Part shown: piece after piece, positions 1 to 64,000 of the stretch
Numbering within the stretch: position 1 is the first letter of the stretch
Layout of the letters: each line of letters opens with the position of its first letter
Made by a program: the position numbers and the translations under genes
NCBI RefSeq assembly: GCF_019134595.1
Contig: NZ_CP077770.1
Location: 2,538,501-2,602,500 of the forward strand
Origin: Pseudoalteromonas shioyasakiensis
GTDB taxonomy: Bacteria; Pseudomonadota; Gammaproteobacteria; Enterobacterales; Alteromonadaceae
Direction of reading: 5' to 3'
DNA length: 64,000 bases
The notes under the pieces: generated by a model
The model's database searches: none
What the model saw: the letters and a program-made list of their open reading frames with translations, nothing else
Told to the model about the DNA's origin: nothing

Positions 1-68
1 TAACCCTAGTCAGTTAGAAAGCTTGGGTTATTACAACGAGAGATTATGACCTCAGTGTGAAACTTAAA

Positions 69-1487
69 TTAATGATTTCCTTCTTCGATCAGGGTTTCTT
101 GGGTCACCTTAGCAATGTCTTTGTCTTCTTTGGTTAATTGTGTTCGTTGCCAACGACCAGCTGCGAACCAAAGATAAGTAATAATCGCCACAAGTACATT
201 AGTAATAGCAAACGAATACCATATGCCCTGTGGTCCAAGTGAAGTATGCTTTGACAAAATATAAGCGGTAGGAAATTGAATAACGCATTGCGAAAGCAGT
301 GACACAACCATAGCATTGAGCATGTTTCCTGAAGCCCTAAATGCAGCAACTACGCAAAGCTGCACGCCTATTCCGCCCCAAGTTAAACACATAACACGAA
401 TGAACTCTGCGCCACCAGCAATCACAGACTCATCATCAGGAATGAAAAAAGCCACAAAGTATTCAGCAAACAGATAAACAACAACGCCCACTAATGTTAG
501 GCCTAGTAACCCCCAAAGCGAGGCTAAACGTGTTATTTGTGCTGCACGCTGTGGATTTCTTGCCCCCATGTTTTGACCAACCAAGGTTGAAACAGCCATT
601 GAAAGACCCATTGCAGGGATCATTACCATTTGCAAAATATTAGAGCCAACACCATAAGAGGCAATGGTGTGTGTACCAAAGCTTGCCACCAAAAACGACA
701 TAATGATTAAACCAAAGGCTCGCGCAGAGAGTTCAACCGAGCCAGGAGCCCCTAAAAAGAAAGCCTGCTTCATATATTGCCAGTCTGGTTTAAAGCTAGA
801 GAGTTTAAGTTGGATGCCGTGGCGGCCTCGCAAAAACACCCATACCCCGATTGCAGCCGCTAAGCTTTGCGTGATTAGTGTGGCTAGTGCAGCCCCCATT
901 ACGCCAAATCCAGCAAAGTCACCAAAACCAAAAATCAGTAAAGGGTCGAGCACAAAATTGAGTAATACAGTAGCGCTTACAATATAAAGCGGTACCTTGG
1001 TTTGCCCTATGCCACGCATTAAGGCTTGAAACATGGCATAAATAAATACAAACACAACGCCAATAAAAGATACATGCATAAATTTAAGCGCATCACCAAA
1101 CACTTGATCTTCAACACCTAATAAAGTCAAAAAGTAAGGAGAAAGCACATAGCCTATTAAACCAAGTATGGTTGCGGTAATTGTCACCATTAACATAGTT
1201 TGGGCAGCAACATGGTTTACCTTATCTTGCTGACCAGCTCCCATGTATTGAGCGGATAAAATAGCGCCCGCCATTGCCAACCCAGAACCAATAGCAATCA
1301 CTAAAAAAGTGACCGGCATACTGACAGAAACGGCAGCCACTTGCTCAGCCCCTAAGCGCCCTACCCAAAATGAATCGGTCAGTTGATAAGCCGACTGCAA
1401 AATATTGATTAAGATGATCGGGATACCTAATTTAAGTAGCGCTTTTGAAATCGAGCCATGAAGAAATAAATGCTGAGGATCAGCCAT
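69..1487 (-). CDS. MATE family multidrug/Na+ efflux transporter
   Basis: A polytopic inner-membrane protein of about 472 residues with the usual MATE length and roughly 12 hydrophobic segments. The N-terminal region with 'SFWVGRLGAEQVAAVSVSMP' and the mid-protein 'GQNMGARNPQRA' stretch are typical of the family, which exports cationic drugs and metabolites in exchange for Na+ or H+. The frame can open at a GTG at 1496, but I chose the ATG at 1487 because an AGGTG Shine-Dalgarno lies just upstream of it and the N-terminus then reads MADPQHLFL. It is divergent from ompW and appears to be a single-gene unit. The substrate cannot be told from sequence. Confidence 0.9.
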   Translation of the reverse strand: MADPQHLFLHGSISKALLKLGIPIILINILQSAYQLTDSFWVGRLGAEQVAAVSVSMPVTFLVIAIGSGLAMAGAILSAQYMGAGQQDKVNHVAAQTMLMVTITATILGLIGYVLSPYFLTLLGVEDQVFGDALKFMHVSFIGVVFVFIYAMFQALMRGIGQTKVPLYIVSATVLLNFVLDPLLIFGFGDFAGFGVMGAALATLITQSLAAAIGVWVFLRGRHGIQLKLSSFKPDWQYMKQAFFLGAPGSVELSARAFGLIIMSFLVASFGTHTIASYGVGSNILQMVMIPAMGLSMAVSTLVGQNMGARNPQRAAQITRLASLWGLLGLTLVGVVVYLFAEYFVAFFIPDDESVIAGGAEFIRVMCLTWGGIGVQLCVVAAFRASGNMLNAMVVSLLSQCVIQFPTAYILSKHTSLGPQGIWYSFAITNVLVAIITYLWFAAGRWQRTQLTKEDKDIAKVTQETLIEEGNH

Positions 1488-1542
1488 GAAAAACACCTAA
1501 AAAGCAAATAACACCGTTAGTTTACCAGCCACAACTGAATAT

Positions 1543-1561
1543 AGAGTCAATAAGAGTCAAT
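1543..1561. repeat. Short direct repeat AGAGTCAAT x2
   Basis: The nonamer AGAGTCAAT occurs twice with one base between copies (1543-1551 and 1553-1561), giving a 10-base period, about one helical turn. It lies in the spacer between the divergent MATE and ompW genes. A dimeric regulator could read such a repeat, but chance in AT-rich DNA is not excluded. Confidence 0.4.
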
Positions 1562-1589
1562 CTTTTTTTTGCTGTACCTGTTTAAAAAC

Positions 1590-1603
1590 TTAATCTAAAT
1601 CAA
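1590..1603. promoter_or_regulatory. Candidate FNR/CRP-family (anaerobic regulator) box upstream of ompW
   Basis: TTAAT-CTAA-ATCAA matches the FNR consensus TTGAT-N4-ATCAA at nine of ten defined positions. It is centred about 125 bases before the ompW start. A second, half-matching site (TTGAT followed by CTAG) begins near 1640. E. coli ompW is known to respond to oxygen through FNR, so control of ompW is plausible; the divergent MATE gene is the alternative target. Confidence 0.5.
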
Positions 1604-1721
1604 TAAATGGCTTCACTTAGTTCAAACATTTTTGAAACTTTGATCTAGAACAGGTTTTGTCCGCTTCAAGTTAGTAATAATAGCCTCAACCAAATAAGAC
1701 AAGTAGTTCGCGGAGAACAAC

Positions 1722-2375
1722 ATGAAAACTAAATTAAGCATTGCATTACTTACTTCACTATTAGCACTCTCTCCTGTTGCAAACGCAAACTTAAGCGTGA
1801 ACGTAGGTGCAATTAATGTAAACCCTGATAACGACAGCTCAAAAATCAATGAAGCACCAACGTTAGGTCTACGTGCAGATGATGATACTCAGCTAGGTAT
1901 TACTGTAGATTATGCGCTTGATGACAATTGGGTAATTGAATTAGTAGCAGCAACACCTTTTAGTCATGATGTTCAAGGTGCAGGTGGTTTAGCAGGTAAC
2001 AAAATTGCGAAAATCAAACATTTACCACCAACACTTTTAGCGCAATACCACTTCTTAGACTCAACGTATAAGTTTCGTCCATTTGTGGGTGTAGGCGTAA
2101 ACTATACTGTTTTCTTTGATGAAGAGCCTTCAGCTGCACTAAAAGCAACACTAGGTACTGACGACGTAGAAGTTAAACTAGATGATTCATTTGGCTTTGC
2201 AGCTCAAGCTGGTTTTAACTACATGATGAGTGAAAACTGGGGCCTTCATGGCATGGTTTCACTAATCGACATCGATACAGATGCAACTGTTTATGCTGAC
2301 GGCGCAAAAGCGTTAACTTCAACTGTAGAAATCGACCCGGTTGTTGCTATGTTCGGTGTTAAATACAAATTCTAA
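1722..2375 (+). CDS. ompW: OmpW family outer membrane protein
   Basis: A 217-residue protein with a signal peptide (about residues 1-22, ending in ANA) followed by an OmpW-type eight-stranded barrel. Family signatures include 'LGITVDYALDDNWVIELVAATPFSHD', the 'LPPTLLAQYHF' and 'FRPFVGVGVNYT' segments, and a C-terminal aromatic residue (KYKF) as needed for BAM recognition. OmpW forms a narrow hydrophobic channel in the outer membrane. The start is supported by a GGAG Shine-Dalgarno. The gene stands alone, with a strong terminator after it and an FNR-like box upstream. Confidence 0.95.
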   Translation: MKTKLSIALLTSLLALSPVANANLSVNVGAINVNPDNDSSKINEAPTLGLRADDDTQLGITVDYALDDNWVIELVAATPFSHDVQGAGGLAGNKIAKIKHLPPTLLAQYHFLDSTYKFRPFVGVGVNYTVFFDEEPSAALKATLGTDDVEVKLDDSFGFAAQAGFNYMMSENWGLHGMVSLIDIDTDATVYADGAKALTSTVEIDPVVAMFGVKYKF

Positions 2376-2403
2376 CTTTCATTTTGTGAAAGCCCATACG
2401 CAC

Positions 2404-2430
2404 AAAAAGGCCATTTATTGGCCTTTTTTA
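2404..2430 (+). terminator. Rho-independent terminator after ompW
   Basis: A-tract, then AAGGCC and GGCCTT arms around a short ATTTATT loop, followed by six T. It lies 28 bases after the ompW stop. Confidence 0.85.
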
Positions 2431-2706
2431 TTTTCTCCTGACTCATAACTCATCTTATAAAAACAGTTCAATTATTAGACAAAAACATATTCTAATGAAT
2501 TTGGACTACACTTCAAAAATACAACGCGCCTTTTTATTAGTTTTTAAATTTCATTTAGTTAAACAACCACTATATTGAGATTTGTCACTTCAATATCTGA
2601 ATTTTCAGAGCCAAAGACGTGTTGTTCCTATTCACTCACGATTATAAAATGAGTGTAATAATTTTGACCTATTTAATGTAAATTAGTTGTCAGCGTGAGG
2701 TGTTAA
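2431..2706. other. AT-rich intergenic leader of the Pgs-like operon
   Basis: No gene is visible here. The stretch is AT-rich and must hold the promoter of the downstream seven-gene operon. A TTGACC hexamer occurs at 2664-2669, but I see no well-spaced -10 partner, so I do not call a promoter. A GAGG Shine-Dalgarno at 2697-2700 serves the TTG start at 2707. Confidence 0.5.
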
Positions 2707-4920
2707 TTGAAAATAGCTTTCTATTCTTTGGTTTTAATTCTTTGCGCAGCTTTGACATCGTGCAAAGTCAAAGACCCTAGCGAAGATAAACCAGAACAAC
2801 TAAAGAAAGATTCAATTAGTGACCGTGAAGCATTAATTGCCGGCACTGCTGACATCGAATTTTCAGTAATAGATGAAAATCAAGCGCCTCTTAGCAACGT
2901 CACTATTACAGTAACGGGTCAAGAATATCTCTCAGATACAAATGGTCGTGTTTCTATCAATAACCTTTCATTTGGTAACCATGCAGTTTTCATTTCACAA
3001 GAAGGCTATTTTCCCAAAGCCGGCATTTTAGTGAATCAACCTAACTTTTTGACCTCTCAAATTCAATTAGAAACAAAACCTGCCAACTCAAAAAGCTTAC
3101 TCTTTGCAGGTGATACTATGTTTGGTCGACGCTTCCTAGATCCTAAACTAGATACCATGGGTACATCAGTGCCTGATGTTAGTAATGCGCTAATTAGACC
3201 AGACTCAGCACGAGAAGACAGCATTGCAATTACGACCCAAGTGGCGGCACTTTTTCGAGCGGCTGACTTTTCATCAGTAAATCTTGAGTCGCCAGTGACG
3301 ACAATGCCAACAAGTGTACACCCAACCAAAGAATTCAGTTTTTTTTCACTACCAGAATCAGTGCAAAGCCTATCAGAGATTGGTATTGACTATGTTGGTC
3401 TTGGGAATAATCACATCTATGACTATTTACAAAATGGCCTTGAAGATACTTTACTTGAAGTCTCAAGTGCAGGGTTTCTTAATAGCGGCGCTGGTCTTAA
3501 CGAAACTGAAGCATTCAAAACAGTTTCGCATAACCTTGAAGATGTTACCTTAACGCTTTTTGCAGCAACCACAATTACAGGGAGAGAACATCAATACACC
3601 TATGTTGCTGATGAAAATAAAGGTGGGGCTGCAGATTTAACTAACTCAGCAGAGGTAAAAGCTGTACTTGAGCAACTTAACGCTAATGATTTTGTAATCG
3701 CGCAAATGCACGGCGGTGATGAATACTCATATACACCTTCACCCTATATTGGTAGTCGATTTGAAGTTCTTTCATCGCAGAACACCGATTTATTAATTGG
3801 TCATCATCCTCATATTGCTCAAGGGTTTGCTGTATATAACGGAATACCTGCGGTATTAGGTTTAGGCAATTTTGTATTTGACCAACCGAGACTTGACACT
3901 TTGTTAGGTCTTGCTGTGATGCTAGATCTTGATACTCAAAGCCAAACTATTAATCGCGGCTTTGCCTACCCAATATATTTAGAGGATTATAAGCCTCGAT
4001 TCACAAACGGTTTTTTAAGTCATTATTTATTGAGAAGAATCGCCGAGCTTTCTGATGATAATATTACCCTTATCCCTCGTGAAAACTACGCAGAAATATA
4101 CTTTACAGCAAATCAAGCAAGTAAAAGTTCTCAGCAAGTAACCATAGAGGTTGACGCGACTACAGACATCATCGATTTAAGACAGTATTCGCCATCTTCA
4201 GCAGCCTATGTTTCTTCTATTGAAGTGAACAATGAAGCACTTGATAGCCTTTTACTTGGCCGCGATATTATGGTGTTTGGTGATTTTGAAGATTGGGACA
4301 ATGACACCGAAGCCTTTGAAGTAAGTCGATGGGATCACAGCAGTGAAAGTGTTTTACCTTGTACTGATAAGCCACTTAATGGCTTGCAGGCTCTGTGCTC
4401 AACGCGTGATAAGTTTGATAATACCCCTTCTATCATTCCATTTAGACATACAATGCGAGTCATGGAATTAACCGACGGATCAGGCGAACTTGATCTTAGT
4501 AAAGACTTTTCGTTACTGACCTATTTGCAGTCAGAGAACGGGGGGCAGCTCGAAGCGTTATTGACCTACACCACTGAAATAGATGACCTTACCTTTGCTG
4601 AAAACAGTGTTCCAGTCAGCGAAGGAGGCGATCAGCCATGGCACGCTTTTAGTCATGATTTTAGTTTACCTTCAGATGAACAGACGCTTGGGCCTAAAGA
4701 GCTCCCCCCTCGTGGCGTTAAGTTACAGTTTAGGCACTATCCACCCAATACAGGTGAAGCAATCACTCGCTTAGATGATGTCGCTATGATTAGCTGGCAG
4801 CAAAGTATTAATCTAGAAAACGGACAATGGAAGACCGATAAAATGCACGGTTTCGACTTTTTAAAAGTCAATTCAAGTGGTGAGGTTAGTTTAAAGCTTA
4901 CATTCACTGTACTTGATTAA
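2707..4920 (+). CDS. CapA/PgsA-type lipoprotein of the Pgs-like operon
   Basis: A 737-residue protein starting at TTG with a GAGG Shine-Dalgarno six bases upstream. The N-terminus is a lipoprotein signal (LTSC, Cys about 19). Residues about 45-122 resemble a carboxypeptidase-regulatory-like beta domain. Residues about 130-400 are a CapA/PgsA calcineurin-like domain with its motifs in place: D136 in GDTMFGR, NLESP, N234-N235-H236, H335-GGDEY, H366-H-P-H369 and the LGNFVFDQ segment. About 240 further residues of unknown beta-rich sequence follow. PgsA proteins are membrane-anchored partners of the PgsB/PgsC synthase and are needed for export or elongation of poly-gamma-glutamate. First gene of the operon, ten bases before the next. 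Larger than Bacillus PgsA (about 380 residues). Confidence 0.88.
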   Translation: MKIAFYSLVLILCAALTSCKVKDPSEDKPEQLKKDSISDREALIAGTADIEFSVIDENQAPLSNVTITVTGQEYLSDTNGRVSINNLSFGNHAVFISQEGYFPKAGILVNQPNFLTSQIQLETKPANSKSLLFAGDTMFGRRFLDPKLDTMGTSVPDVSNALIRPDSAREDSIAITTQVAALFRAADFSSVNLESPVTTMPTSVHPTKEFSFFSLPESVQSLSEIGIDYVGLGNNHIYDYLQNGLEDTLLEVSSAGFLNSGAGLNETEAFKTVSHNLEDVTLTLFAATTITGREHQYTYVADENKGGAADLTNSAEVKAVLEQLNANDFVIAQMHGGDEYSYTPSPYIGSRFEVLSSQNTDLLIGHHPHIAQGFAVYNGIPAVLGLGNFVFDQPRLDTLLGLAVMLDLDTQSQTINRGFAYPIYLEDYKPRFTNGFLSHYLLRRIAELSDDNITLIPRENYAEIYFTANQASKSSQQVTIEVDATTDIIDLRQYSPSSAAYVSSIEVNNEALDSLLLGRDIMVFGDFEDWDNDTEAFEVSRWDHSSESVLPCTDKPLNGLQALCSTRDKFDNTPSIIPFRHTMRVMELTDGSGELDLSKDFSLLTYLQSENGGQLEALLTYTTEIDDLTFAENSVPVSEGGDQPWHAFSHDFSLPSDEQTLGPKELPPRGVKLQFRHYPPNTGEAITRLDDVAMISWQQSINLENGQWKTDKMHGFDFLKVNSSGEVSLKLTFTVLD

Positions 4921-4929
4921 GGAGGAATT

Positions 4930-6825
4930 TTGGCCGCACTACAACAGCTGTTGCGATTAGCGCGACAAAGAGCCTTTTGGTTCACTGTTTTCTTATTTGC
5001 GATTGTGCTTTTTAGTAACCTGCTGAATATATTTCAAGCAAGTGATGCATTTTTCTATAAAAAAATAAGCTCATTTAGCAGCACTCAGCAAACAAACGTC
5101 GTACTCATCACGAGTGAAAGCCTCAGTGCTAATCATTCAGACTTAGTCACTCAGCTAGCCGAGTATCAGCCAAGATCAATCATTATCTTAGCTGATGAGC
5201 CACTACAACCTGTGATCAAGGAAGGGGTTTTCTACCCTTATGACGGTAGTAAGTATTGCATGCCAAAAGTAGAGATTTGGGCAACCTATCAAATGCGTAT
5301 CCCTGCTGCTGATAACCTTAAATGTGAAAGTGTCTGGCAAGCAGTTTTTAATTATAACCATGACAAATCTAGATTGATTAACTTTAGGTTAGACGTATCT
5401 GCACTTCCTAAATTTTCTGCTAAGCGAGTACTTAACTACGACGTTATGAGTGAACAACTCGAAAATAAAGTAATCATTGTTGGTCAACAAGCAGCAGAGT
5501 TTAATGTAAATATACATGCTCCTAAACTTGAGGGTTTAAATGATCCTTTACTTCTTTTTGCTTATATCGCTGATAGTCTTGATAAAAATAGAACTGTAAA
5601 TGATCTGAATTTTGCTATATCGATAGTATTTGCGCTGGTATTTGTATTTGCTTTACTGTTTTTCTATCAAAAAATATCTATAAGTTATTCATTTCTAGTC
5701 GCTTTCGGCATAACTATATTTTGGTGTGCAGCCGGCTACTTTTTAGTGAACTTTACAAAGCTTTTCATCCCAATTGGCCAATACATCATACTGACATTTT
5801 CGACTTTAGTGTGGGTTGTGGTGGCTCGCAAAATTACTGAAGACAAAGAACTCACGACCGATGTCAATAACATCCAGCAAATGATGATGGGCCGTTATAT
5901 TCCGCAAAGCTTTATTGAGCATCCATCTCCGTGGGATCCTATTATTCAATTAATTAGTCAGCAATTAGATCTGGAGAAATCAATTTTTCTTGCCCGAAAA
6001 GAAGACGATCACCGAGTAGTCGAAATTCGCGCAATAAATTGCCAACTAGATGATATTCAAGAAATGAGGCGAGACTATCAACGCACACCTTACAGTAATG
6101 CGTTAAAGTCTTTAGGCATTGTGAAAATTAATCGTCCTTTTTTTAAACAAATTATTGACGGTGAAATCGAATTCATTGCACCACTTGTATACGCTGGTGA
6201 TGTGCGTGGCTTTTGGGCACTATCAATTGTCCCAAACCAAGGCTTTAATCAGCAGGCGTTTGAAAAAAACGTTAATAAGTTTGCTGCCCAGGTTGCTGAG
6301 CTGCTATTCCATTACCATATTTTTAAAACTACACAGGCTAAGAATCGTACTCTAATTAATAGACTACTGACATTTAAGCTTCATGAGTCAGTTAGTCAGA
6401 AGGTGAAAAGCTCACTTAACGAAATGGAGCAAAAGCTAACCACCTTAGAGATGGTATTTAACCACACAAGCCCTGCGACTGTTTTATTTAACTTGTTTGG
6501 TCAAATTATTCAAACCAATGCTTCTTTAGAACGCTTTGCTAAGCAGCACCAAATTGCTATTTTTGAAACGACAGCCCTTGATCTACTTTGTCGAAGCTGC
6601 GCACTTGATATCGAAACGGCAAAAGGAAAATTACGCTACATAACCTTAAATAAAGCGACTGTTGAATTACCTGCATACCTAGGTAAGCAGCCTTACACGC
6701 TTATTATTAGAGCGCTTCATTCCGATAACACACAAACCGCCTCAGGAGCGCCTTTTCAAGTGTCAGGAATACTATTTGAGTTTATTAAAGACACTTCTGA
6801 AGCAGTTCTAGAGGATAAGCTCTAA
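4930..6825 (+). CDS. CHASE2-like membrane protein with cytoplasmic GAF/PAS-like region and no output domain
   Basis: A 631-residue protein with a TTG start directly after a GGAGGA Shine-Dalgarno. One N-terminal membrane segment (about 16-36) is followed by an extracytoplasmic domain with CHASE2-like landmarks (NVVLIT early; LENKVIIVGQQA late), then three closely spaced membrane segments (about 220-300). The cytoplasmic part begins with a region that looks GAF-like (about 330-460), then a predicted coiled coil and a PAS-like region (about 490-610). I find no kinase, GGDEF, EAL, cyclase or response-regulator motif. CHASE2 domains normally sense extracellular signals. Here the protein may sense polymer or assembly state and act by contact with other operon products; that is inference. 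Its stop overlaps the next start as TAATG. Confidence 0.6.
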   Translation: MAALQQLLRLARQRAFWFTVFLFAIVLFSNLLNIFQASDAFFYKKISSFSSTQQTNVVLITSESLSANHSDLVTQLAEYQPRSIIILADEPLQPVIKEGVFYPYDGSKYCMPKVEIWATYQMRIPAADNLKCESVWQAVFNYNHDKSRLINFRLDVSALPKFSAKRVLNYDVMSEQLENKVIIVGQQAAEFNVNIHAPKLEGLNDPLLLFAYIADSLDKNRTVNDLNFAISIVFALVFVFALLFFYQKISISYSFLVAFGITIFWCAAGYFLVNFTKLFIPIGQYIILTFSTLVWVVVARKITEDKELTTDVNNIQQMMMGRYIPQSFIEHPSPWDPIIQLISQQLDLEKSIFLARKEDDHRVVEIRAINCQLDDIQEMRRDYQRTPYSNALKSLGIVKINRPFFKQIIDGEIEFIAPLVYAGDVRGFWALSIVPNQGFNQQAFEKNVNKFAAQVAELLFHYHIFKTTQAKNRTLINRLLTFKLHESVSQKVKSSLNEMEQKLTTLEMVFNHTSPATVLFNLFGQIIQTNASLERFAKQHQIAIFETTALDLLCRSCALDIETAKGKLRYITLNKATVELPAYLGKQPYTLIIRALHSDNTQTASGAPFQVSGILFEFIKDTSEAVLEDKL

Positions 6826-9800
6826 TGGACTTTGTTTTAGCGCTTTTCCCTGCAGGTAGCGGACTGGGTCAATCAGTTATTACAACAGTTTGGGTCGGCA
6901 CTGTTGTTGTATGCCTACTCAATTTGCGCTTTGGTTTTCCACTTACAGGCCTTGTAGTCCCTGGTTATATTGTGCCTCTACTCATAATTAGCCCCACTTC
7001 AGCGGTAGTTATCATCATAGAAGCTATTGTTGTGTATGGGTTTATGCGACTGGGTGCAAGTTACTTGATGGAGCGCTTTGGTTATAGCGAAATGTTTGGC
7101 AGAGATCGCTTTTTTGCCATCATCTTAATCAGTATCTTAGTCCGTGTATGCATGGATACCTTGTTTTGGCCGTTAATTGCAAACCAATTAAGTCAATGGG
7201 ATATCACCTTTGATTATGCTTCACAGCTCTATTCCCTAGGTCTGATCATTATCGCTTTAACAGCCAATGTAATGTGGAATGGGGGCTTTAAATATGGCTT
7301 AAAAGTGACTTTTATTCAGTTACTTATTACATTTATTCTCGTACGTTTTGTGCTCATGCCTTTTACAAACTTTAGTATTGCTAATTTGGGTATTATGTAC
7401 GAAGCCGTCGCTGCGTCGATTATTGCAGCTCCCAAAGCCTATATCATCCTAGTTATTACCGCTTTTCTTGCCTCTCGCGCAAATATTAAATATGGCTGGG
7501 AGTTTAACGGTATCATGCTGCCTGCGTTATTAGCTTTACAGCTGACGCAACCAAGTAAAATTTTAACCTCATTTATAGAAACTGCCGTTATATTAGCGGT
7601 AGGTAGCTCCCTTATTCATTACACTCGCCTCAAGCATGCACATATCGAAGGTGCCAGATTATTGATGCTATTTTTTACCATAGGCTTTGTTTTTAAGCTT
7701 ATTTTAAACTATTTCGTCGTTTGGTTCTTTCCAACGGTTAAAGTGACCGACACCTTTGCATTTGGGTACATGCTTGCCACCTTGCTTGCCCTTAAAATTT
7801 ATCAAAAAAATACGTTGGGCTTGGTACTTAGGGCTACTTTTCAAACTTCTGTCATAGGTGGAAGCCTTGCTATTATTGTTGGCTTTTTAGTTATGCTTAT
7901 ACCTTCTTTACTAATAAAACAAAGTATTAGCCCTGAAGCAGAAAACTTACAAGTTATCACGCTCAATCAACAAGTGAGTCAGTACAAAAGCTATTTATAT
8001 ACCACTCGCTCAAACAAAGTAACGGTAAGTAGCTATAAAGCAAGCCAAGCGGTGTCTGACTTCAAATATGCTGTTTATCAATTGAACCAAGCCATCGAGA
8101 ATAAACAAAAACCGGGCCACCTCAGTGCGTTGTTCAACGCTATCGGCTTTAAGCTTGTGAGTGATGAAAATTATGTTTATCTAATCGATATTGTTGAAGA
8201 TCAACAACGTGGGTTATTTGTGATTAATAAAACACCACAAAAAAATTTAATCATCACTGTGCCTTACCCTATAACTGAAGGCCTTGCGAGTGACTCAGCA
8301 GCTCTTATCTTCCAGCATTTAAAAAGCAAGGCTCTTGTTTTTGGCGCAACAAAAACACCTCAAGTAACGTTAGCAAAAGAAAATCAACAAAGCGCATTTT
8401 ACCAGGCTTTTATCAATGTATTAGAAATTAATGAGTTGTTACAGGTACGCGAATCAAATCGTTATACTGCCGCTTTACTCAAGAGCACGCCTAGTGATGT
8501 AAAAAGCCAATATTGGATTTTTAATCGACTTCCAGATTCTATAAGTCAGCGCGAGATCCATGAATTTTTAGGCAGTGAAGCAACTTTTTTTGGCAAAGCG
8601 GCGCAAAGTAGTTTACCCGCAACAGACTTTACGGGCTCTATGCTTGAGGTCTTTCTTGATGGAGATAATTACACCAATATTTTGGCGTATATCTACCGTG
8701 AAAATTATCGCTATAGTAACTTAAAACTTAATACAATTAATGAAGATATGGCCCAAATTGTCGATAACTTTTCCGCTTATATCAGCAGTAAAGGCAGTCT
8801 CAATTATCAGCCATTAACAGACAGCCAAGTAGCCCTTTGGGAATTTGAAGTCTTAACACCACTTTATAGGTTAATTGAACAAATTGGCAACACATCACTT
8901 AATGAAGATGTTTTAAATCATCTTAAGCAAATAAATAGTACAGCCGAATTACTGGATTATCAGCTACAACTTGTACAAAATAATAATGGACGATACCTAC
9001 TGCTTGGCCCATTGCAAAATGATGATGCCGAGGCTCTTGGGCAAGGCTTATATGCATTTTCACTGAGTAAGCATGAAGCAATCAGTTTGAGTGTTCCAAG
9101 GCCAATATTCGAAGGTAATACGTTAAGTTTCGCAAGTGGGCTTTTCACTAATTCAAATGCTGCTAACTTATTAATTGCAGGTGCACATCCTTATGCGCAC
9201 CCAAAGGCTAATGTACTAGCAGCGAATAATGTCGACTCATTATTCAATGTTGTTCATCAAAGTTATTCACGCTTTAAAGCACAACAACCAAGCTTAAATA
9301 TACAAATTCGTAGCCACAGTGCACCGTCATGGATCCGCCCTAACGCGATAGCATTTTCAAACACCCAAGTAAGAGATATCGCAAAACCTCTCATGGAAAA
9401 ACTCGCGAAAGACTTAAGCAGCTTGGGAGTTAGCTACCAAGTGGTCGAAGGTCACAAAGCCACTCGTGGACTTGAAATAGGTAGTTCCCCACAGTACGGA
9501 TATCAACAGTTTAATGCAAACAGTGAACTAGCAACTTTGTGGATCGCGTCTGATTTTAAAGAACAGTTTTCAATTGATCAAAATAGCCTTTTGATGCGGC
9601 TCCTTGCTATTTCGACTAAACCGACTGTAACGACTATTAATCTGGCTACTTTATCACCATCTAACTGGGCTGCGCTCAATAATGTGGATAAACAAGTAAT
9701 CCAGCGAAAGATTAATAAATATTCTACTGATAAAGAAATTGCGATCTTAAAAACAATATGTTTAGAACTAAATGAATGTGTATTACAAACAATAAAATTA

Positions 9801-9938
9801 GAGCAGTTGAATAAATTCGCCTTGATGATCAAAAAACAAAATACCCTAATTGCTATATACAATCCGGCTAGTAATCAGCTGATTGATATGGATGTTTTTA
9901 ACAACATGATGGTTGGAGGCTTTAATGTATCTAATTAA
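6825..9938 (+). CDS. Double CapC/PgsC-like membrane protein with large C-terminal domain
   Basis: A 1037-residue protein. Residues 1-190 match CapC/PgsC, with the hallmark LVVPGYIVP (P46-G47-Y48), a YG-FMRLGASYL segment and a GRDRFFAIILISILVR stretch. Residues about 190-375 look like a second, diverged CapC unit (IKYGWEFNGIMLPALLAL; ARLLMLFFTIGFVFKLIL). Bacillus PgsC is only about 150 residues and is the membrane partner of the PgsB ligase. The remaining 650 or so residues are soluble, probably periplasmic, and contain a possible internal duplication: VPYPITEG near 480 and VPRPIFEG near 756, each followed by a run of small residues and a LVFGA/LLIAGA strand. I cannot name the function of this part. 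The start overlaps the previous stop by one base. Confidence 0.8.
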   Translation: MDFVLALFPAGSGLGQSVITTVWVGTVVVCLLNLRFGFPLTGLVVPGYIVPLLIISPTSAVVIIIEAIVVYGFMRLGASYLMERFGYSEMFGRDRFFAIILISILVRVCMDTLFWPLIANQLSQWDITFDYASQLYSLGLIIIALTANVMWNGGFKYGLKVTFIQLLITFILVRFVLMPFTNFSIANLGIMYEAVAASIIAAPKAYIILVITAFLASRANIKYGWEFNGIMLPALLALQLTQPSKILTSFIETAVILAVGSSLIHYTRLKHAHIEGARLLMLFFTIGFVFKLILNYFVVWFFPTVKVTDTFAFGYMLATLLALKIYQKNTLGLVLRATFQTSVIGGSLAIIVGFLVMLIPSLLIKQSISPEAENLQVITLNQQVSQYKSYLYTTRSNKVTVSSYKASQAVSDFKYAVYQLNQAIENKQKPGHLSALFNAIGFKLVSDENYVYLIDIVEDQQRGLFVINKTPQKNLIITVPYPITEGLASDSAALIFQHLKSKALVFGATKTPQVTLAKENQQSAFYQAFINVLEINELLQVRESNRYTAALLKSTPSDVKSQYWIFNRLPDSISQREIHEFLGSEATFFGKAAQSSLPATDFTGSMLEVFLDGDNYTNILAYIYRENYRYSNLKLNTINEDMAQIVDNFSAYISSKGSLNYQPLTDSQVALWEFEVLTPLYRLIEQIGNTSLNEDVLNHLKQINSTAELLDYQLQLVQNNNGRYLLLGPLQNDDAEALGQGLYAFSLSKHEAISLSVPRPIFEGNTLSFASGLFTNSNAANLLIAGAHPYAHPKANVLAANNVDSLFNVVHQSYSRFKAQQPSLNIQIRSHSAPSWIRPNAIAFSNTQVRDIAKPLMEKLAKDLSSLGVSYQVVEGHKATRGLEIGSSPQYGYQQFNANSELATLWIASDFKEQFSIDQNSLLMRLLAISTKPTVTTINLATLSPSNWAALNNVDKQVIQRKINKYSTDKEIAILKTICLELNECVLQTIKLEQLNKFALMIKKQNTLIAIYNPASNQLIDMDVFNNMMVGGFNVSN

Positions 9939-12192
9939 ACGCCTCTTCGCCATTTTGGCTATTATCACGGTTTTATTAGTCGCCCTGTTTGCTTGGAATA
10001 GCTTTTTGATTTGGTTGGATTCAGCTGAGCCAGTTAATCCACAAGCAAGTAAAGAAACTCGTTCTAAAGTACAGTGGTTAAATACTAAAAAGCCACTGAA
10101 TTACACATTTTCTAACCAGCGGACTCACTCACTGCGTATACTTTCAAATGCGGTCTTTGATCAATCGGTAACGCTTGATCAACCGGTAAACTATGCCATC
10201 AAATATACACTTTATAATGATAAAAAAGAGGTGATTTTTGATGAAATTTACCACCATGCTTCAAAGCTAGTTAATAACAGTGAAGAGCAACAAATTAAGC
10301 AGATTATTGAAAATAAGCAATCCCTTAATGTTGCTTCTGGGCAATCATTTTACCTACCTATCGCTCATTACCCTGAGGCAAAAAGCCTAGCTTTATTACT
10401 TATTCCTGAAGAAAAATCAATTCAAGGCGTGGTAGTTAGAGTGCATGCAAAAACCCCTGACCAAAACGTTGATCCACTTAATAGTTGGTTAAAAAGACCA
10501 GTAGATAGACGTAAGCGTGCGACTGATTATCTCACCATGGGTGAAAATACGTTAACAAATACTGAAATAGCGAATGCAATGGCATTTTGGTGGCAAAAAA
10601 TTGCACCACAGGGTATTCCTGGAATCGACTTTAAGTCAGACATTTTATACGAAACCTTACCGTATAATGTGATTACCTATGACTTCAATCAGCAGCAATA
10701 CAGCCTTGCAGCCTATTACACTAATGAAAGCTTATGTGCCAGTATTAGGTTAGATAACAGTGATAGCTTGATTTTCACCGTCAGTAATAACCAGAATCCC
10801 CCTTCATTGGTCTGGTATGACAAGCTTCAGTTTGAAGCACCAAAAGAAATAAGCTTTACTCAAACTGATGAAGCAAACACTTACAAAACCCCATTGCTCA
10901 ATGCGGGACTCCTTACAATTTGCAGTGAAGAAGAGTTATTAACTCAATGGCGAGCAGAGTCAGGGGCTGTTATTTTAACAAGTTATGCTGGCAGTTATTT
11001 GATAAATCCTAAAGCCTCAGTTGAATTTGATATTGTCCCTGCAAGTCATCTTAATTTAGAACTTAGAGCATTAAAGAGCAGCCAATTACACGTTACTTTA
11101 TACGACAAAAATAAAAAACAAATCGAGCGATATGCCGTCACTATAAAAGGGGAAGCATCTAAGTTCGATCGCTTAATTGCTAATAACACCCAAAGGCAAG
11201 CGGTAGGCATGCTCACATCGTATTACCTACGTACACCGCAACAAGCACACTCTATTAAAGTTGAATCTAGCGACGATGTATACCTGCGTGTAAAGTCAAG
11301 ACTCGCAAACTTTCATTATCAACGCCGCACTGCACATCAACCACTTACCACTGAATCAACAGATGGCTTTTATGATATTGCAGCCTGGTATGAACAACAA
11401 GCAAGTAACCATTACGAGTTGGCGCAGCGAGAAAACTTTGTAAATATTCGTACTTTCACCCCACCTAGAGATATTGATGAAACAACAACATACTACCAAT
11501 CTAAGGAGTTATTTAATATTTTACCATTATCAAATGTGGCACTTGGTTTAAGCCCCAGCAGATACTATGAAAAGCCAGAGCCAGCACAAGAATTTAATTT
11601 TGGGATCTATAATAACAATCACTACTTCCCCTCTTCTGTCGAAAACGATAATCGACTGATATTCAAACTAAATAACAGTAGTGCTAATGAAGTCAAAATG
11701 GCTGATATCTCTTTGCCAGAAAAAATGAAATTGATTGAAAAGTCGAATACTGTTTATCAAAATTGGTATGGTCATCGCCCTTGGGTAAAACAACGCCTAT
11801 ACCAATTAAATAAAAATAAACCGATTAAGCTGCTTTATGATAAGAAAAAGCACCCAACTAGCATTGTTGTAAAAGCATTTCGTACTCAAAGTAATAAACC
11901 AATTACATTAAGTATTGATCATATTGCTAATTACAAACTTGGCCTAACAAGTGAATATAGTATTGCGAAACAAAGCTATCAGTTGCATAGCTCTGAATTA
12001 TTATCGTCATTTTTAATTCACCCCAAAAAGAGCCAATTAACTAGCTATCCTAGCGTTACATTCAAAGTCGCTAATGATATAGAGTTTTTACAGTCCGTGA
12101 ATTTAACCTCTTCCGAAACGATCTGGCTATCTATACTTGAAGAGTACCCAGTAAAGGATCGAAAAGTAAGGTGGTGGAATAATGAACAATAA
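9925..12192 (+). CDS. Membrane-anchored periplasmic protein of the Pgs-like operon, function unknown
   Basis: A 755-residue protein with one N-terminal membrane anchor (about residues 5-27), then a long region of probable beta-sandwich domains. The open frame extends to a TTG at 9913, but GGAGG at 9915-9919 is correctly spaced for the ATG at 9925, so I start there. The start lies inside the end of the previous gene (14-base overlap), which suggests translational coupling. I recognise no catalytic motif or named family. Its place between the CapC-like gene and the secreted genes suggests a periplasmic bridge or scaffold, which is inference only. Confidence 0.75.
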   Translation: MYLIKRLFAILAIITVLLVALFAWNSFLIWLDSAEPVNPQASKETRSKVQWLNTKKPLNYTFSNQRTHSLRILSNAVFDQSVTLDQPVNYAIKYTLYNDKKEVIFDEIYHHASKLVNNSEEQQIKQIIENKQSLNVASGQSFYLPIAHYPEAKSLALLLIPEEKSIQGVVVRVHAKTPDQNVDPLNSWLKRPVDRRKRATDYLTMGENTLTNTEIANAMAFWWQKIAPQGIPGIDFKSDILYETLPYNVITYDFNQQQYSLAAYYTNESLCASIRLDNSDSLIFTVSNNQNPPSLVWYDKLQFEAPKEISFTQTDEANTYKTPLLNAGLLTICSEEELLTQWRAESGAVILTSYAGSYLINPKASVEFDIVPASHLNLELRALKSSQLHVTLYDKNKKQIERYAVTIKGEASKFDRLIANNTQRQAVGMLTSYYLRTPQQAHSIKVESSDDVYLRVKSRLANFHYQRRTAHQPLTTESTDGFYDIAAWYEQQASNHYELAQRENFVNIRTFTPPRDIDETTTYYQSKELFNILPLSNVALGLSPSRYYEKPEPAQEFNFGIYNNNHYFPSSVENDNRLIFKLNNSSANEVKMADISLPEKMKLIEKSNTVYQNWYGHRPWVKQRLYQLNKNKPIKLLYDKKKHPTSIVVKAFRTQSNKPITLSIDHIANYKLGLTSEYSIAKQSYQLHSSELLSSFLIHPKKSQLTSYPSVTFKVANDIEFLQSVNLTSSETIWLSILEEYPVKDRKVRWWNNEQ

Positions 12193-12925
12193 AATTATCG
12201 TTTCTGTTCTTATGTTATTTACCGCTGCATGTTGTGAGGCCGCTCAGCTAGAAAAGCTCACGTCTAGCCTACAAGTTTGGTTGAATAACCAACAGCGTGT
12301 ACCTGAGCATTTTTCCTTTAGCAATGGTGCTTTGGTTGCCAAAAATTCTTTGGACTCTGGGGGGGAGATACATTTTAAAGCAAAAGGCAAAGCCTGTATT
12401 TCTTATGCTCCGCATAGATATTTTGATAAACACACATTACTAATTGCTAAAGCCTTATTTAGTGAGTGCCAAGTGCTATTGACCAATACGAAGCACCGAA
12501 ATAGCCGTGATACTCATGGCAAGATAATTGATTTTGGCAAATATAAAAATAGCAGTAGTAACGCATTTATACTTGCGTATAGCAGTACAATTGAATCATT
12601 TTCGATTTTTCAAATCCATGGATTTGCAAAGGAAAAGCGAACCACAGAGCAAGGACGAAAAGCAGATATCATTTTAAGCGAAGGCCATGTATCCGCGTCT
12701 AAACGAACTTTAAATATTGCTAAATGCCTTAACAATAAACTAGGTATTAATGCATTTGTTTATGGGCGCGATGTGCATGAGTTGGGCGGAACACACAATG
12801 TTCTTAATTCGCTGGCTCCTGTTAATAGTCAGTTTTTCCATATCGAGTTAAGTCGCCAGCTGCGAGAGCAGCTAATAACTAACAACCAACTTTTAACGCA
12901 GTTTAGCCTATGCCTTATTTCATAA
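12182..12925 (+). CDS. Secreted protein resembling poly-gamma-glutamate hydrolases (PghP-like)
   Basis: A 247-residue protein with an N-terminal signal peptide (cleavage probably near CCEAA-Q; a lipobox at the Cys pair is a weaker reading). The mature part shows a pattern reminiscent of the zinc-dependent phage poly-gamma-glutamate hydrolase family: D110-T-H112-G, IFQIHGF with H146, ADIILSEG, GGTHN with H205, and a closing FHIELSRQLREQL with E222, like the 'gvQLElsr.lR' end of that family. The assignment rests on remembered motifs, not a search. A hydrolase beside a polymer synthase would trim or release chains. The gene overlaps its upstream neighbour by 11 bases and its downstream neighbour by 16. 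Confidence 0.6.
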   Translation: MNNKIIVSVLMLFTAACCEAAQLEKLTSSLQVWLNNQQRVPEHFSFSNGALVAKNSLDSGGEIHFKAKGKACISYAPHRYFDKHTLLIAKALFSECQVLLTNTKHRNSRDTHGKIIDFGKYKNSSSNAFILAYSSTIESFSIFQIHGFAKEKRTTEQGRKADIILSEGHVSASKRTLNIAKCLNNKLGINAFVYGRDVHELGGTHNVLNSLAPVNSQFFHIELSRQLREQLITNNQLLTQFSLCLIS

Positions 12926-15900
12926 TAGCCTTCTTAACATTAACACTGCTAGCCTTTAAACCTGCTTTTGCAGTACAACAAGAGCATGCTGTACTGCAGC
13001 CTCCTATTTGGTTAAAAACATCTCCAAAGCTAGACGTGTTAGCCACTACACAAACGATGCAATTTGATTCGTATGAACATCAATATTTATGGCTACCCGA
13101 AGGACACTGGTTAGAGTTCAATCCTGAATTATTTGATAAGTTCATTATGAGTGTCGGCAATACACAGTATATCCAGCAACGGATCCAAGTGGATCGTGAC
13201 TTATTATGTTTAGAAAAGCGCTGTCAGCTTCCTGCGCTTGGACATAACCGTGTTGTTGCAATTCAAAACCGCCAAGATGTGCAGGCTAAGTTTTCTGCGC
13301 AAGTTGGTCACTATAAAACCACTGTTGATAGCTTTAAACGAGCCCTAAAACTTGCCAAGCCATCAATATTACTCTCTTCGAGAAAAGGCAGCGAACGGTT
13401 TTATCAATTCGATAAAGGTGATGAGGTCACTCTATATTTTCCTGATGCAAAAAAAATTAAGCTTTCGGTCAGAAAAAATATGGAGTCATTAGATAGTCAT
13501 GGTGCTGTCTACGCGTACACAGATGAAGTTCTTACTGCAAAAGTTAATATCATCAATAACCCGGCCCTTGAATACCACAACCAACAGATAGGCCTGGTGA
13601 ATAGTGACTATTTAGCTATTGATGCGGGGCAATATTTAACCATAAAAAGCCAAGCCGATGCGTATATAAAAATATCGCAAAGCCACAGAGCCATATACGA
13701 TGATTCGACAGCCATAAAAGTCGAAGAAAAACTACTGCTTCCCTACTGGTTAAAAACTGCCAATGATGCAATGGAATCAGTTTACAACGAGTATTCGCTT
13801 AATGTTTTTAGTGACAGCGTATTTACAAAAAATAACTCCCTCGCTGTTAAGCGCTACTATGATTTGCTTGGCTTAATGTCCACACAAACTTTACTAAAAG
13901 GGAGTAGTGTCGTTCATGCTTCGAGCCCATCAAAAAAACTGCTAATTAATGAACTTGAAGAGCAGCGATTAGTTGATGATCAGTTTTATCCTCGCATTAA
14001 TAAACAGGTCAGACATATTACGTCACTTTCACAGATGACTTTAAATTTTGACTTATCAAGCCAAAAAAGAGTCACACCGTGGCTAACCTTCGTTGCCCGT
14101 AGTAATAAAGATAGTCAATTTAAGCTTAATGTCGGTGATAAAAGCTGGTTGGTTAATATTAAAGCGACACAAGAATACCAAACAATTCATGTCTCAGTGC
14201 CACTAGACAGCAAAACGATGACCATTCAGAAAACCACTGATGATGTGCCAAGTATTGATTTTGCTGTTTATGCTCGAACACTTACAGATTTTCCAAGTAA
14301 TGAAGTACTTTATTTACAACCGGGAACCCTTTCTGAAAAAAGCCCTATTACAGCACAGCTAATAACAGAGCACTTAAGGAAATTGTATAGTGATTATTTA
14401 GCGCTAATAGAGCCTTATGCCCCAGCAAGAATAAAAACTAAATTACTTAATTGGCAGCAATCTTTGCTGACAGCCAAAGATCTGGCTAAGTCTGCACCTC
14501 TAGATGCGCTTGCCTTTTTAAAACCATTAACCCAAAACCCAAACCCACAGGTAGCTGTTGAAGCATGGCAAATTAAAATAAGTATTTTGCGTGAACAACA
14601 ACAGTTTCATCTTGCTACCAGTTACTTAGAAGGACTTTATAAGAGTACTCAACAAAGGGAGTTACAAGAGTTTGCTTTAAGGTCTCTATTAGATACCTAC
14701 CAGGCTGAACACCAAGAAATAAAGTTGTTTGCGTTATGTGCCGGTAACCAAAGCTTATTGGAAGAATGTAATAGTATTCTCACCAAATTTGCGACTAAAC
14801 AACAGAAAAATAGACTCGCATTATGGCTTTTAAATAAAAAGGATAAAACTCATACAACTAAGCAAGCTTATATGGCACTGAACTACCACAGTTTAAGTCC
14901 CGGTTTCAAAGCTGAAGATAAGCAATATGAGTTACTTTCAGGTGCCCAAGAAACGTTAATTAACTCTAGTGGAAAGTTGCAAAGCACAGTGCTTTCTCAG
15001 CACATGCCATGGAAGTACACTGCATTAGAAGCGGTTCATTTGAGTATAAAAGCGCGCACAGAAGCCAAGCAAAATGGCGAGTATCAAACTGCTTGGTTAA
15101 TGGCTGATAGTCAGTACCAACATAAATTAATGCCCATTTACAGCGATATCCCGTCGACAACACTCATTGTTGAAAGTCAAAAAGCAACGTCGGTTGCCTC
15201 AACAATGATTGTGAGTCTGCAAGCTGGAGAAACACTTACTTTATCAGCTGATCACAAAGCCTTTATAGAGGTTCAAAATATACCTGATGCGTTATATGAG
15301 GCTTTTGATTACCGCTCTGATGCTGCAAACCAGTTTATTACAGGCGATATTATGTCATTAATTTATGCCTATGATGCATCACAAAATGACTTGTTAATTA
15401 ATGGTTTATACCTATTATCTAAAAAGCGTTTAAACAATAATGAATACACGCAACTATTACAGCGAATAGCCACAATTCCAGCGAGTGCCTCATCGACCTT
15501 TTTACAAAATAGAATAGAAAGCTTTGGTCATTGGCAACCCTTAGAAAGCCTAATCGATTATGCAGGTACGCGTCTTTTTAATATTCAAAGTTCAGCACAA
15601 ACCAGTTTTGCCGATAGGTTTAACCAATTCAAGACGCATCTATACAATAATGATGGTTTATTGATTCGACCATTTCATACCCTTTATATAGATTTGGCTG
15701 AAACAGAGGGAGAACAAATTCGCTTTGTCTTTAATTTTTCTACCGCAGAGCTTGCCCAAGCTAATGTAGCAAACTTATCTATTCAACTAGCTAATTCTCT
15801 AAAAGTGTGGTCTGTTACCGAGCAACAAAGTATTCCCTTTACCTTTAATAAGCGGGAGTTAGATAACAACGTCATTGCCTTACACTGGCTTAACCCCTAT

Positions 15901-17184
15901 TTATCTCAACAACTAAAAGTTGAAGTACAGCAATATACTGCGGGTCGATGGAGAAAGTTAGAATTACCAACAACGCTACTTTTTTATTCGGTTATTCCCT
16001 CTACCCCTTTGCTTGCAACATTAAATGCAGATCGTTTAATCAAGTTAGAAAAGATGAACAGCTATAGTCGAAGCGAGCGACAGTTTTTTCACCCTGCAGG
16101 GAAAATTGAAGTCAAATCTGCGGAGCTTGAACACGTAAGACTATATACTTGGGAGCTTAGTGATCTGAATAATAAGATTTCAGAGTTCACACAAGCGCAA
16201 GTTCCCTTGCCTGACTTAGTTACATATATAGCACCAAAAAAGCAAACAATAGTAAGTGAACAAAAATCATTTCAAAGTGATGATCTTAATTGGCAAGGTT
16301 TTATAAAGTATGATCAACAAGAAATATTTCAAACCGCTGAAAATATTGCAACCCGACAAGACATTGATATTGGCGCACGTTTGCGTTTTAACGACGATAA
16401 TGATTGGTACCAATTAGAAGGTTATTACTCTTTTAGTAAAGAACAAGCGGATTTGATTGCGCTCAATGGTTACTATTCATGGCAAGATAATACAACCCCT
16501 TGGTATGTTGATGCGCAAATTCAAAGCCGTTGGCAACCTAGTCATAATGGATTTGATCTTCAATATGCCCTTGATGGCAGTCTCAGTGTAGGACAAAAAT
16601 GGCAACGTGATTCTACGCATCGTCATCAATGGCAGCTAACTCCATTTATTCGTTACAGTAGCGCTGATTTAAATGATTACCTCAGTGATGACCTAATTAA
16701 TTCAAATGTTTTTAATTTTTATCGAGAAAACCATGCATCGGGGTGGCAAGGGTTTTACCAATACCGTTATCAACCTTGGGTCGATAATTATTTAAATTTC
16801 GGCGTATCATCAAGCTCAAATGATGATTGGACGAGCTTGGACTATCTGCGCTTCAACACCAGTTGGAATCAATACTATCATGATCACATTTTCCAGCTTG
16901 GCATTGATAGCTATTACCGCTTTAAAGATGACAACCGTGCTACAGCCACGTGGCAATACATCACACAATTTGCATGGCAAACACAAATTAGTTTAGGTGA
17001 TTTCTCACATGGTTGGCTTAAGGTACGACTACAACAGGATTGGGTGTGGGATAACCACAATATAAGTATCGAGTTTTCATCTGGTAACAACCAACATACC
17101 GGTTTTGAGCCTTTTGCCCATGATGAAATTATATTCCCAACACTTCAATTAAATCATTTGCTAGAGCACACTGACTATGAGTAA
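12910..17184 (+). CDS. Large secreted protein with helical-repeat middle and C-terminal barrel-like domain; candidate outer-membrane exporter
   Basis: A 1424-residue protein with a clear signal peptide (about 1-22, ending AFA). Residues about 30-480 look like several beta domains. Residues about 490-700 are helical and TPR-like. The last 275 or so residues (from about 1150) have the alternating aromatic/polar strands, 'YYSF', 'YYSWQD', 'LNFGVSSS', and W-rich turns of an outer-membrane barrel. This helical-repeat plus barrel design matches BcsC and PgaA in outline, which export cellulose and PNAG. Bacillus Pgs systems need no such protein, but a Gram-negative one would. One oddity is that the protein ends in DYE rather than an aromatic residue. 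Overlaps the ligase gene by eight bases. Confidence 0.65.
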   Translation: MPYFIIAFLTLTLLAFKPAFAVQQEHAVLQPPIWLKTSPKLDVLATTQTMQFDSYEHQYLWLPEGHWLEFNPELFDKFIMSVGNTQYIQQRIQVDRDLLCLEKRCQLPALGHNRVVAIQNRQDVQAKFSAQVGHYKTTVDSFKRALKLAKPSILLSSRKGSERFYQFDKGDEVTLYFPDAKKIKLSVRKNMESLDSHGAVYAYTDEVLTAKVNIINNPALEYHNQQIGLVNSDYLAIDAGQYLTIKSQADAYIKISQSHRAIYDDSTAIKVEEKLLLPYWLKTANDAMESVYNEYSLNVFSDSVFTKNNSLAVKRYYDLLGLMSTQTLLKGSSVVHASSPSKKLLINELEEQRLVDDQFYPRINKQVRHITSLSQMTLNFDLSSQKRVTPWLTFVARSNKDSQFKLNVGDKSWLVNIKATQEYQTIHVSVPLDSKTMTIQKTTDDVPSIDFAVYARTLTDFPSNEVLYLQPGTLSEKSPITAQLITEHLRKLYSDYLALIEPYAPARIKTKLLNWQQSLLTAKDLAKSAPLDALAFLKPLTQNPNPQVAVEAWQIKISILREQQQFHLATSYLEGLYKSTQQRELQEFALRSLLDTYQAEHQEIKLFALCAGNQSLLEECNSILTKFATKQQKNRLALWLLNKKDKTHTTKQAYMALNYHSLSPGFKAEDKQYELLSGAQETLINSSGKLQSTVLSQHMPWKYTALEAVHLSIKARTEAKQNGEYQTAWLMADSQYQHKLMPIYSDIPSTTLIVESQKATSVASTMIVSLQAGETLTLSADHKAFIEVQNIPDALYEAFDYRSDAANQFITGDIMSLIYAYDASQNDLLINGLYLLSKKRLNNNEYTQLLQRIATIPASASSTFLQNRIESFGHWQPLESLIDYAGTRLFNIQSSAQTSFADRFNQFKTHLYNNDGLLIRPFHTLYIDLAETEGEQIRFVFNFSTAELAQANVANLSIQLANSLKVWSVTEQQSIPFTFNKRELDNNVIALHWLNPYLSQQLKVEVQQYTAGRWRKLELPTTLLFYSVIPSTPLLATLNADRLIKLEKMNSYSRSERQFFHPAGKIEVKSAELEHVRLYTWELSDLNNKISEFTQAQVPLPDLVTYIAPKKQTIVSEQKSFQSDDLNWQGFIKYDQQEIFQTAENIATRQDIDIGARLRFNDDNDWYQLEGYYSFSKEQADLIALNGYYSWQDNTTPWYVDAQIQSRWQPSHNGFDLQYALDGSLSVGQKWQRDSTHRHQWQLTPFIRYSSADLNDYLSDDLINSNVFNFYRENHASGWQGFYQYRYQPWVDNYLNFGVSSSSNDDWTSLDYLRFNTSWNQYYHDHIFQLGIDSYYRFKDDNRATATWQYITQFAWQTQISLGDFSHGWLKVRLQQDWVWDNHNISIEFSSGNNQHTGFEPFAHDEIIFPTLQLNHLLEHTDYE

Positions 17185-20100
17185 TCACTTGCTTACAAAA
17201 CGCCTTGAAAACTTGCTTTTCGCAGACATTGCCAGTTTTTGGTTAGACTTATATCGTCAAAAATATCGCGAACTCGTTGATGAACTTAGTGAGTGGGAAT
17301 TAATAAAAAATCAGCCTGAGGACTATGAAGAAGATGATTGGTTATTGCTGCAAGCTATTTCATTTTTGACGCATAAGATTGATACCCTGCAAAGTCAATT
17401 AATCAAAATTGATGTCGAGCACAGACGCTTTATCGAGCGTTTGAATCATGCCGAATTAAAAGCCGAGCGTGAGTTTCATATTCTTGATTATGCGTACACT
17501 TTAGGTGCAGACCGAGAACAGTTAAAAAAAGACCAAGATGCTTTTCAACGCTGGTTTGATGAGGGAGCGATTGTAAACCGATACCAAGATAAACTCTCTG
17601 AACTTGAGCAGTCACTTAAGTTTTTAATTGGTAAATTAGGTGATTTAACCAATCGCTATTTACGGATCCACTCGGGAGAAATAACTAAATCATGGTTAAC
17701 GCTTAATTTAGAAAGCTTCTTTTTGGGGCTACTCGAAAAAAGTGAGAACGAAGCTATTCGTAACTCTATTTTTCGTGCCCTCGCCAACCAAGTAAACTTA
17801 ATTAGCGAATATGTAGATGAAACTCAATTCGACTCTGATCTTGTTGAGGTGTTATTACTATCTCTTGAAAAGCAATCGACTCCGCATGCTGCAAAAGTGG
17901 ATATTTTAGAAATCCTGATCAACTTAAGACCCACTTTTACTCACTATTTTATGCGCTCCCAAATTGACTTAGAAGTTTTACCAAATGAAAAAGTCGAAGC
18001 TCAACACCTGTTTTTACTGACTGCATTTTCAAAAATCATATGTAAGCAACCTAAATTAAGTACAACTAATTATAAACTACTTATTTTACTTGCTAAGCAC
18101 ACTTACCCTCGAGTAAGGCAGAGCGTCATTGAGCAGTGCTCAGTATTACCTGCGGCGTTTGCTCTAAAACTATTAACTGTGCGACTACAAAAAGAAACCC
18201 ATGAAGCGATACAACTAACACTCATTAAACAATTAACAGATCCTCGCTTAACCGAAGAGTTGCAAGTTTTTCACATTTGGCGCAAGCAACTAAAAATTGC
18301 GCAAAGCTTTGCCCAGAAGCGCTTATTACTCGAATTAACACCAAGGATTATGTTCAATTTACAAGTTGATTATGAGCAGCAAAGCCAAGCAGATTTATTG
18401 TTTAAGTCTTTTATCAATGTTTTAAATACGCAGCTTGAAAATGAGAAAAATATTGCAATCAAACGAGTTATTAGCCGGGTTAGAGAGCAGCTTGTATGTT
18501 TTATGTACCAACAACAAGTCGCGGAGCTAGAGTTTAACTTAAACTCAAACTTAAGCATTAATTTAAACTCAGAGTGGGTTGACCAAGATTTACTTGGCCG
18601 ACTTTTGAGTAGGCAAGCGCAGAATAATGAAGCCTTTAATGTAGCAATGAAAAATAAAGGCTGGCAAATACAACGTGGTTACAAGCGAGGCTTTCGTTTT
18701 TGGCGACTCTGGCATGAATTTAAAAACCCAAGTACTGGTAAACGCCAAAGCTTTAATCATGTACAAGGGCGAAAACCAAGTGCATTTATGCATGTGCCGA
18801 GCTGTACCGTTGCGGAGATTAGTCAGACGGAAGTTCCAGGAGAGCCTCGCTTTGATGCCGAGCAGTTTAGTGCCCGACCTCATTTACCTATGCTTGATTT
18901 TCTGTTGAGTGCATTGTCGCAAGACAACCTGAAAACACCTGCTAAATCGTTCACGCCTGATGGTATTTTAATCGTCACACCTCCTTCCAATGTATTCAAG
19001 CGCATGTATGCATACAGTTGGATTTCTTTCAACTTTGAAAGGTTGGATGATTTACGTAATGGTTCTGAGCATGAACAACAAGACTATCTAGAGTTAATAA
19101 AAGCGAAAGGCTTCAAACTTGATTTTCAACAATATGGTTCTGTGCTTGATGCCGAATTCCCTGTTGAATCGAGTATTGCCAACTTATATCAAAAGCTGTC
19201 GCTCACGCCCTTCTTATTCAATATGTGGTCAAGTTTTAAAGAGTATGCTTATTCGCTTTATCAAAATAGCATAGGCCAACTGATATTTTTTGTTTTAGCT
19301 TTCTCAGCGTACTTTTGGGCACGCCATATAAGGATAAGTAGGCAAATAAAGTCAGACAGAGCAAAGATACCGGTCTCTATTGGTGGCTGGGGAACGCGAG
19401 GAAAGTCAGGCACTGAGCGCTTAAAAGCAGCATTATTTAGTAGTTTAACTCTAAAAGTGATCAGTAAGACAACGGGTTGTGAAGCAACTCTTATTTATGC
19501 AAGAGCAAGTGGAGAGCAATTCGAAATTCCATTATTCAGACCTTTTGATAAAGCGAGTATTTGGGAACAAAGCGATGTTTTGCACTTTGCAACAAAAGTA
19601 AAAGCAGATGTATTTCTGTGGGAATGTATGGGTTTGACCCCGCGCTATGTAAAAATATTAAGGAATTGGATGGCTGATAACTTTTCAACTATAACCAATG
19701 CTTACCCAGACCATGAGGATATATTAGGCCCAACGGGAATTGATGTTGCAAACGAAACAAGCCATTTTATCGGTGAGAATAGTTTAGTGTTCACAAGCGA
19801 GCAAAACATGGCTCCAATTCTAGAATTAAATGCAAAACAGAAAAACTCTAACTTAATTCAAGTTCACTGGGCCGATGGCTTGCAAATAACGGATGATATT
19901 CGCTCCTTGTATCCTTACCAGGAGCATCCGTCCAATATTGCACTGGTGTGCAAAATGGCTGAGCATATTGGCTTAAATAAAGATTATGTCTTCAAAGAAA
20001 CGTCCGCACGAATTGTGCCTGATATTGGCGTTTTAAAGCTCTTTACTGAAGCGCCCATTGGAAGAATTAGTCAATCGTTCGTCAATAGCATGTCTGCAAA

Positions 20101-21265
20101 CGAACGCTTGGCTACCTTAGAAAACTGGCAGCGCCTTAACCTTGAAGGATTAAATAACGACCCTAAAACCCAGGTAATCGCGCTTATAAATAACCGTAAC
20201 GATCGTGTCGCGCGTTCAAAGGTTTTTGCTACCATGCTTAGTAATGACTTACGTTTTGACCGTGTTGTGGTAATAGGAAGTAATGTAGATGGATTTTACA
20301 GTTACTTTCTCGATGCATTTATAGAAAGAGTCGAAAAGCTAATTGAAATCAATGCTATTGATAGCCTAGATAAGCTTCTAGTGCAATTTAATATCCTCAG
20401 TGAAGCTGAAGTGAAAGCAAGGTTAAAAGTCGCATATGGCGCTATGGCTGCTGAGAACTTACTTACACTTAGCGAAGGGGTCTTGAATAAATCCTGTATA
20501 AAAGAAATCACTGGCGAGATATCCAATCAAGAACTCAGCACAATTATTTATACCCTTCGCACCTATTATCAGAGAATACACTTGAACTCTCTAAAAAGTG
20601 ATATTGAAAAAAATAGTAAACAAATAAAAGAGCGCTTGATTTCTATCGTCCAATCTAAAGTCACCTTAGTTGACGACAGCAATATATCTGCAGATGAGAT
20701 AACCAATATTATTGCTGATTTAGCTTTACCCAATACTCATCAAGTTGTTGTTGGTATGCAAAACATTAAAGGAGCAGGGTTAAATTACGTTTACGCATGG
20801 CAGCAATGGCAAAAAGTATCACAAACTATTACGAGTATGCTGAATAAGCACTGCACCGCTAAAGAGTTCAGAACGGCATTAACAAATTTAAATATGATTG
20901 TCTCATTTAACATGCTTGAAACAGATTACTTAAAGGAAAAGTTGGTTATTCTTAAGAAAAACCAACTTGCACAAAATGAATTCTGCCAAGCAGAAATAAC
21001 AACTCTTCAAGAAAAAATAAATGAGGAAAATTTAAAACTAGAGGATGACAATTTGCAATCTCGTCCAGCTCGTTATTTTAACCAAATGATCGAATCATTT
21101 TTAGATGCAGGCGCTGCTGTAAAACGTAAAAAACTTGCTATTCAGATTTACGATGATATTGCTGAACAGCGAATTACATTAGAAAAAGCAATAAAATTAC
21201 TTAGCGAAATGAACCGCAATCAAAAAGCTGGCTGGTTTGCCAAAAAACGAAAGTTTAAAGAATAA
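17177..21265 (+). CDS. Giant CapB/PgsB-type amide ligase with N-terminal helical extension
   Basis: A 1362-residue protein. A membrane segment near 700-717 is followed at once by the Mur-ligase-type P-loop GGWGTRGKSG (736-745). Other PgsB landmarks follow in order: SKTTGCEA, the W815-E-C-M-G element, ITNAYPDHEDILGP (839-852), FVNSMSANE, NNRNDRV and VVVGMQNIKGAG. PgsB uses ATP to activate a gamma-carboxylate and join glutamate units. Bacillus PgsB is about 390 residues; here about 700 residues precede the core, the first 450 or so helical and HEAT-like, and an insertion lies between NNRNDRV and the last motif. The residue joined could differ from glutamate. Last gene of the operon. Confidence 0.85.
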   Translation: MSNHLLTKRLENLLFADIASFWLDLYRQKYRELVDELSEWELIKNQPEDYEEDDWLLLQAISFLTHKIDTLQSQLIKIDVEHRRFIERLNHAELKAEREFHILDYAYTLGADREQLKKDQDAFQRWFDEGAIVNRYQDKLSELEQSLKFLIGKLGDLTNRYLRIHSGEITKSWLTLNLESFFLGLLEKSENEAIRNSIFRALANQVNLISEYVDETQFDSDLVEVLLLSLEKQSTPHAAKVDILEILINLRPTFTHYFMRSQIDLEVLPNEKVEAQHLFLLTAFSKIICKQPKLSTTNYKLLILLAKHTYPRVRQSVIEQCSVLPAAFALKLLTVRLQKETHEAIQLTLIKQLTDPRLTEELQVFHIWRKQLKIAQSFAQKRLLLELTPRIMFNLQVDYEQQSQADLLFKSFINVLNTQLENEKNIAIKRVISRVREQLVCFMYQQQVAELEFNLNSNLSINLNSEWVDQDLLGRLLSRQAQNNEAFNVAMKNKGWQIQRGYKRGFRFWRLWHEFKNPSTGKRQSFNHVQGRKPSAFMHVPSCTVAEISQTEVPGEPRFDAEQFSARPHLPMLDFLLSALSQDNLKTPAKSFTPDGILIVTPPSNVFKRMYAYSWISFNFERLDDLRNGSEHEQQDYLELIKAKGFKLDFQQYGSVLDAEFPVESSIANLYQKLSLTPFLFNMWSSFKEYAYSLYQNSIGQLIFFVLAFSAYFWARHIRISRQIKSDRAKIPVSIGGWGTRGKSGTERLKAALFSSLTLKVISKTTGCEATLIYARASGEQFEIPLFRPFDKASIWEQSDVLHFATKVKADVFLWECMGLTPRYVKILRNWMADNFSTITNAYPDHEDILGPTGIDVANETSHFIGENSLVFTSEQNMAPILELNAKQKNSNLIQVHWADGLQITDDIRSLYPYQEHPSNIALVCKMAEHIGLNKDYVFKETSARIVPDIGVLKLFTEAPIGRISQSFVNSMSANERLATLENWQRLNLEGLNNDPKTQVIALINNRNDRVARSKVFATMLSNDLRFDRVVVIGSNVDGFYSYFLDAFIERVEKLIEINAIDSLDKLLVQFNILSEAEVKARLKVAYGAMAAENLLTLSEGVLNKSCIKEITGEISNQELSTIIYTLRTYYQRIHLNSLKSDIEKNSKQIKERLISIVQSKVTLVDDSNISADEITNIIADLALPNTHQVVVGMQNIKGAGLNYVYAWQQWQKVSQTITSMLNKHCTAKEFRTALTNLNMIVSFNMLETDYLKEKLVILKKNQLAQNEFCQAEITTLQEKINEENLKLEDDNLQSRPARYFNQMIESFLDAGAAVKRKKLAIQIYDDIAEQRITLEKAIKLLSEMNRNQKAGWFAKKRKFKE

Positions 21266-21534
21266 AAACAAAAAACTTTATAACTATACAAAAACAAAAA
21301 CACAATTAAAAAGAACAATAAACAATAATAAACACCAACAAACATTCAAACTAAACATAAAGAACTTAAAAAAATCAGAAATTTCCTAAAGCAACAAATA
21401 AACATAACCATCAAAAACTTACGAAAAAACGAGCGTTTAATTGAAATAAAAAACCGTACCTAAATTGAAAATATATTAATTAAATATAAAAATATAACTG
21501 ATAAATCATTTTATCTACAACAAAGGAAAGTTAT
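21266..21534. promoter_or_regulatory. A-rich, G-poor leader before the first secreted paralog
   Basis: No gene is seen. Almost the whole stretch is A with some C and T and very little G on the plus strand, so a transcript would be largely unstructured. I see no hairpin terminator for the long operon ending at 21265. An AAAGGAAAG Shine-Dalgarno lies before the ATG at 21535. It carries an 18-base element shared with the region before the second paralog. Confidence 0.5.
21371..21388. promoter_or_regulatory. Shared 18-base upstream element, copy 1
   Basis: AAAATCAGAAATTTCCTA, containing the palindromic core GAAATTTC. It is identical to a copy at 22970-22987. Both lie about 140 bases before the start of the paralogous secreted-protein genes, so it is a good candidate operator or promoter element. 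Confidence 0.55.
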
Positions 21535-22776
21535 ATGAAGAATTTATTTTTTAAATTAGCGGTATTACCACTGGCTGTTACCTCTGCATTTGCTGTGGCT
21601 AACACAAATTTGGTTGAAAACGGATCATTCGAAGCCGAGGTTGTCACTGACAATAACGCTCAATGGCAATTATTTGATGAAATTACTGGTTGGACACGTA
21701 GCGAAAACGCACAATTTGAAGTACAAACTAGTGATCTTGGAATTCTTAAAGCGAAAGATGGCCAAAATTATCTGGAACTTGGCTCTACACAGCAATATAG
21801 CGTTTCTCAAGCCGTAGCTACAACAGCCGGTAAAATGTATGAAATTAGCTTCTATTACTCAGCTCGTGTATCTGGTGATGATACAGCAAGCACAGTTGAA
21901 GTACTATGGAATGGTGAATCATTAGGTGTTGTTAATGCTAAATTTAAAGGCTGGACGAAGTACAGCTTTAATGTAGAAGCAACGGGTGCAAGCTCAGAGA
22001 TCACATTAACAGGTGTTGGTAGCAGCGGTGGTGTGGGTGGCTTCATCGATAATGTTTCAGTGAGTGAAGCTACAGAATACTGCTCAGTACAAGCGGGTTT
22101 ATATGCCATTAATAAATATGGTTCTGATTCAGAAGGCTATATTTATCACTTAAATCCAGAAACATCAGCAGTAACAAAAGTTGCTGGTGTTACTAATACC
22201 GCAGCAAACATCGCAGGCAAGGATGGCAAGCTATACTATATGGAAAAGCTAGATAGTGAGACTAGAGATTCAAAAATTTACAGTCTAGATTTAGCATCAA
22301 ATACGCAAAGCGAAGTAGCAGATACTAACTCTTATACTATTATTCGTTCTGCAGTTTCTCCTGATGGTCTTAACTTACGCGCAACAAGCAAAACCTACAT
22401 GTATGACTTCAACCTTGAAACAGGTGAAAAGACAGTTTTAGGTAAATTAAGCTATGAAGGTGAAGAGTTTGTAGGCGGTGATATTGCCTATTCAAGTGAT
22501 AACAACGTACTTTATGCATTAACTGATAAAGCACTATACACTGTTGATCAAGGCACCTTAGAACTTACACTAGTAGGTGAACACGGTGTTAACTGGGCAT
22601 CAGGCCTTGCGGTTGCCGATGATGGTACTATTTATGTTACTGGAAGAAAGAGTGGTCAAAGCGCAAAGCTTTATACACTAGACCAAAATACAGCTGAAGC
22701 GACTTTTGTATTGCGTGGTCCTACACACCTAAATGATCTAACCTTTGTTAGTGAGTCAGTTTGCTCAGAAGAGTAA
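21535..22776 (+). CDS. Secreted protein, DUF642/CBM-like N-domain plus beta-propeller-like C-domain (paralog 1)
   Basis: A 413-residue protein with a signal peptide (about 1-22, VAN). Residues about 24-180 begin NLVENGSFE and run through WQLFDEITGW, YELS-type strands and FIDNVSV; this is the jelly-roll pattern of DUF642 or CBM4/9-like carbohydrate-binding domains. From about 190 (after a Cys) come repeats such as 'GYIYHLNPETSAV' and 'SKIYSLDLASN', typical of a beta-propeller. No catalytic residues are evident. The neighbouring gene is a close full-length paralog. Location just after the Pgs-like operon hints at a matrix or cell-surface role, but the promoter is separate. Confidence 0.75.
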   Translation: MKNLFFKLAVLPLAVTSAFAVANTNLVENGSFEAEVVTDNNAQWQLFDEITGWTRSENAQFEVQTSDLGILKAKDGQNYLELGSTQQYSVSQAVATTAGKMYEISFYYSARVSGDDTASTVEVLWNGESLGVVNAKFKGWTKYSFNVEATGASSEITLTGVGSSGGVGGFIDNVSVSEATEYCSVQAGLYAINKYGSDSEGYIYHLNPETSAVTKVAGVTNTAANIAGKDGKLYYMEKLDSETRDSKIYSLDLASNTQSEVADTNSYTIIRSAVSPDGLNLRATSKTYMYDFNLETGEKTVLGKLSYEGEEFVGGDIAYSSDNNVLYALTDKALYTVDQGTLELTLVGEHGVNWASGLAVADDGTIYVTGRKSGQSAKLYTLDQNTAEATFVLRGPTHLNDLTFVSESVCSEE

Positions 22777-22792
22777 AGCTAATTAGTCTTTT

Positions 22793-22820
22793 AATGCCAG
22801 TTTTATAACTGGCATTTCTA
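22793..22820 (+). terminator. Terminator after secreted paralog 1
   Basis: Inverted repeat AATGCCAG / CTGGCATT around TTTTATAA, followed by a T-rich run. Confidence 0.75.
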
Positions 22821-22969
22821 TTTCTAAGTATAAATAACTAAAAACCTACCCTTTATTAGAAAAATAAAAATCTCACCATAAACCCTCCACAAAAAAACTT
22901 TAATACTAGACAGAAAACAAAAAACCACCATTAAATATCAAAAATAAAAAAGAAAATAAAAACCCAGTA

Positions 22970-22987
22970 AAAATCAGAAATTTCCTA
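22970..22987. promoter_or_regulatory. Shared 18-base upstream element, copy 2
   Basis: Exact second copy of AAAATCAGAAATTTCCTA, 137 bases upstream of the second paralog. The flanks are less conserved than the element, which suggests it is functional and not just residual duplication. Confidence 0.55.
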
Positions 22988-23123
22988 GAAAAAAACAAAC
23001 CAATTAAATACAGCAATTTAAATAAAAACACCAAGAAACACGAACAGTAAATAATTATTACTTATTTAAAATAAACTAGAAAAATATTAAAATTTCTATG
23101 CAACAACATAATGGAGAAAAGTC

Positions 23124-24368
23124 ATGAGAAACTTGGTTAGTAAACTAGCGGTTTTACCTTTAGCTATTGCATCGGGTATTGCAATGGCTAGCACAAATTT
23201 AGTAGAAAACGGATCATTCGAAAATACAGATGCTGTCACTGATCACAATGGTCAATGGCAGTTATTTGATGTAATTCCAAGCTGGACCCGCAGTACTAAT
23301 GCTAAGTTTGAAATTCAAACAAATGAACTTGGTATTGTTCCAGCACAAGATGGTGAGCAGCACATTGAACTTGATTCAACAGCCAACTACAGCATTTCGC
23401 AAACTATTGCGACGACGACTGGTAATCAGTACGAATTAAGCTTTTATTACTCAGCGCGTGTAGTTGGTAATGAACAAACGAATAAAGCAGAAGTTTTATG
23501 GAATGGTGAATCATTAGCTGTTTTAAATAGCAGCACACAAGGCTGGACTAAATACAGCTTTACAGTTGAAGCTGATAGTGCAAGCTCAGTACTAAGCTTT
23601 GCAGGCGCGGGGACATCTGATTCGGTAGGTGCATTCATCGATAACGTCGTAGTGACTGAAATTCCGGCACCATGTGCAGTTGTAACCGGTTTATATGGTA
23701 TTAATAACTTTGGCTCTGAGACTGAAGGCTATGTATACCACTTCAATCCAGAATCAAGCGCTATCACTGTAGTTGCTGGTCTTAACAATACAGCATCAAA
23801 CATTGCCAGCAAAGACGGTATGTTGTATTTCATGGAGCAGCTTGATAGCAGCAGCAAAGCGTCAAAAATCTATAGCTTAGATTTAGCTACAAACACGCAA
23901 GCTGAAGTTGCAGATGCGACATCATTCCCTATTTATCGCTCAACAGTGACTGCGGATGGTCTGTCTTTACGTGCGACAAGCAAAACATACATGTATGATT
24001 TTGACCTGACGACAGGTGAGAAAACGGTATTAGGTAAGCTTTCGTATGCAGGCGATACATTTGCAGACGGCGACATTGCTTATTCAAGTGACTACAACGT
24101 ACTTTACGTATTAACTGGTAAAGCACTTTACACATTAGATGAAGGCAGCCTTGAATTAATTCAAATCGGTGAGCACGGTGTAAACTGGGCGTCAGGTATT
24201 GCGATTGCTGATGACGGTACAATTTATATTTCAGGTAGAGAAAGCGGCGAAAATGCAAAAATCTATACCTTAAATCAAAACACCGCTGAAGCGACATTCG
24301 TAATGGATGGTCCAGCACACGTAAACGATTTAACGTTTGTTAGTGAAGCAGTTTGCGCAGCAGAGTAA
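23124..24368 (+). CDS. Secreted protein, DUF642/CBM-like N-domain plus beta-propeller-like C-domain (paralog 2)
   Basis: A 414-residue protein collinear with the one at 21535, with the same signal peptide style (cleavage near AMA), N-domain (NLVENGSFENTD, WQLFDVIPSW, FIDNVVVTE) and propeller-like C-domain (YVYHFNPESSAI, SKIYSLDLATN, GVNWASGIAIADDGTIYISG). Long identical blocks show an origin by tandem duplication. Many third-position and some amino acid changes have since built up, so the duplication is not brand new. Function unknown; extracellular or periplasmic binding is likely. Confidence 0.75.
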   Translation: MRNLVSKLAVLPLAIASGIAMASTNLVENGSFENTDAVTDHNGQWQLFDVIPSWTRSTNAKFEIQTNELGIVPAQDGEQHIELDSTANYSISQTIATTTGNQYELSFYYSARVVGNEQTNKAEVLWNGESLAVLNSSTQGWTKYSFTVEADSASSVLSFAGAGTSDSVGAFIDNVVVTEIPAPCAVVTGLYGINNFGSETEGYVYHFNPESSAITVVAGLNNTASNIASKDGMLYFMEQLDSSSKASKIYSLDLATNTQAEVADATSFPIYRSTVTADGLSLRATSKTYMYDFDLTTGEKTVLGKLSYAGDTFADGDIAYSSDYNVLYVLTGKALYTLDEGSLELIQIGEHGVNWASGIAIADDGTIYISGRESGENAKIYTLNQNTAEATFVMDGPAHVNDLTFVSEAVCAAE

Positions 24369-24386
24369 ACTGTGTTTAAAGCCATA

Positions 24387-24413
24387 AAATGCCAGCTTAG
24401 CTGGCATTTTTTT
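24387..24413 (+). terminator. Terminator after secreted paralog 2
   Basis: AAATGCCAGC / GCTGGCATTT arms around TTA, then seven T. It also lies 15 bases past the end of the convergent thioesterase gene. Confidence 0.85.
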
Positions 24414-24427
24414 ACTAATCTTTGGCA

Positions 24428-24958
24428 TCATTTATTTGTGAGCTTCTTTTGCTCTAACATTTCTTTCCAGTGCATCACTTCTGCTGGCAAAATAGGTGCA
24501 ACTCCGCTAAAGCCTGCAACTTCAAGCATCTCTTCAACGCTCACAACACCTTTTTTACGTTTAAATACACCACGCACATAAGCAATTGCATGCAAACCTC
24601 TTTCTGAATGAAATTTTTGCTCAATGTAAAAGTATTTATGATCCCAGCCAACCAAACGAGTGCTAACTGTGTACTTTTGCATTGGCTTAATATCGCGAAT
24701 ATAGGTAATTGCAGTTGCATTAACGATTGGAAACCAGCGGCGTTTCATTATGTGCTTTAACAAACCTACTCGCTCAGTCATCCAAGTACGGGCAAGATCC
24801 ATCATCGCCAAATATCGAGAGTTAGTTAGATGAAAATTGATATCGCAATCGGTTGGTAACGCTTTGAATTCAATATCAATCGTGTCTAACAATTGTTGAT
24901 AATCACGATTACGTTTAATTTTAAAAAACAGTAGTATAAGTCGAAAATAGAGGTTCAC
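24428..24958 (-). CDS. Acyl-CoA thioesterase, 4HBT/hotdog fold
   Basis: A 176-residue protein opening with GTG. The segment 'PTDCDINFHLTNSRYLAMMDLAR' (about 35-57) is the hotdog active-site region with the N-x-H-x-x-N-x-x-Y pattern of 4HBT_2 thioesterases, and 'GLHAIAYVRGVFKRKKG' is the matching later strand. Such enzymes hydrolyse acyl-CoA thioesters in the cytoplasm. It resembles the THEM6-like group. It is convergent with the second secreted paralog and divergent from the small periplasmic protein gene. The physiological substrate is unknown. Confidence 0.75.
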   Translation of the reverse strand: MNLYFRLILLFFKIKRNRDYQQLLDTIDIEFKALPTDCDINFHLTNSRYLAMMDLARTWMTERVGLLKHIMKRRWFPIVNATAITYIRDIKPMQKYTVSTRLVGWDHKYFYIEQKFHSERGLHAIAYVRGVFKRKKGVVSVEEMLEVAGFSGVAPILPAEVMHWKEMLEQKKLTNK

Positions 24959-25067
24959 GGCAAAGGTCTAACCAGTTGATAATGAACAAAGTGTATCACA
25001 GCATATTGCTAAGGAGAATTTTCTGCTCTAATCTGTGCATATATTAGTATAAAAAAAGAATAACCTA

Positions 25068-25556
25068 ATGAAATTATTTAGTTTGGTAACTTTATACAGT
25101 GCAAGCTTGTTCACCAGCTCAGCATTTGCTGACTTCAACTTTCCTGGTGAAGGCTCGTTGAAATATCCAACAGGTGTTGAGAAAGCCTTTAAATTTGGTT
25201 TTGCTTGGCAACAAGGTGCTGAAAAGTTCACTATTGGCGATAAAAGCTATGACATGTCTCTTCCAGAGTCATATTCTGTAGCAATAACGCTCAGTAAAGA
25301 CGAGGATCAAGTGTGGGTACAAGAATTTAATAATGGCTTTATTGAAGGCTTCAACTGGCAAATTGCTGATCACACACTAAAACTCGAAAAGCGCAAATTT
25401 AGCGATTCTGTAAAAGGTGATTACGTTATAAGCCTAGATAACCGCGATTACTTTTTTGCCCGCAATAACATCAGTATTGTTGTTAAGTTCGACAATGAGG
25501 GGATTAAAAATATCGCTATTGATGGTGTTACCAAAGATATGGGTACAAAACAATAG
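25068..25556 (+). CDS. Small periplasmic protein, function unknown
   Basis: A 162-residue protein with a signal peptide (about 1-21, ending AFA before DFNFPG). The rest alternates short polar and hydrophobic stretches that suggest an all-beta fold. I recognise no family and see no metal or catalytic motif. It is alone, divergent from the thioesterase gene and convergent with tyrR across a shared terminator. Confidence 0.65.
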   Translation: MKLFSLVTLYSASLFTSSAFADFNFPGEGSLKYPTGVEKAFKFGFAWQQGAEKFTIGDKSYDMSLPESYSVAITLSKDEDQVWVQEFNNGFIEGFNWQIADHTLKLEKRKFSDSVKGDYVISLDNRDYFFARNNISIVVKFDNEGIKNIAIDGVTKDMGTKQ

Positions 25557-25573
25557 TATTTAATCGAAAAGAA

Positions 25574-25602
25574 AAAAGCTTGGGTTTTCACTCAAGCTTT
25601 TT
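25574..25602. terminator. Bidirectional terminator between the small periplasmic gene and tyrR
   Basis: AAAAGCTTG... and ...CAAGCTTTT arms around a short loop, with A and T tracts on the two sides, between convergent genes. Confidence 0.8.
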
Positions 25603-25635
25603 GCTTAATTTAAAGTATTGTGCGAGTTGCTGCCT

Positions 25636-27192
25636 TTAAACCTTCACTGTCTTACGGTTAATACCATAATCTCGAAGTTTGTTTGCCACTGCGGTATGAC
25701 TCAATCCTAAACGCTTTGCAAGCTGACGAGAGCTTGGATAAGCAGGATAAAGTTTACGAAGTAAAGTCGCCTCAAAACGTTTTACTGCTTGGTCTAAGGT
25801 TCCTTCAAAGTCAGACTCCAGATAACCTAGATCATGAGTAAATGTTGGTAACTGTAGGTGCTCAATACGCAACTCGTTATCATCTAACAAGGATACCGCA
25901 CGATAAATCGCGTTTTCTAATTGGCGCACGTTACCCGGCCATGGATAGTCTTGTAAAAAGCGTAAACAATCTTCAGACATTACAGGCACAGAATGACCAT
26001 TTTGCTGGGCATACTTTTGAATAAAATGCTCTGCTAACGGGCCAATATCAGCTTTTCTATCACGTAATGGAGCAATTTCTAAGGTCAAAACATTAATTCG
26101 GTAATAGAGGTCTTCTCTAAATGTTCCCTCTTGAACCATCGCAGGCAAGTCCTTTTGGGTTGCAGCAACAATACGCACATTTACTTTAACTTCGTTTTCA
26201 TCGCCGACTTTACGGAAGGTACCGTCTTGTAAAAAACGCAGTAGCTTAGTTTGTAGCTGAGTAGACATTTCGCCAACTTCATCTAAAAATACCGTTCCAC
26301 CATCAGCTTGCTCTAAAACGCCGCGTTTTGGTGCTGCGTTTTCTTCGTAGCCTGCGTAACCAAATAGTTCAGACTCAGCGACATCATCAGGCAACGAAGC
26401 ACATGACAAAGCAATAAACGGTTTTACTGAGCGGTTTGATGCATAATGACAGGCACGAGCAAGTAGCTCTTTACCTGTACCGGTTTCACCAGTAATAAGG
26501 ATTGGCGCTTCAAGCTGTGCCATTTTACGCGCTTCACGGACCACACGGCGCATTGCAGTACTAAAGTTATGTATGGTTGCAAAACTTTCTTGGCCATAAC
26601 GACGGAACGCACTGACTTGTTGGCCTAAGCGGCTTTGTGACTTGATATTGATAACTGCACCGGCTAACACATCCCCTTCAGCACCTTGGGGGACTGAAAT
26701 AGGTAGAATATCGGCAATAAAGTCTTCGCCAGCAACTTCAACACGAGTTGTTTGGCCAAGTACTTCTTTGCCTTCAAGCCAACGCGTAAAGTTAAAGCCT
26801 TTGAGTAAGTTATTGATGTTAGCGCCAATCACTTCGCTTTCAGATAATTGCAGGTCGCGACACGCGGCATCATTACATAAACGCACCCAGCCTTTAGCGT
26901 CAATAGATATCACACCGTCTGGCAATGCACGTAGTAATGTATTTAACTCATTATGCTCTCGCTCAGAAGGTAAAAATGCAGTTGTGCGAACGTCTTTCAC
27001 GCCATCTATCAAACGGATAGATGGCATAATTTTTTGGAATTGTTCAAACTCAATAGGCGGAAAGCTCACGTACATTCGACAATTAACCGAATCTACCTCG
27101 ATGCCTTTTAAATCAACTTGGTAACTCACCAAGATATTGAGAATCTCTTGTGCGATACCAATTCGGTCAGCACAGTGGATATCTAAACGCAT
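25636..27192 (-). CDS. tyrR: TyrR, aromatic amino acid response regulator
   Basis: A 518-residue protein with the full TyrR layout: N-terminal ACT domain (1-75), PAS domain (about 80-190), AAA+ domain with Walker A GETGTGKE (235-242) and Walker B-type GTVFLDE, and a C-terminal Fis-type helix-turn-helix (SRQLAKRLGLSHTAVANKL). The segment after ESELFGY lacks GAFTGA, as in E. coli TyrR, so it is expected to act on sigma-70 promoters. It senses tyrosine, phenylalanine or tryptophan. A partial TyrR box lies 71 bases upstream of its start, fitting autoregulation. Candidate targets nearby are hpd and perhaps the fumarylacetoacetase gene. Confidence 0.95.
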   Translation of the reverse strand: MRLDIHCADRIGIAQEILNILVSYQVDLKGIEVDSVNCRMYVSFPPIEFEQFQKIMPSIRLIDGVKDVRTTAFLPSEREHNELNTLLRALPDGVISIDAKGWVRLCNDAACRDLQLSESEVIGANINNLLKGFNFTRWLEGKEVLGQTTRVEVAGEDFIADILPISVPQGAEGDVLAGAVINIKSQSRLGQQVSAFRRYGQESFATIHNFSTAMRRVVREARKMAQLEAPILITGETGTGKELLARACHYASNRSVKPFIALSCASLPDDVAESELFGYAGYEENAAPKRGVLEQADGGTVFLDEVGEMSTQLQTKLLRFLQDGTFRKVGDENEVKVNVRIVAATQKDLPAMVQEGTFREDLYYRINVLTLEIAPLRDRKADIGPLAEHFIQKYAQQNGHSVPVMSEDCLRFLQDYPWPGNVRQLENAIYRAVSLLDDNELRIEHLQLPTFTHDLGYLESDFEGTLDQAVKRFEATLLRKLYPAYPSSRQLAKRLGLSHTAVANKLRDYGINRKTVKV

Positions 27193-27262
27193 TACATCCT
27201 CAAAAAACGGGAACCTATAGTATGAGAATAATACGCTAACTCCCTGCAGCTGGGTAGTCTAT

Positions 27263-27280
27263 TGTAAACAATTTTGGACA
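27263..27280. promoter_or_regulatory. Partial TyrR box upstream of tyrR
   Basis: TGTAAA-CAATTT-TGGACA compared with the TyrR consensus TGTAAA-N6-TTTACA: the left half is perfect and the right half matches four of six. E. coli tyrR is autoregulated through such boxes. Confidence 0.4.
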
Positions 27281-27286
27281 AATAAC

Positions 27287-28867
27287 TTAATTAGTCGGGT
27301 ACTTGGTCCATTCCCCGCCATCTAATTGGATGTAAGGCTGCCCTTTTATATACATCATTACCGTATCTTCATTCTCGGCGACCTTGGCTGAGGTTGGTAA
27401 ATTATCAAGCACGCGGTTAATGGGGGCTTTTCCTGCGAACAGGTCGAGCTTCATCGTATTGTTGATTAACTCTGACAGTGAAAAATAACTCATTGTTTCA
27501 TCGACGACATTAAGCCCATCATGCTTTATATCAGGGCCGATAAATTTAACCGCTGTTGGCACTGAAACTATTGAAGGGCTCGGAATTTCGCGCAAACCAG
27601 AGAATTGTAGTTTATCACCCTTTAAGGCAGCCCCATGTTCCGGCACAACCACCAGCATTACATTTCGACCTTGCGCTTTTAACTCAGTTATAAACTTATC
27701 AATGTCATTAAATAAGCGCTGTTGTCTAAGCGGGTAGCTTTCAAAACTATTCATACGTTCACGACCAGCAAGTTGATTGCCATCATGTAAGCTAATGGTG
27801 TTGTAATAAAGAGCCCTAGGCTGCTGACTTGTACCTTGTTTTTTCAACCAGTTAGTGAGTATATCCGCATCAGAATAAATCGGTTTGCCATCAAACCCAT
27901 ACTGCGCAGCACTAAATTGGCTAAAATCCAGTTTTGGTACAGAGACACCACCGTATTGCCTGATCAAACCTATAAAGTCATCAAAATGTCCATCGTGGTT
28001 AAGAGCCACACTGGTTTTATAGCCAAGCTCAGCAAGATTAGTGAATAGCTGGCATTGCTCATCAACAGGTTTAAATAGTTGCTCCTGACTTGTTTGCCCA
28101 CAACTTGCTCGTAATAAACGAATTGCCGCAGGGCCACTGTACGAAGTAGCTGAGTTAAATTGACTAAATAAAATATCAAAATTAGCAAATAAGTTACGTG
28201 GCTCAACACCAATTGCATTTAAGTCAGCCGTTGCTAGAGAGCAAATATTCAGCACAACAACATCAAATGGTTGACCATTAAATACGTCAGGAAACTGGCT
28301 TTGTAGTAAATTCTGTTGCTGGTAAAAGTCTTTTAACTGTTGATCTGGTGTCTTTTGTTTTGCTGTATCAGACACTAAAACGGGTACTTGTTTTTTTGTA
28401 GTTTGGCTATTGCTTGCAACTTGCGTTGTAACCTCACCACTCGTAACAGCCCCACCTAACCAAAACGCATACATAAAGCCAATTATTGAAATACTGGTGT
28501 AACGCAACCACTTCACAGTAAACCAATAAAAAACCACTAAAGCGAAAAGCGCAAAAATCATATCGAGGCTAATAACGCGCGCAGTGATCTCAAAAAAGTA
28601 GCCGATGCTAAAGTCTTGTACATTGCCAGCTTGCTTGGTGAGTCTAGAGATCGGGGGCAACCAGGAGTCGTGATACAACAAGACCACACCTACCATCACA
28701 CTCATAGCGTGTTTGATACGAGACAACCAAACATGTTGAAAAGAGATAGCTAGAAAAGCAAAAAATGCTAAGTTTGCAAATAAATCAAAAGAAATATCAC
28801 CTCGGCTATACAGAACAAACTTAACTAAAAAGTATAAATTCCAAATACCTAATCCTGAAAGCCTCAC
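27287..28867 (-). CDS. bcsG: BcsG, cellulose phosphoethanolamine transferase
   Basis: A 526-residue protein with four to five N-terminal membrane segments (to about 140) and a periplasmic alkaline-phosphatase-like domain. The 'VVLNICSL' segment (C209-S210) holds the zinc-ligand and nucleophile region of BcsG, and 'VVPEHGAAL' is a later metal-site segment. BcsG moves phosphoethanolamine from phosphatidylethanolamine onto nascent cellulose in the periplasm. It starts at GTG, and that GTGA overlaps the bcsF stop. Third gene of the minus-strand bcsE-bcsF-bcsG unit, as in E. coli. Confidence 0.93.
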   Translation of the reverse strand: MRLSGLGIWNLYFLVKFVLYSRGDISFDLFANLAFFAFLAISFQHVWLSRIKHAMSVMVGVVLLYHDSWLPPISRLTKQAGNVQDFSIGYFFEITARVISLDMIFALFALVVFYWFTVKWLRYTSISIIGFMYAFWLGGAVTSGEVTTQVASNSQTTKKQVPVLVSDTAKQKTPDQQLKDFYQQQNLLQSQFPDVFNGQPFDVVVLNICSLATADLNAIGVEPRNLFANFDILFSQFNSATSYSGPAAIRLLRASCGQTSQEQLFKPVDEQCQLFTNLAELGYKTSVALNHDGHFDDFIGLIRQYGGVSVPKLDFSQFSAAQYGFDGKPIYSDADILTNWLKKQGTSQQPRALYYNTISLHDGNQLAGRERMNSFESYPLRQQRLFNDIDKFITELKAQGRNVMLVVVPEHGAALKGDKLQFSGLREIPSPSIVSVPTAVKFIGPDIKHDGLNVVDETMSYFSLSELINNTMKLDLFAGKAPINRVLDNLPTSAKVAENEDTVMMYIKGQPYIQLDGGEWTKYPTN

Positions 28868-29040
28868 TTGTTATCCTTCTTATGTCGTTTTGGTGTATAG
28901 GGCGTTAATAATACATGCCTAAATGTTAGTTTTCGGTAGAGCACGACTGCTTTATTAAACAATACCTTACCTGTATTACTCAGCAAAATACCGATTAACA
29001 TTGCAATGATAAAAGTAATAAAAAACTGATTTAAGCTCAT
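28864..29040 (-). CDS. bcsF: BcsF, small membrane protein of the cellulose complex
   Basis: A 58-codon gene lying exactly between bcsE and bcsG, with 4-base overlaps at both ends (ATGA with bcsE, GTGA with bcsG). The product has one N-terminal membrane segment (about residues 6-20) and a basic tail ending HVLLTPYTPKRHKKDNK, like E. coli BcsF with its membrane helix and positively charged tail. BcsF recruits BcsE to the inner membrane and links it to BcsG. Length, position and topology together make this secure although sequence identity is low. Confidence 0.85.
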   Translation of the reverse strand: MSLNQFFITFIIAMLIGILLSNTGKVLFNKAVVLYRKLTFRHVLLTPYTPKRHKKDNK

Positions 29041-30668
29041 GATAGCTCACCTTTTAAGGTCACCTTTATTGGCTCAGATATAGGTCGAATCACTTTTTTG
29101 AATTCCGGTGTCTCTGTATTTAAATTTGCAATATCTGCTGTTTTTGTATCAAAAATATAACTTACATTTTCTTGTAACTGCTGGGTAAAGTCAGTTATTT
29201 CAGTATTAGCAAAATGACGTTGCATGCGGCGACATTCTTGCTGAATATAAAAATGATCAGCAATGACATTTTTTGACATAAAAAAGTCGCTTACCTGTAA
29301 TTTAAATAAATGTTTAATCGCACTTTCCACATCGTGCTCTCGACAAGCATGTAGATAAAGGTAAACCGTGCCATCAGCAAAACTAAAAATATCCCCTTCG
29401 CGTTTTACATGAAATAAATGTAATGGGTGTATGGCATCAATACGCGGTAAAAGCTGCAACATAACAAGCACGCCACTTACACCCAGATTGGCGGCAGAGT
29501 CACTATGTTTAGCAACCTGCTGCACGAACTTATCTGGAGGCAAATAACCTTTAGCTAATACATTTTCACTGTATTTTAGAACATCATCAATTGATTTCGG
29601 AAGAGGCCTTGAAAACTGAAACCCTTGAATTGACTGAATTTGTGACAGTAAACGCGAAGGCTCAGAATAACTATATAAAATAAGGTTAACCCCTAAAGTT
29701 AAAAATAAGCACTCGTCCTGATGACGAATAATACCATCAACATTTTGAATTACTAATTTCAGTCGGCGACCACATTTCTTGCGAAGAGAGAAACAATCTT
29801 TGGCTAACGCTTTTAAATCAGTGTATCGGGTAACAGCAAAAACTAACGTCGCTGATTTTTTAGTAAGCCCTTTAGAAAAAAGAGCATCATTATCGTCAAT
29901 TATTTTATAAAACACAGGTAGCTTTGTACCCTCAGGTACAGCACTGCGAGTTAGCCATACCTCGTCTTCATCAAAGTCTTGCTCCGTTGCTTGCGACTTG
30001 TCATCTGCCTCTTGCTCTACCTCAACTAATGCAAGTTGACCATCATGAAGCTGTAAATTAACCGAGCGCCCAGCAATAACTCCTTCTTTATGACACCAAT
30101 AATCATACTCAAGAGTGCGAATTGATGCCTCTTGAGTTATATAAATAAGGCCACCAAAGAAACGGCTTAAGGCTAATAGCTGACGCCTCAATTCACTGAC
30201 ATAAGCACCTGACATTAAAAACACTAAAGTGACATTTTTTGATTGTGACAAAGCAACATAGAGCTTGAGTTTTTCACCAAGCTGCTGTTCGCTCAAAGAG
30301 ACTAAATGTTCTGAATCGACATGCACAATAACCGTACTGTTTTTCAGTTGCTCATACTGTTTTATTTCGTTAATAACACCACGGGAAAAATGCAAACTTT
30401 TTGATACATTTTCATTATGATGTAAATGGAAAGGACGTAGTACCCCTTGTTCAAACAAGGTAAATAATAACTCGCTCCCCTCTCCTTCGAAAAACAAATC
30501 GACTTGTTCAGAAAGCAAAAAAACCGAGTCTTTATGATTGGTTAAAAGATGCCTTGTTAACTCTAATAGCTGATTATCTAGCGGGGCAAGTAAAGCATAG
30601 TTTGCGCCTCGCATTAGCTCAGAGAAAGCTCCGTTTAGTCCTGTAATATTTAAATGAGGCACCAACAA
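29037..30668 (-). CDS. bcsE: BcsE, cyclic-di-GMP-binding cellulose synthesis regulator
   Basis: A 543-residue soluble protein, close to E. coli BcsE in length (about 523). The N-terminal half looks like a degenerate RecA-type domain (for example 'SEQQLGEKLKLYVALSQSKNVTLVFLMSG'), and the middle contains 'VDGIIRHQDECLFLTLGVNLIL' (about 310-330), matching the GIL-type region that binds cyclic-di-GMP; RHQD at 315-318 is a possible RxxD contact. BcsE raises cellulose output by bringing the dinucleotide to the synthase. First gene of the bcsEFG unit and divergent from bcsR. Confidence 0.88.
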   Translation of the reverse strand: MLVPHLNITGLNGAFSELMRGANYALLAPLDNQLLELTRHLLTNHKDSVFLLSEQVDLFFEGEGSELLFTLFEQGVLRPFHLHHNENVSKSLHFSRGVINEIKQYEQLKNSTVIVHVDSEHLVSLSEQQLGEKLKLYVALSQSKNVTLVFLMSGAYVSELRRQLLALSRFFGGLIYITQEASIRTLEYDYWCHKEGVIAGRSVNLQLHDGQLALVEVEQEADDKSQATEQDFDEDEVWLTRSAVPEGTKLPVFYKIIDDNDALFSKGLTKKSATLVFAVTRYTDLKALAKDCFSLRKKCGRRLKLVIQNVDGIIRHQDECLFLTLGVNLILYSYSEPSRLLSQIQSIQGFQFSRPLPKSIDDVLKYSENVLAKGYLPPDKFVQQVAKHSDSAANLGVSGVLVMLQLLPRIDAIHPLHLFHVKREGDIFSFADGTVYLYLHACREHDVESAIKHLFKLQVSDFFMSKNVIADHFYIQQECRRMQRHFANTEITDFTQQLQENVSYIFDTKTADIANLNTETPEFKKVIRPISEPIKVTLKGELS

Positions 30669-30783
30669 ACCCTTAAAAAAGATACTTTAGTACTAGTTTT
30701 AAACGCTATTCTATATATAATGCAGATTATGTCCATGGATCGTGAACATTTTTAAGCTTATTTTTCTCATTACGGTTTTTAAA
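30669..30783. promoter_or_regulatory. Divergent bcsE / bcsR promoter region
   Basis: The 115-base spacer must drive both halves of the cellulose locus. On the plus strand a perfect TATAAT lies at 30716-30721; no strong -35 is seen at the right spacing. No clear operator was found. Confidence 0.45.
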
Positions 30784-31011
30784 ATGAATAACTTTGCAGT
30801 AAAAAAATCAAATACCCTAACTCAATACGACATTGACGAGCTAATACGTCAGTTTGGTGGCAAAGAAACAGATTATGTCGAAATAGTTGATGTAGAAAAA
30901 AATCGTAAAACGATTAAAAAGTACCCTTTGCTTAACGATATCGCATTAGCAACAACACAAACACAGAGCACGAAAAAAGTTAACAAAAACGCAATAAAGA
31001 ATCATAAATGA
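30784..31011 (+). CDS. bcsR: BcsR (YhjR family) cellulose synthase accessory protein
   Basis: A 75-residue protein. The frame extends upstream to a GTG at 30742, but the ATG at 30784 gives a length near that of BcsR (62 in E. coli). The core 'DELIRQFGGKETDYVEI ... IKKYPLLNDIA' matches the BcsR pattern of an F-x-x-P/G-x-x-D-Y motif followed by a W/Y-P-L-L motif. BcsR stabilises BcsQ and the BcsA-BcsB complex. Its end overlaps the bcsQ start by four bases. Confidence 0.85.
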   Translation: MNNFAVKKSNTLTQYDIDELIRQFGGKETDYVEIVDVEKNRKTIKKYPLLNDIALATTQTQSTKKVNKNAIKNHK

Positions 31012-31730
31012 AGCGAATTTTTATAAAAGGAATTAAAGGTGGCACTGGTACAACATCTATTGTGGCCAACCTTGCTTGTGCTTTGAGAAAATCAAATGTG
31101 CCTGTGTATGCCATCGATTTAGATCCAAAAGGCGACTTAGGCCTACACCTTGGTCTTGCTTGGGAGCATCAGCTAGGCTGGAGTGATTACCCAAACTTTG
31201 CCTCTGCATGTGAGCAGTTTCACCAAGATAACGACGGCGTAAAGTTTTTACCCTATGGCAGCCGTTCGAACTTAGGGTTAGACTTTTCAAGCATTATAGA
31301 GAGTTGTCAGCAGCTTAATGACAGCGATGACAGCTGGTTTTTATTTGACTGCCCAGCCCATGTTGATGTGCACCGCTATTCACTAAATGAAGACGATATA
31401 TTCCTTGAGATTATTAATTGTGATGCTATTTGTCACAGTTTTGCGTTCAAACGTTTAAACACGCTTAAGCAGGCTGAATCATCTTGGCAGCATTATTTTT
31501 TAACCAATAAATATAATTCAGCCTCTGAGCTTGAATCAGATTTATTGCAGCTTTGGCAAACTGAATTACCATTAATTGCACCTTTATATATCAACAAAGA
31601 TGAAGTCATCAAAGAAGCAACTGCATTTAGAAATGTGGCAATTAACTGTGCTCCATACAGTGTTGCTAATGATGACTTTGAAACGCTAGCCGGTTGGCTT
31701 GTAAGCCGCGCGAGTCAGAATGACCAATAG
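31008..31730 (+). CDS. bcsQ: BcsQ, ParA/MinD-like ATPase of cellulose synthesis
   Basis: A 240-residue SIMIBI ATPase. The P-loop reads KGGTGTTS, with T in place of the usual lysine-T pair; E. coli BcsQ has a similar GGVGTTT form, so this is normal for the family. 'YAIDLDPKGDLG' and 'WFLFDCPA' follow. BcsQ acts at the cytoplasmic face with BcsR and BcsE and is needed for cellulose secretion at the pole. It overlaps both neighbours. Confidence 0.93.
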   Translation: MKRIFIKGIKGGTGTTSIVANLACALRKSNVPVYAIDLDPKGDLGLHLGLAWEHQLGWSDYPNFASACEQFHQDNDGVKFLPYGSRSNLGLDFSSIIESCQQLNDSDDSWFLFDCPAHVDVHRYSLNEDDIFLEIINCDAICHSFAFKRLNTLKQAESSWQHYFLTNKYNSASELESDLLQLWQTELPLIAPLYINKDEVIKEATAFRNVAINCAPYSVANDDFETLAGWLVSRASQNDQ

Positions 31731-34386
31731 CATCCATTCACTCGGTGTTTCGCACCGACTACTTAAAGGTATTTTAGGGTTGTTTTTAACGAAGCAACTT
31801 GTCCGCTTCGTATTTATAAAATTTTATAGTTATTACAACCAACACAAAATGAGCCTATTGGGAGCGATTTTACTCCCCTTCTTTGTGCTTTTTTTGTCAT
31901 TGTTTATTAAATTAGATAACAATAAAAAACGTGAGTTAAAGCTTAAACTTAAACGCTTGTATCCTCATGTTTCTCAACCAGTACTTACACCAAGCAATTG
32001 CATTCGGATTGCATTGCAAAGTGTGTACCTTGCGCTATTCAATACCACCACAACCTCACAGCAACATATCGCCGTTGAGCAGCGTAAATCTTGGCGTAAA
32101 ATCACGCGTTCAGCTCGCTTATTGAGACTGGCAGACAGTAAACTAGTACGCTCTTTTAAAGGGCTTTGGTTAGTTGCTAGAAAGCAAACAAAAACTAAAT
32201 CATATAAAGCAGTGAGTCGCTCTCCACTTTGGAGAAACAGCACCTTAAAGGTCGCTTTTTTCACTCTCATTATTTTTGCGGTGGCTATATTTGTAACCGT
32301 GCCATTTAGTATTGAAGCACAAGCAGTGTTCATTAGTTTAATTTTGGTTGTTGCTTATTCTCTAAGGCGGGTTGAAGGGAAAATGGCCACTATTGTGATG
32401 ATCACCCTTTCTGTTACAACCTCTACACGTTATCTATGGTGGCGCTACACTGACACTCTTAACTGGGGTGACCCTTTAGCCCTTACCCTAGGGATTGGTT
32501 TGCTGCTTGCTGAAAGTTACGCTTGGTTAGTTCTAATATTAGGTTTTTTCCAAACCATCAATCCATTAAATCGTAAACCGATCGCGTTAGAAAAAGACAC
32601 AGCAAACTGGCCAACAGTTGATATTTATATTCCTACTTATAATGAGCCGCTTGATGTTGTGAAGCCAACAACAATCGCCGCGCAAAGTATTGATTGGCCT
32701 GCAGATAAGCTTAACATTTATATTTTAGATGATGGTAAGCGCCCTGAATTTGCCGAATTCGCAAAGCAAATTGGTGTTGGTTATTTAACTCGCCCTGATA
32801 ACAAACACGCCAAAGCCGGTAACATGAACCATGCGATGAAAGTAACTAGTGGCGACTACATTGCTATTTTTGACTGTGACCATATCCCTGCTCGCTCATT
32901 CTTACAAATGACAATGGGGCAGTTCATCAATGACAGTAAAGTGTGTTTAGTACAAACACCTCACCACTTTTTTTCTGCCGATCCATTTGAGCGCAATCTC
33001 AAAAACCATCGGAAAATCCCAAATGAAAATATGTTGTTCTATGGCTTAATTCAAGATGGCAATGATATGTGGGATGCAACCTTCTTTTGTGGTTCGTGTG
33101 CTGTTTTAAGGCGCAGTGCCCTTGAAGAAATTGGTGGTTTTGCCGTAGAAACCGTCACTGAAGATGCCCACACCGCGCTAAGAATGCAGCGCGCTGGCTA
33201 CAAAACAACATATATTAATATTCCACAAGCCGCCGGCCTGGCTACAGATAGTTTATCTGCCCACGTTGGTCAACGTATTCGCTGGGCACGCGGCATGGCA
33301 CAAATATTCCGATTAGATAACCCGCTGTTTGGTAAGGGCCTAAATATCGCGCAGCGCTTGTGCTATTTAAACGCTATGTTGCACTTTTTATCGGGTATAC
33401 CGCGTATTGTATTCTTAACAGCGCCACTGGCATTAATTTATTTCAATGCGCAAATTATCTATGCGCCGTTTGTTGCCATCTTTCTTTATATTGTGCCAAC
33501 CCTATTACAGGTAAAAATAACCAACTCCAGAATTCAAGGTAAATACCGCTATTCGTTTTGGGGCGAAGTTTATGAGTCTGTACTTGCTTGGTATATTTTA
33601 AAACCCACCACAGTTGCGCTTATCAACCCGAATAAAGGCAAATTTAACGTGACTGAAAAAGGCGGTTTAAACAAGCAAGATCACTACGATTGGACGATTT
33701 CAAAGCCTTATATAATCTTGTTACTTGTTAACGTTTTGGGAATGACCTACGGCGTGTTTAGATTGCTCTTCGGCGATAGTTCACAAATAGGTGTACTCGT
33801 CATTAGCATGCTGTGGGCAAGCTATAACGTGATAATTTTGGGTGCAGCTGTCGCTGTTGCCGCTGAAGCCAAACAAGTACGTAGCTCACACCGCATTAAA
33901 GCAAATTTCCCTGCTGCTATTCGCCTTGCTAATGGCCGTACCATTAAAGTGAAAATTACGGACTACTCAAATAATGGTGTTGGCCTTGAAACTGACCATA
34001 ATCACCTTTGCCGTGTAAATGATAAAGTCGAGCTGCTCATGAGCCGTGGCTTGAAGCAGTTTTCATTCCCAACTTATATCTGTAACACCCGCGATAAGCA
34101 GCTGGGTCTTACCCTCAGAGATTTAGATTTAGAAAAACAAAAAGCCTTTATCCAATGCACTTTCTCACGTGCTGATGCTTGGCTTGATTGGCAAGAAAAC
34201 TTTAAACACGACAAGCCTTCATACAGCTTTTCTCACGTTTTTTATACCAGTCTAAGAGGCTTTAAGAACTTGATTTTCCATGCCCCAAGTGAATTAAGAC
34301 CAGCGATTGCGTTTGCATCAAGAGTCTTGTACTTTGTGGCGTCGTTATTACCCAAAAAACCAACAAAAGTACTAAAAACATCATGA
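31720..34386 (+). CDS. bcsA: BcsA, cellulose synthase catalytic subunit with PilZ domain
   Basis: An 888-residue inner-membrane GT2 enzyme that polymerises UDP-glucose and threads the chain outward. Catalytic motifs are complete: D337-D338 (LDDG), D385-C-D387, T480-E-D482 and Q518-R-I-R-W522. The PilZ domain has R721-S-S-H-R725 and D748-Y-S-N-N-G753, so cyclic-di-GMP activation is expected. An N-terminal extension of about 150 residues with its own membrane segment is like the E. coli protein (872 residues). Confidence 0.97.
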   Translation: MTNSIHSLGVSHRLLKGILGLFLTKQLVRFVFIKFYSYYNQHKMSLLGAILLPFFVLFLSLFIKLDNNKKRELKLKLKRLYPHVSQPVLTPSNCIRIALQSVYLALFNTTTTSQQHIAVEQRKSWRKITRSARLLRLADSKLVRSFKGLWLVARKQTKTKSYKAVSRSPLWRNSTLKVAFFTLIIFAVAIFVTVPFSIEAQAVFISLILVVAYSLRRVEGKMATIVMITLSVTTSTRYLWWRYTDTLNWGDPLALTLGIGLLLAESYAWLVLILGFFQTINPLNRKPIALEKDTANWPTVDIYIPTYNEPLDVVKPTTIAAQSIDWPADKLNIYILDDGKRPEFAEFAKQIGVGYLTRPDNKHAKAGNMNHAMKVTSGDYIAIFDCDHIPARSFLQMTMGQFINDSKVCLVQTPHHFFSADPFERNLKNHRKIPNENMLFYGLIQDGNDMWDATFFCGSCAVLRRSALEEIGGFAVETVTEDAHTALRMQRAGYKTTYINIPQAAGLATDSLSAHVGQRIRWARGMAQIFRLDNPLFGKGLNIAQRLCYLNAMLHFLSGIPRIVFLTAPLALIYFNAQIIYAPFVAIFLYIVPTLLQVKITNSRIQGKYRYSFWGEVYESVLAWYILKPTTVALINPNKGKFNVTEKGGLNKQDHYDWTISKPYIILLLVNVLGMTYGVFRLLFGDSSQIGVLVISMLWASYNVIILGAAVAVAAEAKQVRSSHRIKANFPAAIRLANGRTIKVKITDYSNNGVGLETDHNHLCRVNDKVELLMSRGLKQFSFPTYICNTRDKQLGLTLRDLDLEKQKAFIQCTFSRADAWLDWQENFKHDKPSYSFSHVFYTSLRGFKNLIFHAPSELRPAIAFASRVLYFVASLLPKKPTKVLKTS

Positions 34387-36632
34387 TAAAAACTCTTTTA
34401 ACCTTGTTATTAGCTGTTAGCACACTCGGCATATCTGGCTGGGCGATAAGTGCTGAGCCTCTTTCTAATAAAGCAATTTTTGATGATGGTTATCCTGAGC
34501 AAGCGCCAATCGAAAGCATGACGCTAAGCTTTGAAAAGCTTGGTTTAAGCAAATTCAAACTTGATGGTGTGAGCAATAGTACCCGTGTTGATTTTACAAA
34601 CCGCCTCGATAAATTAGGGAAAAAGCTAACCCTCGATTTTTCTTACACAACCTCGCCATCTCTCATTGGTCGTGTGTCACATTTGAAAATTTTCTTAAAT
34701 GAAAACCTTGTCACTGTATTACCTATCGATGACAAGGCAACACTAATTGGCACAGTCTCTGAGCGAAGCATTGCGCTTAACCCTAAGCTAATCAAAGACT
34801 TTAACCAAATTCGCTTCGAACTAGTCGGTTTTTACGATCTGGTTTGTCAGGATGACTATAGTAAAACAATATGGGCCGAGCTTAGTAAAAGCAGCCGTAT
34901 TTCTATTGACCGTCAGTCACTGGCTCTTGAGAGCTTACTTGAGTATTTCCCTGCACCATTTTTTGATTCGCGAGATTACAACAAGGTCAATTTACCATTT
35001 GTGTTTGCATCACAACCTGATGAAAACACACTCGAAGCAGCAGCTGCACTATCAAGCTTTTTTGGCGCACAAGCAAAATGGCGCAAAGCACAGTTCCCTG
35101 TGCAAATTAATGCAACACCAACAGAACATAGTGTCGTATTCGCAACAAACGACAACAAGCCTGATTTTTTATTGAATTACCCTGATGTTGAAAAGCCGAC
35201 TGTAGAAATTATCAGCAGTCCGACTCAGCGCTACGCCAAAGTACTGCTTGTTTTAGGTAAAGACACAGCACAATTGAAAGAAGCCGTAGTTGGTTTAGTC
35301 TTTGGCTATAAAGTAATGACGGGTCGCAGTGCAACAATTGATGCCATTAGCAACTTACCACTTCGAGAAGCTTACGATGCGCCACTGTGGGTGCGTTCAG
35401 ACCGCCCATTAAGCTTTGATGAATTTATTGAATACCCAACTCAGCTGCAATCGGAAGGCTATCGCGGTCTGCCTGTTCGGTTAGACTTACGTTTTGCACC
35501 AGATTTATTCACTTGGCGTGAAAATGGTATTCCTATTACCTTGAATTACCGCAACACACCTGTTGAGCAAAACATGTTATCGCGTTTGAACATGCTGATT
35601 AACGGCAAGTTTGTGGATGGTTTTATTCTTGATAACGAAGGCGGAAAAACGATTACAACAGATACCTTATTACCGCTTTTATCCGAGTTCAATCCAACCA
35701 AAACTCGTCAAGACTTTGAGCTAACAGGGTTAGATTTAACAACAAATAACCAGCTGACTTATGATTTTAATTTTGCAGTCGTAAAAACCGGTGAGTGTAG
35801 CGCCATTCCTGCCGGCGGTGAATTTGGTGCAATTGATGGCAGCTCTACCATTGATGTAAGTGACTTCCATCACTATATTGCCATGCCAAACCTACGCGCC
35901 TTTGCAAATGGCGGTTTCCCATTCACCAAATATGCCGATTTACACCAAAGCACGCTTGTAATGGAAGCTAACAGCTCAGTTAACGCGATTAGTTTATTGC
36001 TTAATTTCACAGGTCATTTGGGTGCCATAACAGGCTACCCAGCGCACCGTTTAGACATTCAATTTCCTAGTAACCAATTGGCGCTAAACGATAAAGACAT
36101 TATTATTATTGGTAAGCCTGACTCTTTCATAAACTCACTTGCCAAAGACAGCGCCCTCAGTGTGCTTATCAACAACAACCAACGCATTGTTGATCAAGCT
36201 ATCTATAATGGTGCCTACGACACAAAAGGCGCTGAAAAAATTAAAGTAAACATCAGCAGCATTGGTCGTTTAGCCGTGATGTCTGGGTTCCAGTCACCGT
36301 TTGATTCAGACCGTTCAGTGGTGTCTTTGATTGCCAGTAATGAAAATGCTTTTGCACTTCTCACTGATGCACTGCTCAATGATGATAAGACAGCTCAAAT
36401 AATGGGAAGCTCAGCCATCATCAATAACCAAGGCATCAAAACGATTAAAACCGATGAGCAGTATTTTGTCGGTCACGTACCTATTCATACTCTCATTTGG
36501 TTCCACTTTTCAGACCGCCCAGTCCTGTTAGCGATTCTGTCGCTACTAACCCTATTACTTATTTCATTTATGTTATGGCGAGTACTCGCGCTACTGACCA
36601 AAAAACGTTTATCTGAAGGAGATAAGGCATGA
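34383..36632 (+). CDS. bcsB: BcsB, periplasmic cellulose synthase subunit
   Basis: A 749-residue protein with an N-terminal signal sequence, two rounds of carbohydrate-binding-like and flavodoxin-like domains, and a C-terminal membrane anchor (about 715-735) that packs against BcsA. 'DYSKTIWAEL', 'FPFTKYADL' and 'HLGAITGYPAHRLDI' are typical BcsB segments. It guides the glucan across the periplasm. Overlaps bcsA and bcsZ by four bases each. Confidence 0.95.
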   Translation: MIKTLLTLLLAVSTLGISGWAISAEPLSNKAIFDDGYPEQAPIESMTLSFEKLGLSKFKLDGVSNSTRVDFTNRLDKLGKKLTLDFSYTTSPSLIGRVSHLKIFLNENLVTVLPIDDKATLIGTVSERSIALNPKLIKDFNQIRFELVGFYDLVCQDDYSKTIWAELSKSSRISIDRQSLALESLLEYFPAPFFDSRDYNKVNLPFVFASQPDENTLEAAAALSSFFGAQAKWRKAQFPVQINATPTEHSVVFATNDNKPDFLLNYPDVEKPTVEIISSPTQRYAKVLLVLGKDTAQLKEAVVGLVFGYKVMTGRSATIDAISNLPLREAYDAPLWVRSDRPLSFDEFIEYPTQLQSEGYRGLPVRLDLRFAPDLFTWRENGIPITLNYRNTPVEQNMLSRLNMLINGKFVDGFILDNEGGKTITTDTLLPLLSEFNPTKTRQDFELTGLDLTTNNQLTYDFNFAVVKTGECSAIPAGGEFGAIDGSSTIDVSDFHHYIAMPNLRAFANGGFPFTKYADLHQSTLVMEANSSVNAISLLLNFTGHLGAITGYPAHRLDIQFPSNQLALNDKDIIIIGKPDSFINSLAKDSALSVLINNNQRIVDQAIYNGAYDTKGAEKIKVNISSIGRLAVMSGFQSPFDSDRSVVSLIASNENAFALLTDALLNDDKTAQIMGSSAIINNQGIKTIKTDEQYFVGHVPIHTLIWFHFSDRPVLLAILSLLTLLLISFMLWRVLALLTKKRLSEGDKA

Positions 36633-37747
36633 TGAAAACTATCGCTTCTTTACTATTCGTTTTTGTTTTTTCAAGCAACGCATTAGCTCAGTTAAGCTGC
36701 AGCGCTTGGCCGCAGTGGAATAACTTTAAAACTCACTTTATTACACCAGAAGGTCGAGTTGTTGATTTAGGCAGTGACTACAGTATTACCACCTCTGAAG
36801 GGCAATCTTATGCGCTATTTTTTGCTTTACTAGCCAATGATAAAGCCAGCTTCGATAAGTTACTTGAGTGGACTGAAGTACACCTTTCTGAAGGTGACTT
36901 AAGCACCCGTTTACCAGCGTGGCAATGGGGAATAAAGCAAAATCAAGGACAAATCCTTGATTCAAATCCAGCTTCTGATTCAGATTTATGGATTGCTTAT
37001 ACCCTGTCACAAGCGGCTATCTTATGGAATGAAAGACGCTACGCAGTGCTCAGCTCAGTGCTTGCTGAGCGCATCATTCGTGAAGAAACAGCGCAGATAC
37101 CAAACCTCGGTCTGACTCTTTTACCTGGGCCAACAGGTTTTGAAAAAGACAGTAGCTGGAAATTAAATCCAAGCTATGCACCGCTATTTATATTTGCGCA
37201 ATTTGCGCACCTATACCCGCACTCGCCTTGGCAAACATTACACGATAACTCGGCGCAGTTATTAATAGATACAGCACCAAAAGGCGTGAGCCCTGATTGG
37301 GTTAATTACAGCGTGGAAAAAGGCTTTTATCATGATAAAAGCGCCCCTGCTACAGGTAGTTACAATGCTATCCGCGTTTACCTCTGGGCCAGCATGATGG
37401 CAGAGGATGCCCCCTATAAAAATGCCCTTACAGAGCAGTTTAAACCTTTTGTTGATAGCATTGTTTCTTCAGGCAAAGTGCCATTAGAAACCAATGCTGT
37501 CACAGGCAAAACGGCAGGCAACGCCCCAAGTGGTTTTGTTGCCGCCTTATTGCCATTGCTTGCTGAAGATAATGCATCACAAACTGTGACAGCTTTACAA
37601 CAGCAAATAATGATGGATACCCGCTTTACCACCAGCCGCTACTACGACAGCGTGTTGTATTTGTTTGGTAACAGCGCATTGAACAAACGTTTTAGTATTG
37701 ATAAAAACGGGGCTTTAACAACTAACTGGAGCAATGAATGCCGATAA
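36629..37747 (+). CDS. bcsZ: BcsZ, periplasmic endo-1,4-beta-glucanase (GH8)
   Basis: A 372-residue GH8 protein with a signal peptide (about 1-21). 'TTSEGQSYALFFALL' carries the catalytic acid (E57) and 'SDSDLWIAYTL' the conserved substrate-binding part. It cuts cellulose in the periplasm and tunes chain length and export. ATGATG start overlaps the bcsB stop; the bcsC start overlaps its end by ten bases. Confidence 0.95.
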   Translation: MMKTIASLLFVFVFSSNALAQLSCSAWPQWNNFKTHFITPEGRVVDLGSDYSITTSEGQSYALFFALLANDKASFDKLLEWTEVHLSEGDLSTRLPAWQWGIKQNQGQILDSNPASDSDLWIAYTLSQAAILWNERRYAVLSSVLAERIIREETAQIPNLGLTLLPGPTGFEKDSSWKLNPSYAPLFIFAQFAHLYPHSPWQTLHDNSAQLLIDTAPKGVSPDWVNYSVEKGFYHDKSAPATGSYNAIRVYLWASMMAEDAPYKNALTEQFKPFVDSIVSSGKVPLETNAVTGKTAGNAPSGFVAALLPLLAEDNASQTVTALQQQIMMDTRFTTSRYYDSVLYLFGNSALNKRFSIDKNGALTTNWSNECR

Positions 37748-40700
37748 AGTGGCTACTTGCTGCAGTTTTAGCAAGCTCCAGTGCATCCGCAGCAATAAAC
37801 AAAGACCTTGATAGTCAATCAATTGATTGGTTAATTAGCCAAGTACAACTTGGTGAAATTGAACGTGATAATCAATTGATGAGCGACAGCTTAGAAAAGC
37901 TGCAAAGCATTGCACCTAAAAATACTCAAGTGCAATGCGCCGAGGTGCGTGTTTTATATAGCCTCAAAGAAACCGACAAAGCCAATGTGCGCTTAGCAGA
38001 GCTTAGTAACCTATCACATTCGTGCGTAACAAGCTTAACCCTACTTGCACGCGTCAATAATCAAGACAAAGAAGCGGTTCAACAAGCCAGACTTCGTGCC
38101 AGAGCCGGACAATACAGTGACGCGGTAAAAATCTACAACCGGCTATTTAAATCCGCCTACCCCAATATTGAATATGAGCTGGAGCACATAAACTGGCTTG
38201 CTCAAGACTCAAATCAATATCAGCAAGCACTGCGCGGTTATCGTTCTTTACTAAAACGCTACCCAAATAGTGGCCGTTTTGAACTTGCCTACGCAAGACA
38301 TCTGTTAAAGCAAAACCCAACAAATAAAGAAGCCATTGAATTACTGAGCCATTATGCTCACAGTAACCAATATGGTGTTGAAGCTGAGTTTGCGTGGCTT
38401 GCAGCCCTTGAGGATATGCCGCTTAATAAACAAACCGAGCGTGAATATCAGCGTTACTTTGCAGCCTACCCTAAAAGCAGTAAAGGTCAGCTACAATTTA
38501 GTGACTTTAAGAAAGCGCATTTAGCTGAACAAAAAAAGCAAGCAGACCCTGCTTATCAAACATGGCTCAAAGGCAGTGTCGAACTTGAAAAACGCCACTT
38601 TGATGCAGCAGAAAAGCTTTTCAATAAAGCACTGCGAGGTCGTCCTCAAGATCCTGAAATATACAATAGCTTAGGTTTATTAAACTTAAGGCAAGGTCGC
38701 AATGCCAATGCTTACCAGTACTTTAAAAAAGCTCAAAAATACAGCATAGATGCAAACCGTATAACAGTGTTAAAAGGCCTCGCCAATACTGCTCGTTTTT
38801 GGCAATACATAGATGAAGCTAAATCAGCCATTAGTAACAATGAACTTAAACAGGCTGCGCTTAAGCTGGATTTAGCTGACACCTTAAATGAAGACCCTAA
38901 TACTGTATTGTTTTACCGCGCTGAACTTGCCAAACAATCAGGGCAACTCCAAAATGCGATGAACCTATATAAGCAAGTGCTAAAAGACGATCCTCTGCAA
39001 CAGCCTACTTTGCGTGCCATGCTTGAATTAACCGCCTCAGATGGTAATTATGCTCGTAGTCATCGTTTTTATAATGGCTTAACTCGTCAGCAACAGGCAT
39101 TGATTGCTGAAGATTATACCCTTCTACAAACACAGCAACTAAGAACCCGTGCTGATGAGCTTACTGCTGAAGGTCAACTTGATGAAGCAGTTGATGTGCT
39201 GCTTATGGCAATTAAACAAAGCCCCCGTCAAAGCTGGCTTTACTACGACCTTGCAAATTTATACCAGCAACAGGGTTTAGTTGATCATGCCAAAGCTCTG
39301 TATAAAAAAACCTTGTGGCAATTTCCGCTAGATGCAGATTTACGTTATAGCCATGCCCTATTTTTACGTTCGTTGAATGATTACCAAGGAGCACTGGCAA
39401 CCTTAGATTACATTCCTAATAATGCGCGCACGGAACAAATTAATGTGCTTACAGAGCAGCTAAGCATTAATACCAAACTAGAAAGACTCTCTGCCAACAA
39501 TACAGCCACTAATAAAGCCACGGTGATTTATAAGCTCACCGAGTTAGAAGCACAGCCATTAACACCTTTAATGCAAGCTGAGCTTGCCAGTCAATGGCAA
39601 CAAATTAATGAGCAGCAGTATGCAATAAGGCAACTGAAAAAAGCTCTTACTCGTGACCCAAGTTTGAGCCCATATTGGCACATGACATATGCAAATTGGC
39701 TAATTGAAAGCAACGATAAAAACGCTGCTGATAGCTGGTTTGCAGACTATCAACTGCCGAGTAACGCAACCGATGCAGAGCAATCACAATGGTTAGCACT
39801 ACAAGTTAATTACGTTAATCGCTTTAGTGATAGTAACCAACGAATAGCTAAACTCTCAGAGCTTGCAACACGTTACCCTGATAACCCAGAACTGTCAGAG
39901 GCGCTGATCAATGCTCATATCGAGCAAGGCAATAGTAACCAGGCTATTACACACTTTGAGCAGCACGTTGCAAAAAGGCAAACTGTGTCAACGGATACTG
40001 CTTTAGCTATTGCGACACTTGCTCGTCAGCAGCAAAGAGATGATCTAGCAGATCGCATCATTGCTGGGCAAATTAATCAAGTTTCGAGTGAGCAAAGCTA
40101 TCGTCAGCAGCAATTGATGACTGCCCTTGAACAATTTGAAGATAAACAGAGCGCAATAAATCTAGCTGAGCAATTGCTAGCTAAATCAAACAACAACCAA
40201 GAGCTTTATTATCAAGCAGCAGCGGTTGCGCAAGCTAAGCAACAAACTACGCTTGCTCAAAGCTGGTACCGCGCTGCAGTTGATCCAGATACGGCAACGA
40301 GCAACTTAAGCGATGAGCAGAACTATGAGCTGTATGCCCTTAATGAAAATGAAGCTTGGTATGTCAATAATGCCAAGCGCCAATTGCAAGATATTGAGCG
40401 CGATGAGCAAGCTTATATCACTGCTGCAATCAACCTAAGTAGCCAAACCAGCACACAAAATGAGTCCACACTCGGCGCTGGTGCAACCCCTATAGAAGCA
40501 GGTTTCCCGCTATGGGGTGGCACTGGGATTGTGAAATTAGACCCAATGACAATATCGAGCCAAGAAACCCGCTTTGATGAAACCTTTGCTGGTAGCCGCT
40601 ATGGTCAAGGGGCCCTATGTATTTTTGACTGCCCACTTTTAAGTATAAAACCAAAGCAACAAGGTATGGATATTGGCCTTGCTTGGCAAAACGAGCAATG

Positions 40701-41550
40701 GCGCATTGATCTTGGTACCACCCCACTTGGCTTTTTAGTCGAAGATATCGTGTGGGGCGTTAATTACAATGGTGATTTAGGCGACTTAGGTTATGGCGTC
40801 ACGTTTAATAAACGCCCGGTTACCAGCTCGGTATTATCTTACGCCGGACTTGAAGATGTCTTTACCAACCAAGTATGGGGTGGCGTTAGAGCTACGCAAT
40901 TACAACTTAGCCTATCTCATGACCTAGGCCTAGATTGGGGTTTTTGGGGTAGTACCAACTATCAAATCTTGCAAGGTAAAAACGTAAAAGATAATCAAAG
41001 CTACAGCCTAATGGGTGGTAGTTATTATCGCTATATTCGCGAAAGAAACACCGAGTTAAGCCTAGGTCTTAACTTATTACACTGGTCGTATAAGTATAAT
41101 TTAAGCGAAGAAACCTGGGGTCACGGTGGCTATTACAGCCCACAAAACTACTTGGGCGCTTCATTACCTGTGATTTTTGATAAGCGAGTTGGTCATAATT
41201 TTGTATACCGACTGCGCGCTGGCGTATCTTGGTCAACCACCACGACAGACGACATCGCGTTTTTCCCTAACGACCCTATTTTGCAAGGCCAAGCAGAGGC
41301 TCAAACAGCTGTTACGGGTGTTGTACCTTACTTTGAAGGCGATACCAGCAGTGGCTTATCGTATAACTTAGGGGCAAGTTTTGAGTATCGATTCACGCCT
41401 CATTGGTTCTTTGGTGGTTACGTCAACTTAGATAGAGCCGATTTTTACGAGCCGAATTATGCTCAGCTGTACTTTCGTTATTACTTTAATCCGGTGTATA
41501 GCGAACTGGCTTTCCCGGGTAAACCTGTTGTGCCTTATGCAAGCTACTAA
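37738..41550 (+). CDS. bcsC: BcsC, cellulose exporter (TPR scaffold plus outer-membrane porin)
   Basis: A 1270-residue protein with a short signal peptide, many TPR units over about residues 20-900 (for example 'AEKLFNKALRGRPQDPEIYNSLGLL' with the expected spacing) and a C-terminal 16-strand-type barrel (about 930-1270) that ends with an aromatic residue (YASY). It forms the outer-membrane exit for cellulose. Slightly longer than E. coli BcsC. Last gene of the bcsRQABZC operon. Confidence 0.95.
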   Translation: MPIKWLLAAVLASSSASAAINKDLDSQSIDWLISQVQLGEIERDNQLMSDSLEKLQSIAPKNTQVQCAEVRVLYSLKETDKANVRLAELSNLSHSCVTSLTLLARVNNQDKEAVQQARLRARAGQYSDAVKIYNRLFKSAYPNIEYELEHINWLAQDSNQYQQALRGYRSLLKRYPNSGRFELAYARHLLKQNPTNKEAIELLSHYAHSNQYGVEAEFAWLAALEDMPLNKQTEREYQRYFAAYPKSSKGQLQFSDFKKAHLAEQKKQADPAYQTWLKGSVELEKRHFDAAEKLFNKALRGRPQDPEIYNSLGLLNLRQGRNANAYQYFKKAQKYSIDANRITVLKGLANTARFWQYIDEAKSAISNNELKQAALKLDLADTLNEDPNTVLFYRAELAKQSGQLQNAMNLYKQVLKDDPLQQPTLRAMLELTASDGNYARSHRFYNGLTRQQQALIAEDYTLLQTQQLRTRADELTAEGQLDEAVDVLLMAIKQSPRQSWLYYDLANLYQQQGLVDHAKALYKKTLWQFPLDADLRYSHALFLRSLNDYQGALATLDYIPNNARTEQINVLTEQLSINTKLERLSANNTATNKATVIYKLTELEAQPLTPLMQAELASQWQQINEQQYAIRQLKKALTRDPSLSPYWHMTYANWLIESNDKNAADSWFADYQLPSNATDAEQSQWLALQVNYVNRFSDSNQRIAKLSELATRYPDNPELSEALINAHIEQGNSNQAITHFEQHVAKRQTVSTDTALAIATLARQQQRDDLADRIIAGQINQVSSEQSYRQQQLMTALEQFEDKQSAINLAEQLLAKSNNNQELYYQAAAVAQAKQQTTLAQSWYRAAVDPDTATSNLSDEQNYELYALNENEAWYVNNAKRQLQDIERDEQAYITAAINLSSQTSTQNESTLGAGATPIEAGFPLWGGTGIVKLDPMTISSQETRFDETFAGSRYGQGALCIFDCPLLSIKPKQQGMDIGLAWQNEQWRIDLGTTPLGFLVEDIVWGVNYNGDLGDLGYGVTFNKRPVTSSVLSYAGLEDVFTNQVWGGVRATQLQLSLSHDLGLDWGFWGSTNYQILQGKNVKDNQSYSLMGGSYYRYIRERNTELSLGLNLLHWSYKYNLSEETWGHGGYYSPQNYLGASLPVIFDKRVGHNFVYRLRAGVSWSTTTTDDIAFFPNDPILQGQAEAQTAVTGVVPYFEGDTSSGLSYNLGASFEYRFTPHWFFGGYVNLDRADFYEPNYAQLYFRYYFNPVYSELAFPGKPVVPYASY

Positions 41551-41793
41551 CTGTCGCATCACAAGGGGCAAGTGTCGCAAGTTCTTCCCCTCACCATAAG
41601 GTCTATGTATACTGTAGCGCACTTGTAGCTAGGATAAGGGTGTGTCCCTTTCCTTCAAGTACAAAACTTGAGCAACAAACCATTATCTTAGCTGCATCAA
41701 AAACATGGCCGCCCGTTCACTAAATAAATACATAGAACGACCAAAGCAAAAACAATAAGGCCTCAAACAAAAACTTAGAGTTAGGAAGTAAAT
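41551..41793. other. Spacer after bcsC with two small hairpins
   Basis: AAGGG-TGTGT-CCCTT and CAAGT-ACAAA-ACTTG form two adjacent hairpins at about 41634-41670, without a clear T tract. They may end the cellulose operon or sit in the leader of the peptide transporter. No gene is seen. Confidence 0.35.
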
Positions 41794-43224
41794 ATGAGTT
41801 CATTACCTAAAGCAGGTGACTTTTTAGGGCATCCTAAAGGGTTATTCCTGTTGTTCGGCACAGAAATGTGGGAACGATTCGGTTATTACGGCATGCGCGC
41901 CATCTTAGTTTTATACTTAGTAGCGCTTGTACAAGAAGGTGGTTTTGGTTGGTCAAATGCAGACGCATTAAGCCTTTATGGTACCTTCACAATGGCTGTA
42001 TACATCACACCACTATTTGGTGGTTGGTTAGCCGATAACGTATTAGGACAACGTAAAGCAATTATCCTTGGTGGTTTATTGATGGCTGCAGGCCATTTCA
42101 CTATGGGTATCCCACACAGCTACTTAGCTGGCCAAGAAGAAAACGTATTCTATATTGGTTTAACACTTCTTTGTATTGGTAACGGTTTATTCAAGCCAAA
42201 CATCTCAACTATGGTAGGTGATCTATACAAAGAAGGTGATCAACGTCGTGATGGCGCGTTCACTATCTTCTACATGGGTATCAACCTAGGTGGTGCATTA
42301 GGTCCTCTAGTTGCGGGTTATGCTGCAGCTGCAATGGGCTGGCAATGGGGTTTCATCGTAGCGGGTGTTGGTATGGTTTTATCTGTACTTTTACAACTTG
42401 CTTTAAGCAACAAATACTTAGGCGAAATCGGTGTTGTGCCTTCAGCTAAGCTTTCTCAAGCACAGTCTGAGTCAAATACTAAAGAGCCACTAACTAAAGT
42501 TGAAACTGATCGTATTAAAGTTATCTTCACTATGAGTGTATTCAGCATCATCTTCTGGATGGGCTTTGAACAAGCGGGTGGTTTAATGAACCTTTTCGCT
42601 AACGATTACACTGACCGTATGTTACTTGGTTTTGAAGTGCCAGCTTCTTGGTTCCAATCTTTAAACTCAATTTTCATCATTGTTTTTGCACCTTTAGTTG
42701 CCATTATTTGGTTAAAGCTTGATAAACGTGAACCTAATTCACCAGTTAAGTTTGCTATTGCACTTATTTTCTTAGCATTAGGTTTCATTACTATGATCCT
42801 AGCGCTTATGACACAAGGTCAAGGTGAGCACCTACAAATCAGCATGATGTGGTTAGTATTATTCTACTTATTCCACACGCTAGGTGAGTTATGTTTATCT
42901 CCAATTGGTTTATCTATGGTGAGTAAACTTGCACCTCTACGCTTAGCTTCAATGCTTATGGGTATTTGGTTCCTATGTACAGCCGTTGCAAACAAGATTG
43001 CTGGTTTCGTAGGTTCATTCCTAGGTGAAGGTGAAGAAGCGCTAGACAACGCGATGGGTATCTTCATTGGTTTAGGCGCAACAGCGGTTCTTTCTGCTGT
43101 GATCATGTACTTACTAAGTGACAAACTAGTTGCTTGGATGCACGGTGCTGAAGGTCAACACGAGCCACAAACTACTGAGCACATCCTAGCTGAAGAGCTA
43201 GAAGTGACAGCTGAAAAGCAATAA
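41794..43224 (+). CDS. POT/PTR family proton-dependent di/tripeptide transporter
   Basis: A 476-residue inner-membrane protein with 12-14 hydrophobic segments. The N-terminus has the family's E24-M-W-E27-R28-F-G-Y-Y-G proton-coupling motif and 'GGWLADNVLGQRKAI'; 'FKPNISTMVGDLY' is the second POT signature and 'FWMGFEQAGG' is in the middle loop. It imports small peptides with protons. Codon choice (GGT, CGT, TTA) looks like a well-expressed gene. Single-gene unit with its own terminator. Confidence 0.95.
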   Translation: MSSLPKAGDFLGHPKGLFLLFGTEMWERFGYYGMRAILVLYLVALVQEGGFGWSNADALSLYGTFTMAVYITPLFGGWLADNVLGQRKAIILGGLLMAAGHFTMGIPHSYLAGQEENVFYIGLTLLCIGNGLFKPNISTMVGDLYKEGDQRRDGAFTIFYMGINLGGALGPLVAGYAAAAMGWQWGFIVAGVGMVLSVLLQLALSNKYLGEIGVVPSAKLSQAQSESNTKEPLTKVETDRIKVIFTMSVFSIIFWMGFEQAGGLMNLFANDYTDRMLLGFEVPASWFQSLNSIFIIVFAPLVAIIWLKLDKREPNSPVKFAIALIFLALGFITMILALMTQGQGEHLQISMMWLVLFYLFHTLGELCLSPIGLSMVSKLAPLRLASMLMGIWFLCTAVANKIAGFVGSFLGEGEEALDNAMGIFIGLGATAVLSAVIMYLLSDKLVAWMHGAEGQHEPQTTEHILAEELEVTAEKQ

Positions 43225-43229
43225 TACTT

Positions 43230-43262
43230 ATTCCCCGTAGCACCCGCTGCGGGGAATTTCTC
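43230..43262 (+). terminator. Terminator after the peptide transporter
   Basis: ATTCCCCG and CGGGGAAT arms around a 12-base loop, then a T/C-rich run. Strong stem but interrupted T tail. Confidence 0.6.
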
Positions 43263-43339
43263 TCTCCCCTATTCCCTCTGCGTCCTTAAAACTGATACTA
43301 TATTCTGATATTAATTTGGTTTGCAAAGGAACTGAGTAA

Positions 43340-46063
43340 GTGCGCTCTAACACTCAACTACTGGTCATTATTCTGACTAGCTTATTACTAACAGCATGCG
43401 GTGGCGATAAAACAACAAAAGAAGTCGCAACAGCTCCTGATCAGTCTGGTTTAATTATTTCTGTCGAAAATGGCTTATCAGCTGAATTTGCACAGGGTGA
43501 TGTCACACTTAATGCAATAAGTAACACGGTTACGACAGACACCACGTTTACTTACTCTGAAACAGCCGCCTCAAGCACAGATATGGAGCAAGGTATTGTC
43601 TCGAGTATTCATACCTTTCGCCCCAATAACCTAATATTTGCTGAGCCATTAAGTTTAGCGATTAAATTACCAGATGAACGAACTAACCTTGCCTTTAGCA
43701 TAGTGCAGTTAGTCGATGAGCAATGGCAAACTCTCAGTACTGAACAAAGCGATGATGGATTTGCAGTCAGTGCTATTACAGAATTTGGTAGTTTTGCTTT
43801 AATGTCGCGCACAATTCCTCCGGTTAGTAAAACCATTGGCGAGCAATGTAATGACACAGCCAGTAACCAAACAGTGCGCTTCATTCATGTTGCTGATTTA
43901 CACGCGCGCTTTGGCTTTAAAGAGCAGTTATTCAGCCGTATTCGCAGTTACTACGACAATGCAAAACTTGAAAACCCTAACACCTTATTCACCAATGGCG
44001 GTGACGATTATGAAAAAGGCACCGTAGCTGAACAAACATCACAAGGTTTAGCGACAGTAGAAGCAATAAAAGCGATGGCCTTTGACGTACGTGTGATTGG
44101 TAACCACGACTATGCGTGGGGACCTGAGCAACTACTGGACTTTGCCGATGACGATAATGCCATCGTGCTTTCAAGTAACACCGAATATGATGGTAGCAGC
44201 GAGACGCCGTTTGCCGGTGTCGATTTTTCAGTTGTCCAAGTAGGTTGCCTTCGAATAGGCTTTTTTGGCATGACTTCAGTACCTTGGAATGAACTTGATG
44301 AACCAGTTGAAGACGAGCCTATTCCTGATTTTATCGCTAATTTCAAAATGAATTGGCAGTGGCAAGACGTGGCTGAGCAGATTGTTAACCAATACCGTCA
44401 AGATGTTGATTACATGGTCATGGTGAGTCACTTAGGTGAAGGCACTGACACCCGTATTGCACAAAATGTTGCAGGGATTGATTTAGTGCTTGGTGGGCAC
44501 ACCCATGGCGGTGAAAGCTATCAAACATTAGATAACGGTAGCATTGTTATTCAACCAAACTTCTTTGCACAAGGGCTAACTGATCTTACCTTAACCTTTA
44601 ACCTTGAAGACAAAACTCTTGCAGATGTTGGTTACAATACAGTTCCAACCACCAGCATTACGACCCGAGATGAGAGCACTAAAACCGCCATCGATGAAAT
44701 CATGGGACGTTATGCTCCAGATGCAAACACCGAAATTGCCGTTTCAGAAAATTACCCCACTGCTGAAGAACTCACCACGATTACAGCCAAAGCGACTATG
44801 CAGCAGTTCCCTGCTATTGATGCCGCCTTACTTGATGCAAGCCAAGTACAAGATCGTTGGCTACCGGGTACATTAACCCAAGAAGACTTTCATGCCGCGT
44901 TTAAGGTTGAACGCCAACCATCGAATACCCCGGGCTTTAATTCAATTTATCAAGTTGCGGTGACTGGCAGCCAGTTAAAAAGCATGCTCGAAAGCCAGCC
45001 AGAATGGGTCTCTTTAGTGCCAGATAACATTGATAATGCAACCACTTACCACGTTGCTCTATTTAAAGGCCCAGCGCTAAATAGCGAGTTGTTCTTCCCT
45101 GCTCTGCCAAACTTAGAAGCGCAATTGGTCGCAGAGAGTTGGTGGCTGCTTGATAACTACGCGCGAGCACGCACCAGCCAATGTTTATATCTCGATACCG
45201 ATAACATGCTTAATGCCTGTAAAGCAGATGATGCAGTCACAGTATGGAATTTTAATAATCCCAATCAAGGCTTTAACAGTGACTTTGGCCCTGCAACACT
45301 CAACTTTTATGACCCTGAAGACAAAAATTGGGGGCCAGAAGATAGCCAATTTACCACCACCAGTGAGCTTGAAATAGCTGATTTACCAAACGGTGCTTCA
45401 GGCGTGCTCGCCTTTGCCCGCCACAGCCCAACACAAGGCTTAACCTTAACGGCTAATAGTGCTGCCAACGGTGATTACCAAACAGAAGGCCTTATCGCTG
45501 ATTACACTTTAGTGATGGATATTATGTGGCCAGAGCAAAGCACCAATGAGTGGCGCTCATTACTACAAACAGATCTTACCAATAGTGATGACGCAGACCT
45601 TTACGTTAGCCGAGATAACGCCATCGGTATTGCTACCAGTGACAGTGGTTACTTTGGCGAGCTTTTGGCAAACAGCTGGCACCGTATTGCTTTTGTGTTT
45701 TATGCTGCTCCAAACAACGGGGCACTAAAAATTTATCTTGATGGCGAGCTGATTGGTATTAAAGATGAAGGTGAAATCAATAAGCGCTGGGCAATCAACA
45801 ATGCAGCCTTACTTTTAACCGATAATGACTATGAAACTAAGCCGGGTTACTTAAACGCCTTGTTATTTGCTGGTCGTGCAATGACAGATGCCGAAATTGC
45901 TAATATGGGTGCTGCACAGCAGCAACTTAATTTTACGCAATCAACCCGTACCTTAAACCAAGTGGTTGAGCGCCATTATCAAGCTGCACCACAAATTATG
46001 AATAACCCTTGGTTACAACAACGCAGCAAGTTTTTTAACAAAGCGCGCCAAACCGTAAACTAA
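43340..46063 (+). CDS. 5'-nucleotidase-like lipoprotein with C-terminal LamG-like domain
   Basis: A 907-residue protein starting at GTG after AAAGGA. It has a lipobox LLTAC (Cys about 20), so it is probably outer-membrane-anchored. Residues about 20-170 are a beta-rich region with no firm match. Then follows a calcineurin-like phosphoesterase with 'HVADLHARFG', 'TNGGDDYEKG', 'VIGNHDYAWG', 'MVSHLGEG' and 'LGGHTHGG', and a 5'-nucleotidase C-terminal domain ('FNSIYQVAVTGSQLKSML'). About 200 C-terminal residues form a LamG/concanavalin-like domain ('NSWHRIAFVFYA', 'LKIYLDGELIG'). It probably releases phosphate and nucleosides from extracellular nucleotides. Confidence 0.85.
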   Translation: MRSNTQLLVIILTSLLLTACGGDKTTKEVATAPDQSGLIISVENGLSAEFAQGDVTLNAISNTVTTDTTFTYSETAASSTDMEQGIVSSIHTFRPNNLIFAEPLSLAIKLPDERTNLAFSIVQLVDEQWQTLSTEQSDDGFAVSAITEFGSFALMSRTIPPVSKTIGEQCNDTASNQTVRFIHVADLHARFGFKEQLFSRIRSYYDNAKLENPNTLFTNGGDDYEKGTVAEQTSQGLATVEAIKAMAFDVRVIGNHDYAWGPEQLLDFADDDNAIVLSSNTEYDGSSETPFAGVDFSVVQVGCLRIGFFGMTSVPWNELDEPVEDEPIPDFIANFKMNWQWQDVAEQIVNQYRQDVDYMVMVSHLGEGTDTRIAQNVAGIDLVLGGHTHGGESYQTLDNGSIVIQPNFFAQGLTDLTLTFNLEDKTLADVGYNTVPTTSITTRDESTKTAIDEIMGRYAPDANTEIAVSENYPTAEELTTITAKATMQQFPAIDAALLDASQVQDRWLPGTLTQEDFHAAFKVERQPSNTPGFNSIYQVAVTGSQLKSMLESQPEWVSLVPDNIDNATTYHVALFKGPALNSELFFPALPNLEAQLVAESWWLLDNYARARTSQCLYLDTDNMLNACKADDAVTVWNFNNPNQGFNSDFGPATLNFYDPEDKNWGPEDSQFTTTSELEIADLPNGASGVLAFARHSPTQGLTLTANSAANGDYQTEGLIADYTLVMDIMWPEQSTNEWRSLLQTDLTNSDDADLYVSRDNAIGIATSDSGYFGELLANSWHRIAFVFYAAPNNGALKIYLDGELIGIKDEGEINKRWAINNAALLLTDNDYETKPGYLNALLFAGRAMTDAEIANMGAAQQQLNFTQSTRTLNQVVERHYQAAPQIMNNPWLQQRSKFFNKARQTVN

Positions 46064-46082
46064 ACTATACAATCAACTTAAT

Positions 46083-46108
46083 AAAAAAGGCCGTTTCAGG
46101 CCTTTTTT
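46083..46108 (+). terminator. Terminator after the nucleotidase-like gene
   Basis: AAAAAAGGCC and GGCCTTTTTT arms around GTTTCA. Confidence 0.88.
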
Positions 46109-46378
46109 ATTACCTAAGAAACACTGAAATTTACCATTAAATACATATAGATAGACATGAAAAAGGATAACATTTTTTAGTCAACCTAGTGACTTACTCA
46201 TTGCCTTTGTTAGGTCAATTGCTGAAATTAAAATCATTGTCCCATTTAATTTACAAAAGGGGCTTTGGCTAAATAGTGCGGGGATCTTCCCCTTATCAAG
46301 TTTCTGGTTAATCATCCGCTCATTACAGAACAATAATTCTTTTTTAGCGCAGTGCTTATAATTGCGGGAGTAATGACA
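46109..46378. other. hpd upstream region
   Basis: No gene is seen. It contains a TyrR-box-like site (listed separately) and a small GGGGA-TCT-TCCCC hairpin near 46280-46292. A GGGAG Shine-Dalgarno at 46366-46370 defines the hpd start. Confidence 0.5.
46238..46255. promoter_or_regulatory. Candidate TyrR box upstream of hpd
   Basis: TGTCCC-ATTTAA-TTTACA has the essential TGT-N12-ACA core of a TyrR box and a perfect right half (TTTACA). It lies about 125 bases before the hpd start, and tyrR itself is in this window. HPPD genes are TyrR targets in some relatives, so control by tyrosine is plausible. Confidence 0.5.
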
Positions 46379-47425
46379 ATGAGCGAAGTAAATAATCCAT
46401 TAGGCCTAATGGGCATTGAATTCACTGAATACGCAACACCTGATGCAGATTACATGGACAAAGTGTTTACTGATTTTGGCTTCTCAAAGCTAAAAAAATT
46501 CAAAGGTAAAGACATTGTTTACTACAACCAACATGACATTCATTTCTTACTAAACAATGAGCGTGAAGGTTTCTCTGCTGAATTTGCTAAAAGCCACGGC
46601 CCAGCAATCTGTTCTATGGGTTGGCGTGTAGAGAATGCACAAAAAGCATTCGAAGTTGCTGTTGAGCGCGGTGCAAAACCAGCGACAGACTCAACTCACA
46701 AAAATTTACCATACCCTGCTATTTACGGTATTGGCGACAGCTTAATTTATTTCATCGAGCAATTTGGCGACAAAGGTTCTATTTATGAGTCAGATTTTGA
46801 AGATTTAAGCGAGCAAAACATTGTTGAAGACAAAGGCTTCATCCGTATCGACCATTTAACCAATAACGTTTATAAAGGCACAATGGAAACATGGGCTAAC
46901 TTCTATAAAGACGTATTTGGTTTTACAGAAGTTCGTTACTTCGACATTAAAGGTCAAAAAACAGCGTTATTATCTTACGCACTTAAATCTCCGTGCGGTA
47001 CTTTCTCGATTCCAATCAACGAAGGTAAAGATAACAACAACAACCAAATCGATGAGTACTTAAATGAGTACAATGGTCCAGGTGTACAGCATTTAGCATT
47101 CCTAACGAATGACCTAGTAAGTTCACTTGATAAGCTTGACCAATCAACGATTGCCACGCTTGATATCATTCCTGAGTACTACGACACCATTTTTGACCGT
47201 GTGCCTTGGGTTAAAGAAGATAAAGAGAAGATCCGTGAGCATCAAATCCTAGTAGATAGCCAAAGCGAAAACTGTTACCTACTGCAAATCTTCTCGAAGA
47301 ACCTATTTGGTCCTATCTTCATCGAGATGATCCAACGTGTAGACGACGGCGGTTTTGGTGAAGGTAACTTCCAAGCGCTGTTCGAATCAATCGAACGTGA
47401 TCAAGAGCGCCGTGGTGTAATCTAA
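46379..47425 (+). CDS. hpd: 4-hydroxyphenylpyruvate dioxygenase
   Basis: A 348-residue protein. The frame opens at GTG 46352 and has another ATG at 46373, but GGGAG is best spaced for the ATG at 46379 (MSEVNNPLGLMG), which matches the family N-terminus. The Fe(II) ligands are in place: H159 (DHLTNNV), H238 (GVQHLAF) and E316 (FIEMIQR). The C-terminal 'GFGEGNFQALFESIERDQ' is a strong signature. It turns 4-hydroxyphenylpyruvate into homogentisate in tyrosine breakdown. A terminator separates it from the next gene. Confidence 0.97.
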   Translation: MSEVNNPLGLMGIEFTEYATPDADYMDKVFTDFGFSKLKKFKGKDIVYYNQHDIHFLLNNEREGFSAEFAKSHGPAICSMGWRVENAQKAFEVAVERGAKPATDSTHKNLPYPAIYGIGDSLIYFIEQFGDKGSIYESDFEDLSEQNIVEDKGFIRIDHLTNNVYKGTMETWANFYKDVFGFTEVRYFDIKGQKTALLSYALKSPCGTFSIPINEGKDNNNNQIDEYLNEYNGPGVQHLAFLTNDLVSSLDKLDQSTIATLDIIPEYYDTIFDRVPWVKEDKEKIREHQILVDSQSENCYLLQIFSKNLFGPIFIEMIQRVDDGGFGEGNFQALFESIERDQERRGVI

Positions 47426-47440
47426 ATCATCATAATGAAT

Positions 47441-47483
47441 AAAAAGCAGCGTGTGGTTTGGGTATATTCACACGCTGCTTTTT
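47441..47483 (+). terminator. Terminator after hpd
   Basis: A perfect 15-base stem: AAAAAGCAGCGTGTG with CACACGCTGCTTTTT, 13-base loop. It separates hpd from the fumarylacetoacetase gene. Confidence 0.92.
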
Positions 47484-47580
47484 GTCGTTTTAAATTCTGT
47501 TTTAAACTAACTGTTTAAATTGCGTTGATTGCCTCCATATAGATAACTAATAAATCAGCGCGAACCAATAAGGAAAGAGT

Positions 47581-48894
47581 ATGAGCCTAATTAACGAAAC
47601 CCACGATATTAATCTAAAAAGCTGGGTTGCATCTGCTAACGAAGCGAACTGTGACTTCCCAATTCAAAATCTTCCTTTTGCAGAAGTACGTCGTAAAAAT
47701 TCAGACGAAGCGTTCCGTGGCGCTGTCGCTATTGGTGACCAAGTTATCGACTTAGCAAAAGTAAATGAACTTGGTTTATTCTCTGGTGATGCACAGGTTG
47801 CCGTTAAAGCAGCAAGCCAAACTACACTCAATGAATTTATGGGTCTTGGTCAGCAGTATTGGTCTGCACTTCGTCTAGCGTTATCAAAAGCACTCCGTGA
47901 AGGTGCGAGTGAACAAGCGCAATTAAGCGAAGCGCTTATCTCTCAAGCAGACATCGAATTTGCGCTACCGTGCCGTATTGGTGATTACACTGACTTTTAT
48001 ACGTCTATTTACCACGCAACAGCGGTAGGTAGTCTATTCCGCCCTGATAACCCACTTCTACCTAACTACAAATGGGTACCAATTGGTTATCACGGCCGCT
48101 CATCGTCAATTGATGTTTCAGGTCAAACGTTCCACCGCCCTAACGGTCAAACCAAAGCGCCAGATGCAGAAGTACCATCATTCGGCCCTTGTAAACGCCT
48201 AGACTACGAACTTGAGTTAGGTATCTACCTTGGTAAAGGTAATGAATTAGGCGATGCTATTGCCATCGAAAATGCTGAAAACCACGTATTTGGTTTCTGT
48301 GTATTTAATGACTGGTCTGCACGTGATTTACAAGCGTGGGAATACCAACCTCTTGGTCCATTCCTTGCGAAGAACTTCGCGTCGACTGTGTCTCCTTGGA
48401 TTGTTACAACAGAAGCACTGGCTCCATTTAGAACAAACTGGACACGTGACGAAAACGATCCACAACCAATGGACTATTTAGAGTCAGCTCATAACCGTGA
48501 GTTTGGTGCATTCGATATCAAAATGGATGTACAAATTGAAACTGAAAAGATGCGTGCAGCTGGCGAAGCACCAACACAAGTATCTAAATCAAGCTTCAAG
48601 CACTCTTACTGGACAGTCGCGCAAATGGTGACTCACCACACTGTTAATGGCTGTAACTTCCAACCAGGCGACATGTTAGGTTCAGGTACTCAATCAGGCC
48701 CTGAGCACGAAGAAGCAGGTTCATTATTAGAACTATCACGCGGTGGCAAAGAAAAGATCACCCTTGCTAATGGCGAGCAACGTGCTTTCTTGGAAGATGG
48801 CGACAACGTAATCATGCGTGGTTGGTGCGAGAAAGACGGTTTTGCACGCATTGGTTTTGGTTCAGTAGAAGGTACAGTACTACCTGCTAAATAA
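47581..48894 (+). CDS. fahA: Fumarylacetoacetase
   Basis: A 437-residue protein of normal family length. N-terminal SH3-like domain (about 1-120), then the FAH catalytic domain with 'DYTDFYTSIYHATAVG', 'WVPIGYHGRSSSI', 'LDYELELGIYLG' and 'VFNDWSARDLQAWEYQPLGPFLAKNF'. It cleaves fumarylacetoacetate to fumarate and acetoacetate, the last step of the homogentisate pathway. AAGGAAAG Shine-Dalgarno. The intermediate steps (homogentisate dioxygenase, maleylacetoacetate isomerase) are not encoded next to it. Confidence 0.96.
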   Translation: MSLINETHDINLKSWVASANEANCDFPIQNLPFAEVRRKNSDEAFRGAVAIGDQVIDLAKVNELGLFSGDAQVAVKAASQTTLNEFMGLGQQYWSALRLALSKALREGASEQAQLSEALISQADIEFALPCRIGDYTDFYTSIYHATAVGSLFRPDNPLLPNYKWVPIGYHGRSSSIDVSGQTFHRPNGQTKAPDAEVPSFGPCKRLDYELELGIYLGKGNELGDAIAIENAENHVFGFCVFNDWSARDLQAWEYQPLGPFLAKNFASTVSPWIVTTEALAPFRTNWTRDENDPQPMDYLESAHNREFGAFDIKMDVQIETEKMRAAGEAPTQVSKSSFKHSYWTVAQMVTHHTVNGCNFQPGDMLGSGTQSGPEHEEAGSLLELSRGGKEKITLANGEQRAFLEDGDNVIMRGWCEKDGFARIGFGSVEGTVLPAK

Positions 48895-48930
48895 AAGTAA
48901 CTCGCTATTTTTATTTCCAGAACAACGATT

Positions 48931-48953
48931 AAGGGCATTTTTTGCCCTTTTTA
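48931..48953 (+). terminator. Terminator after fumarylacetoacetase
   Basis: AAGGGCA / TGCCCTT arms around TTTTT, then a T run. Confidence 0.85.
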
Positions 48954-49045
48954 TTTGCCTTTTATCAATTGAGTTACAATTTTTTTCTGGCTTTTTTAAA
49001 TCAGATTGCTATCTTAACTCGGTTATTAGTTAAATTTTATACGCT

Positions 49046-50194
49046 ATGTTAGTTAAACTTAAGTCTTTTTATCGCACGTTATTTCCAGCTAGACAGCTGT
49101 TGATCCGTCAAAATGGCGAAGTAAAGCACTTAATATTAGCTCCATGGTTACAATTAACTGCACTCCTAGTCATTTTAACTGCCATTGTTTGGCTAAGTAT
49201 TTCGACACTACAGATCATGTCACAAGCTGACCAAATCATCAGCATTGAACAAAATCAACTAAGCAAACAACAACAGTGGCAGCAACAGCGCTACCAGCAA
49301 CAAGCGGCCTATGAAAAACAGTTAGAGCAACTTGCAATTCTTGAACAAAAGCAAGCGCTCTTGCAAAGCATGATTGAGTCGCTACCTGAGTCAATGAACA
49401 AACCTGCATTAGCAACTGACGCAGAGCCATTGCTTTTACCTGTCCAGGAACACACAGAAGAGTTTCACGCTCCATTAGAAGATGATCAACCAAAACAAGT
49501 TAAACGCATAGAAAGCATGTCTGAGCGCTTAGTGCGTCTTGATGCCGCTTACAACAACAGCTTTGTTGTATTAGATCAGCAAATCAAACTTCGTCATCAA
49601 GAAATAGTTGCCATGTTAGAAGGCGCTGGCCTTGATAGCAGCCTTGCCAATGCAACTGTGCTTGAAAACTCAGACACAGCGCAAGGTGGCCCGTTAGACT
49701 TATTTGACGAGTCAAAAATTCCGGCTGAGTTTTTAGCGATTGCCGATAACCTTTTAGCGTTAAATAACTTAGAAAATTTACTCAGCGAATTACCACAAAC
49801 ACTCCCTGCTGCTGATTACTATATATCAAGTAGTTTTGGTCTTCGTAAAGATCCAATGAATGGCCGCCGCGCTTTTCATAAGGGGGTTGATTTAGCTGGT
49901 TGGCATAAAACCGAGATTTTTGCTCCCGCTGATGGCACCGTTTTACGTGCTGGTCGAAATGGCGGGTATGGCAACTTTATCGAACTACAACACAAAAATG
50001 GCTTCGTCACTCGCTTCGGACATCTTAATAAAATTAAGGTTAAAAAAGGCCAAACAGTAACTAAAGACGATGTCATTGGTTTAATGGGTAGTACAGGCCG
50101 TAGTACCAGCACTCACCTACATTACGAAGTTTTAGTGAATGGCAAACATGTCAACCCAGTTAAAATAACAAAGGCGCTTTCTCGTGTTCGGTAA
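49046..50194 (+). CDS. M23 family metallopeptidase, membrane-anchored, paired with bactofilin
   Basis: A 382-residue protein with one membrane anchor (about 34-58), a glutamine-rich coiled coil (about 65-115) and a C-terminal LytM/M23 domain. Zinc-site residues are visible: H278-K-G-V-D282 and H357-L-H359. With all ligands present it should be an active peptidoglycan DD- or DL-endopeptidase in the periplasm. No clear Shine-Dalgarno. It overlaps the bactofilin gene by 11 bases; this pair is known to set cell shape in Helicobacter and others. Confidence 0.92.
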   Translation: MLVKLKSFYRTLFPARQLLIRQNGEVKHLILAPWLQLTALLVILTAIVWLSISTLQIMSQADQIISIEQNQLSKQQQWQQQRYQQQAAYEKQLEQLAILEQKQALLQSMIESLPESMNKPALATDAEPLLLPVQEHTEEFHAPLEDDQPKQVKRIESMSERLVRLDAAYNNSFVVLDQQIKLRHQEIVAMLEGAGLDSSLANATVLENSDTAQGGPLDLFDESKIPAEFLAIADNLLALNNLENLLSELPQTLPAADYYISSSFGLRKDPMNGRRAFHKGVDLAGWHKTEIFAPADGTVLRAGRNGGYGNFIELQHKNGFVTRFGHLNKIKVKKGQTVTKDDVIGLMGSTGRSTSTHLHYEVLVNGKHVNPVKITKALSRVR

Positions 50195-50672
50195 AAAAAA
50201 ACAAGCTCCAGCTAGCTCAACTAGCTCTACTTTAAAAAGAACAAACCATACTCCCTCTATTATTGCAGAAGATGTTCGCTTAACTGGCACTTTAGTAAGC
50301 CAAGGTGAAGTTCAACTTGATGGTCGTATTGACGGTGATTTAAGAGTAAAACATCTTGTTATCGGCCTAACAGGCATGGTTGAAGGTCTTATAGAAGCAG
50401 ATAGTATCGTAATTAAAGGCAAGATCATTGGCTCCTTGATTGCGAATAAGGTGACCATAGAAAGTACAGCTCAAGTCCACGGTGATGTGTTTCACGATAC
50501 ATTAAGTATTGAAGCAGGTGCTAATATCGAAGGCAGCTTAAAGCATCGTCATGAAGAAGATAAAATTGCTCCTATCAAGCCAAGCTCAAGCGATGAAAGT
50601 AGCCCATCAATACTGGCTGATGATGACAACGACTTGTCGTTTGTGAACAAACAAGCCGCTGATAAGTCTTAA
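50184..50672 (+). CDS. Bactofilin
   Basis: A 162-residue protein, GTG start inside the end of the M23 gene. The core (about 30-125) is the repetitive right-handed beta-helix of bactofilins: 'IIAEDVRLTGTLVSQGEVQLDGRIDGDLR', 'VEGLIEADSIVIKGKIIGSL', 'VHGDVFHDTLSIEAGANIEG'. Both tails are polar and disordered. It forms nucleotide-free filaments on the inner membrane and would place the M23 peptidase. The end overlaps the convergent DUF4442 gene by four bases. Confidence 0.95.
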   Translation: MFGKKKQAPASSTSSTLKRTNHTPSIIAEDVRLTGTLVSQGEVQLDGRIDGDLRVKHLVIGLTGMVEGLIEADSIVIKGKIIGSLIANKVTIESTAQVHGDVFHDTLSIEAGANIEGSLKHRHEEDKIAPIKPSSSDESSPSILADDDNDLSFVNKQAADKS

Positions 50673-51145
50673 CGTTTTTTAGCCGTTATATACATAGTAA
50701 TATCCGCGGTGAACACTAACTCATCGCGGCTATTATAAACCTTCACCGGCACTAGCAAGTCTTGCTTGTCTAACCACTCACTCGGCACTTCAATCTTTGC
50801 AACAGCACGCATGTCTGTGTCAATTTTTGCTAAATAGTTCACTGTCATGCCTTTTGGGATCCAGCGATGTGTTTTTGCTGGTACAGTTGCATCAACCATT
50901 AAGCCGGCGCATAGCTCTGCCACATTACATTGTGCAATTGCATGGATAGTACCAATGTGATTATGGATTGCTCGGCGATTTTTAACAGTTGCGCTGCAAT
51001 GCCCAGCGGTTAAATTTGTGATCAATGGTTTTATTGAACCAAAGTAAGGGGCTTTAAAACACACGGCTTTACTAAACAACCAGTTACCCTTTGGCAGTGA
51101 CTGGCATTTAGTCCAAATTTTTAATAATGATGATGGTGAGCTCAC
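50669..51145 (-). CDS. DUF4442 hotdog-fold protein
   Basis: A 158-residue cytoplasmic protein opening with GTG. 'TAGHCSATVKNRRAIHNHIGTIHAIAQCNVAELCAGLMV' carries the N-H-x-G-T-x-H-A pattern of the DUF4442 / PaaI-like hotdog group. Members are presumed acyl-CoA thioesterases or binding proteins, with no firm substrate. It is convergent with bactofilin and divergent from the Bcr/CflA gene. Confidence 0.75.
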   Translation of the reverse strand: MSSPSSLLKIWTKCQSLPKGNWLFSKAVCFKAPYFGSIKPLITNLTAGHCSATVKNRRAIHNHIGTIHAIAQCNVAELCAGLMVDATVPAKTHRWIPKGMTVNYLAKIDTDMRAVAKIEVPSEWLDKQDLLVPVKVYNSRDELVFTADITMYITAKKR

Positions 51146-51322
51146 GACGTTTATCCATTATTTTTATGATGTGAGATAAAAAACTAACACATCAGACCAG
51201 ATAGCGAAATGGAAAATTTTTGTAAGCAGTTTTGATGATTACGTATGTATTACACTTTTCGCTACCTGAACGCTTTTCTTTTCCTTTAGGGGCACATAAA
51301 ATACCGTTTTAAAGGAGAGCGA

Positions 51323-52495
51323 ATGCAGTCACGCCAGCACAAAAACCTCAGCTTACTATTTATTCTTGGCCTTCTGGTTATCTTTAGCCCGTTAGCAATT
51401 GATATTTACTTACCCGCGTTTCCGACCATTGCAGAACAATTCAGCGCTTCAGAAAAGCAAATTCAGCAAACCGTCGCTATTTTTATGCTTACCGTTGGGC
51501 TTGGACAGCTCATTGCAGGGCCATTAGCAGATAAATTTGGTCGTAAGCCTGTGGCAATTACCGGTGTGACAATTTATGGTTTAGCGGCTTTTGGCGCGTA
51601 TCTGGCACCTGATTTTGCAAGCCTGATGATTGCAAGAGCACTACAAGGTTTGGGGGCCTGTGCCACATTTGTAGTAGCATTTGCCATTGTAAGAGATAGA
51701 TTTGGTAGTGAACGCAGCGGCCAAATCATTACTTATCTTAATGGTATCGTCTGCTTTATCCCTGCCCTCGCGCCAATTTTAGGCGCTTGGCTCACAGTAC
51801 AGTTTGGCTGGCGCATGAACTTTTTATTCATGGCTGTATTTGCACTCATTGGTTTATTCATAACCTTGTTAATGTATAAAGAAACCCGCCCTGCCGATAG
51901 TGTATATAGTGGTCATATTCTTGACCTGCGCCGTTTTATGCCAATTATCAGCACGCCATTGTTTTTATTCCATAGCTTAATTTGCTTGGTAACTATGTCG
52001 GCTATTTTAGTCTTCGTTACCTTAGCACCTGGCTGGCTTATTACTGAATTAGGTGGCAGTGTTACCGACTTTACTTTCTGGTTTACCTGTAATGCGGTCT
52101 TGAGCATTGTTGCAAGCTTTATTATGCCACTGTACATCAAACGCCAACCAAAACGCGCGTTAAAAGCAGGACTATTGTTGCTTGTAATCGCAGGAGCCTT
52201 AATGTTGGCCTTTAGCCAACAACGTACAGCGCTTGCGTTGATGTTTCCGATGTTTATTGCTGCGTTTGGTTTTGCACTGACACTTGGCTCATCAGCAGGC
52301 CGTGCACTAAGTTTGTTTCCTAAGCAAGCAGGCACAGCATCAGCACTTATTGGCTTAATGCAAATGAGTGGTGCAAGCTTATTAGTGTTTATAACGCAAT
52401 TGTCAAATTTGACTACACCTGTATTAATTGGCGTGCACTTTTTAATGCTCATCCCATTTACCTACCTATTGTTCAAACATAAGCACTTGTCATAA
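51323..52495 (+). CDS. Bcr/CflA family drug-resistance MFS transporter
   Basis: A 390-residue, 12-segment inner-membrane protein. 'LLVIFSPLAIDIYLPAFPTIAEQF' is the Bcr/CflA N-terminal signature and 'GPLADKFGRKP' is MFS motif A; 'RALQGLGACATFVVAFAIVRD' includes antiporter motif C-like sequence. It exports drugs or metabolites (bicyclomycin, sulfonamides or amino acid derivatives in relatives) with proton exchange. AAAGGAGAG Shine-Dalgarno. Confidence 0.93.
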   Translation: MQSRQHKNLSLLFILGLLVIFSPLAIDIYLPAFPTIAEQFSASEKQIQQTVAIFMLTVGLGQLIAGPLADKFGRKPVAITGVTIYGLAAFGAYLAPDFASLMIARALQGLGACATFVVAFAIVRDRFGSERSGQIITYLNGIVCFIPALAPILGAWLTVQFGWRMNFLFMAVFALIGLFITLLMYKETRPADSVYSGHILDLRRFMPIISTPLFLFHSLICLVTMSAILVFVTLAPGWLITELGGSVTDFTFWFTCNAVLSIVASFIMPLYIKRQPKRALKAGLLLLVIAGALMLAFSQQRTALALMFPMFIAAFGFALTLGSSAGRALSLFPKQAGTASALIGLMQMSGASLLVFITQLSNLTTPVLIGVHFLMLIPFTYLLFKHKHLS

Positions 52496-52524
52496 AAAAG
52501 TTTTATCATACTTTTTGTCATAAT

Positions 52525-52557
52525 GGGTAAATGAGAATCGTTATACTCTATTTACCC
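52525..52557. promoter_or_regulatory. Inverted repeat between the MFS gene and the subtilase gene
   Basis: GGGTAAAT(GAG) pairs with (CTC)ATTTACCC with a single bulge. The loop region TGAGAATCGTTAT has partial likeness to a Fur box. No long T tract follows, so it may be an operator or a weak terminator. Confidence 0.35.
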
Positions 52558-52718
52558 GTTTAGACATCCTGTTATTCCCTACTGTTATAAAAAGCACCTT
52601 TCTAGAATGATTTGTTCCAGTTTTGTGGATTATTTTGCTTGTACCTATAGCATCATTAATCTATTGTTTACTCATGTTAACATCTGGTTAACTCAACAAC
52701 ATGTTTGGGATACGAATC

Positions 52719-54560
52719 ATGAAAAAGAATAAATTAGCATTAGCACTGATCATCAGTGGACTATGTGCAGCAGGAACTGCAAACGCAGCAAATGACCGTT
52801 ACATCATCCAAGTAGACAACAATAAAAAAGGCGTAGTTAAAGCACTCGCTAAAAAGCTTGGTGGTGATATTAAAGTTGATGGTAATGGCTTTATTGCAGC
52901 GCAATTTACAGGTCATGACCTTGCAAGTGTAAAAGGCTTACTAAACAACCCTCACATCAAACTGGTTGAAGAAGACCAAAAGCGTGTACCAATGGCGCTT
53001 TATAACGATGACGCTGGTAATGCAATGCAGCAGCAATTAACGCCATACGCAGTTTACCAATCACAAGCTGATAAAGTTACCTTCGATGCGAATGCTGGCA
53101 TGAAAGTATGTGTGATTGACTCAGGTTTAGATGCAACAAACCCTGACTTCATTTGGGGTAACATTACAGGTGATAATGACAGTGGCACAGGCAACTGGTT
53201 CGACAATGGTGGCCCACATGGTACTCACGTAGCAGGTACTATTGGCGCCGCAGACAACAATGTTGGTGTGGTTGGTATGGCACCAGGTGTGGCAATGCAC
53301 ATCATCAAAGTATTCAACGCTGAAGGCTGGGGTTACTCTTCAGATTTAGCACACGCAGCAGATTTATGTTCTCAAGCAGGTGCAAATATCATCAGCATGA
53401 GTCTTGGCGGCGGTGGTTCAAATAGCACCGAATCTAACGCATTTGCTAATTTCACAAGTGCTGGCGGTTTAGTCGTTGCTGCAGCGGGTAACGATGGTAA
53501 CAACGTACGTTCATACCCTGCAGGCTATCCATCAGTAATGATGATTGGTGCAAATGATGCGGACAACCAAATTGCAGATTTCTCGCAGTTCCCTAGCTGT
53601 ACATCTGGTCGCGGTAAACGCGCTACTACAGATGGAACTATCTGTGTTGAAGTAACAGCAGGTGGTGTTGATACTCTTTCTACTTACCCTGCAGGTATGG
53701 CAACTTCAGCTAGCTTAGCAGCTGATGGCGCAGGCTTTGCTACTTCATCAATGGAAAACTCAGGTAATGCATCAGGCACGGCGTATTACATGGGTACTGC
53801 TGAGAGCGTAGATTCTGGCGCAGCAGGCAAAATTTGTATGATTGACCGCGGTAATATCTCGTTCTATGACAAGGTAAATAATTGCGAGAATTCAGGTGGT
53901 ATCGGCGCTGTTATCATCAATAACGAAGCTGGCATGTTATACGCTACATTAGGCGAAACTAACGATACAACGATTCCAGCTGTAGGTGCTGCATTTGAAG
54001 ACCGCTCAACCCTTCTTTCAAGCACAACTATTGATATCGCAATTGGTACCAGTGATTATGGTTTCATGAGCGGTACATCAATGGCAACCCCTGCTGTTTC
54101 AGGTATCGCAGCGCTAGTATGGTCAAATCACCCTGAGTGTACGGGTACAGAAATCCGTGATGCACTAAAAGCAACGGCAGAAGATCAAGGAGCTTCTGGT
54201 CACGATGTTTACTTCGGTCACGGTATTGTTAAAGCAGCTGACGCAGATGCATACCTAACAGCCAATGGCTGTGCAGGTGGTGGCGATAATGGCGGTGGCA
54301 CAACACCAGGTGGTGATGATATTAGTCTTTCTACTTCAGGCTATAAGTCAAAAGGCACTAAATACATTGATTTAAGCTGGAGTGGCGCTGCTACAAGCAC
54401 TGTCGATGTATACCGTAATGGTAGCAAGGTAGGCTCAGTGGCAAACACTAACAGCTACACTGACACTATCACAACAAAAGGTGGTGGTACTTACACTTAC
54501 CAAGTATGTGAAGCACAAAGTACAACTGTTTGTTCAAACAACAGCACTGTGACGTTCTAA
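52719..54560 (+). CDS. Secreted subtilisin-like serine protease (S8) with PA insert and C-terminal beta domain
   Basis: A 613-residue preproprotein. An in-frame ATG lies at 52701, but GGGA at 52707 suits the ATG at 52719, which gives a clean signal peptide (MKKNKLALAL...ANA). An I9-type propeptide (about 25-95) precedes the S8 domain with D134 (VIDSGLD), H167 (HGTHVAG) and S454 (GTSMATPA). A PA domain is inserted between the His and Ser motifs (about 345-420, 'GKICMIDRGNISFYDKV'). A GGG-rich linker (about 523-535) leads to a fibronectin-like C-terminal domain. It is expected to be an extracellular protease for protein degradation. Confidence 0.95.
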   Translation: MKKNKLALALIISGLCAAGTANAANDRYIIQVDNNKKGVVKALAKKLGGDIKVDGNGFIAAQFTGHDLASVKGLLNNPHIKLVEEDQKRVPMALYNDDAGNAMQQQLTPYAVYQSQADKVTFDANAGMKVCVIDSGLDATNPDFIWGNITGDNDSGTGNWFDNGGPHGTHVAGTIGAADNNVGVVGMAPGVAMHIIKVFNAEGWGYSSDLAHAADLCSQAGANIISMSLGGGGSNSTESNAFANFTSAGGLVVAAAGNDGNNVRSYPAGYPSVMMIGANDADNQIADFSQFPSCTSGRGKRATTDGTICVEVTAGGVDTLSTYPAGMATSASLAADGAGFATSSMENSGNASGTAYYMGTAESVDSGAAGKICMIDRGNISFYDKVNNCENSGGIGAVIINNEAGMLYATLGETNDTTIPAVGAAFEDRSTLLSSTTIDIAIGTSDYGFMSGTSMATPAVSGIAALVWSNHPECTGTEIRDALKATAEDQGASGHDVYFGHGIVKAADADAYLTANGCAGGGDNGGGTTPGGDDISLSTSGYKSKGTKYIDLSWSGAATSTVDVYRNGSKVGSVANTNSYTDTITTKGGGTYTYQVCEAQSTTVCSNNSTVTF

Positions 54561-54581
54561 TACTTTCCCCAACCCAAATCA

Positions 54582-54610
54582 GCGGGCATTGATTGCCCGC
54601 TTTTTCTTTT
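54582..54610 (+). terminator. Terminator after the subtilase
   Basis: GCGGGCA / TGCCCGC arms around TTGAT, then a long T-rich tail. Confidence 0.9.
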
Positions 54611-54658
54611 TCTAGAAGCTTGTTAAAATCAACTACCTAGCTTTTTATTTTTGTGCCG

Positions 54659-55291
54659 ATGATCAATCCAGAATTTCTACTGTCGTTTTTAGGCGCCAGC
54701 TTTTTAATTGCCGTAGCCCCCGGCCCTTCTAATGCATTTTTAATGGCACAAACCTTTGCCAATGGCCGTAAAGCCGGAATGCAAAGTGCCTTTGGTTTTG
54801 CCTTAGGTGGTGTGGTGCATACTTTTTTTGCGGTGGTGGGTTTAACGGCAATTTTAAAAGCGTCTACTGTTGCCTATACCACAGTTCAGTATTTAGGTGC
54901 GGCGTACCTGTGCTATTTGGGCGTAATGACGTTAAAAGACACCTTCACACAGCCTGAGTCAGACTGCGACGAAAAACCTCATGTAAGTACCAGTAAAAAG
55001 CAAAATGTGATGTTTCAAGCAATGATGACCGAGGTACTTAATCCAAAAGTCGCTCTATTCTTTATTGCGTTTATTCCGCAGTTCGTCGATCCGAGCTTGT
55101 CTTCAACAACTTTTCAGCTCGCTTTTTTTGGTTTACTATACCCGCTTTTTGCTTTTCCTATCGACTGCACGTATATTTATTTCGGCGATAAGATAGCCAG
55201 TTATTTTCTTGAGCACCCGCAAACCCAAATTTGGATTGATCGGATCACGGGGCTGGTGTTTATTGCACTAGCAATTAACCTATTGATATAA
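54659..55291 (+). CDS. LysE/RhtB family amino acid exporter
   Basis: About 210 residues, six hydrophobic segments. 'GASFLIAVAPGPSNAFLMAQTFANGRKAGMQSAFGFALGG' is the family N-terminal signature (APGPs-N), and 'EVLNPKVALFFIAFIPQFV' is the second conserved block. These proteins export amino acids or derivatives such as homoserine lactone. The GTG at 54653 is an alternative start two codons earlier. Eight bases separate it from mgsA, so the two may be cotranscribed. Confidence 0.92.
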   Translation: MINPEFLLSFLGASFLIAVAPGPSNAFLMAQTFANGRKAGMQSAFGFALGGVVHTFFAVVGLTAILKASTVAYTTVQYLGAAYLCYLGVMTLKDTFTQPESDCDEKPHVSTSKKQNVMFQAMMTEVLNPKVALFFIAFIPQFVDPSLSSTTFQLAFFGLLYPLFAFPIDCTYIYFGDKIASYFLEHPQTQIWIDRITGLVFIALAINLLI

Positions 55292-55299
55292 GAGCACTT

Positions 55300-55764
55300 A
55301 TGGAACAAAAACAACAAGCCTTACCAGCCAAAAAGAATATTGCCCTCGTAGCCCATGATGGTAAAAAAGCTGCCCTTCAGGCGTGGTGTGAAAAACACCA
55401 AGACATTTTAAGTAAGCACACGCTATACGGTACGGGCACAACAGGTCATTTAATCGAGCGTACAACAGGGCTTGAAGTGATTAAGCTGCTAAGCGGCCCT
55501 ATGGGGGGCGATCAACAACTTGGTGCTAAAATTGCTGAACATGAAGTGCACATGCTGGTGTTTTTCTGGGATCCACTTGCATCGCAGCCACACGACCCAG
55601 ATGTAAAAGCATTACTGCGTTTAGCTGCGGTTTGGAATATTCCTGTTGCCTGTAATGAAGTCAGTGCCGATATGCTATTAAGCTCACCTATGATGGAAAC
55701 TGAGCTGTGCCGCACGTTGCCAGATTACGAAAAATACCTTGCAACGCGCCAAGTGACTCTTTAG
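55300..55764 (+). CDS. mgsA: Methylglyoxal synthase
   Basis: A 154-residue enzyme with all key residues at the E. coli numbering: 'GTGTTG' phosphate loop (44-49), D71 (GPMGGD), H98 and D101 (QPHDPD). It converts dihydroxyacetone phosphate to methylglyoxal and phosphate, a bypass under phosphate limitation or sugar-phosphate stress. Convergent with the yegD-like gene. Confidence 0.97.
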   Translation: MEQKQQALPAKKNIALVAHDGKKAALQAWCEKHQDILSKHTLYGTGTTGHLIERTTGLEVIKLLSGPMGGDQQLGAKIAEHEVHMLVFFWDPLASQPHDPDVKALLRLAAVWNIPVACNEVSADMLLSSPMMETELCRTLPDYEKYLATRQVTL

Positions 55765-55795
55765 TTCTATAAGTCGTATCTCTAAGTGGGGGCTA

Positions 55796-57163
55796 TTAGC
55801 TATAAAGCTTGTGCGCCCACTTAGTTAAACCTGCAGTAACACTACCAAAGTGATCCCCGTTCAGCATAGTAATATCACCTAAATGAGCTTTTAACGCAGC
55901 CTTGATCAGCGGTGATTGCGCACTACCGCCCGTTAAGTAAATGACATCAGGCGTTGTGCCTGCTTCTTGAATCGCTTGTTTAGCTAGGCTCACTATCTGA
56001 CTTATCGAATCATCAACAGCTAAAGCGAGATCTTTTAGCGTTAAGCACTGCGTTAAGTCTGAATCTAAGAAGCGCAAATCTGTAGTAAATTCATTCGCTG
56101 ACGAGAGCGCAATTTTTGCCGCCTCGCCTTGCTGCACCAATTGGTGACCTTGCTTATTTTGCTGCAATTGAATTAAGCGTTTAAAAAGCGCAGGCTCTTT
56201 AACTTCTCGAAGTTGAGTCAGTAACTCACGATGATGGGCATCGCTATAAAACAGGCTTTGCAGATTTACATCATTGATTTTACAGGCTTGCCAAAACGGT
56301 TGATTCGGCAGTGGAAGACCCGATTTAAACTCAGTGCCTAAACCTAGTAATGGCATTAAACCATGAAAGCTCAGCGCAATATCTAAATCATTTCCACCCA
56401 CACGCTTACCACTGTGAGCTAAAAAGTCATTGTCACGGCATTGCTTATCACGAAAGCTCGGCCCCATTTGTACAAATGAGCAATCGCTAGTACCCCCGCC
56501 AATATCGACAACCAACACTTTTTGGTCTTGCTGCAATGAGGTTTCATAATCAATCCCCGCCGCTAATGGCTCATACAAAAACGACACCTCTTTGAAGCCT
56601 GCGCGCTTTGCTGCTCGCTCTAAAATACCCAGCGCTTGTTGATTAGACTCTTCACCACCGACTGATTGAAAGTTTACCGGTCGTCCAATTACCGTTTCAG
56701 TTAATGTGTCTTGCAGTGATTGCTCGGCACGTTGTTTAATTTTTAAAATCATCGCCGTGGCAATGTCTTCAAAAAAGTTTATTTGCCCTTGTTTTAAGCC
56801 TACTGCACCAAAAAATGATTTAGGTGACTTTACAAAGTAACCTTCTTCTGGAAATTGCACATACTCGCTAATTGCTTCACGACCTATAAATAAGGTCTCA
56901 TCACCAGCTTGAATATCGAGATCAGATTTAATACGAGGAATGGTATTTAAAAGGGCTTGGCGCTCAGTTTTAAAGTCGTGCTCAAATGGGCTACCCGTAA
57001 GATGCTTTGTCACAAAATCGACAACTAATGCACTGTGGTGAGTATAAAGTGTTGATGGTAAATATTGCTTGCCCTGCTCAAGCGGCACTAAAGAGACTTG
57101 TTGCTCGTTATTCATTACACCGATTGCACAATTTGAGCTACCGTAATCAAAGCCTGCAAACAT
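55796..57163 (-). CDS. yegD: YegD-type Hsp70 family chaperone-like ATPase
   Basis: A 455-residue protein with the actin-like ATPase fold: 'FAGFDYGSSNCAIGVM' (phosphate 1), 'VLVVDIGGGTSDCSFV' (phosphate 2) and 'VIYLTGGSAQSPLI' (adenosine loop). It lacks the DnaK C-terminal substrate-binding and lid domains, as YegD proteins do. Function in E. coli is not settled; a specialised chaperone role is presumed. Confidence 0.92.
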   Translation of the reverse strand: MFAGFDYGSSNCAIGVMNNEQQVSLVPLEQGKQYLPSTLYTHHSALVVDFVTKHLTGSPFEHDFKTERQALLNTIPRIKSDLDIQAGDETLFIGREAISEYVQFPEEGYFVKSPKSFFGAVGLKQGQINFFEDIATAMILKIKQRAEQSLQDTLTETVIGRPVNFQSVGGEESNQQALGILERAAKRAGFKEVSFLYEPLAAGIDYETSLQQDQKVLVVDIGGGTSDCSFVQMGPSFRDKQCRDNDFLAHSGKRVGGNDLDIALSFHGLMPLLGLGTEFKSGLPLPNQPFWQACKINDVNLQSLFYSDAHHRELLTQLREVKEPALFKRLIQLQQNKQGHQLVQQGEAAKIALSSANEFTTDLRFLDSDLTQCLTLKDLALAVDDSISQIVSLAKQAIQEAGTTPDVIYLTGGSAQSPLIKAALKAHLGDITMLNGDHFGSVTAGLTKWAHKLYS

Positions 57164-57183
57164 TCTAACACCTATACATCAAT

Positions 57184-57222
57184 AAAAAGGCCGCGAAATT
57201 TACCACAGTCGCAGCCGTTTTT
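57184..57222 (-). terminator. Terminator after the DNA ligase gene
   Basis: On the minus strand, GGC-GCGA and TCGC-GCC arms with small mismatches, flanked by A5 and T5 tracts, just past the ligase stop. Confidence 0.6.
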
Positions 57223-57230
57223 GAATGATG

Positions 57231-58073
57231 CTATGGCGTTTCATGCAAAAAGCTTGCAAAACGTGGTAAACCATTTTTAGTAAAACCATGATATTTGTAG
57301 GTAATGGTACTACCTATCGCTGGGGGCGATGATCTTTGTTGATCGGTAAATCCCGAGCCAATTTTAAATTCGGTACCATCACTACTGCGCACCTTGAGTG
57401 CACCTAGCATATTTTTATACTTACCCTTTCCTGCGATATAACCGATTACAACTGCTTCAGCGTCAAAATAAGGCTTTAACTTTAACAATGCATCACTACG
57501 CCCTGCACTATGCTTAGCAGCTGCTAGATGCAGCATGACGCCCTCAGCTCCTTGTGCGATTAGTTTATCCATAAACAAACTAAGTTGTTTGTTATCGTTA
57601 AAGTGCATTTGCGCAACGCCTTTAATATGCTCACTTTGCAGCTGGTTTACTAACCTTGTGTAGTTTTCATAACGTTGACTAAATGGCGTTGTCGCATCCG
57701 GCATATCAAATATCATGTAATTGACGGTTTGCCATTCTGATTCTACAGGTGTGACTTTTCGAACGATCCCGCTCACATTGGCAAAGTCTTGGCGCTTAGT
57801 CCAAAGCTCTCCATCAAGCCAAACACCTGGCAGTGGATCTGTGAACCACTTGGGCGCATAAATTGGGTTACCATTTCGGGTTACTAATTGACTCCCTGTC
57901 CAAATAGCCCGAACGCCATCATATTTTTCACTAACTAAATAGTCAGATACATTAACCTTCTCGGCTTGATAGACGTTTGCTAAAAGGACTGAAGGTGCTT
58001 GTTGCGCTTCGGCTGAAAAGCCTATAAATAACGTGATTGCGCACAAAAGCGCACGAGTGAATTTAACCATCAT
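57231..58073 (-). CDS. Secreted (periplasmic) ATP-dependent DNA ligase, LigE type
   Basis: A 280-residue protein with an N-terminal signal peptide (about 1-23, AEA) and a minimal ATP-dependent ligase: adenylation-domain motif I S-E-K50-Y-D-G-V-R with the nucleophilic lysine, 'VWLDGELW' (motif III), 'AEGVMLH' (motif IV), 'LLKLKPYFDAEAVVIGY' (motif V) and a short OB domain. Such ligases occur in many Gram-negatives beside the essential NAD-dependent LigA and are thought to act on DNA in the periplasm, possibly during uptake. AAGGA Shine-Dalgarno. The second ATG is an equally good start. Confidence 0.93.
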   Translation of the reverse strand: MMVKFTRALLCAITLFIGFSAEAQQAPSVLLANVYQAEKVNVSDYLVSEKYDGVRAIWTGSQLVTRNGNPIYAPKWFTDPLPGVWLDGELWTKRQDFANVSGIVRKVTPVESEWQTVNYMIFDMPDATTPFSQRYENYTRLVNQLQSEHIKGVAQMHFNDNKQLSLFMDKLIAQGAEGVMLHLAAAKHSAGRSDALLKLKPYFDAEAVVIGYIAGKGKYKNMLGALKVRSSDGTEFKIGSGFTDQQRSSPPAIGSTITYKYHGFTKNGLPRFASFLHETP

Positions 58074-58117
58074 TGCTTCCTTGCAAATTTGTGAGTATTA
58101 ACTGGCTCTGGCTTTGA

Positions 58118-58159
58118 CTACTTAACAATAGCTACTTAACAAAAGCAGCTTAGCAATAG
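58118..58159. repeat. 14-base tandem repeat, three copies
   Basis: Three head-to-tail 14-base units: CTACTTAACAATAG, CTACTTAACAAAAG and CAGCTTAGCAATAG. A fourth, degenerate unit (58160-58173) runs into the stop of the HAD phosphatase gene. It fills most of the spacer between the ligase and phosphatase genes. Confidence 0.8.
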
Positions 58160-58167
58160 TCAGCTAA

Positions 58168-58824
58168 TTATAGTTTAGTTTGTAGCCATTTGAAAAATTC
58201 GTTTAAATCAGCAAACACACCCGCGGCTTTACTAAAATCATGCTCTAATGTGAAATGATTTGGTACCGCATACACAGCAACACCAGCGTTGCTCGCAGCG
58301 GTAACACCGGTAAAGGTATCTTCGACTGCCACAACTTCATTGGCTGTGATATTTAGCGTATTTAGGGCTAGTTGATAAGGGTCACCAGCAGGTTTAGGAT
58401 TATCAACATCATCTTTGGTAACCACACAGTCAAACCAATCGAAAATGCCATAGCCTTTTAAAATAGGATAAGCTTCATCTTTTGCACTACCTGTTACTAA
58501 TGCCATTTTTAAACCACTGGCTTTGACTTGCCTAAGCACTGTTTTTGCATGAGGCATATAGGCGGGTAAATTAGTACTAACAAAACGGCCAAATGCAGCG
58601 TACTTATCATCCGTTAACTGCTCGGGGCTGATAGTTAACCCATAATTTGTAACAACCTCTTTAGCGGCTTCAAGAGTTGGCCTCCCTGAAAAACGCTGGC
58701 AAAAGGTAGCTTCATCATACTGCACGCCAAAAGGAGCTAACAAATCATTCCAAATATTAAAGTGCACACTTTCAGAGTCAACCAAAGTGCCATCCATATC
58801 AAACAATACTGCTTTTAAAGTCAT
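58168..58824 (-). CDS. HAD-superfamily hydrolase, beta-phosphoglucomutase/GPH-like
   Basis: About 218 residues. The frame extends to a GTG at 58860, but AAGGA is seven bases from the ATG at 58824 (MTLKAVLFDMDGT), which places the catalytic D-M-D-G-T loop at the usual distance from the start. 'ALVTGSAKD' is motif II, and 'KPAGDPYQLALNTL' plus 'VVAVEDTFTGVTAA' are motifs III and IV. The cap insert begins 'SESVHFNIWNDLL'. Cytoplasmic phosphatase of a small sugar phosphate or similar; exact substrate unknown. Confidence 0.88.
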   Translation of the reverse strand: MTLKAVLFDMDGTLVDSESVHFNIWNDLLAPFGVQYDEATFCQRFSGRPTLEAAKEVVTNYGLTISPEQLTDDKYAAFGRFVSTNLPAYMPHAKTVLRQVKASGLKMALVTGSAKDEAYPILKGYGIFDWFDCVVTKDDVDNPKPAGDPYQLALNTLNITANEVVAVEDTFTGVTAASNAGVAVYAVPNHFTLEHDFSKAAGVFADLNEFFKWLQTKL

Positions 58825-58841
58825 CCTCATTCCTTCAAAGT

Positions 58842-58866
58842 AAAAAGGTGCCATAGGCACCTTTAA
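58842..58866 (-). terminator. Terminator after the small conserved gene
   Basis: On the minus strand AAAGGTGCC / GGCACCTTT arms with a TAT loop, then T run. It sits between the small gene and the HAD gene, so they are at least partly separate units. Confidence 0.75.
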
Positions 58867-58872
58867 ATATGA

Positions 58873-59172
58873 TTATTCTGTTAAACCCGCAGGTGGCTCA
58901 GCAAACGCTTCTTCGCCTGTTTCTACATCAACCAGCTCGTAGCCACGTTGCTTTCTTACCACTTTCAAAATGGGCTTAGAAAACGCTGTTTTTAAACGAT
59001 CTGCATCTGCTTCAAGTTCTTCGACTGTATGACCAAATGGTGCGGCACCGGTTTCTGACCAGTTAGTCACTTTACCATTTAAGTTATATTCAACTTCATG
59101 AATTTGATATTGTGCCGCTTCCTCTTTTGTTGCTTCACAAAAAATTACACGGTAGTTCCAAAATCCAGCCAT
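58873..59172 (-). CDS. Small conserved cytoplasmic protein, function unknown
   Basis: A 99-residue protein from the ATG at 59172 (MAGFWNYRVIFCE); a TTG seven codons upstream is possible but less likely. The order 'WNYRVI ... YQIHEVEYN-GKV--WSE ... PFGHTVEEL' suggests a small beta-rich conserved protein, perhaps a C-terminal acidic tail for partner binding. I do not recognise a named family. Between the HAD phosphatase gene and the TonB-dependent receptor gene, all on the minus strand. Confidence 0.7.
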   Translation of the reverse strand: MAGFWNYRVIFCEATKEEAAQYQIHEVEYNLNGKVTNWSETGAAPFGHTVEELEADADRLKTAFSKPILKVVRKQRGYELVDVETGEEAFAEPPAGLTE

Positions 59173-59235
59173 AGTTATTCTCTTTCTCTTCAATTAATCC
59201 TGCCACTTTAGCAGTTACCAACGCGATTATAAACG

Positions 59236-59262
59236 AAAAAACCCGCTATACAGCGGGTTTTA
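59236..59262 (-). terminator. Terminator after the TonB-dependent receptor gene
   Basis: CCCGCT / AGCGGG arms extended by A and T tracts on both sides, 21 bases past the receptor stop on the minus strand. Confidence 0.88.
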
Positions 59263-59282
59263 ATAGGACTTATTATTTCAGC

Positions 59283-61544
59283 TTAGAAGAAGCTTACTTT
59301 GAACTCAGCACCGATGTAACGCTCTTCGTTCACCATTGCTGTGTTGTTATTGAAGTCGATAGCACCGATTGATTGTTGCTCGTCGAACATGTTACGAACG
59401 AATGCTGATACTTCATATTCGTTGTCGCCTTCAGCCCAAGCATAACCTGCACGTAAACCTACTTCAGTTAATGGCTTGCCTTCAAACTCAACTGACTCGT
59501 ATAAGAAGTAGTTGATTTCGCTGCGGTAAGACACGTCAGCGTAAGTGAAGAATTCACCATCAGCTACTTCGCGGCTATAGCGTAATGTAAGGTTAGAGAT
59601 CCACTCAGGTGCGTGCGGTAAGCTGTTACCATCAAGGATAGCTTGACCTGCGCTGTTTAATGAGTTTGTTACAGTACACTGCGCACATACGTCAACGGCT
59701 AGGTCTTTATCGTCAAGCTCAGTGTTGTTATAACTTAAGTTAAATGTAGCGTTTAGGTTGTCAGTTAATACCCACTCAGTGTCTAACTCAAAACCGTAAC
59801 CAGTTGTCTTATCGGCATTAACTAAACGGTTGAAGTTTGCACCACCACCTACAGCTGTTAATTGTTGGTCATCCATTGTGTAGTAGAACACAGTTGCGTT
59901 TACACGACCTTGGCCGTCAAGTACGTCTGATTTGATACCTGTTTCGAAAGACGTCACAGTTTCAGACTCAGCAACAGTTACTTCATCACCGAATAAGATA
60001 CGACCTTGGATACTTGGTGCGCGGAAGCTGTTTGCAACACGTGCGTACCAGTTTACGTCATCGTTGATCTTGTAGTTAGCAGATAGATCCCAGCTAACGT
60101 GGTCGTCACTTGGGTTTTCTGTTAGGAATAACGCACCGCCACCTGCAGGGCTTAAAGTACGGTTTGCAGAGAACTCTTTTTCGTCATCTGAGTAACGAAG
60201 GCCCGCAGTGATTTTTAAGTCGTCAGTGACTGTGTAATCTAATGAACCGAATACCGCCCATGCTTTGGTATCTTGCTGCTGGATAACATAGCCGTTTAAC
60301 TCACCAGGTGTTGAACCATAAGTGTCGTAGCTGAAGTTTTCGATTGTTAGCGCTTCATCAAAGTAGAAAACACCTACTTGGAAGTTTACGTCGCCAGTAT
60401 AGTTGCTTGATAAACGAAGTTCTTGCGTGTATTGATCTTGATCTGGAATACCGTCAGCACTTTCAGAGTAGAACGGGATAAAACCTGGGCCCATATCTGG
60501 TAAGTAGCTTGCACCGTAACCACCGTCGATGTCAGCGCGAGAATAGATTTCAGCGCTTTCCCATGCAGAGATTGACGTAAGAGTTAAATCATTGATATCC
60601 CACTCAAGCTTTAAGCTTGCGCCTTGAGATTCAACTTGCTGTGTCGCACGAGAAGCAGCATCGTGGTAAACCACATCATGCTCAAAGTTATCGACTAAAT
60701 CGTTTGTGCCAGCTTTAATAGCGTTACCACGGAATGCGATTGGCGTACCATCCATATCACGAACGTGGTAGTTGAAAAGACCTGTGAAATCGTCACCTTC
60801 ATATAAAAACTGAACACGTGCCGCTTTTTCAGTGTAGCCTCCTAATACGTCATCTTGTTCAAAGCCTGGTGCACGGTTATCGATGTAATCGTCTTTTTCT
60901 TGCCAAAGTACAGAAACACGCGTTGATAAACGGTCTGTTAAGCCACCGCCAACAGCACCTTCAAAATCAACTGCGCCACGGCTACCGTAAGATACTGAGC
61001 CATAGCCTTCAAATTCTTGTGATGGTTTAACTGTATCAAATTTAACAAGGCCAGCCGGTGTGTTACGACCGAATAAAGTACCTTGTGGGCCACGTAGAAC
61101 TTCTACACGTGCTACGTCAAATACAGGGAAACCTTTTAAGATTGCGTTCTCTTGAACAACTTCGTCTACAACTAACGAAACTGGTTGAGAAGCATTTAGG
61201 TCAAAGTCAGTGTTACCTAGACCACGAACATAAAAGCGTGGGAAAGAACGACCAAACGAAGATTCGATTGATAAACTTGGGATTTTCGCATTCATAAAAC
61301 GAATATCCATACCAGCTGAGCTGTAAGCGTCTAAGCTGTCACCTTGTAATGCAGATACAGCTACAGGTACTTCCTGTGCATTTTCTACACGTTTACGAGC
61401 GGTGATTTGAATAACTTCTAGTTGGTTGTTTTTTGCTGCTGTCGCTTCGTCGGCAGCAAGAGTTGAAAATGAAGTACCTGCTACGGCAGAGAACAACGTT
61501 GCATTGATAAGTGTTGCTAACGTAGATCTTTTCATTGCTTTCAT
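59283..61544 (-). CDS. TonB-dependent outer-membrane receptor
   Basis: A 753-residue protein with a signal peptide (about 1-31, LAA), a TonB box-like 'LEVIQITARKR', a plug domain ('VPVAVSALQGDSL', 'FYVRGLGNTDFD', 'RVEVLRGPQGTLFGRNTPAG') and a 22-strand barrel ending in an aromatic residue (KVSFF). The plug motif is that of the large group acting on siderophores, vitamins, sugars or plant-like compounds; the ligand cannot be told. A probable second ATG (MKRST) lies three codons in. The leader is long and appears structured. Confidence 0.95.
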   Translation of the reverse strand: MKAMKRSTLATLINATLFSAVAGTSFSTLAADEATAAKNNQLEVIQITARKRVENAQEVPVAVSALQGDSLDAYSSAGMDIRFMNAKIPSLSIESSFGRSFPRFYVRGLGNTDFDLNASQPVSLVVDEVVQENAILKGFPVFDVARVEVLRGPQGTLFGRNTPAGLVKFDTVKPSQEFEGYGSVSYGSRGAVDFEGAVGGGLTDRLSTRVSVLWQEKDDYIDNRAPGFEQDDVLGGYTEKAARVQFLYEGDDFTGLFNYHVRDMDGTPIAFRGNAIKAGTNDLVDNFEHDVVYHDAASRATQQVESQGASLKLEWDINDLTLTSISAWESAEIYSRADIDGGYGASYLPDMGPGFIPFYSESADGIPDQDQYTQELRLSSNYTGDVNFQVGVFYFDEALTIENFSYDTYGSTPGELNGYVIQQQDTKAWAVFGSLDYTVTDDLKITAGLRYSDDEKEFSANRTLSPAGGGALFLTENPSDDHVSWDLSANYKINDDVNWYARVANSFRAPSIQGRILFGDEVTVAESETVTSFETGIKSDVLDGQGRVNATVFYYTMDDQQLTAVGGGANFNRLVNADKTTGYGFELDTEWVLTDNLNATFNLSYNNTELDDKDLAVDVCAQCTVTNSLNSAGQAILDGNSLPHAPEWISNLTLRYSREVADGEFFTYADVSYRSEINYFLYESVEFEGKPLTEVGLRAGYAWAEGDNEYEVSAFVRNMFDEQQSIGAIDFNNNTAMVNEERYIGAEFKVSFF

Positions 61545-61565
61545 GTCGGGTTTTAACCTTTTTTA

Positions 61566-61671
61566 TGCACTCTTATTCAACGGTGATGATGTTGCGTCAA
61601 TTCATTTGACGGGCTCGGCCAATTTTTCGCGCCTTGTAATAAGCTGCGCGGACCTCTAGTTCGAGAGTGCA
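61566..61671 (-). promoter_or_regulatory. Structured 5' leader of the TonB-dependent receptor gene (candidate cis-regulatory RNA)
   Basis: On the minus strand, TGCACTCT (61671-61664) can pair with AGAGTGCA (61573-61566), closing about 90 bases. Inside are two more stems: CCGCGC... region GCGCG/CGCGC (61650-61646 with 61632-61628) and CGTCAA/TTGACG (61611-61606 with 61600-61595). Together they make a three-way-junction-like fold ending 22 bases before the start codon and beginning some 30 bases after the likely transcription start. I see no match to cobalamin, TPP or other riboswitch cores I know. Confidence 0.5.
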
Positions 61672-61704
61672 AAACGAAGTAAAGAGGCTGAACGAACGCT
61701 GACG

Positions 61705-61713
61705 ATTATAACA
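61705..61713 (-). promoter_or_regulatory. Extended -10 promoter of the TonB-dependent receptor gene
   Basis: TGTTATAAT on the minus strand is a perfect -10 hexamer with a TGn extension. No good -35 is visible, as is usual for extended -10 promoters. It would start transcription near 61698, leaving a leader of about 150 bases. Confidence 0.6.
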
Positions 61714-61912
61714 CTTCATGACACTTTTACTGCATTAAAAATTAGAAATATACAATTTTTTTACAACAATTAGCGGCAACATCGCCGCATTTAGAAGATT
61801 TTATGCAATTATTTTTCATTGAAGCGGACATATGTCCTGTGCATTTAATTGCAACAATGTGTAGACATTATGTACAAATGAGAGCCGCTTTCATTTACCC
61901 CTTTTTTAGCAA
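61714..61912. other. Intergenic region between the MscS-type gene and the TonB receptor promoter
   Basis: No gene is seen. It holds a GCGGC/GCCGC hairpin near 61773-61788, which may end the MscS-type transcript, and a perfect 12-base palindrome GGACATATGTCC at 61826-61837, about 128 bases upstream of the likely receptor transcription start. Confidence 0.45.
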
Positions 61913-63607
61913 CTAATCAGTCACTCGTGCGAATTCTGGGTTAGCTAATTCACATTCATGCTCATTTAATAAGCCTAAAATTGCTAAGTTTAACTCTTCG
62001 ATTACTTCCATATAAAAAGCAAAGTCGACAGTCTCTACGTAGCTTAGTACATCCACTTGTAAAGCCCAAGGTGTGAAGCCTTTAAAGCGAACACGACAAG
62101 GCTCAAAAGCGATGTGCTTATGTTGCTCTAAAAGCTCTCTTAGGGCTTGCATAAACGACATTAGGTTTTGTTGCTTAGTATTGGCACTGAGCATCAATTT
62201 AGGTCGATAAGAAATACGCTCTCGTTCCGAGACATTCTCAAGCTGCATATCAACAAACTTTGCATTCGCCACATAGATAACCGAGCGATCAAGCGTTCGA
62301 ATTCGCGTTGCTCTTAGCCCTATTTCTTCTACCGTGCCTAACTGGCTGCCAAACTTACATAAACTACCTATTTTTACTGGTGCAGAAATATATAGAGTGA
62401 TTGCTGCAATGATATTCTCAACCGTTTTTTGCGCTGCAAGGGCAATTGCAAGTCCACCAATACCTAAACCAGCCAGTAAAGTAGTGGCATTAAAGCCTAA
62501 GTTTTCAAACCACATGAATAGTAAGATAATGGCTATTGAGGTTTTTACTACGTTACTCAGTGGTCGCAGTAAAAAGACTACTTGCGGTCTGTCTTGGTTT
62601 ATAAAGCGTTGGCTCAGTCTATGCTTTGCAATATCAACTGCACGAAGACATATCCACCCCCATGCAATTAACAGCACTGTTGCGCCATGAAATAAAGCAA
62701 GTACTGCAATTGTTACATTAGATTGATCACTCAAAGAACGAGACATTAATACAGCCAGCAATAAGCAAACAGGTCCATTAATGAACGCTATCACATCTTT
62801 TTCAACAGGCACTTTTAAATGGCCAAGTACAAATGTGAGAATACGCGTCACAATGATTGCTACCGCAAGGAAAAACAAAAAACTAAAGGCAAAGTAAATC
62901 CATTGCCAAAGTAATATCCCTAAAAACTCTACATCTGGCAGATTCTTATATAACCATTCACCAACTCGGTTATAACCATACTCTTTTGTTAGTAAGGGAA
63001 TTTGGCTTACCGTTGCATTCGATATTTTCCAAATGCGATTGCCACTTTCAGGGTCTGGGATCAACTGTAATAAAATTTGAACTGTACCTTGTGAGGTTGA
63101 TATTTCCCCCACTAAGTCACGATAACTTGGTACACTTTCTTTTTGCTTTCCTTCGGGCTTGTTACTTAAGTTATCAATGTCTACCCAGAGTGTGCGATCA
63201 AGTACTACAGATAAGTTTTCGGCTAGTTGAGACTGACCAATAATAGCCACATCCTGAGGCAGATTTCGAAAATCAAGATACTGAGCAGCGCGTTCAAAGT
63301 CACGAGCTCTGGCCGCTTTCAAATAACCCTGCATTGAACTTCGTGGTGTCATTCGACCGTATGTGTCGAAGGCTAAATCGTCTTCTAAAGCAGTTTCTTT
63401 TTCTTCGCTAGCTGCTGGAGTACTGACTTCAGGCTCTTGCTTGGCTGGCTTTTGTTCGGCTTGATCTTCCTTATTGTCTTTATCAATTAAGGATTTAACG
63501 GTCACTTCGGGTGTGGTTGTTGCCCATAATGGCGCATTAAACAACAGTAAAAAACACACTAATAACTTACTAAATTGTAATGAAAACTTGGTATTACAAC
63601 GGCTCAC
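61913..63607 (-). CDS. MscS family mechanosensitive ion channel
   Basis: A 564-residue protein with a signal peptide (about 1-29), a periplasmic region (about 30-215) including an acidic, disordered stretch, then several membrane segments (about 230-390). The pore helix region 'TTLLAGLGIGGLAIALAAQKTVENIIAAITLYI' is the MscS TM3 motif, followed by the beta and C-terminal domains ('GTVEEIGLRATRIRTLDRSVIYVANAKF'). It opens under membrane tension to release solutes on osmotic downshock. Larger than MscS itself (286), like the YnaI/MscM-type group with a periplasmic N-domain. Confidence 0.92.
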   Translation of the reverse strand: MSRCNTKFSLQFSKLLVCFLLLFNAPLWATTTPEVTVKSLIDKDNKEDQAEQKPAKQEPEVSTPAASEEKETALEDDLAFDTYGRMTPRSSMQGYLKAARARDFERAAQYLDFRNLPQDVAIIGQSQLAENLSVVLDRTLWVDIDNLSNKPEGKQKESVPSYRDLVGEISTSQGTVQILLQLIPDPESGNRIWKISNATVSQIPLLTKEYGYNRVGEWLYKNLPDVEFLGILLWQWIYFAFSFLFFLAVAIIVTRILTFVLGHLKVPVEKDVIAFINGPVCLLLAVLMSRSLSDQSNVTIAVLALFHGATVLLIAWGWICLRAVDIAKHRLSQRFINQDRPQVVFLLRPLSNVVKTSIAIILLFMWFENLGFNATTLLAGLGIGGLAIALAAQKTVENIIAAITLYISAPVKIGSLCKFGSQLGTVEEIGLRATRIRTLDRSVIYVANAKFVDMQLENVSERERISYRPKLMLSANTKQQNLMSFMQALRELLEQHKHIAFEPCRVRFKGFTPWALQVDVLSYVETVDFAFYMEVIEELNLAILGLLNEHECELANPEFARVTD

Positions 63608-63762
63608 ACTTTATTCCTTGTTCGATAAACATTAAATCGCTGAAATAATCAGCTAATTAAATTAGAGCATGGTTTGTGTAACTGTACAAAAAATAATTAA
63701 AACTCTTTGCAACTAACTGCTGAGATGTTAGTTATATAAAGACTTAAGCAAAGGATACTATT

Positions 63763-64000
63763 ATGCAAATCTCAAGTTCACTGATCCCCCACTGGTCATC
63801 ATTAATGATCCACGGTGCCATTGCCATCGTTTTTGGCTTGTGTGGTTGGTTTGCCCCAGAAGCCTCATTAGCGATTCTGATGTTTATTTTCGCTGCTTAC
63901 TTTTTTGTCGATGGTGCCATTAGAACTTGGTTAGCTATTGCTTCAAAAAATGAAAACCCACTTTGGTGGATGCTATTAGTGGGTGGTTTAATTTCAATTG
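63763..64000 (+). CDS. HdeD/DUF308-like membrane protein, N-terminal part
   Basis: The gene starts at ATG 63763 after an AAGGA Shine-Dalgarno and runs off the right edge; 79 residues are visible. Hydrophobic segments 'LMIHGAIAIVFGLCGWF' and 'ASLAILMFIFAAYFFVDGA' with G/D positions are typical of HdeD-type small membrane proteins with six segments. Divergent from the MscS-type gene. HdeD is linked to acid resistance in E. coli, but role here is unknown. Confidence 0.75.
   Translation, partial: MQISSSLIPHWSSLMIHGAIAIVFGLCGWFAPEASLAILMFIFAAYFFVDGAIRTWLAIASKNENPLWWMLLVGGLISI

Follow-up and report, generated by a model that had tools for sequence, protein, structure and literature searches.

A Pgs-like operon of Pseudoalteromonas shioyasakiensis with its own predicted outer-membrane barrel: a likely machine for making and secreting an amide-linked polymer

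A run of seven genes in Pseudoalteromonas shioyasakiensis (contig NZ_CP077770.1, positions 2707-21265 of the window, meaning the whole 64,000-nucleotide stretch analysed) is likely to encode a single unit that both synthesises and secretes an amide-linked anionic polymer in a two-membrane envelope, the most likely polymer being poly-gamma-glutamate (PGA). The gene content of the run, its co-occurrence across genomes, the homologies, the predicted folds and the residue patterns were obtained by computation.

The seven open reading frames lie where the first-pass annotation had placed them, all adjoining or overlapping (Table 1). One gap measures 9 nt, and all the other neighbours overlap by 1-26 nt. 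Crude hydropathy analysis finds an N-terminal hydrophobic segment in genes 4, 5 and 6. Promoter scans of the locus gave a result no different from that of shuffles, and the terminator scan returned one hairpin 5' of gene 1 (2404-2428, 0.4 expected) and a minus-strand one near 21243 (0.3 expected).

Table 1 Genes and predicted domains of the operon, in window positions
Feature	Position	Strand	Description
Gene 1	2707..4920	+	CapA/PgsA-like lipoprotein, 737 aa, accessory
Gene 2	4930..6825	+	Membrane sensor of CHASE2 type, kinase end absent, 631 aa
Gene 3	6825..9938	+	Long CapC/PgsC-like protein, 1037 aa; PF14102, two stretches on one ORF
Gene 3, residues 1-371	6825..7937	+	Membrane part, two CapC units (PF14102 matches, hydropathy)
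Gene 3, residues ~383-600	7971..8624	+	First degenerate PGA-hydrolase-like domain (profile comparison)
Gene 3, residues ~690-930	8892..9614	+	Second degenerate PGA-hydrolase-like domain (profile comparison)
Gene 4	9913..12192	+	Membrane-anchored and probably periplasmic, 759 aa, without known family
Gene 5	12182..12925	+	Secreted PGA-hydrolase-like enzyme, 247 aa
Gene 6	12910..17184	+	Secreted outer-membrane protein, 1424 aa; N-terminal hydrophobic segment, no family
Gene 6, residues 464-658	14299..14883	+	Helical, repeat-like segment (predicted helices)
Gene 6, residues 1123-1395	16276..17094	+	Predicted 14-strand outer-membrane beta-barrel
Gene 7	17177..21265	+	Long CapB/PgsB-like ligase, 1362 aa; TIGR04012
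Gene 7, residues 718-1051	19328..20329	+	Ligase domain, invariant P-loop GGWG-x-RGKS

The families of the ligase and of genes 4, 5 and 6 are present in the same 21 of 60 whole genomes, and never in the other 39. The gene order is identical in all 18 same-genus loci that were checked, 16 with all seven genes and two without CapA; the order of genes 2-7 is also seen in other Gammaproteobacteria, and is complete in one genome of the planctomycete phylum. The co-occurrence on which the first-pass annotation had staked its proposal is thus confirmed, and the order is kept beyond the genus and its taxonomic order. Because the order is kept and the co-occurrence is all-or-none, a chance neighbourhood is ruled out. 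Gene 5 was counted at 47 of 48 loci, the missing one being a loss by the ORF caller, as the gene is present in that genome. Three alphaproteobacterial loci keep the synthesis genes but have no barrel, and in them gene 4 is without its final two thirds. Clam-symbiont loci of the Thiodiazotropha type (L087, L092, L116) carry the module. A plasmid-borne module was rejected after a search of 72,556 plasmid records in which none matched CapC at E 1e-20, as was an anti-phage system, since genes 4, 6 and 7 and the downstream protein found no match in PADLOC.

The conserved module consists of genes 2-7, with CapA outside it. Gene 1 is a CapA/PgsA lipoprotein, as first annotated: it matches PGA_cap (PF09587) with 160 bits in a profile search, has the lipobox LTSC, and is the sole PF09587 match in the genome. 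Of 48 Pseudoalteromonas loci 43 include CapA, as against none of the 32 loci outside the genus, where most of the stretches end within the ligase, so that a CapA farther downstream would be missed. This is the arrangement in Zhongshania, where the ligase is followed, after one intervening gene, by a long CapA. The earlier assignment of CapA to a fixed seven-gene operon is accordingly dropped. Whole-genome searches place PF09587 above cut-off in five of seven tested genomes from outside Pseudoalteromonas, Zhongshania among them, and in none of the five Pseudoalteromonas genomes that have no CapA at the locus.

Gene 7 matches the PgsB model TIGR04012 with 207.9 bits (residues 718-1051, E 1.9e-61; cut-off 222.7), and two relatives score 216.3 (L041) and 182.0 (L118). 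The motifs GGWG-x-RGKS, KTTG, WECM and N-x-R-x-DR are invariant in all 12 long ligases compared, and we take them to resemble the motifs of the Bacillus ligase. A PDB sequence search with gene 7 gave no useful match. In Pseudoalteromonas T1lg65 a capB::Tn mutant, whose insertion may lie in the counterpart of this ligase, has lost the ability to swim (PMC6275029). The superfamily kinship with PgsB/CapB is clear from the sequence, and the protein, originally called a CapB/PgsB ligase, falls within the PgsB superfamily though below the NCBI equivalog cut-off.

The same holds for the CapC part of gene 3, which belongs to the PgsC superfamily although its score against TIGR04011 (50 bits) is below the equivalog cut-off of 96.45. 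It matches PF14102 in two stretches with 108.5 bits, against a gathering cut-off of 27, and the two CapC units anticipated by the first-pass annotation are therefore present. They do not account for the length of the protein. Its extra mass is two copies of the gene 5 type of hydrolase domain: in direct comparison of profiles built from single-query sets, the first domain matched the gene 5 family with probability 97.4 and the second with 97.9. The metal histidines are mostly replaced in both, the first of these positions being occupied by Y in the first domain and R in the second, and both domains are probably polymer-binding pseudoenzymes. A PDB sequence search with gene 3 gave no useful match. 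In two phylum samples, most CapC genes are of the long double form and not of the Bacillus form.

Gene 5 is predicted to have the fold of poly-gamma-glutamate hydrolases with the presumed active-site residues kept, and its top Foldseek match is a PGA hydrolase with PGA bound to it. H78, H146 and E222 are kept in 25 of 25 family members and D82 in at least 90%; their metal or catalytic roles are presumed from the carboxypeptidase fold. Searches with PF05908 gave no match to gene 5, and a weak one in one of the 25 family members (E 0.014). The fold and the residues together support the original description as a secreted PghP-like protein. Gene 4 remains as first described, a membrane-anchored protein of no known family: it has one N-terminal hydrophobic segment and no NCBIfam or PDB match, and a Pfam scan of its family gave scattered weak matches, the best (E 0.0024) in three of 23 members.

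Gene 6 had been described as a secreted protein with a barrel-like end, and the predicted structure supports this. The model ends in a full 14-strand pore of the outer-membrane type, closest to the CymA and OmpG channels. No Pfam or NCBIfam family was found for the protein. The PDB sequence search gave three weak rows, the best of them (E 0.0035) aligning the helical part with a helical-repeat protein, and the family scan against Pfam gave weak TPR matches (a TPR profile in one of 22 relatives, E 0.003) and a SPOR domain in one of 22 (E 7.7e-8). Neither of these profile searches, in PDB sequences and in Pfam, turned up an exopolysaccharide exporter.

Gene 2 scores 24.3 bits against CHASE2 (PF05226), just below the cut-off of 26.3, and has no HATPase match among Pfam profiles, so that CHASE2 is not paired with a kinase domain here. 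Its orthologue in L087 has both CHASE2 and HATPase above cut-off, while that in L040 has only HATPase, below cut-off. The kinase end is found in three of 48 Pseudoalteromonas and 23 of 25 others. Judged by sequence, gene 2 is descended from a CHASE2 histidine kinase. The kinship noticed in the first-pass annotation thus stands, and the protein, taken there for a CHASE2-like membrane protein, is the remnant of a sensor kinase.

The system shares with PgsBCA/CapBCA of Bacillus a CapB-type ligase with a P-loop, a CapC-type membrane protein and a CapA-type protein. It differs in that CapC is doubled and fused to two degenerate hydrolase domains, in that CapA is optional, and in the addition of an anchored protein, a hydrolase and a predicted outer-membrane barrel; the gene order is presumably also different. 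Relative to the NCBI PgsB and PgsC models, the ligase is about 3.6 times longer (1362 against 380 residues) and CapC about 7.9 times (1037 against 132). Gene 5 resembles the PghP/YndL gamma-PGA hydrolases (PF05908) in predicted fold and presumed metal or catalytic residues, but it has no Pfam match, lies inside a synthesis operon, and has inactive-looking counterparts on the channel. PelB, BcsC, PgaA and AlgK/AlgE are exporters encoded beside a synthase and a polymer-cutting enzyme, as here, and they likewise have helical and beta domains followed by a C-terminal outer-membrane barrel, which is predicted in gene 6. Their barrels (PelB, BcsC, PgaA, AlgE) have 16 or more strands, against 14 predicted here, and in the present operon an amide ligase takes the place of the glycosyltransferase, for which profile searches gave no match.

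We infer the polymer, the direction of its transport and the role of each protein as follows. The membrane-anchored ligase would use ATP to link glutamate on the cytoplasmic side, and the double CapC membrane domain would carry the chain across the inner membrane. The two degenerate hydrolase-like domains may hold it in the periplasm without cutting. The anchored gene 4 protein and the helical and beta part of gene 6 would form a bridge to the 14-strand barrel, the putative exit. The active hydrolase may trim the chain, release it or clear stalled chains; AlgL and PelA play comparable roles for polysaccharides. Gene 2 would probably control output: the CHASE2 kinase elsewhere often stands beside a receiver protein, and in Pseudoalteromonas its kinase end is mostly missing.

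The reading as secreted PGA has three competitors. The one with the best claim, though we consider it unlikely, leaves architecture and export unchanged and alters the product: still amide-linked, this would differ from plain poly-gamma-glutamate in being built of another or a modified amino acid, or in having its glutamate chains attached to a different acceptor. The PGA-bound hydrolase found as top match to gene 5 and the invariant core motifs of the 12 ligases argue against it. A distinctly less probable reading keeps the polymer within the envelope, either in the periplasm or attached to the outer membrane, where it would have a storage, osmotic or structural function and the barrel would anchor or display it instead of exporting it. 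This reading would suit the three barrel-less alphaproteobacterial loci, and PMC11168628, in its available portion, classes the CapB/CapC of Thiodiazotropha, symbionts of the kind that carry the module, as storage genes. Elsewhere, however, the barrel gene is part of the operon, across the 60 genomes it is present or absent together with the ligase, and a complete pore is predicted.

It is very improbable that the barrel imports external gamma-glutamyl polymers or peptides for recycling by hydrolase and ligase. The resemblance to CymA and OmpG and the adjoining PGA-hydrolase fold are in keeping with import, but an ATP ligase and a CapC channel are parts for synthesis, CapC bears degenerate hydrolase domains, and none of the seven genes matched an importer family in profile searches.

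Synthesis and secretion of PGA by one unit therefore remains our preferred reading, and part of its setting is already in print. In the accessible text of PMC5542703, CapsuleFinder 'PGA' loci are defined by CapB and CapC and found in most phyla, including Planctomycetes, which corrects the earlier framing of Pgs systems as single-membrane. Since such loci in Gram-negative phyla are already published there, it is the trans-envelope equipment that is the new part. The CapsuleFinder PGA model, as given in that text, comprises only CapA-E and a forbidden PgsS, with no outer-membrane part, whereas a barrel is predicted here. A term search of the text of PMC5751247 found neither Gram-negative nor outer membrane, PMC10634453, from the part available, deals with a polysaccharide operon, and PMC10844198 was a chance match. 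The literature searched, which excluded most subscription journals and all bioRxiv preprints, yielded no account of an outer-membrane component in poly-gamma-glutamate systems. What is new is the predicted hydrolase fold of gene 5, the degenerate hydrolase copies on CapC, the predicted barrel of gene 6, the kinase origin of gene 2 and the barrel-less alphaproteobacterial loci.

On balance we favour the view that these loci represent a widespread and previously undescribed class of trans-envelope machine for a non-ribosomal polyamide, present in Pseudomonadota and at least one further diderm phylum, which would be the counterpart of synthase-dependent exopolysaccharide secretion and in which inactive hydrolase copies, fused to the inner-membrane channel, would guide the chain to a dedicated outer-membrane pore. 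Candidates can now be named for each step in the passage of poly-gamma-glutamate through the Gram-negative outer membrane, and the question is open to gene deletion in culturable Pseudoalteromonas. Deletions have been made in P. lipolytica (PMC10634453), and two records of that species, L043 and L046, contain the operon. The CapC domains would be an example of dead enzyme copies re-employed as putative polymer-binding domains on a channel. If the proposal is true, an amide polymer would be added to the range of polymers that marine bacteria and clam symbionts export.

The seven genes of the operon run head to tail in the ORF call and overlap except for a single 9-nt gap, in a host genome of Pseudoalteromonas type, 4.72 Mb on two contigs. 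In Pfam and NCBIfam, gene 1 (CapA) is assigned to PGA_cap, gene 3 (CapC) to CapC over two stretches, and gene 7 (the ligase) to PgsB. Gene 2 is close to CHASE2 in Pfam, with a score slightly below the cut-off. Genes 4, 5 and 6, which encode a membrane-anchored protein, a protein resembling poly-gamma-glutamate (PGA) hydrolases and an outer-membrane protein with a predicted barrel end, have no match in either database. The first-pass annotation placed the ligase and CapC inside the PgsB and PgsC families. Homology bears this out, but the NCBI equivalog cut-offs do not (207.9 bits against 222.7 for the ligase, 50 against 96.45 for CapC); judged by their sequences, the two proteins are homologues of the PgsB and CapC families that score below equivalog level.

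The operon is real, as had been claimed, and conserved, with the same order in 18 same-genus loci and recurrence outside the genus. The ligase is present in 21 of 60 whole genomes: the host, 18 of 35 further same-genus genomes and 2 of 24 from other families. Profiles of genes 4, 5 and 6 each match exactly these 21 genomes and none of the remaining 39. All seven genes are found in 16 of the 18 same-genus loci, and CapA is missing in two. A locus scan with the CapC alignment as query, using one genome per species, gave 80 loci from 123 relatives. Each of genes 2–7 occurs in 47 or 48 of the 48 Pseudoalteromonas loci and CapA in 43; CapA is at none of the 32 loci from elsewhere, most of whose stretches end inside the ligase. 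Gene counts for the latter were made on the 14 with at least 21 kb of sequence, where gene 2, CapC, gene 4 and the ligase are found in all 14, gene 5 in 13 and gene 6 in 11. The proposed seven-gene unit thus holds for genes 2–7 but not for CapA. Zhongshania antarctica has a long CapA a short way downstream of the ligase, separated from it by a 419-aa gene. Two loci, from a Colwellia and from a deltaproteobacterial metagenome assembly (L111 and L108), have CapC as two ORFs instead of one; the split could be genuine or come from misassembly.

In a sample of the host's class, 9 of 369 genomes match the CapC alignment, six at full length including the host. Genes 2–7 are in order in all four loci fetched from the five other full-length matches; one of the four (L159) is the contig found earlier as L091. 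PF14102 is above cut-off in 6 of 398 genomes of the host's phylum (the host and five from one other family), each time twice on one ORF (five of 1039–1089 aa, one of 502 aa); one additional genome has a weak single match below cut-off. In the phylum of L120 (record title Planctomycetales) it occurs in 11 of 199 genomes, counting the centre genome. Ten carry tandem CapC on ORFs of 1036–1233 aa; the eleventh shows just a single match. Three of the ten (G463, G581, G612) also have a short single CapC, so that two distinct systems of the PGA type perhaps coexist in their cells. Nine loci from this phylum were inspected, L158 and L163 being short contigs. L157 has genes 2–7 in order plus a receiver gene, with gene 2 as two ORFs. 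L154 and L155 have gene 2, CapC, gene 4, the barrel and the ligase, gene 5 not being recognised; in L152, CapC and genes 4 and 5 are present, and a weak match to the barrel is truncated at the edge. The barrel and ligase were not found within the stretch read in L151, L153 and L156.

The operon shows more structure than was first described. The gene 5 profile matches two stretches of the CapC proteins, and the CapC profile matches gene 5 in return. Profile-profile comparison of the gene 5 family with these repeats gave 97.4 and 97.9 percent, and repeat against repeat 99.5, against 0.1 percent for the CapC membrane part as control; these comparisons are one-against-one, and their E-values are not equivalent to those of a database search. 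The first metal His position is mainly Y, F or A in repeat 1 (His kept in 15/95) and R in 88/99 in repeat 2 (His in 0/99). Where the alignment reaches the second His position, repeat 1 has R in 16/16 and repeat 2 has R in 10/15 and H in 5/15. The acidic position remains Glu (88/95 and 92/99). The catalytic Glu is not retained in the longer profile-profile alignment, local alignments barely reaching it. With these replacements the repeats are mostly degenerate, and would bind polymer without cutting it. Alphaproteobacterial CapC is shorter (846–863 aa), and neither repeat was matched in it at the limit applied. Seven of the 60 genomes, all of which carry the operon, have a further, solo member of the gene 5 family elsewhere; the four copies read are 350–377 aa and share that family's residues.

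Coordinates of the operon and of features discussed in the text
Feature	Sequence	Positions	Remark
Operon, genes 1–7	window	2707-21265	
Gene 7 N-terminal part, residues 1-690	window	17177-19246	large, conserved
First tandem protein after operon	window	21535-22776	413 aa
Second tandem protein after operon	window	23124-24368	414 aa
Solo PGA-hydrolase-like copy	L164	3944-5077	
Solo PGA-hydrolase-like copy	L165	3981-5042	
Solo PGA-hydrolase-like copy	L166	3869-4933	
Solo PGA-hydrolase-like copy	L167	4099-5151	
Long CapA and 419-aa gene, Zhongshania antarctica	L143	2515-4815 and 4961-6220	

Gene 4 has one membrane anchor, and no known relative of it was found. Gene 6 is missing at three loci, L112 (record title Sphingomonas) and L118 and L119 (Qipengyuania), all alphaproteobacterial. 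The gene 6 profile had no match at E 1 in the rest of these genomes, and two positive controls were detected. In all three loci gene 4 is only 266–270 aa. Since gene 4 is short where gene 6 is absent, these loci, no more than three from two genera, hint that its final 500 residues serve the barrel. The alphaproteobacterial versions would either use a different exit route or retain the polymer inside.

The gene 2 orthologue in L087 is a CHASE2 histidine kinase, with CHASE2 (40.0 bits) and HATPase (27.9 bits) both above cut-off; that in L040 has HATPase only, below cut-off. A kinase end is found on gene 2 in 23 of 25 loci outside Pseudoalteromonas, against 3 of 48 within it. Of the 30 outside loci that have over 500 bp of upstream sequence, 14 carry a CheY-like receiver gene immediately ahead of CapC; none of the 48 Pseudoalteromonas loci does. 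One receiver was checked against Pfam and the remainder called through similarity to it. The 12 long ligases compared, two of them alphaproteobacterial, share 138 invariant residues, whose density is highest in the ligase domain, which holds the P-loop GGWG-x-RGKS. The roughly 690 residues ahead of this domain match no known family in the host's protein and match HEAT repeats in one of two relatives scanned (L118); there is a single weak hydrophobic segment ahead of the domain. After the operon come two tandem, similar, secreted-looking proteins, the first with a DUF642 match and weaker choice-of-anchor C and propeller-like matches.

Published work gives some context. The CapsuleFinder PGA type needs CapB and CapC only, and is reported in most phyla (PMC5542703); a CapB-CapC-CapA locus of typical organisation is described in Cloacimonadota (PMC13082233); CapB/CapC are listed as storage genes in Thiodiazotropha clam symbionts (PMC11168628); and a Pseudoalteromonas capB transposon mutant was without swimming, that capB not necessarily being gene 7 (PMC6275029). 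The module described here is found in such clam symbionts (L087, L092, L116). In the literature searched, we found no description of an exporter in the outer membrane for polymers of this type.

Gene content, co-occurrence, homology, predicted folds and residue patterns were computed; from these parts we infer the identity of the polymer, its route and the role of each protein. The parts are consistent with an amide-linked polymer being secreted by a synthase-dependent machine. The operon is a variant of the known kind of PGA synthase, and its own putative export equipment is the novelty.
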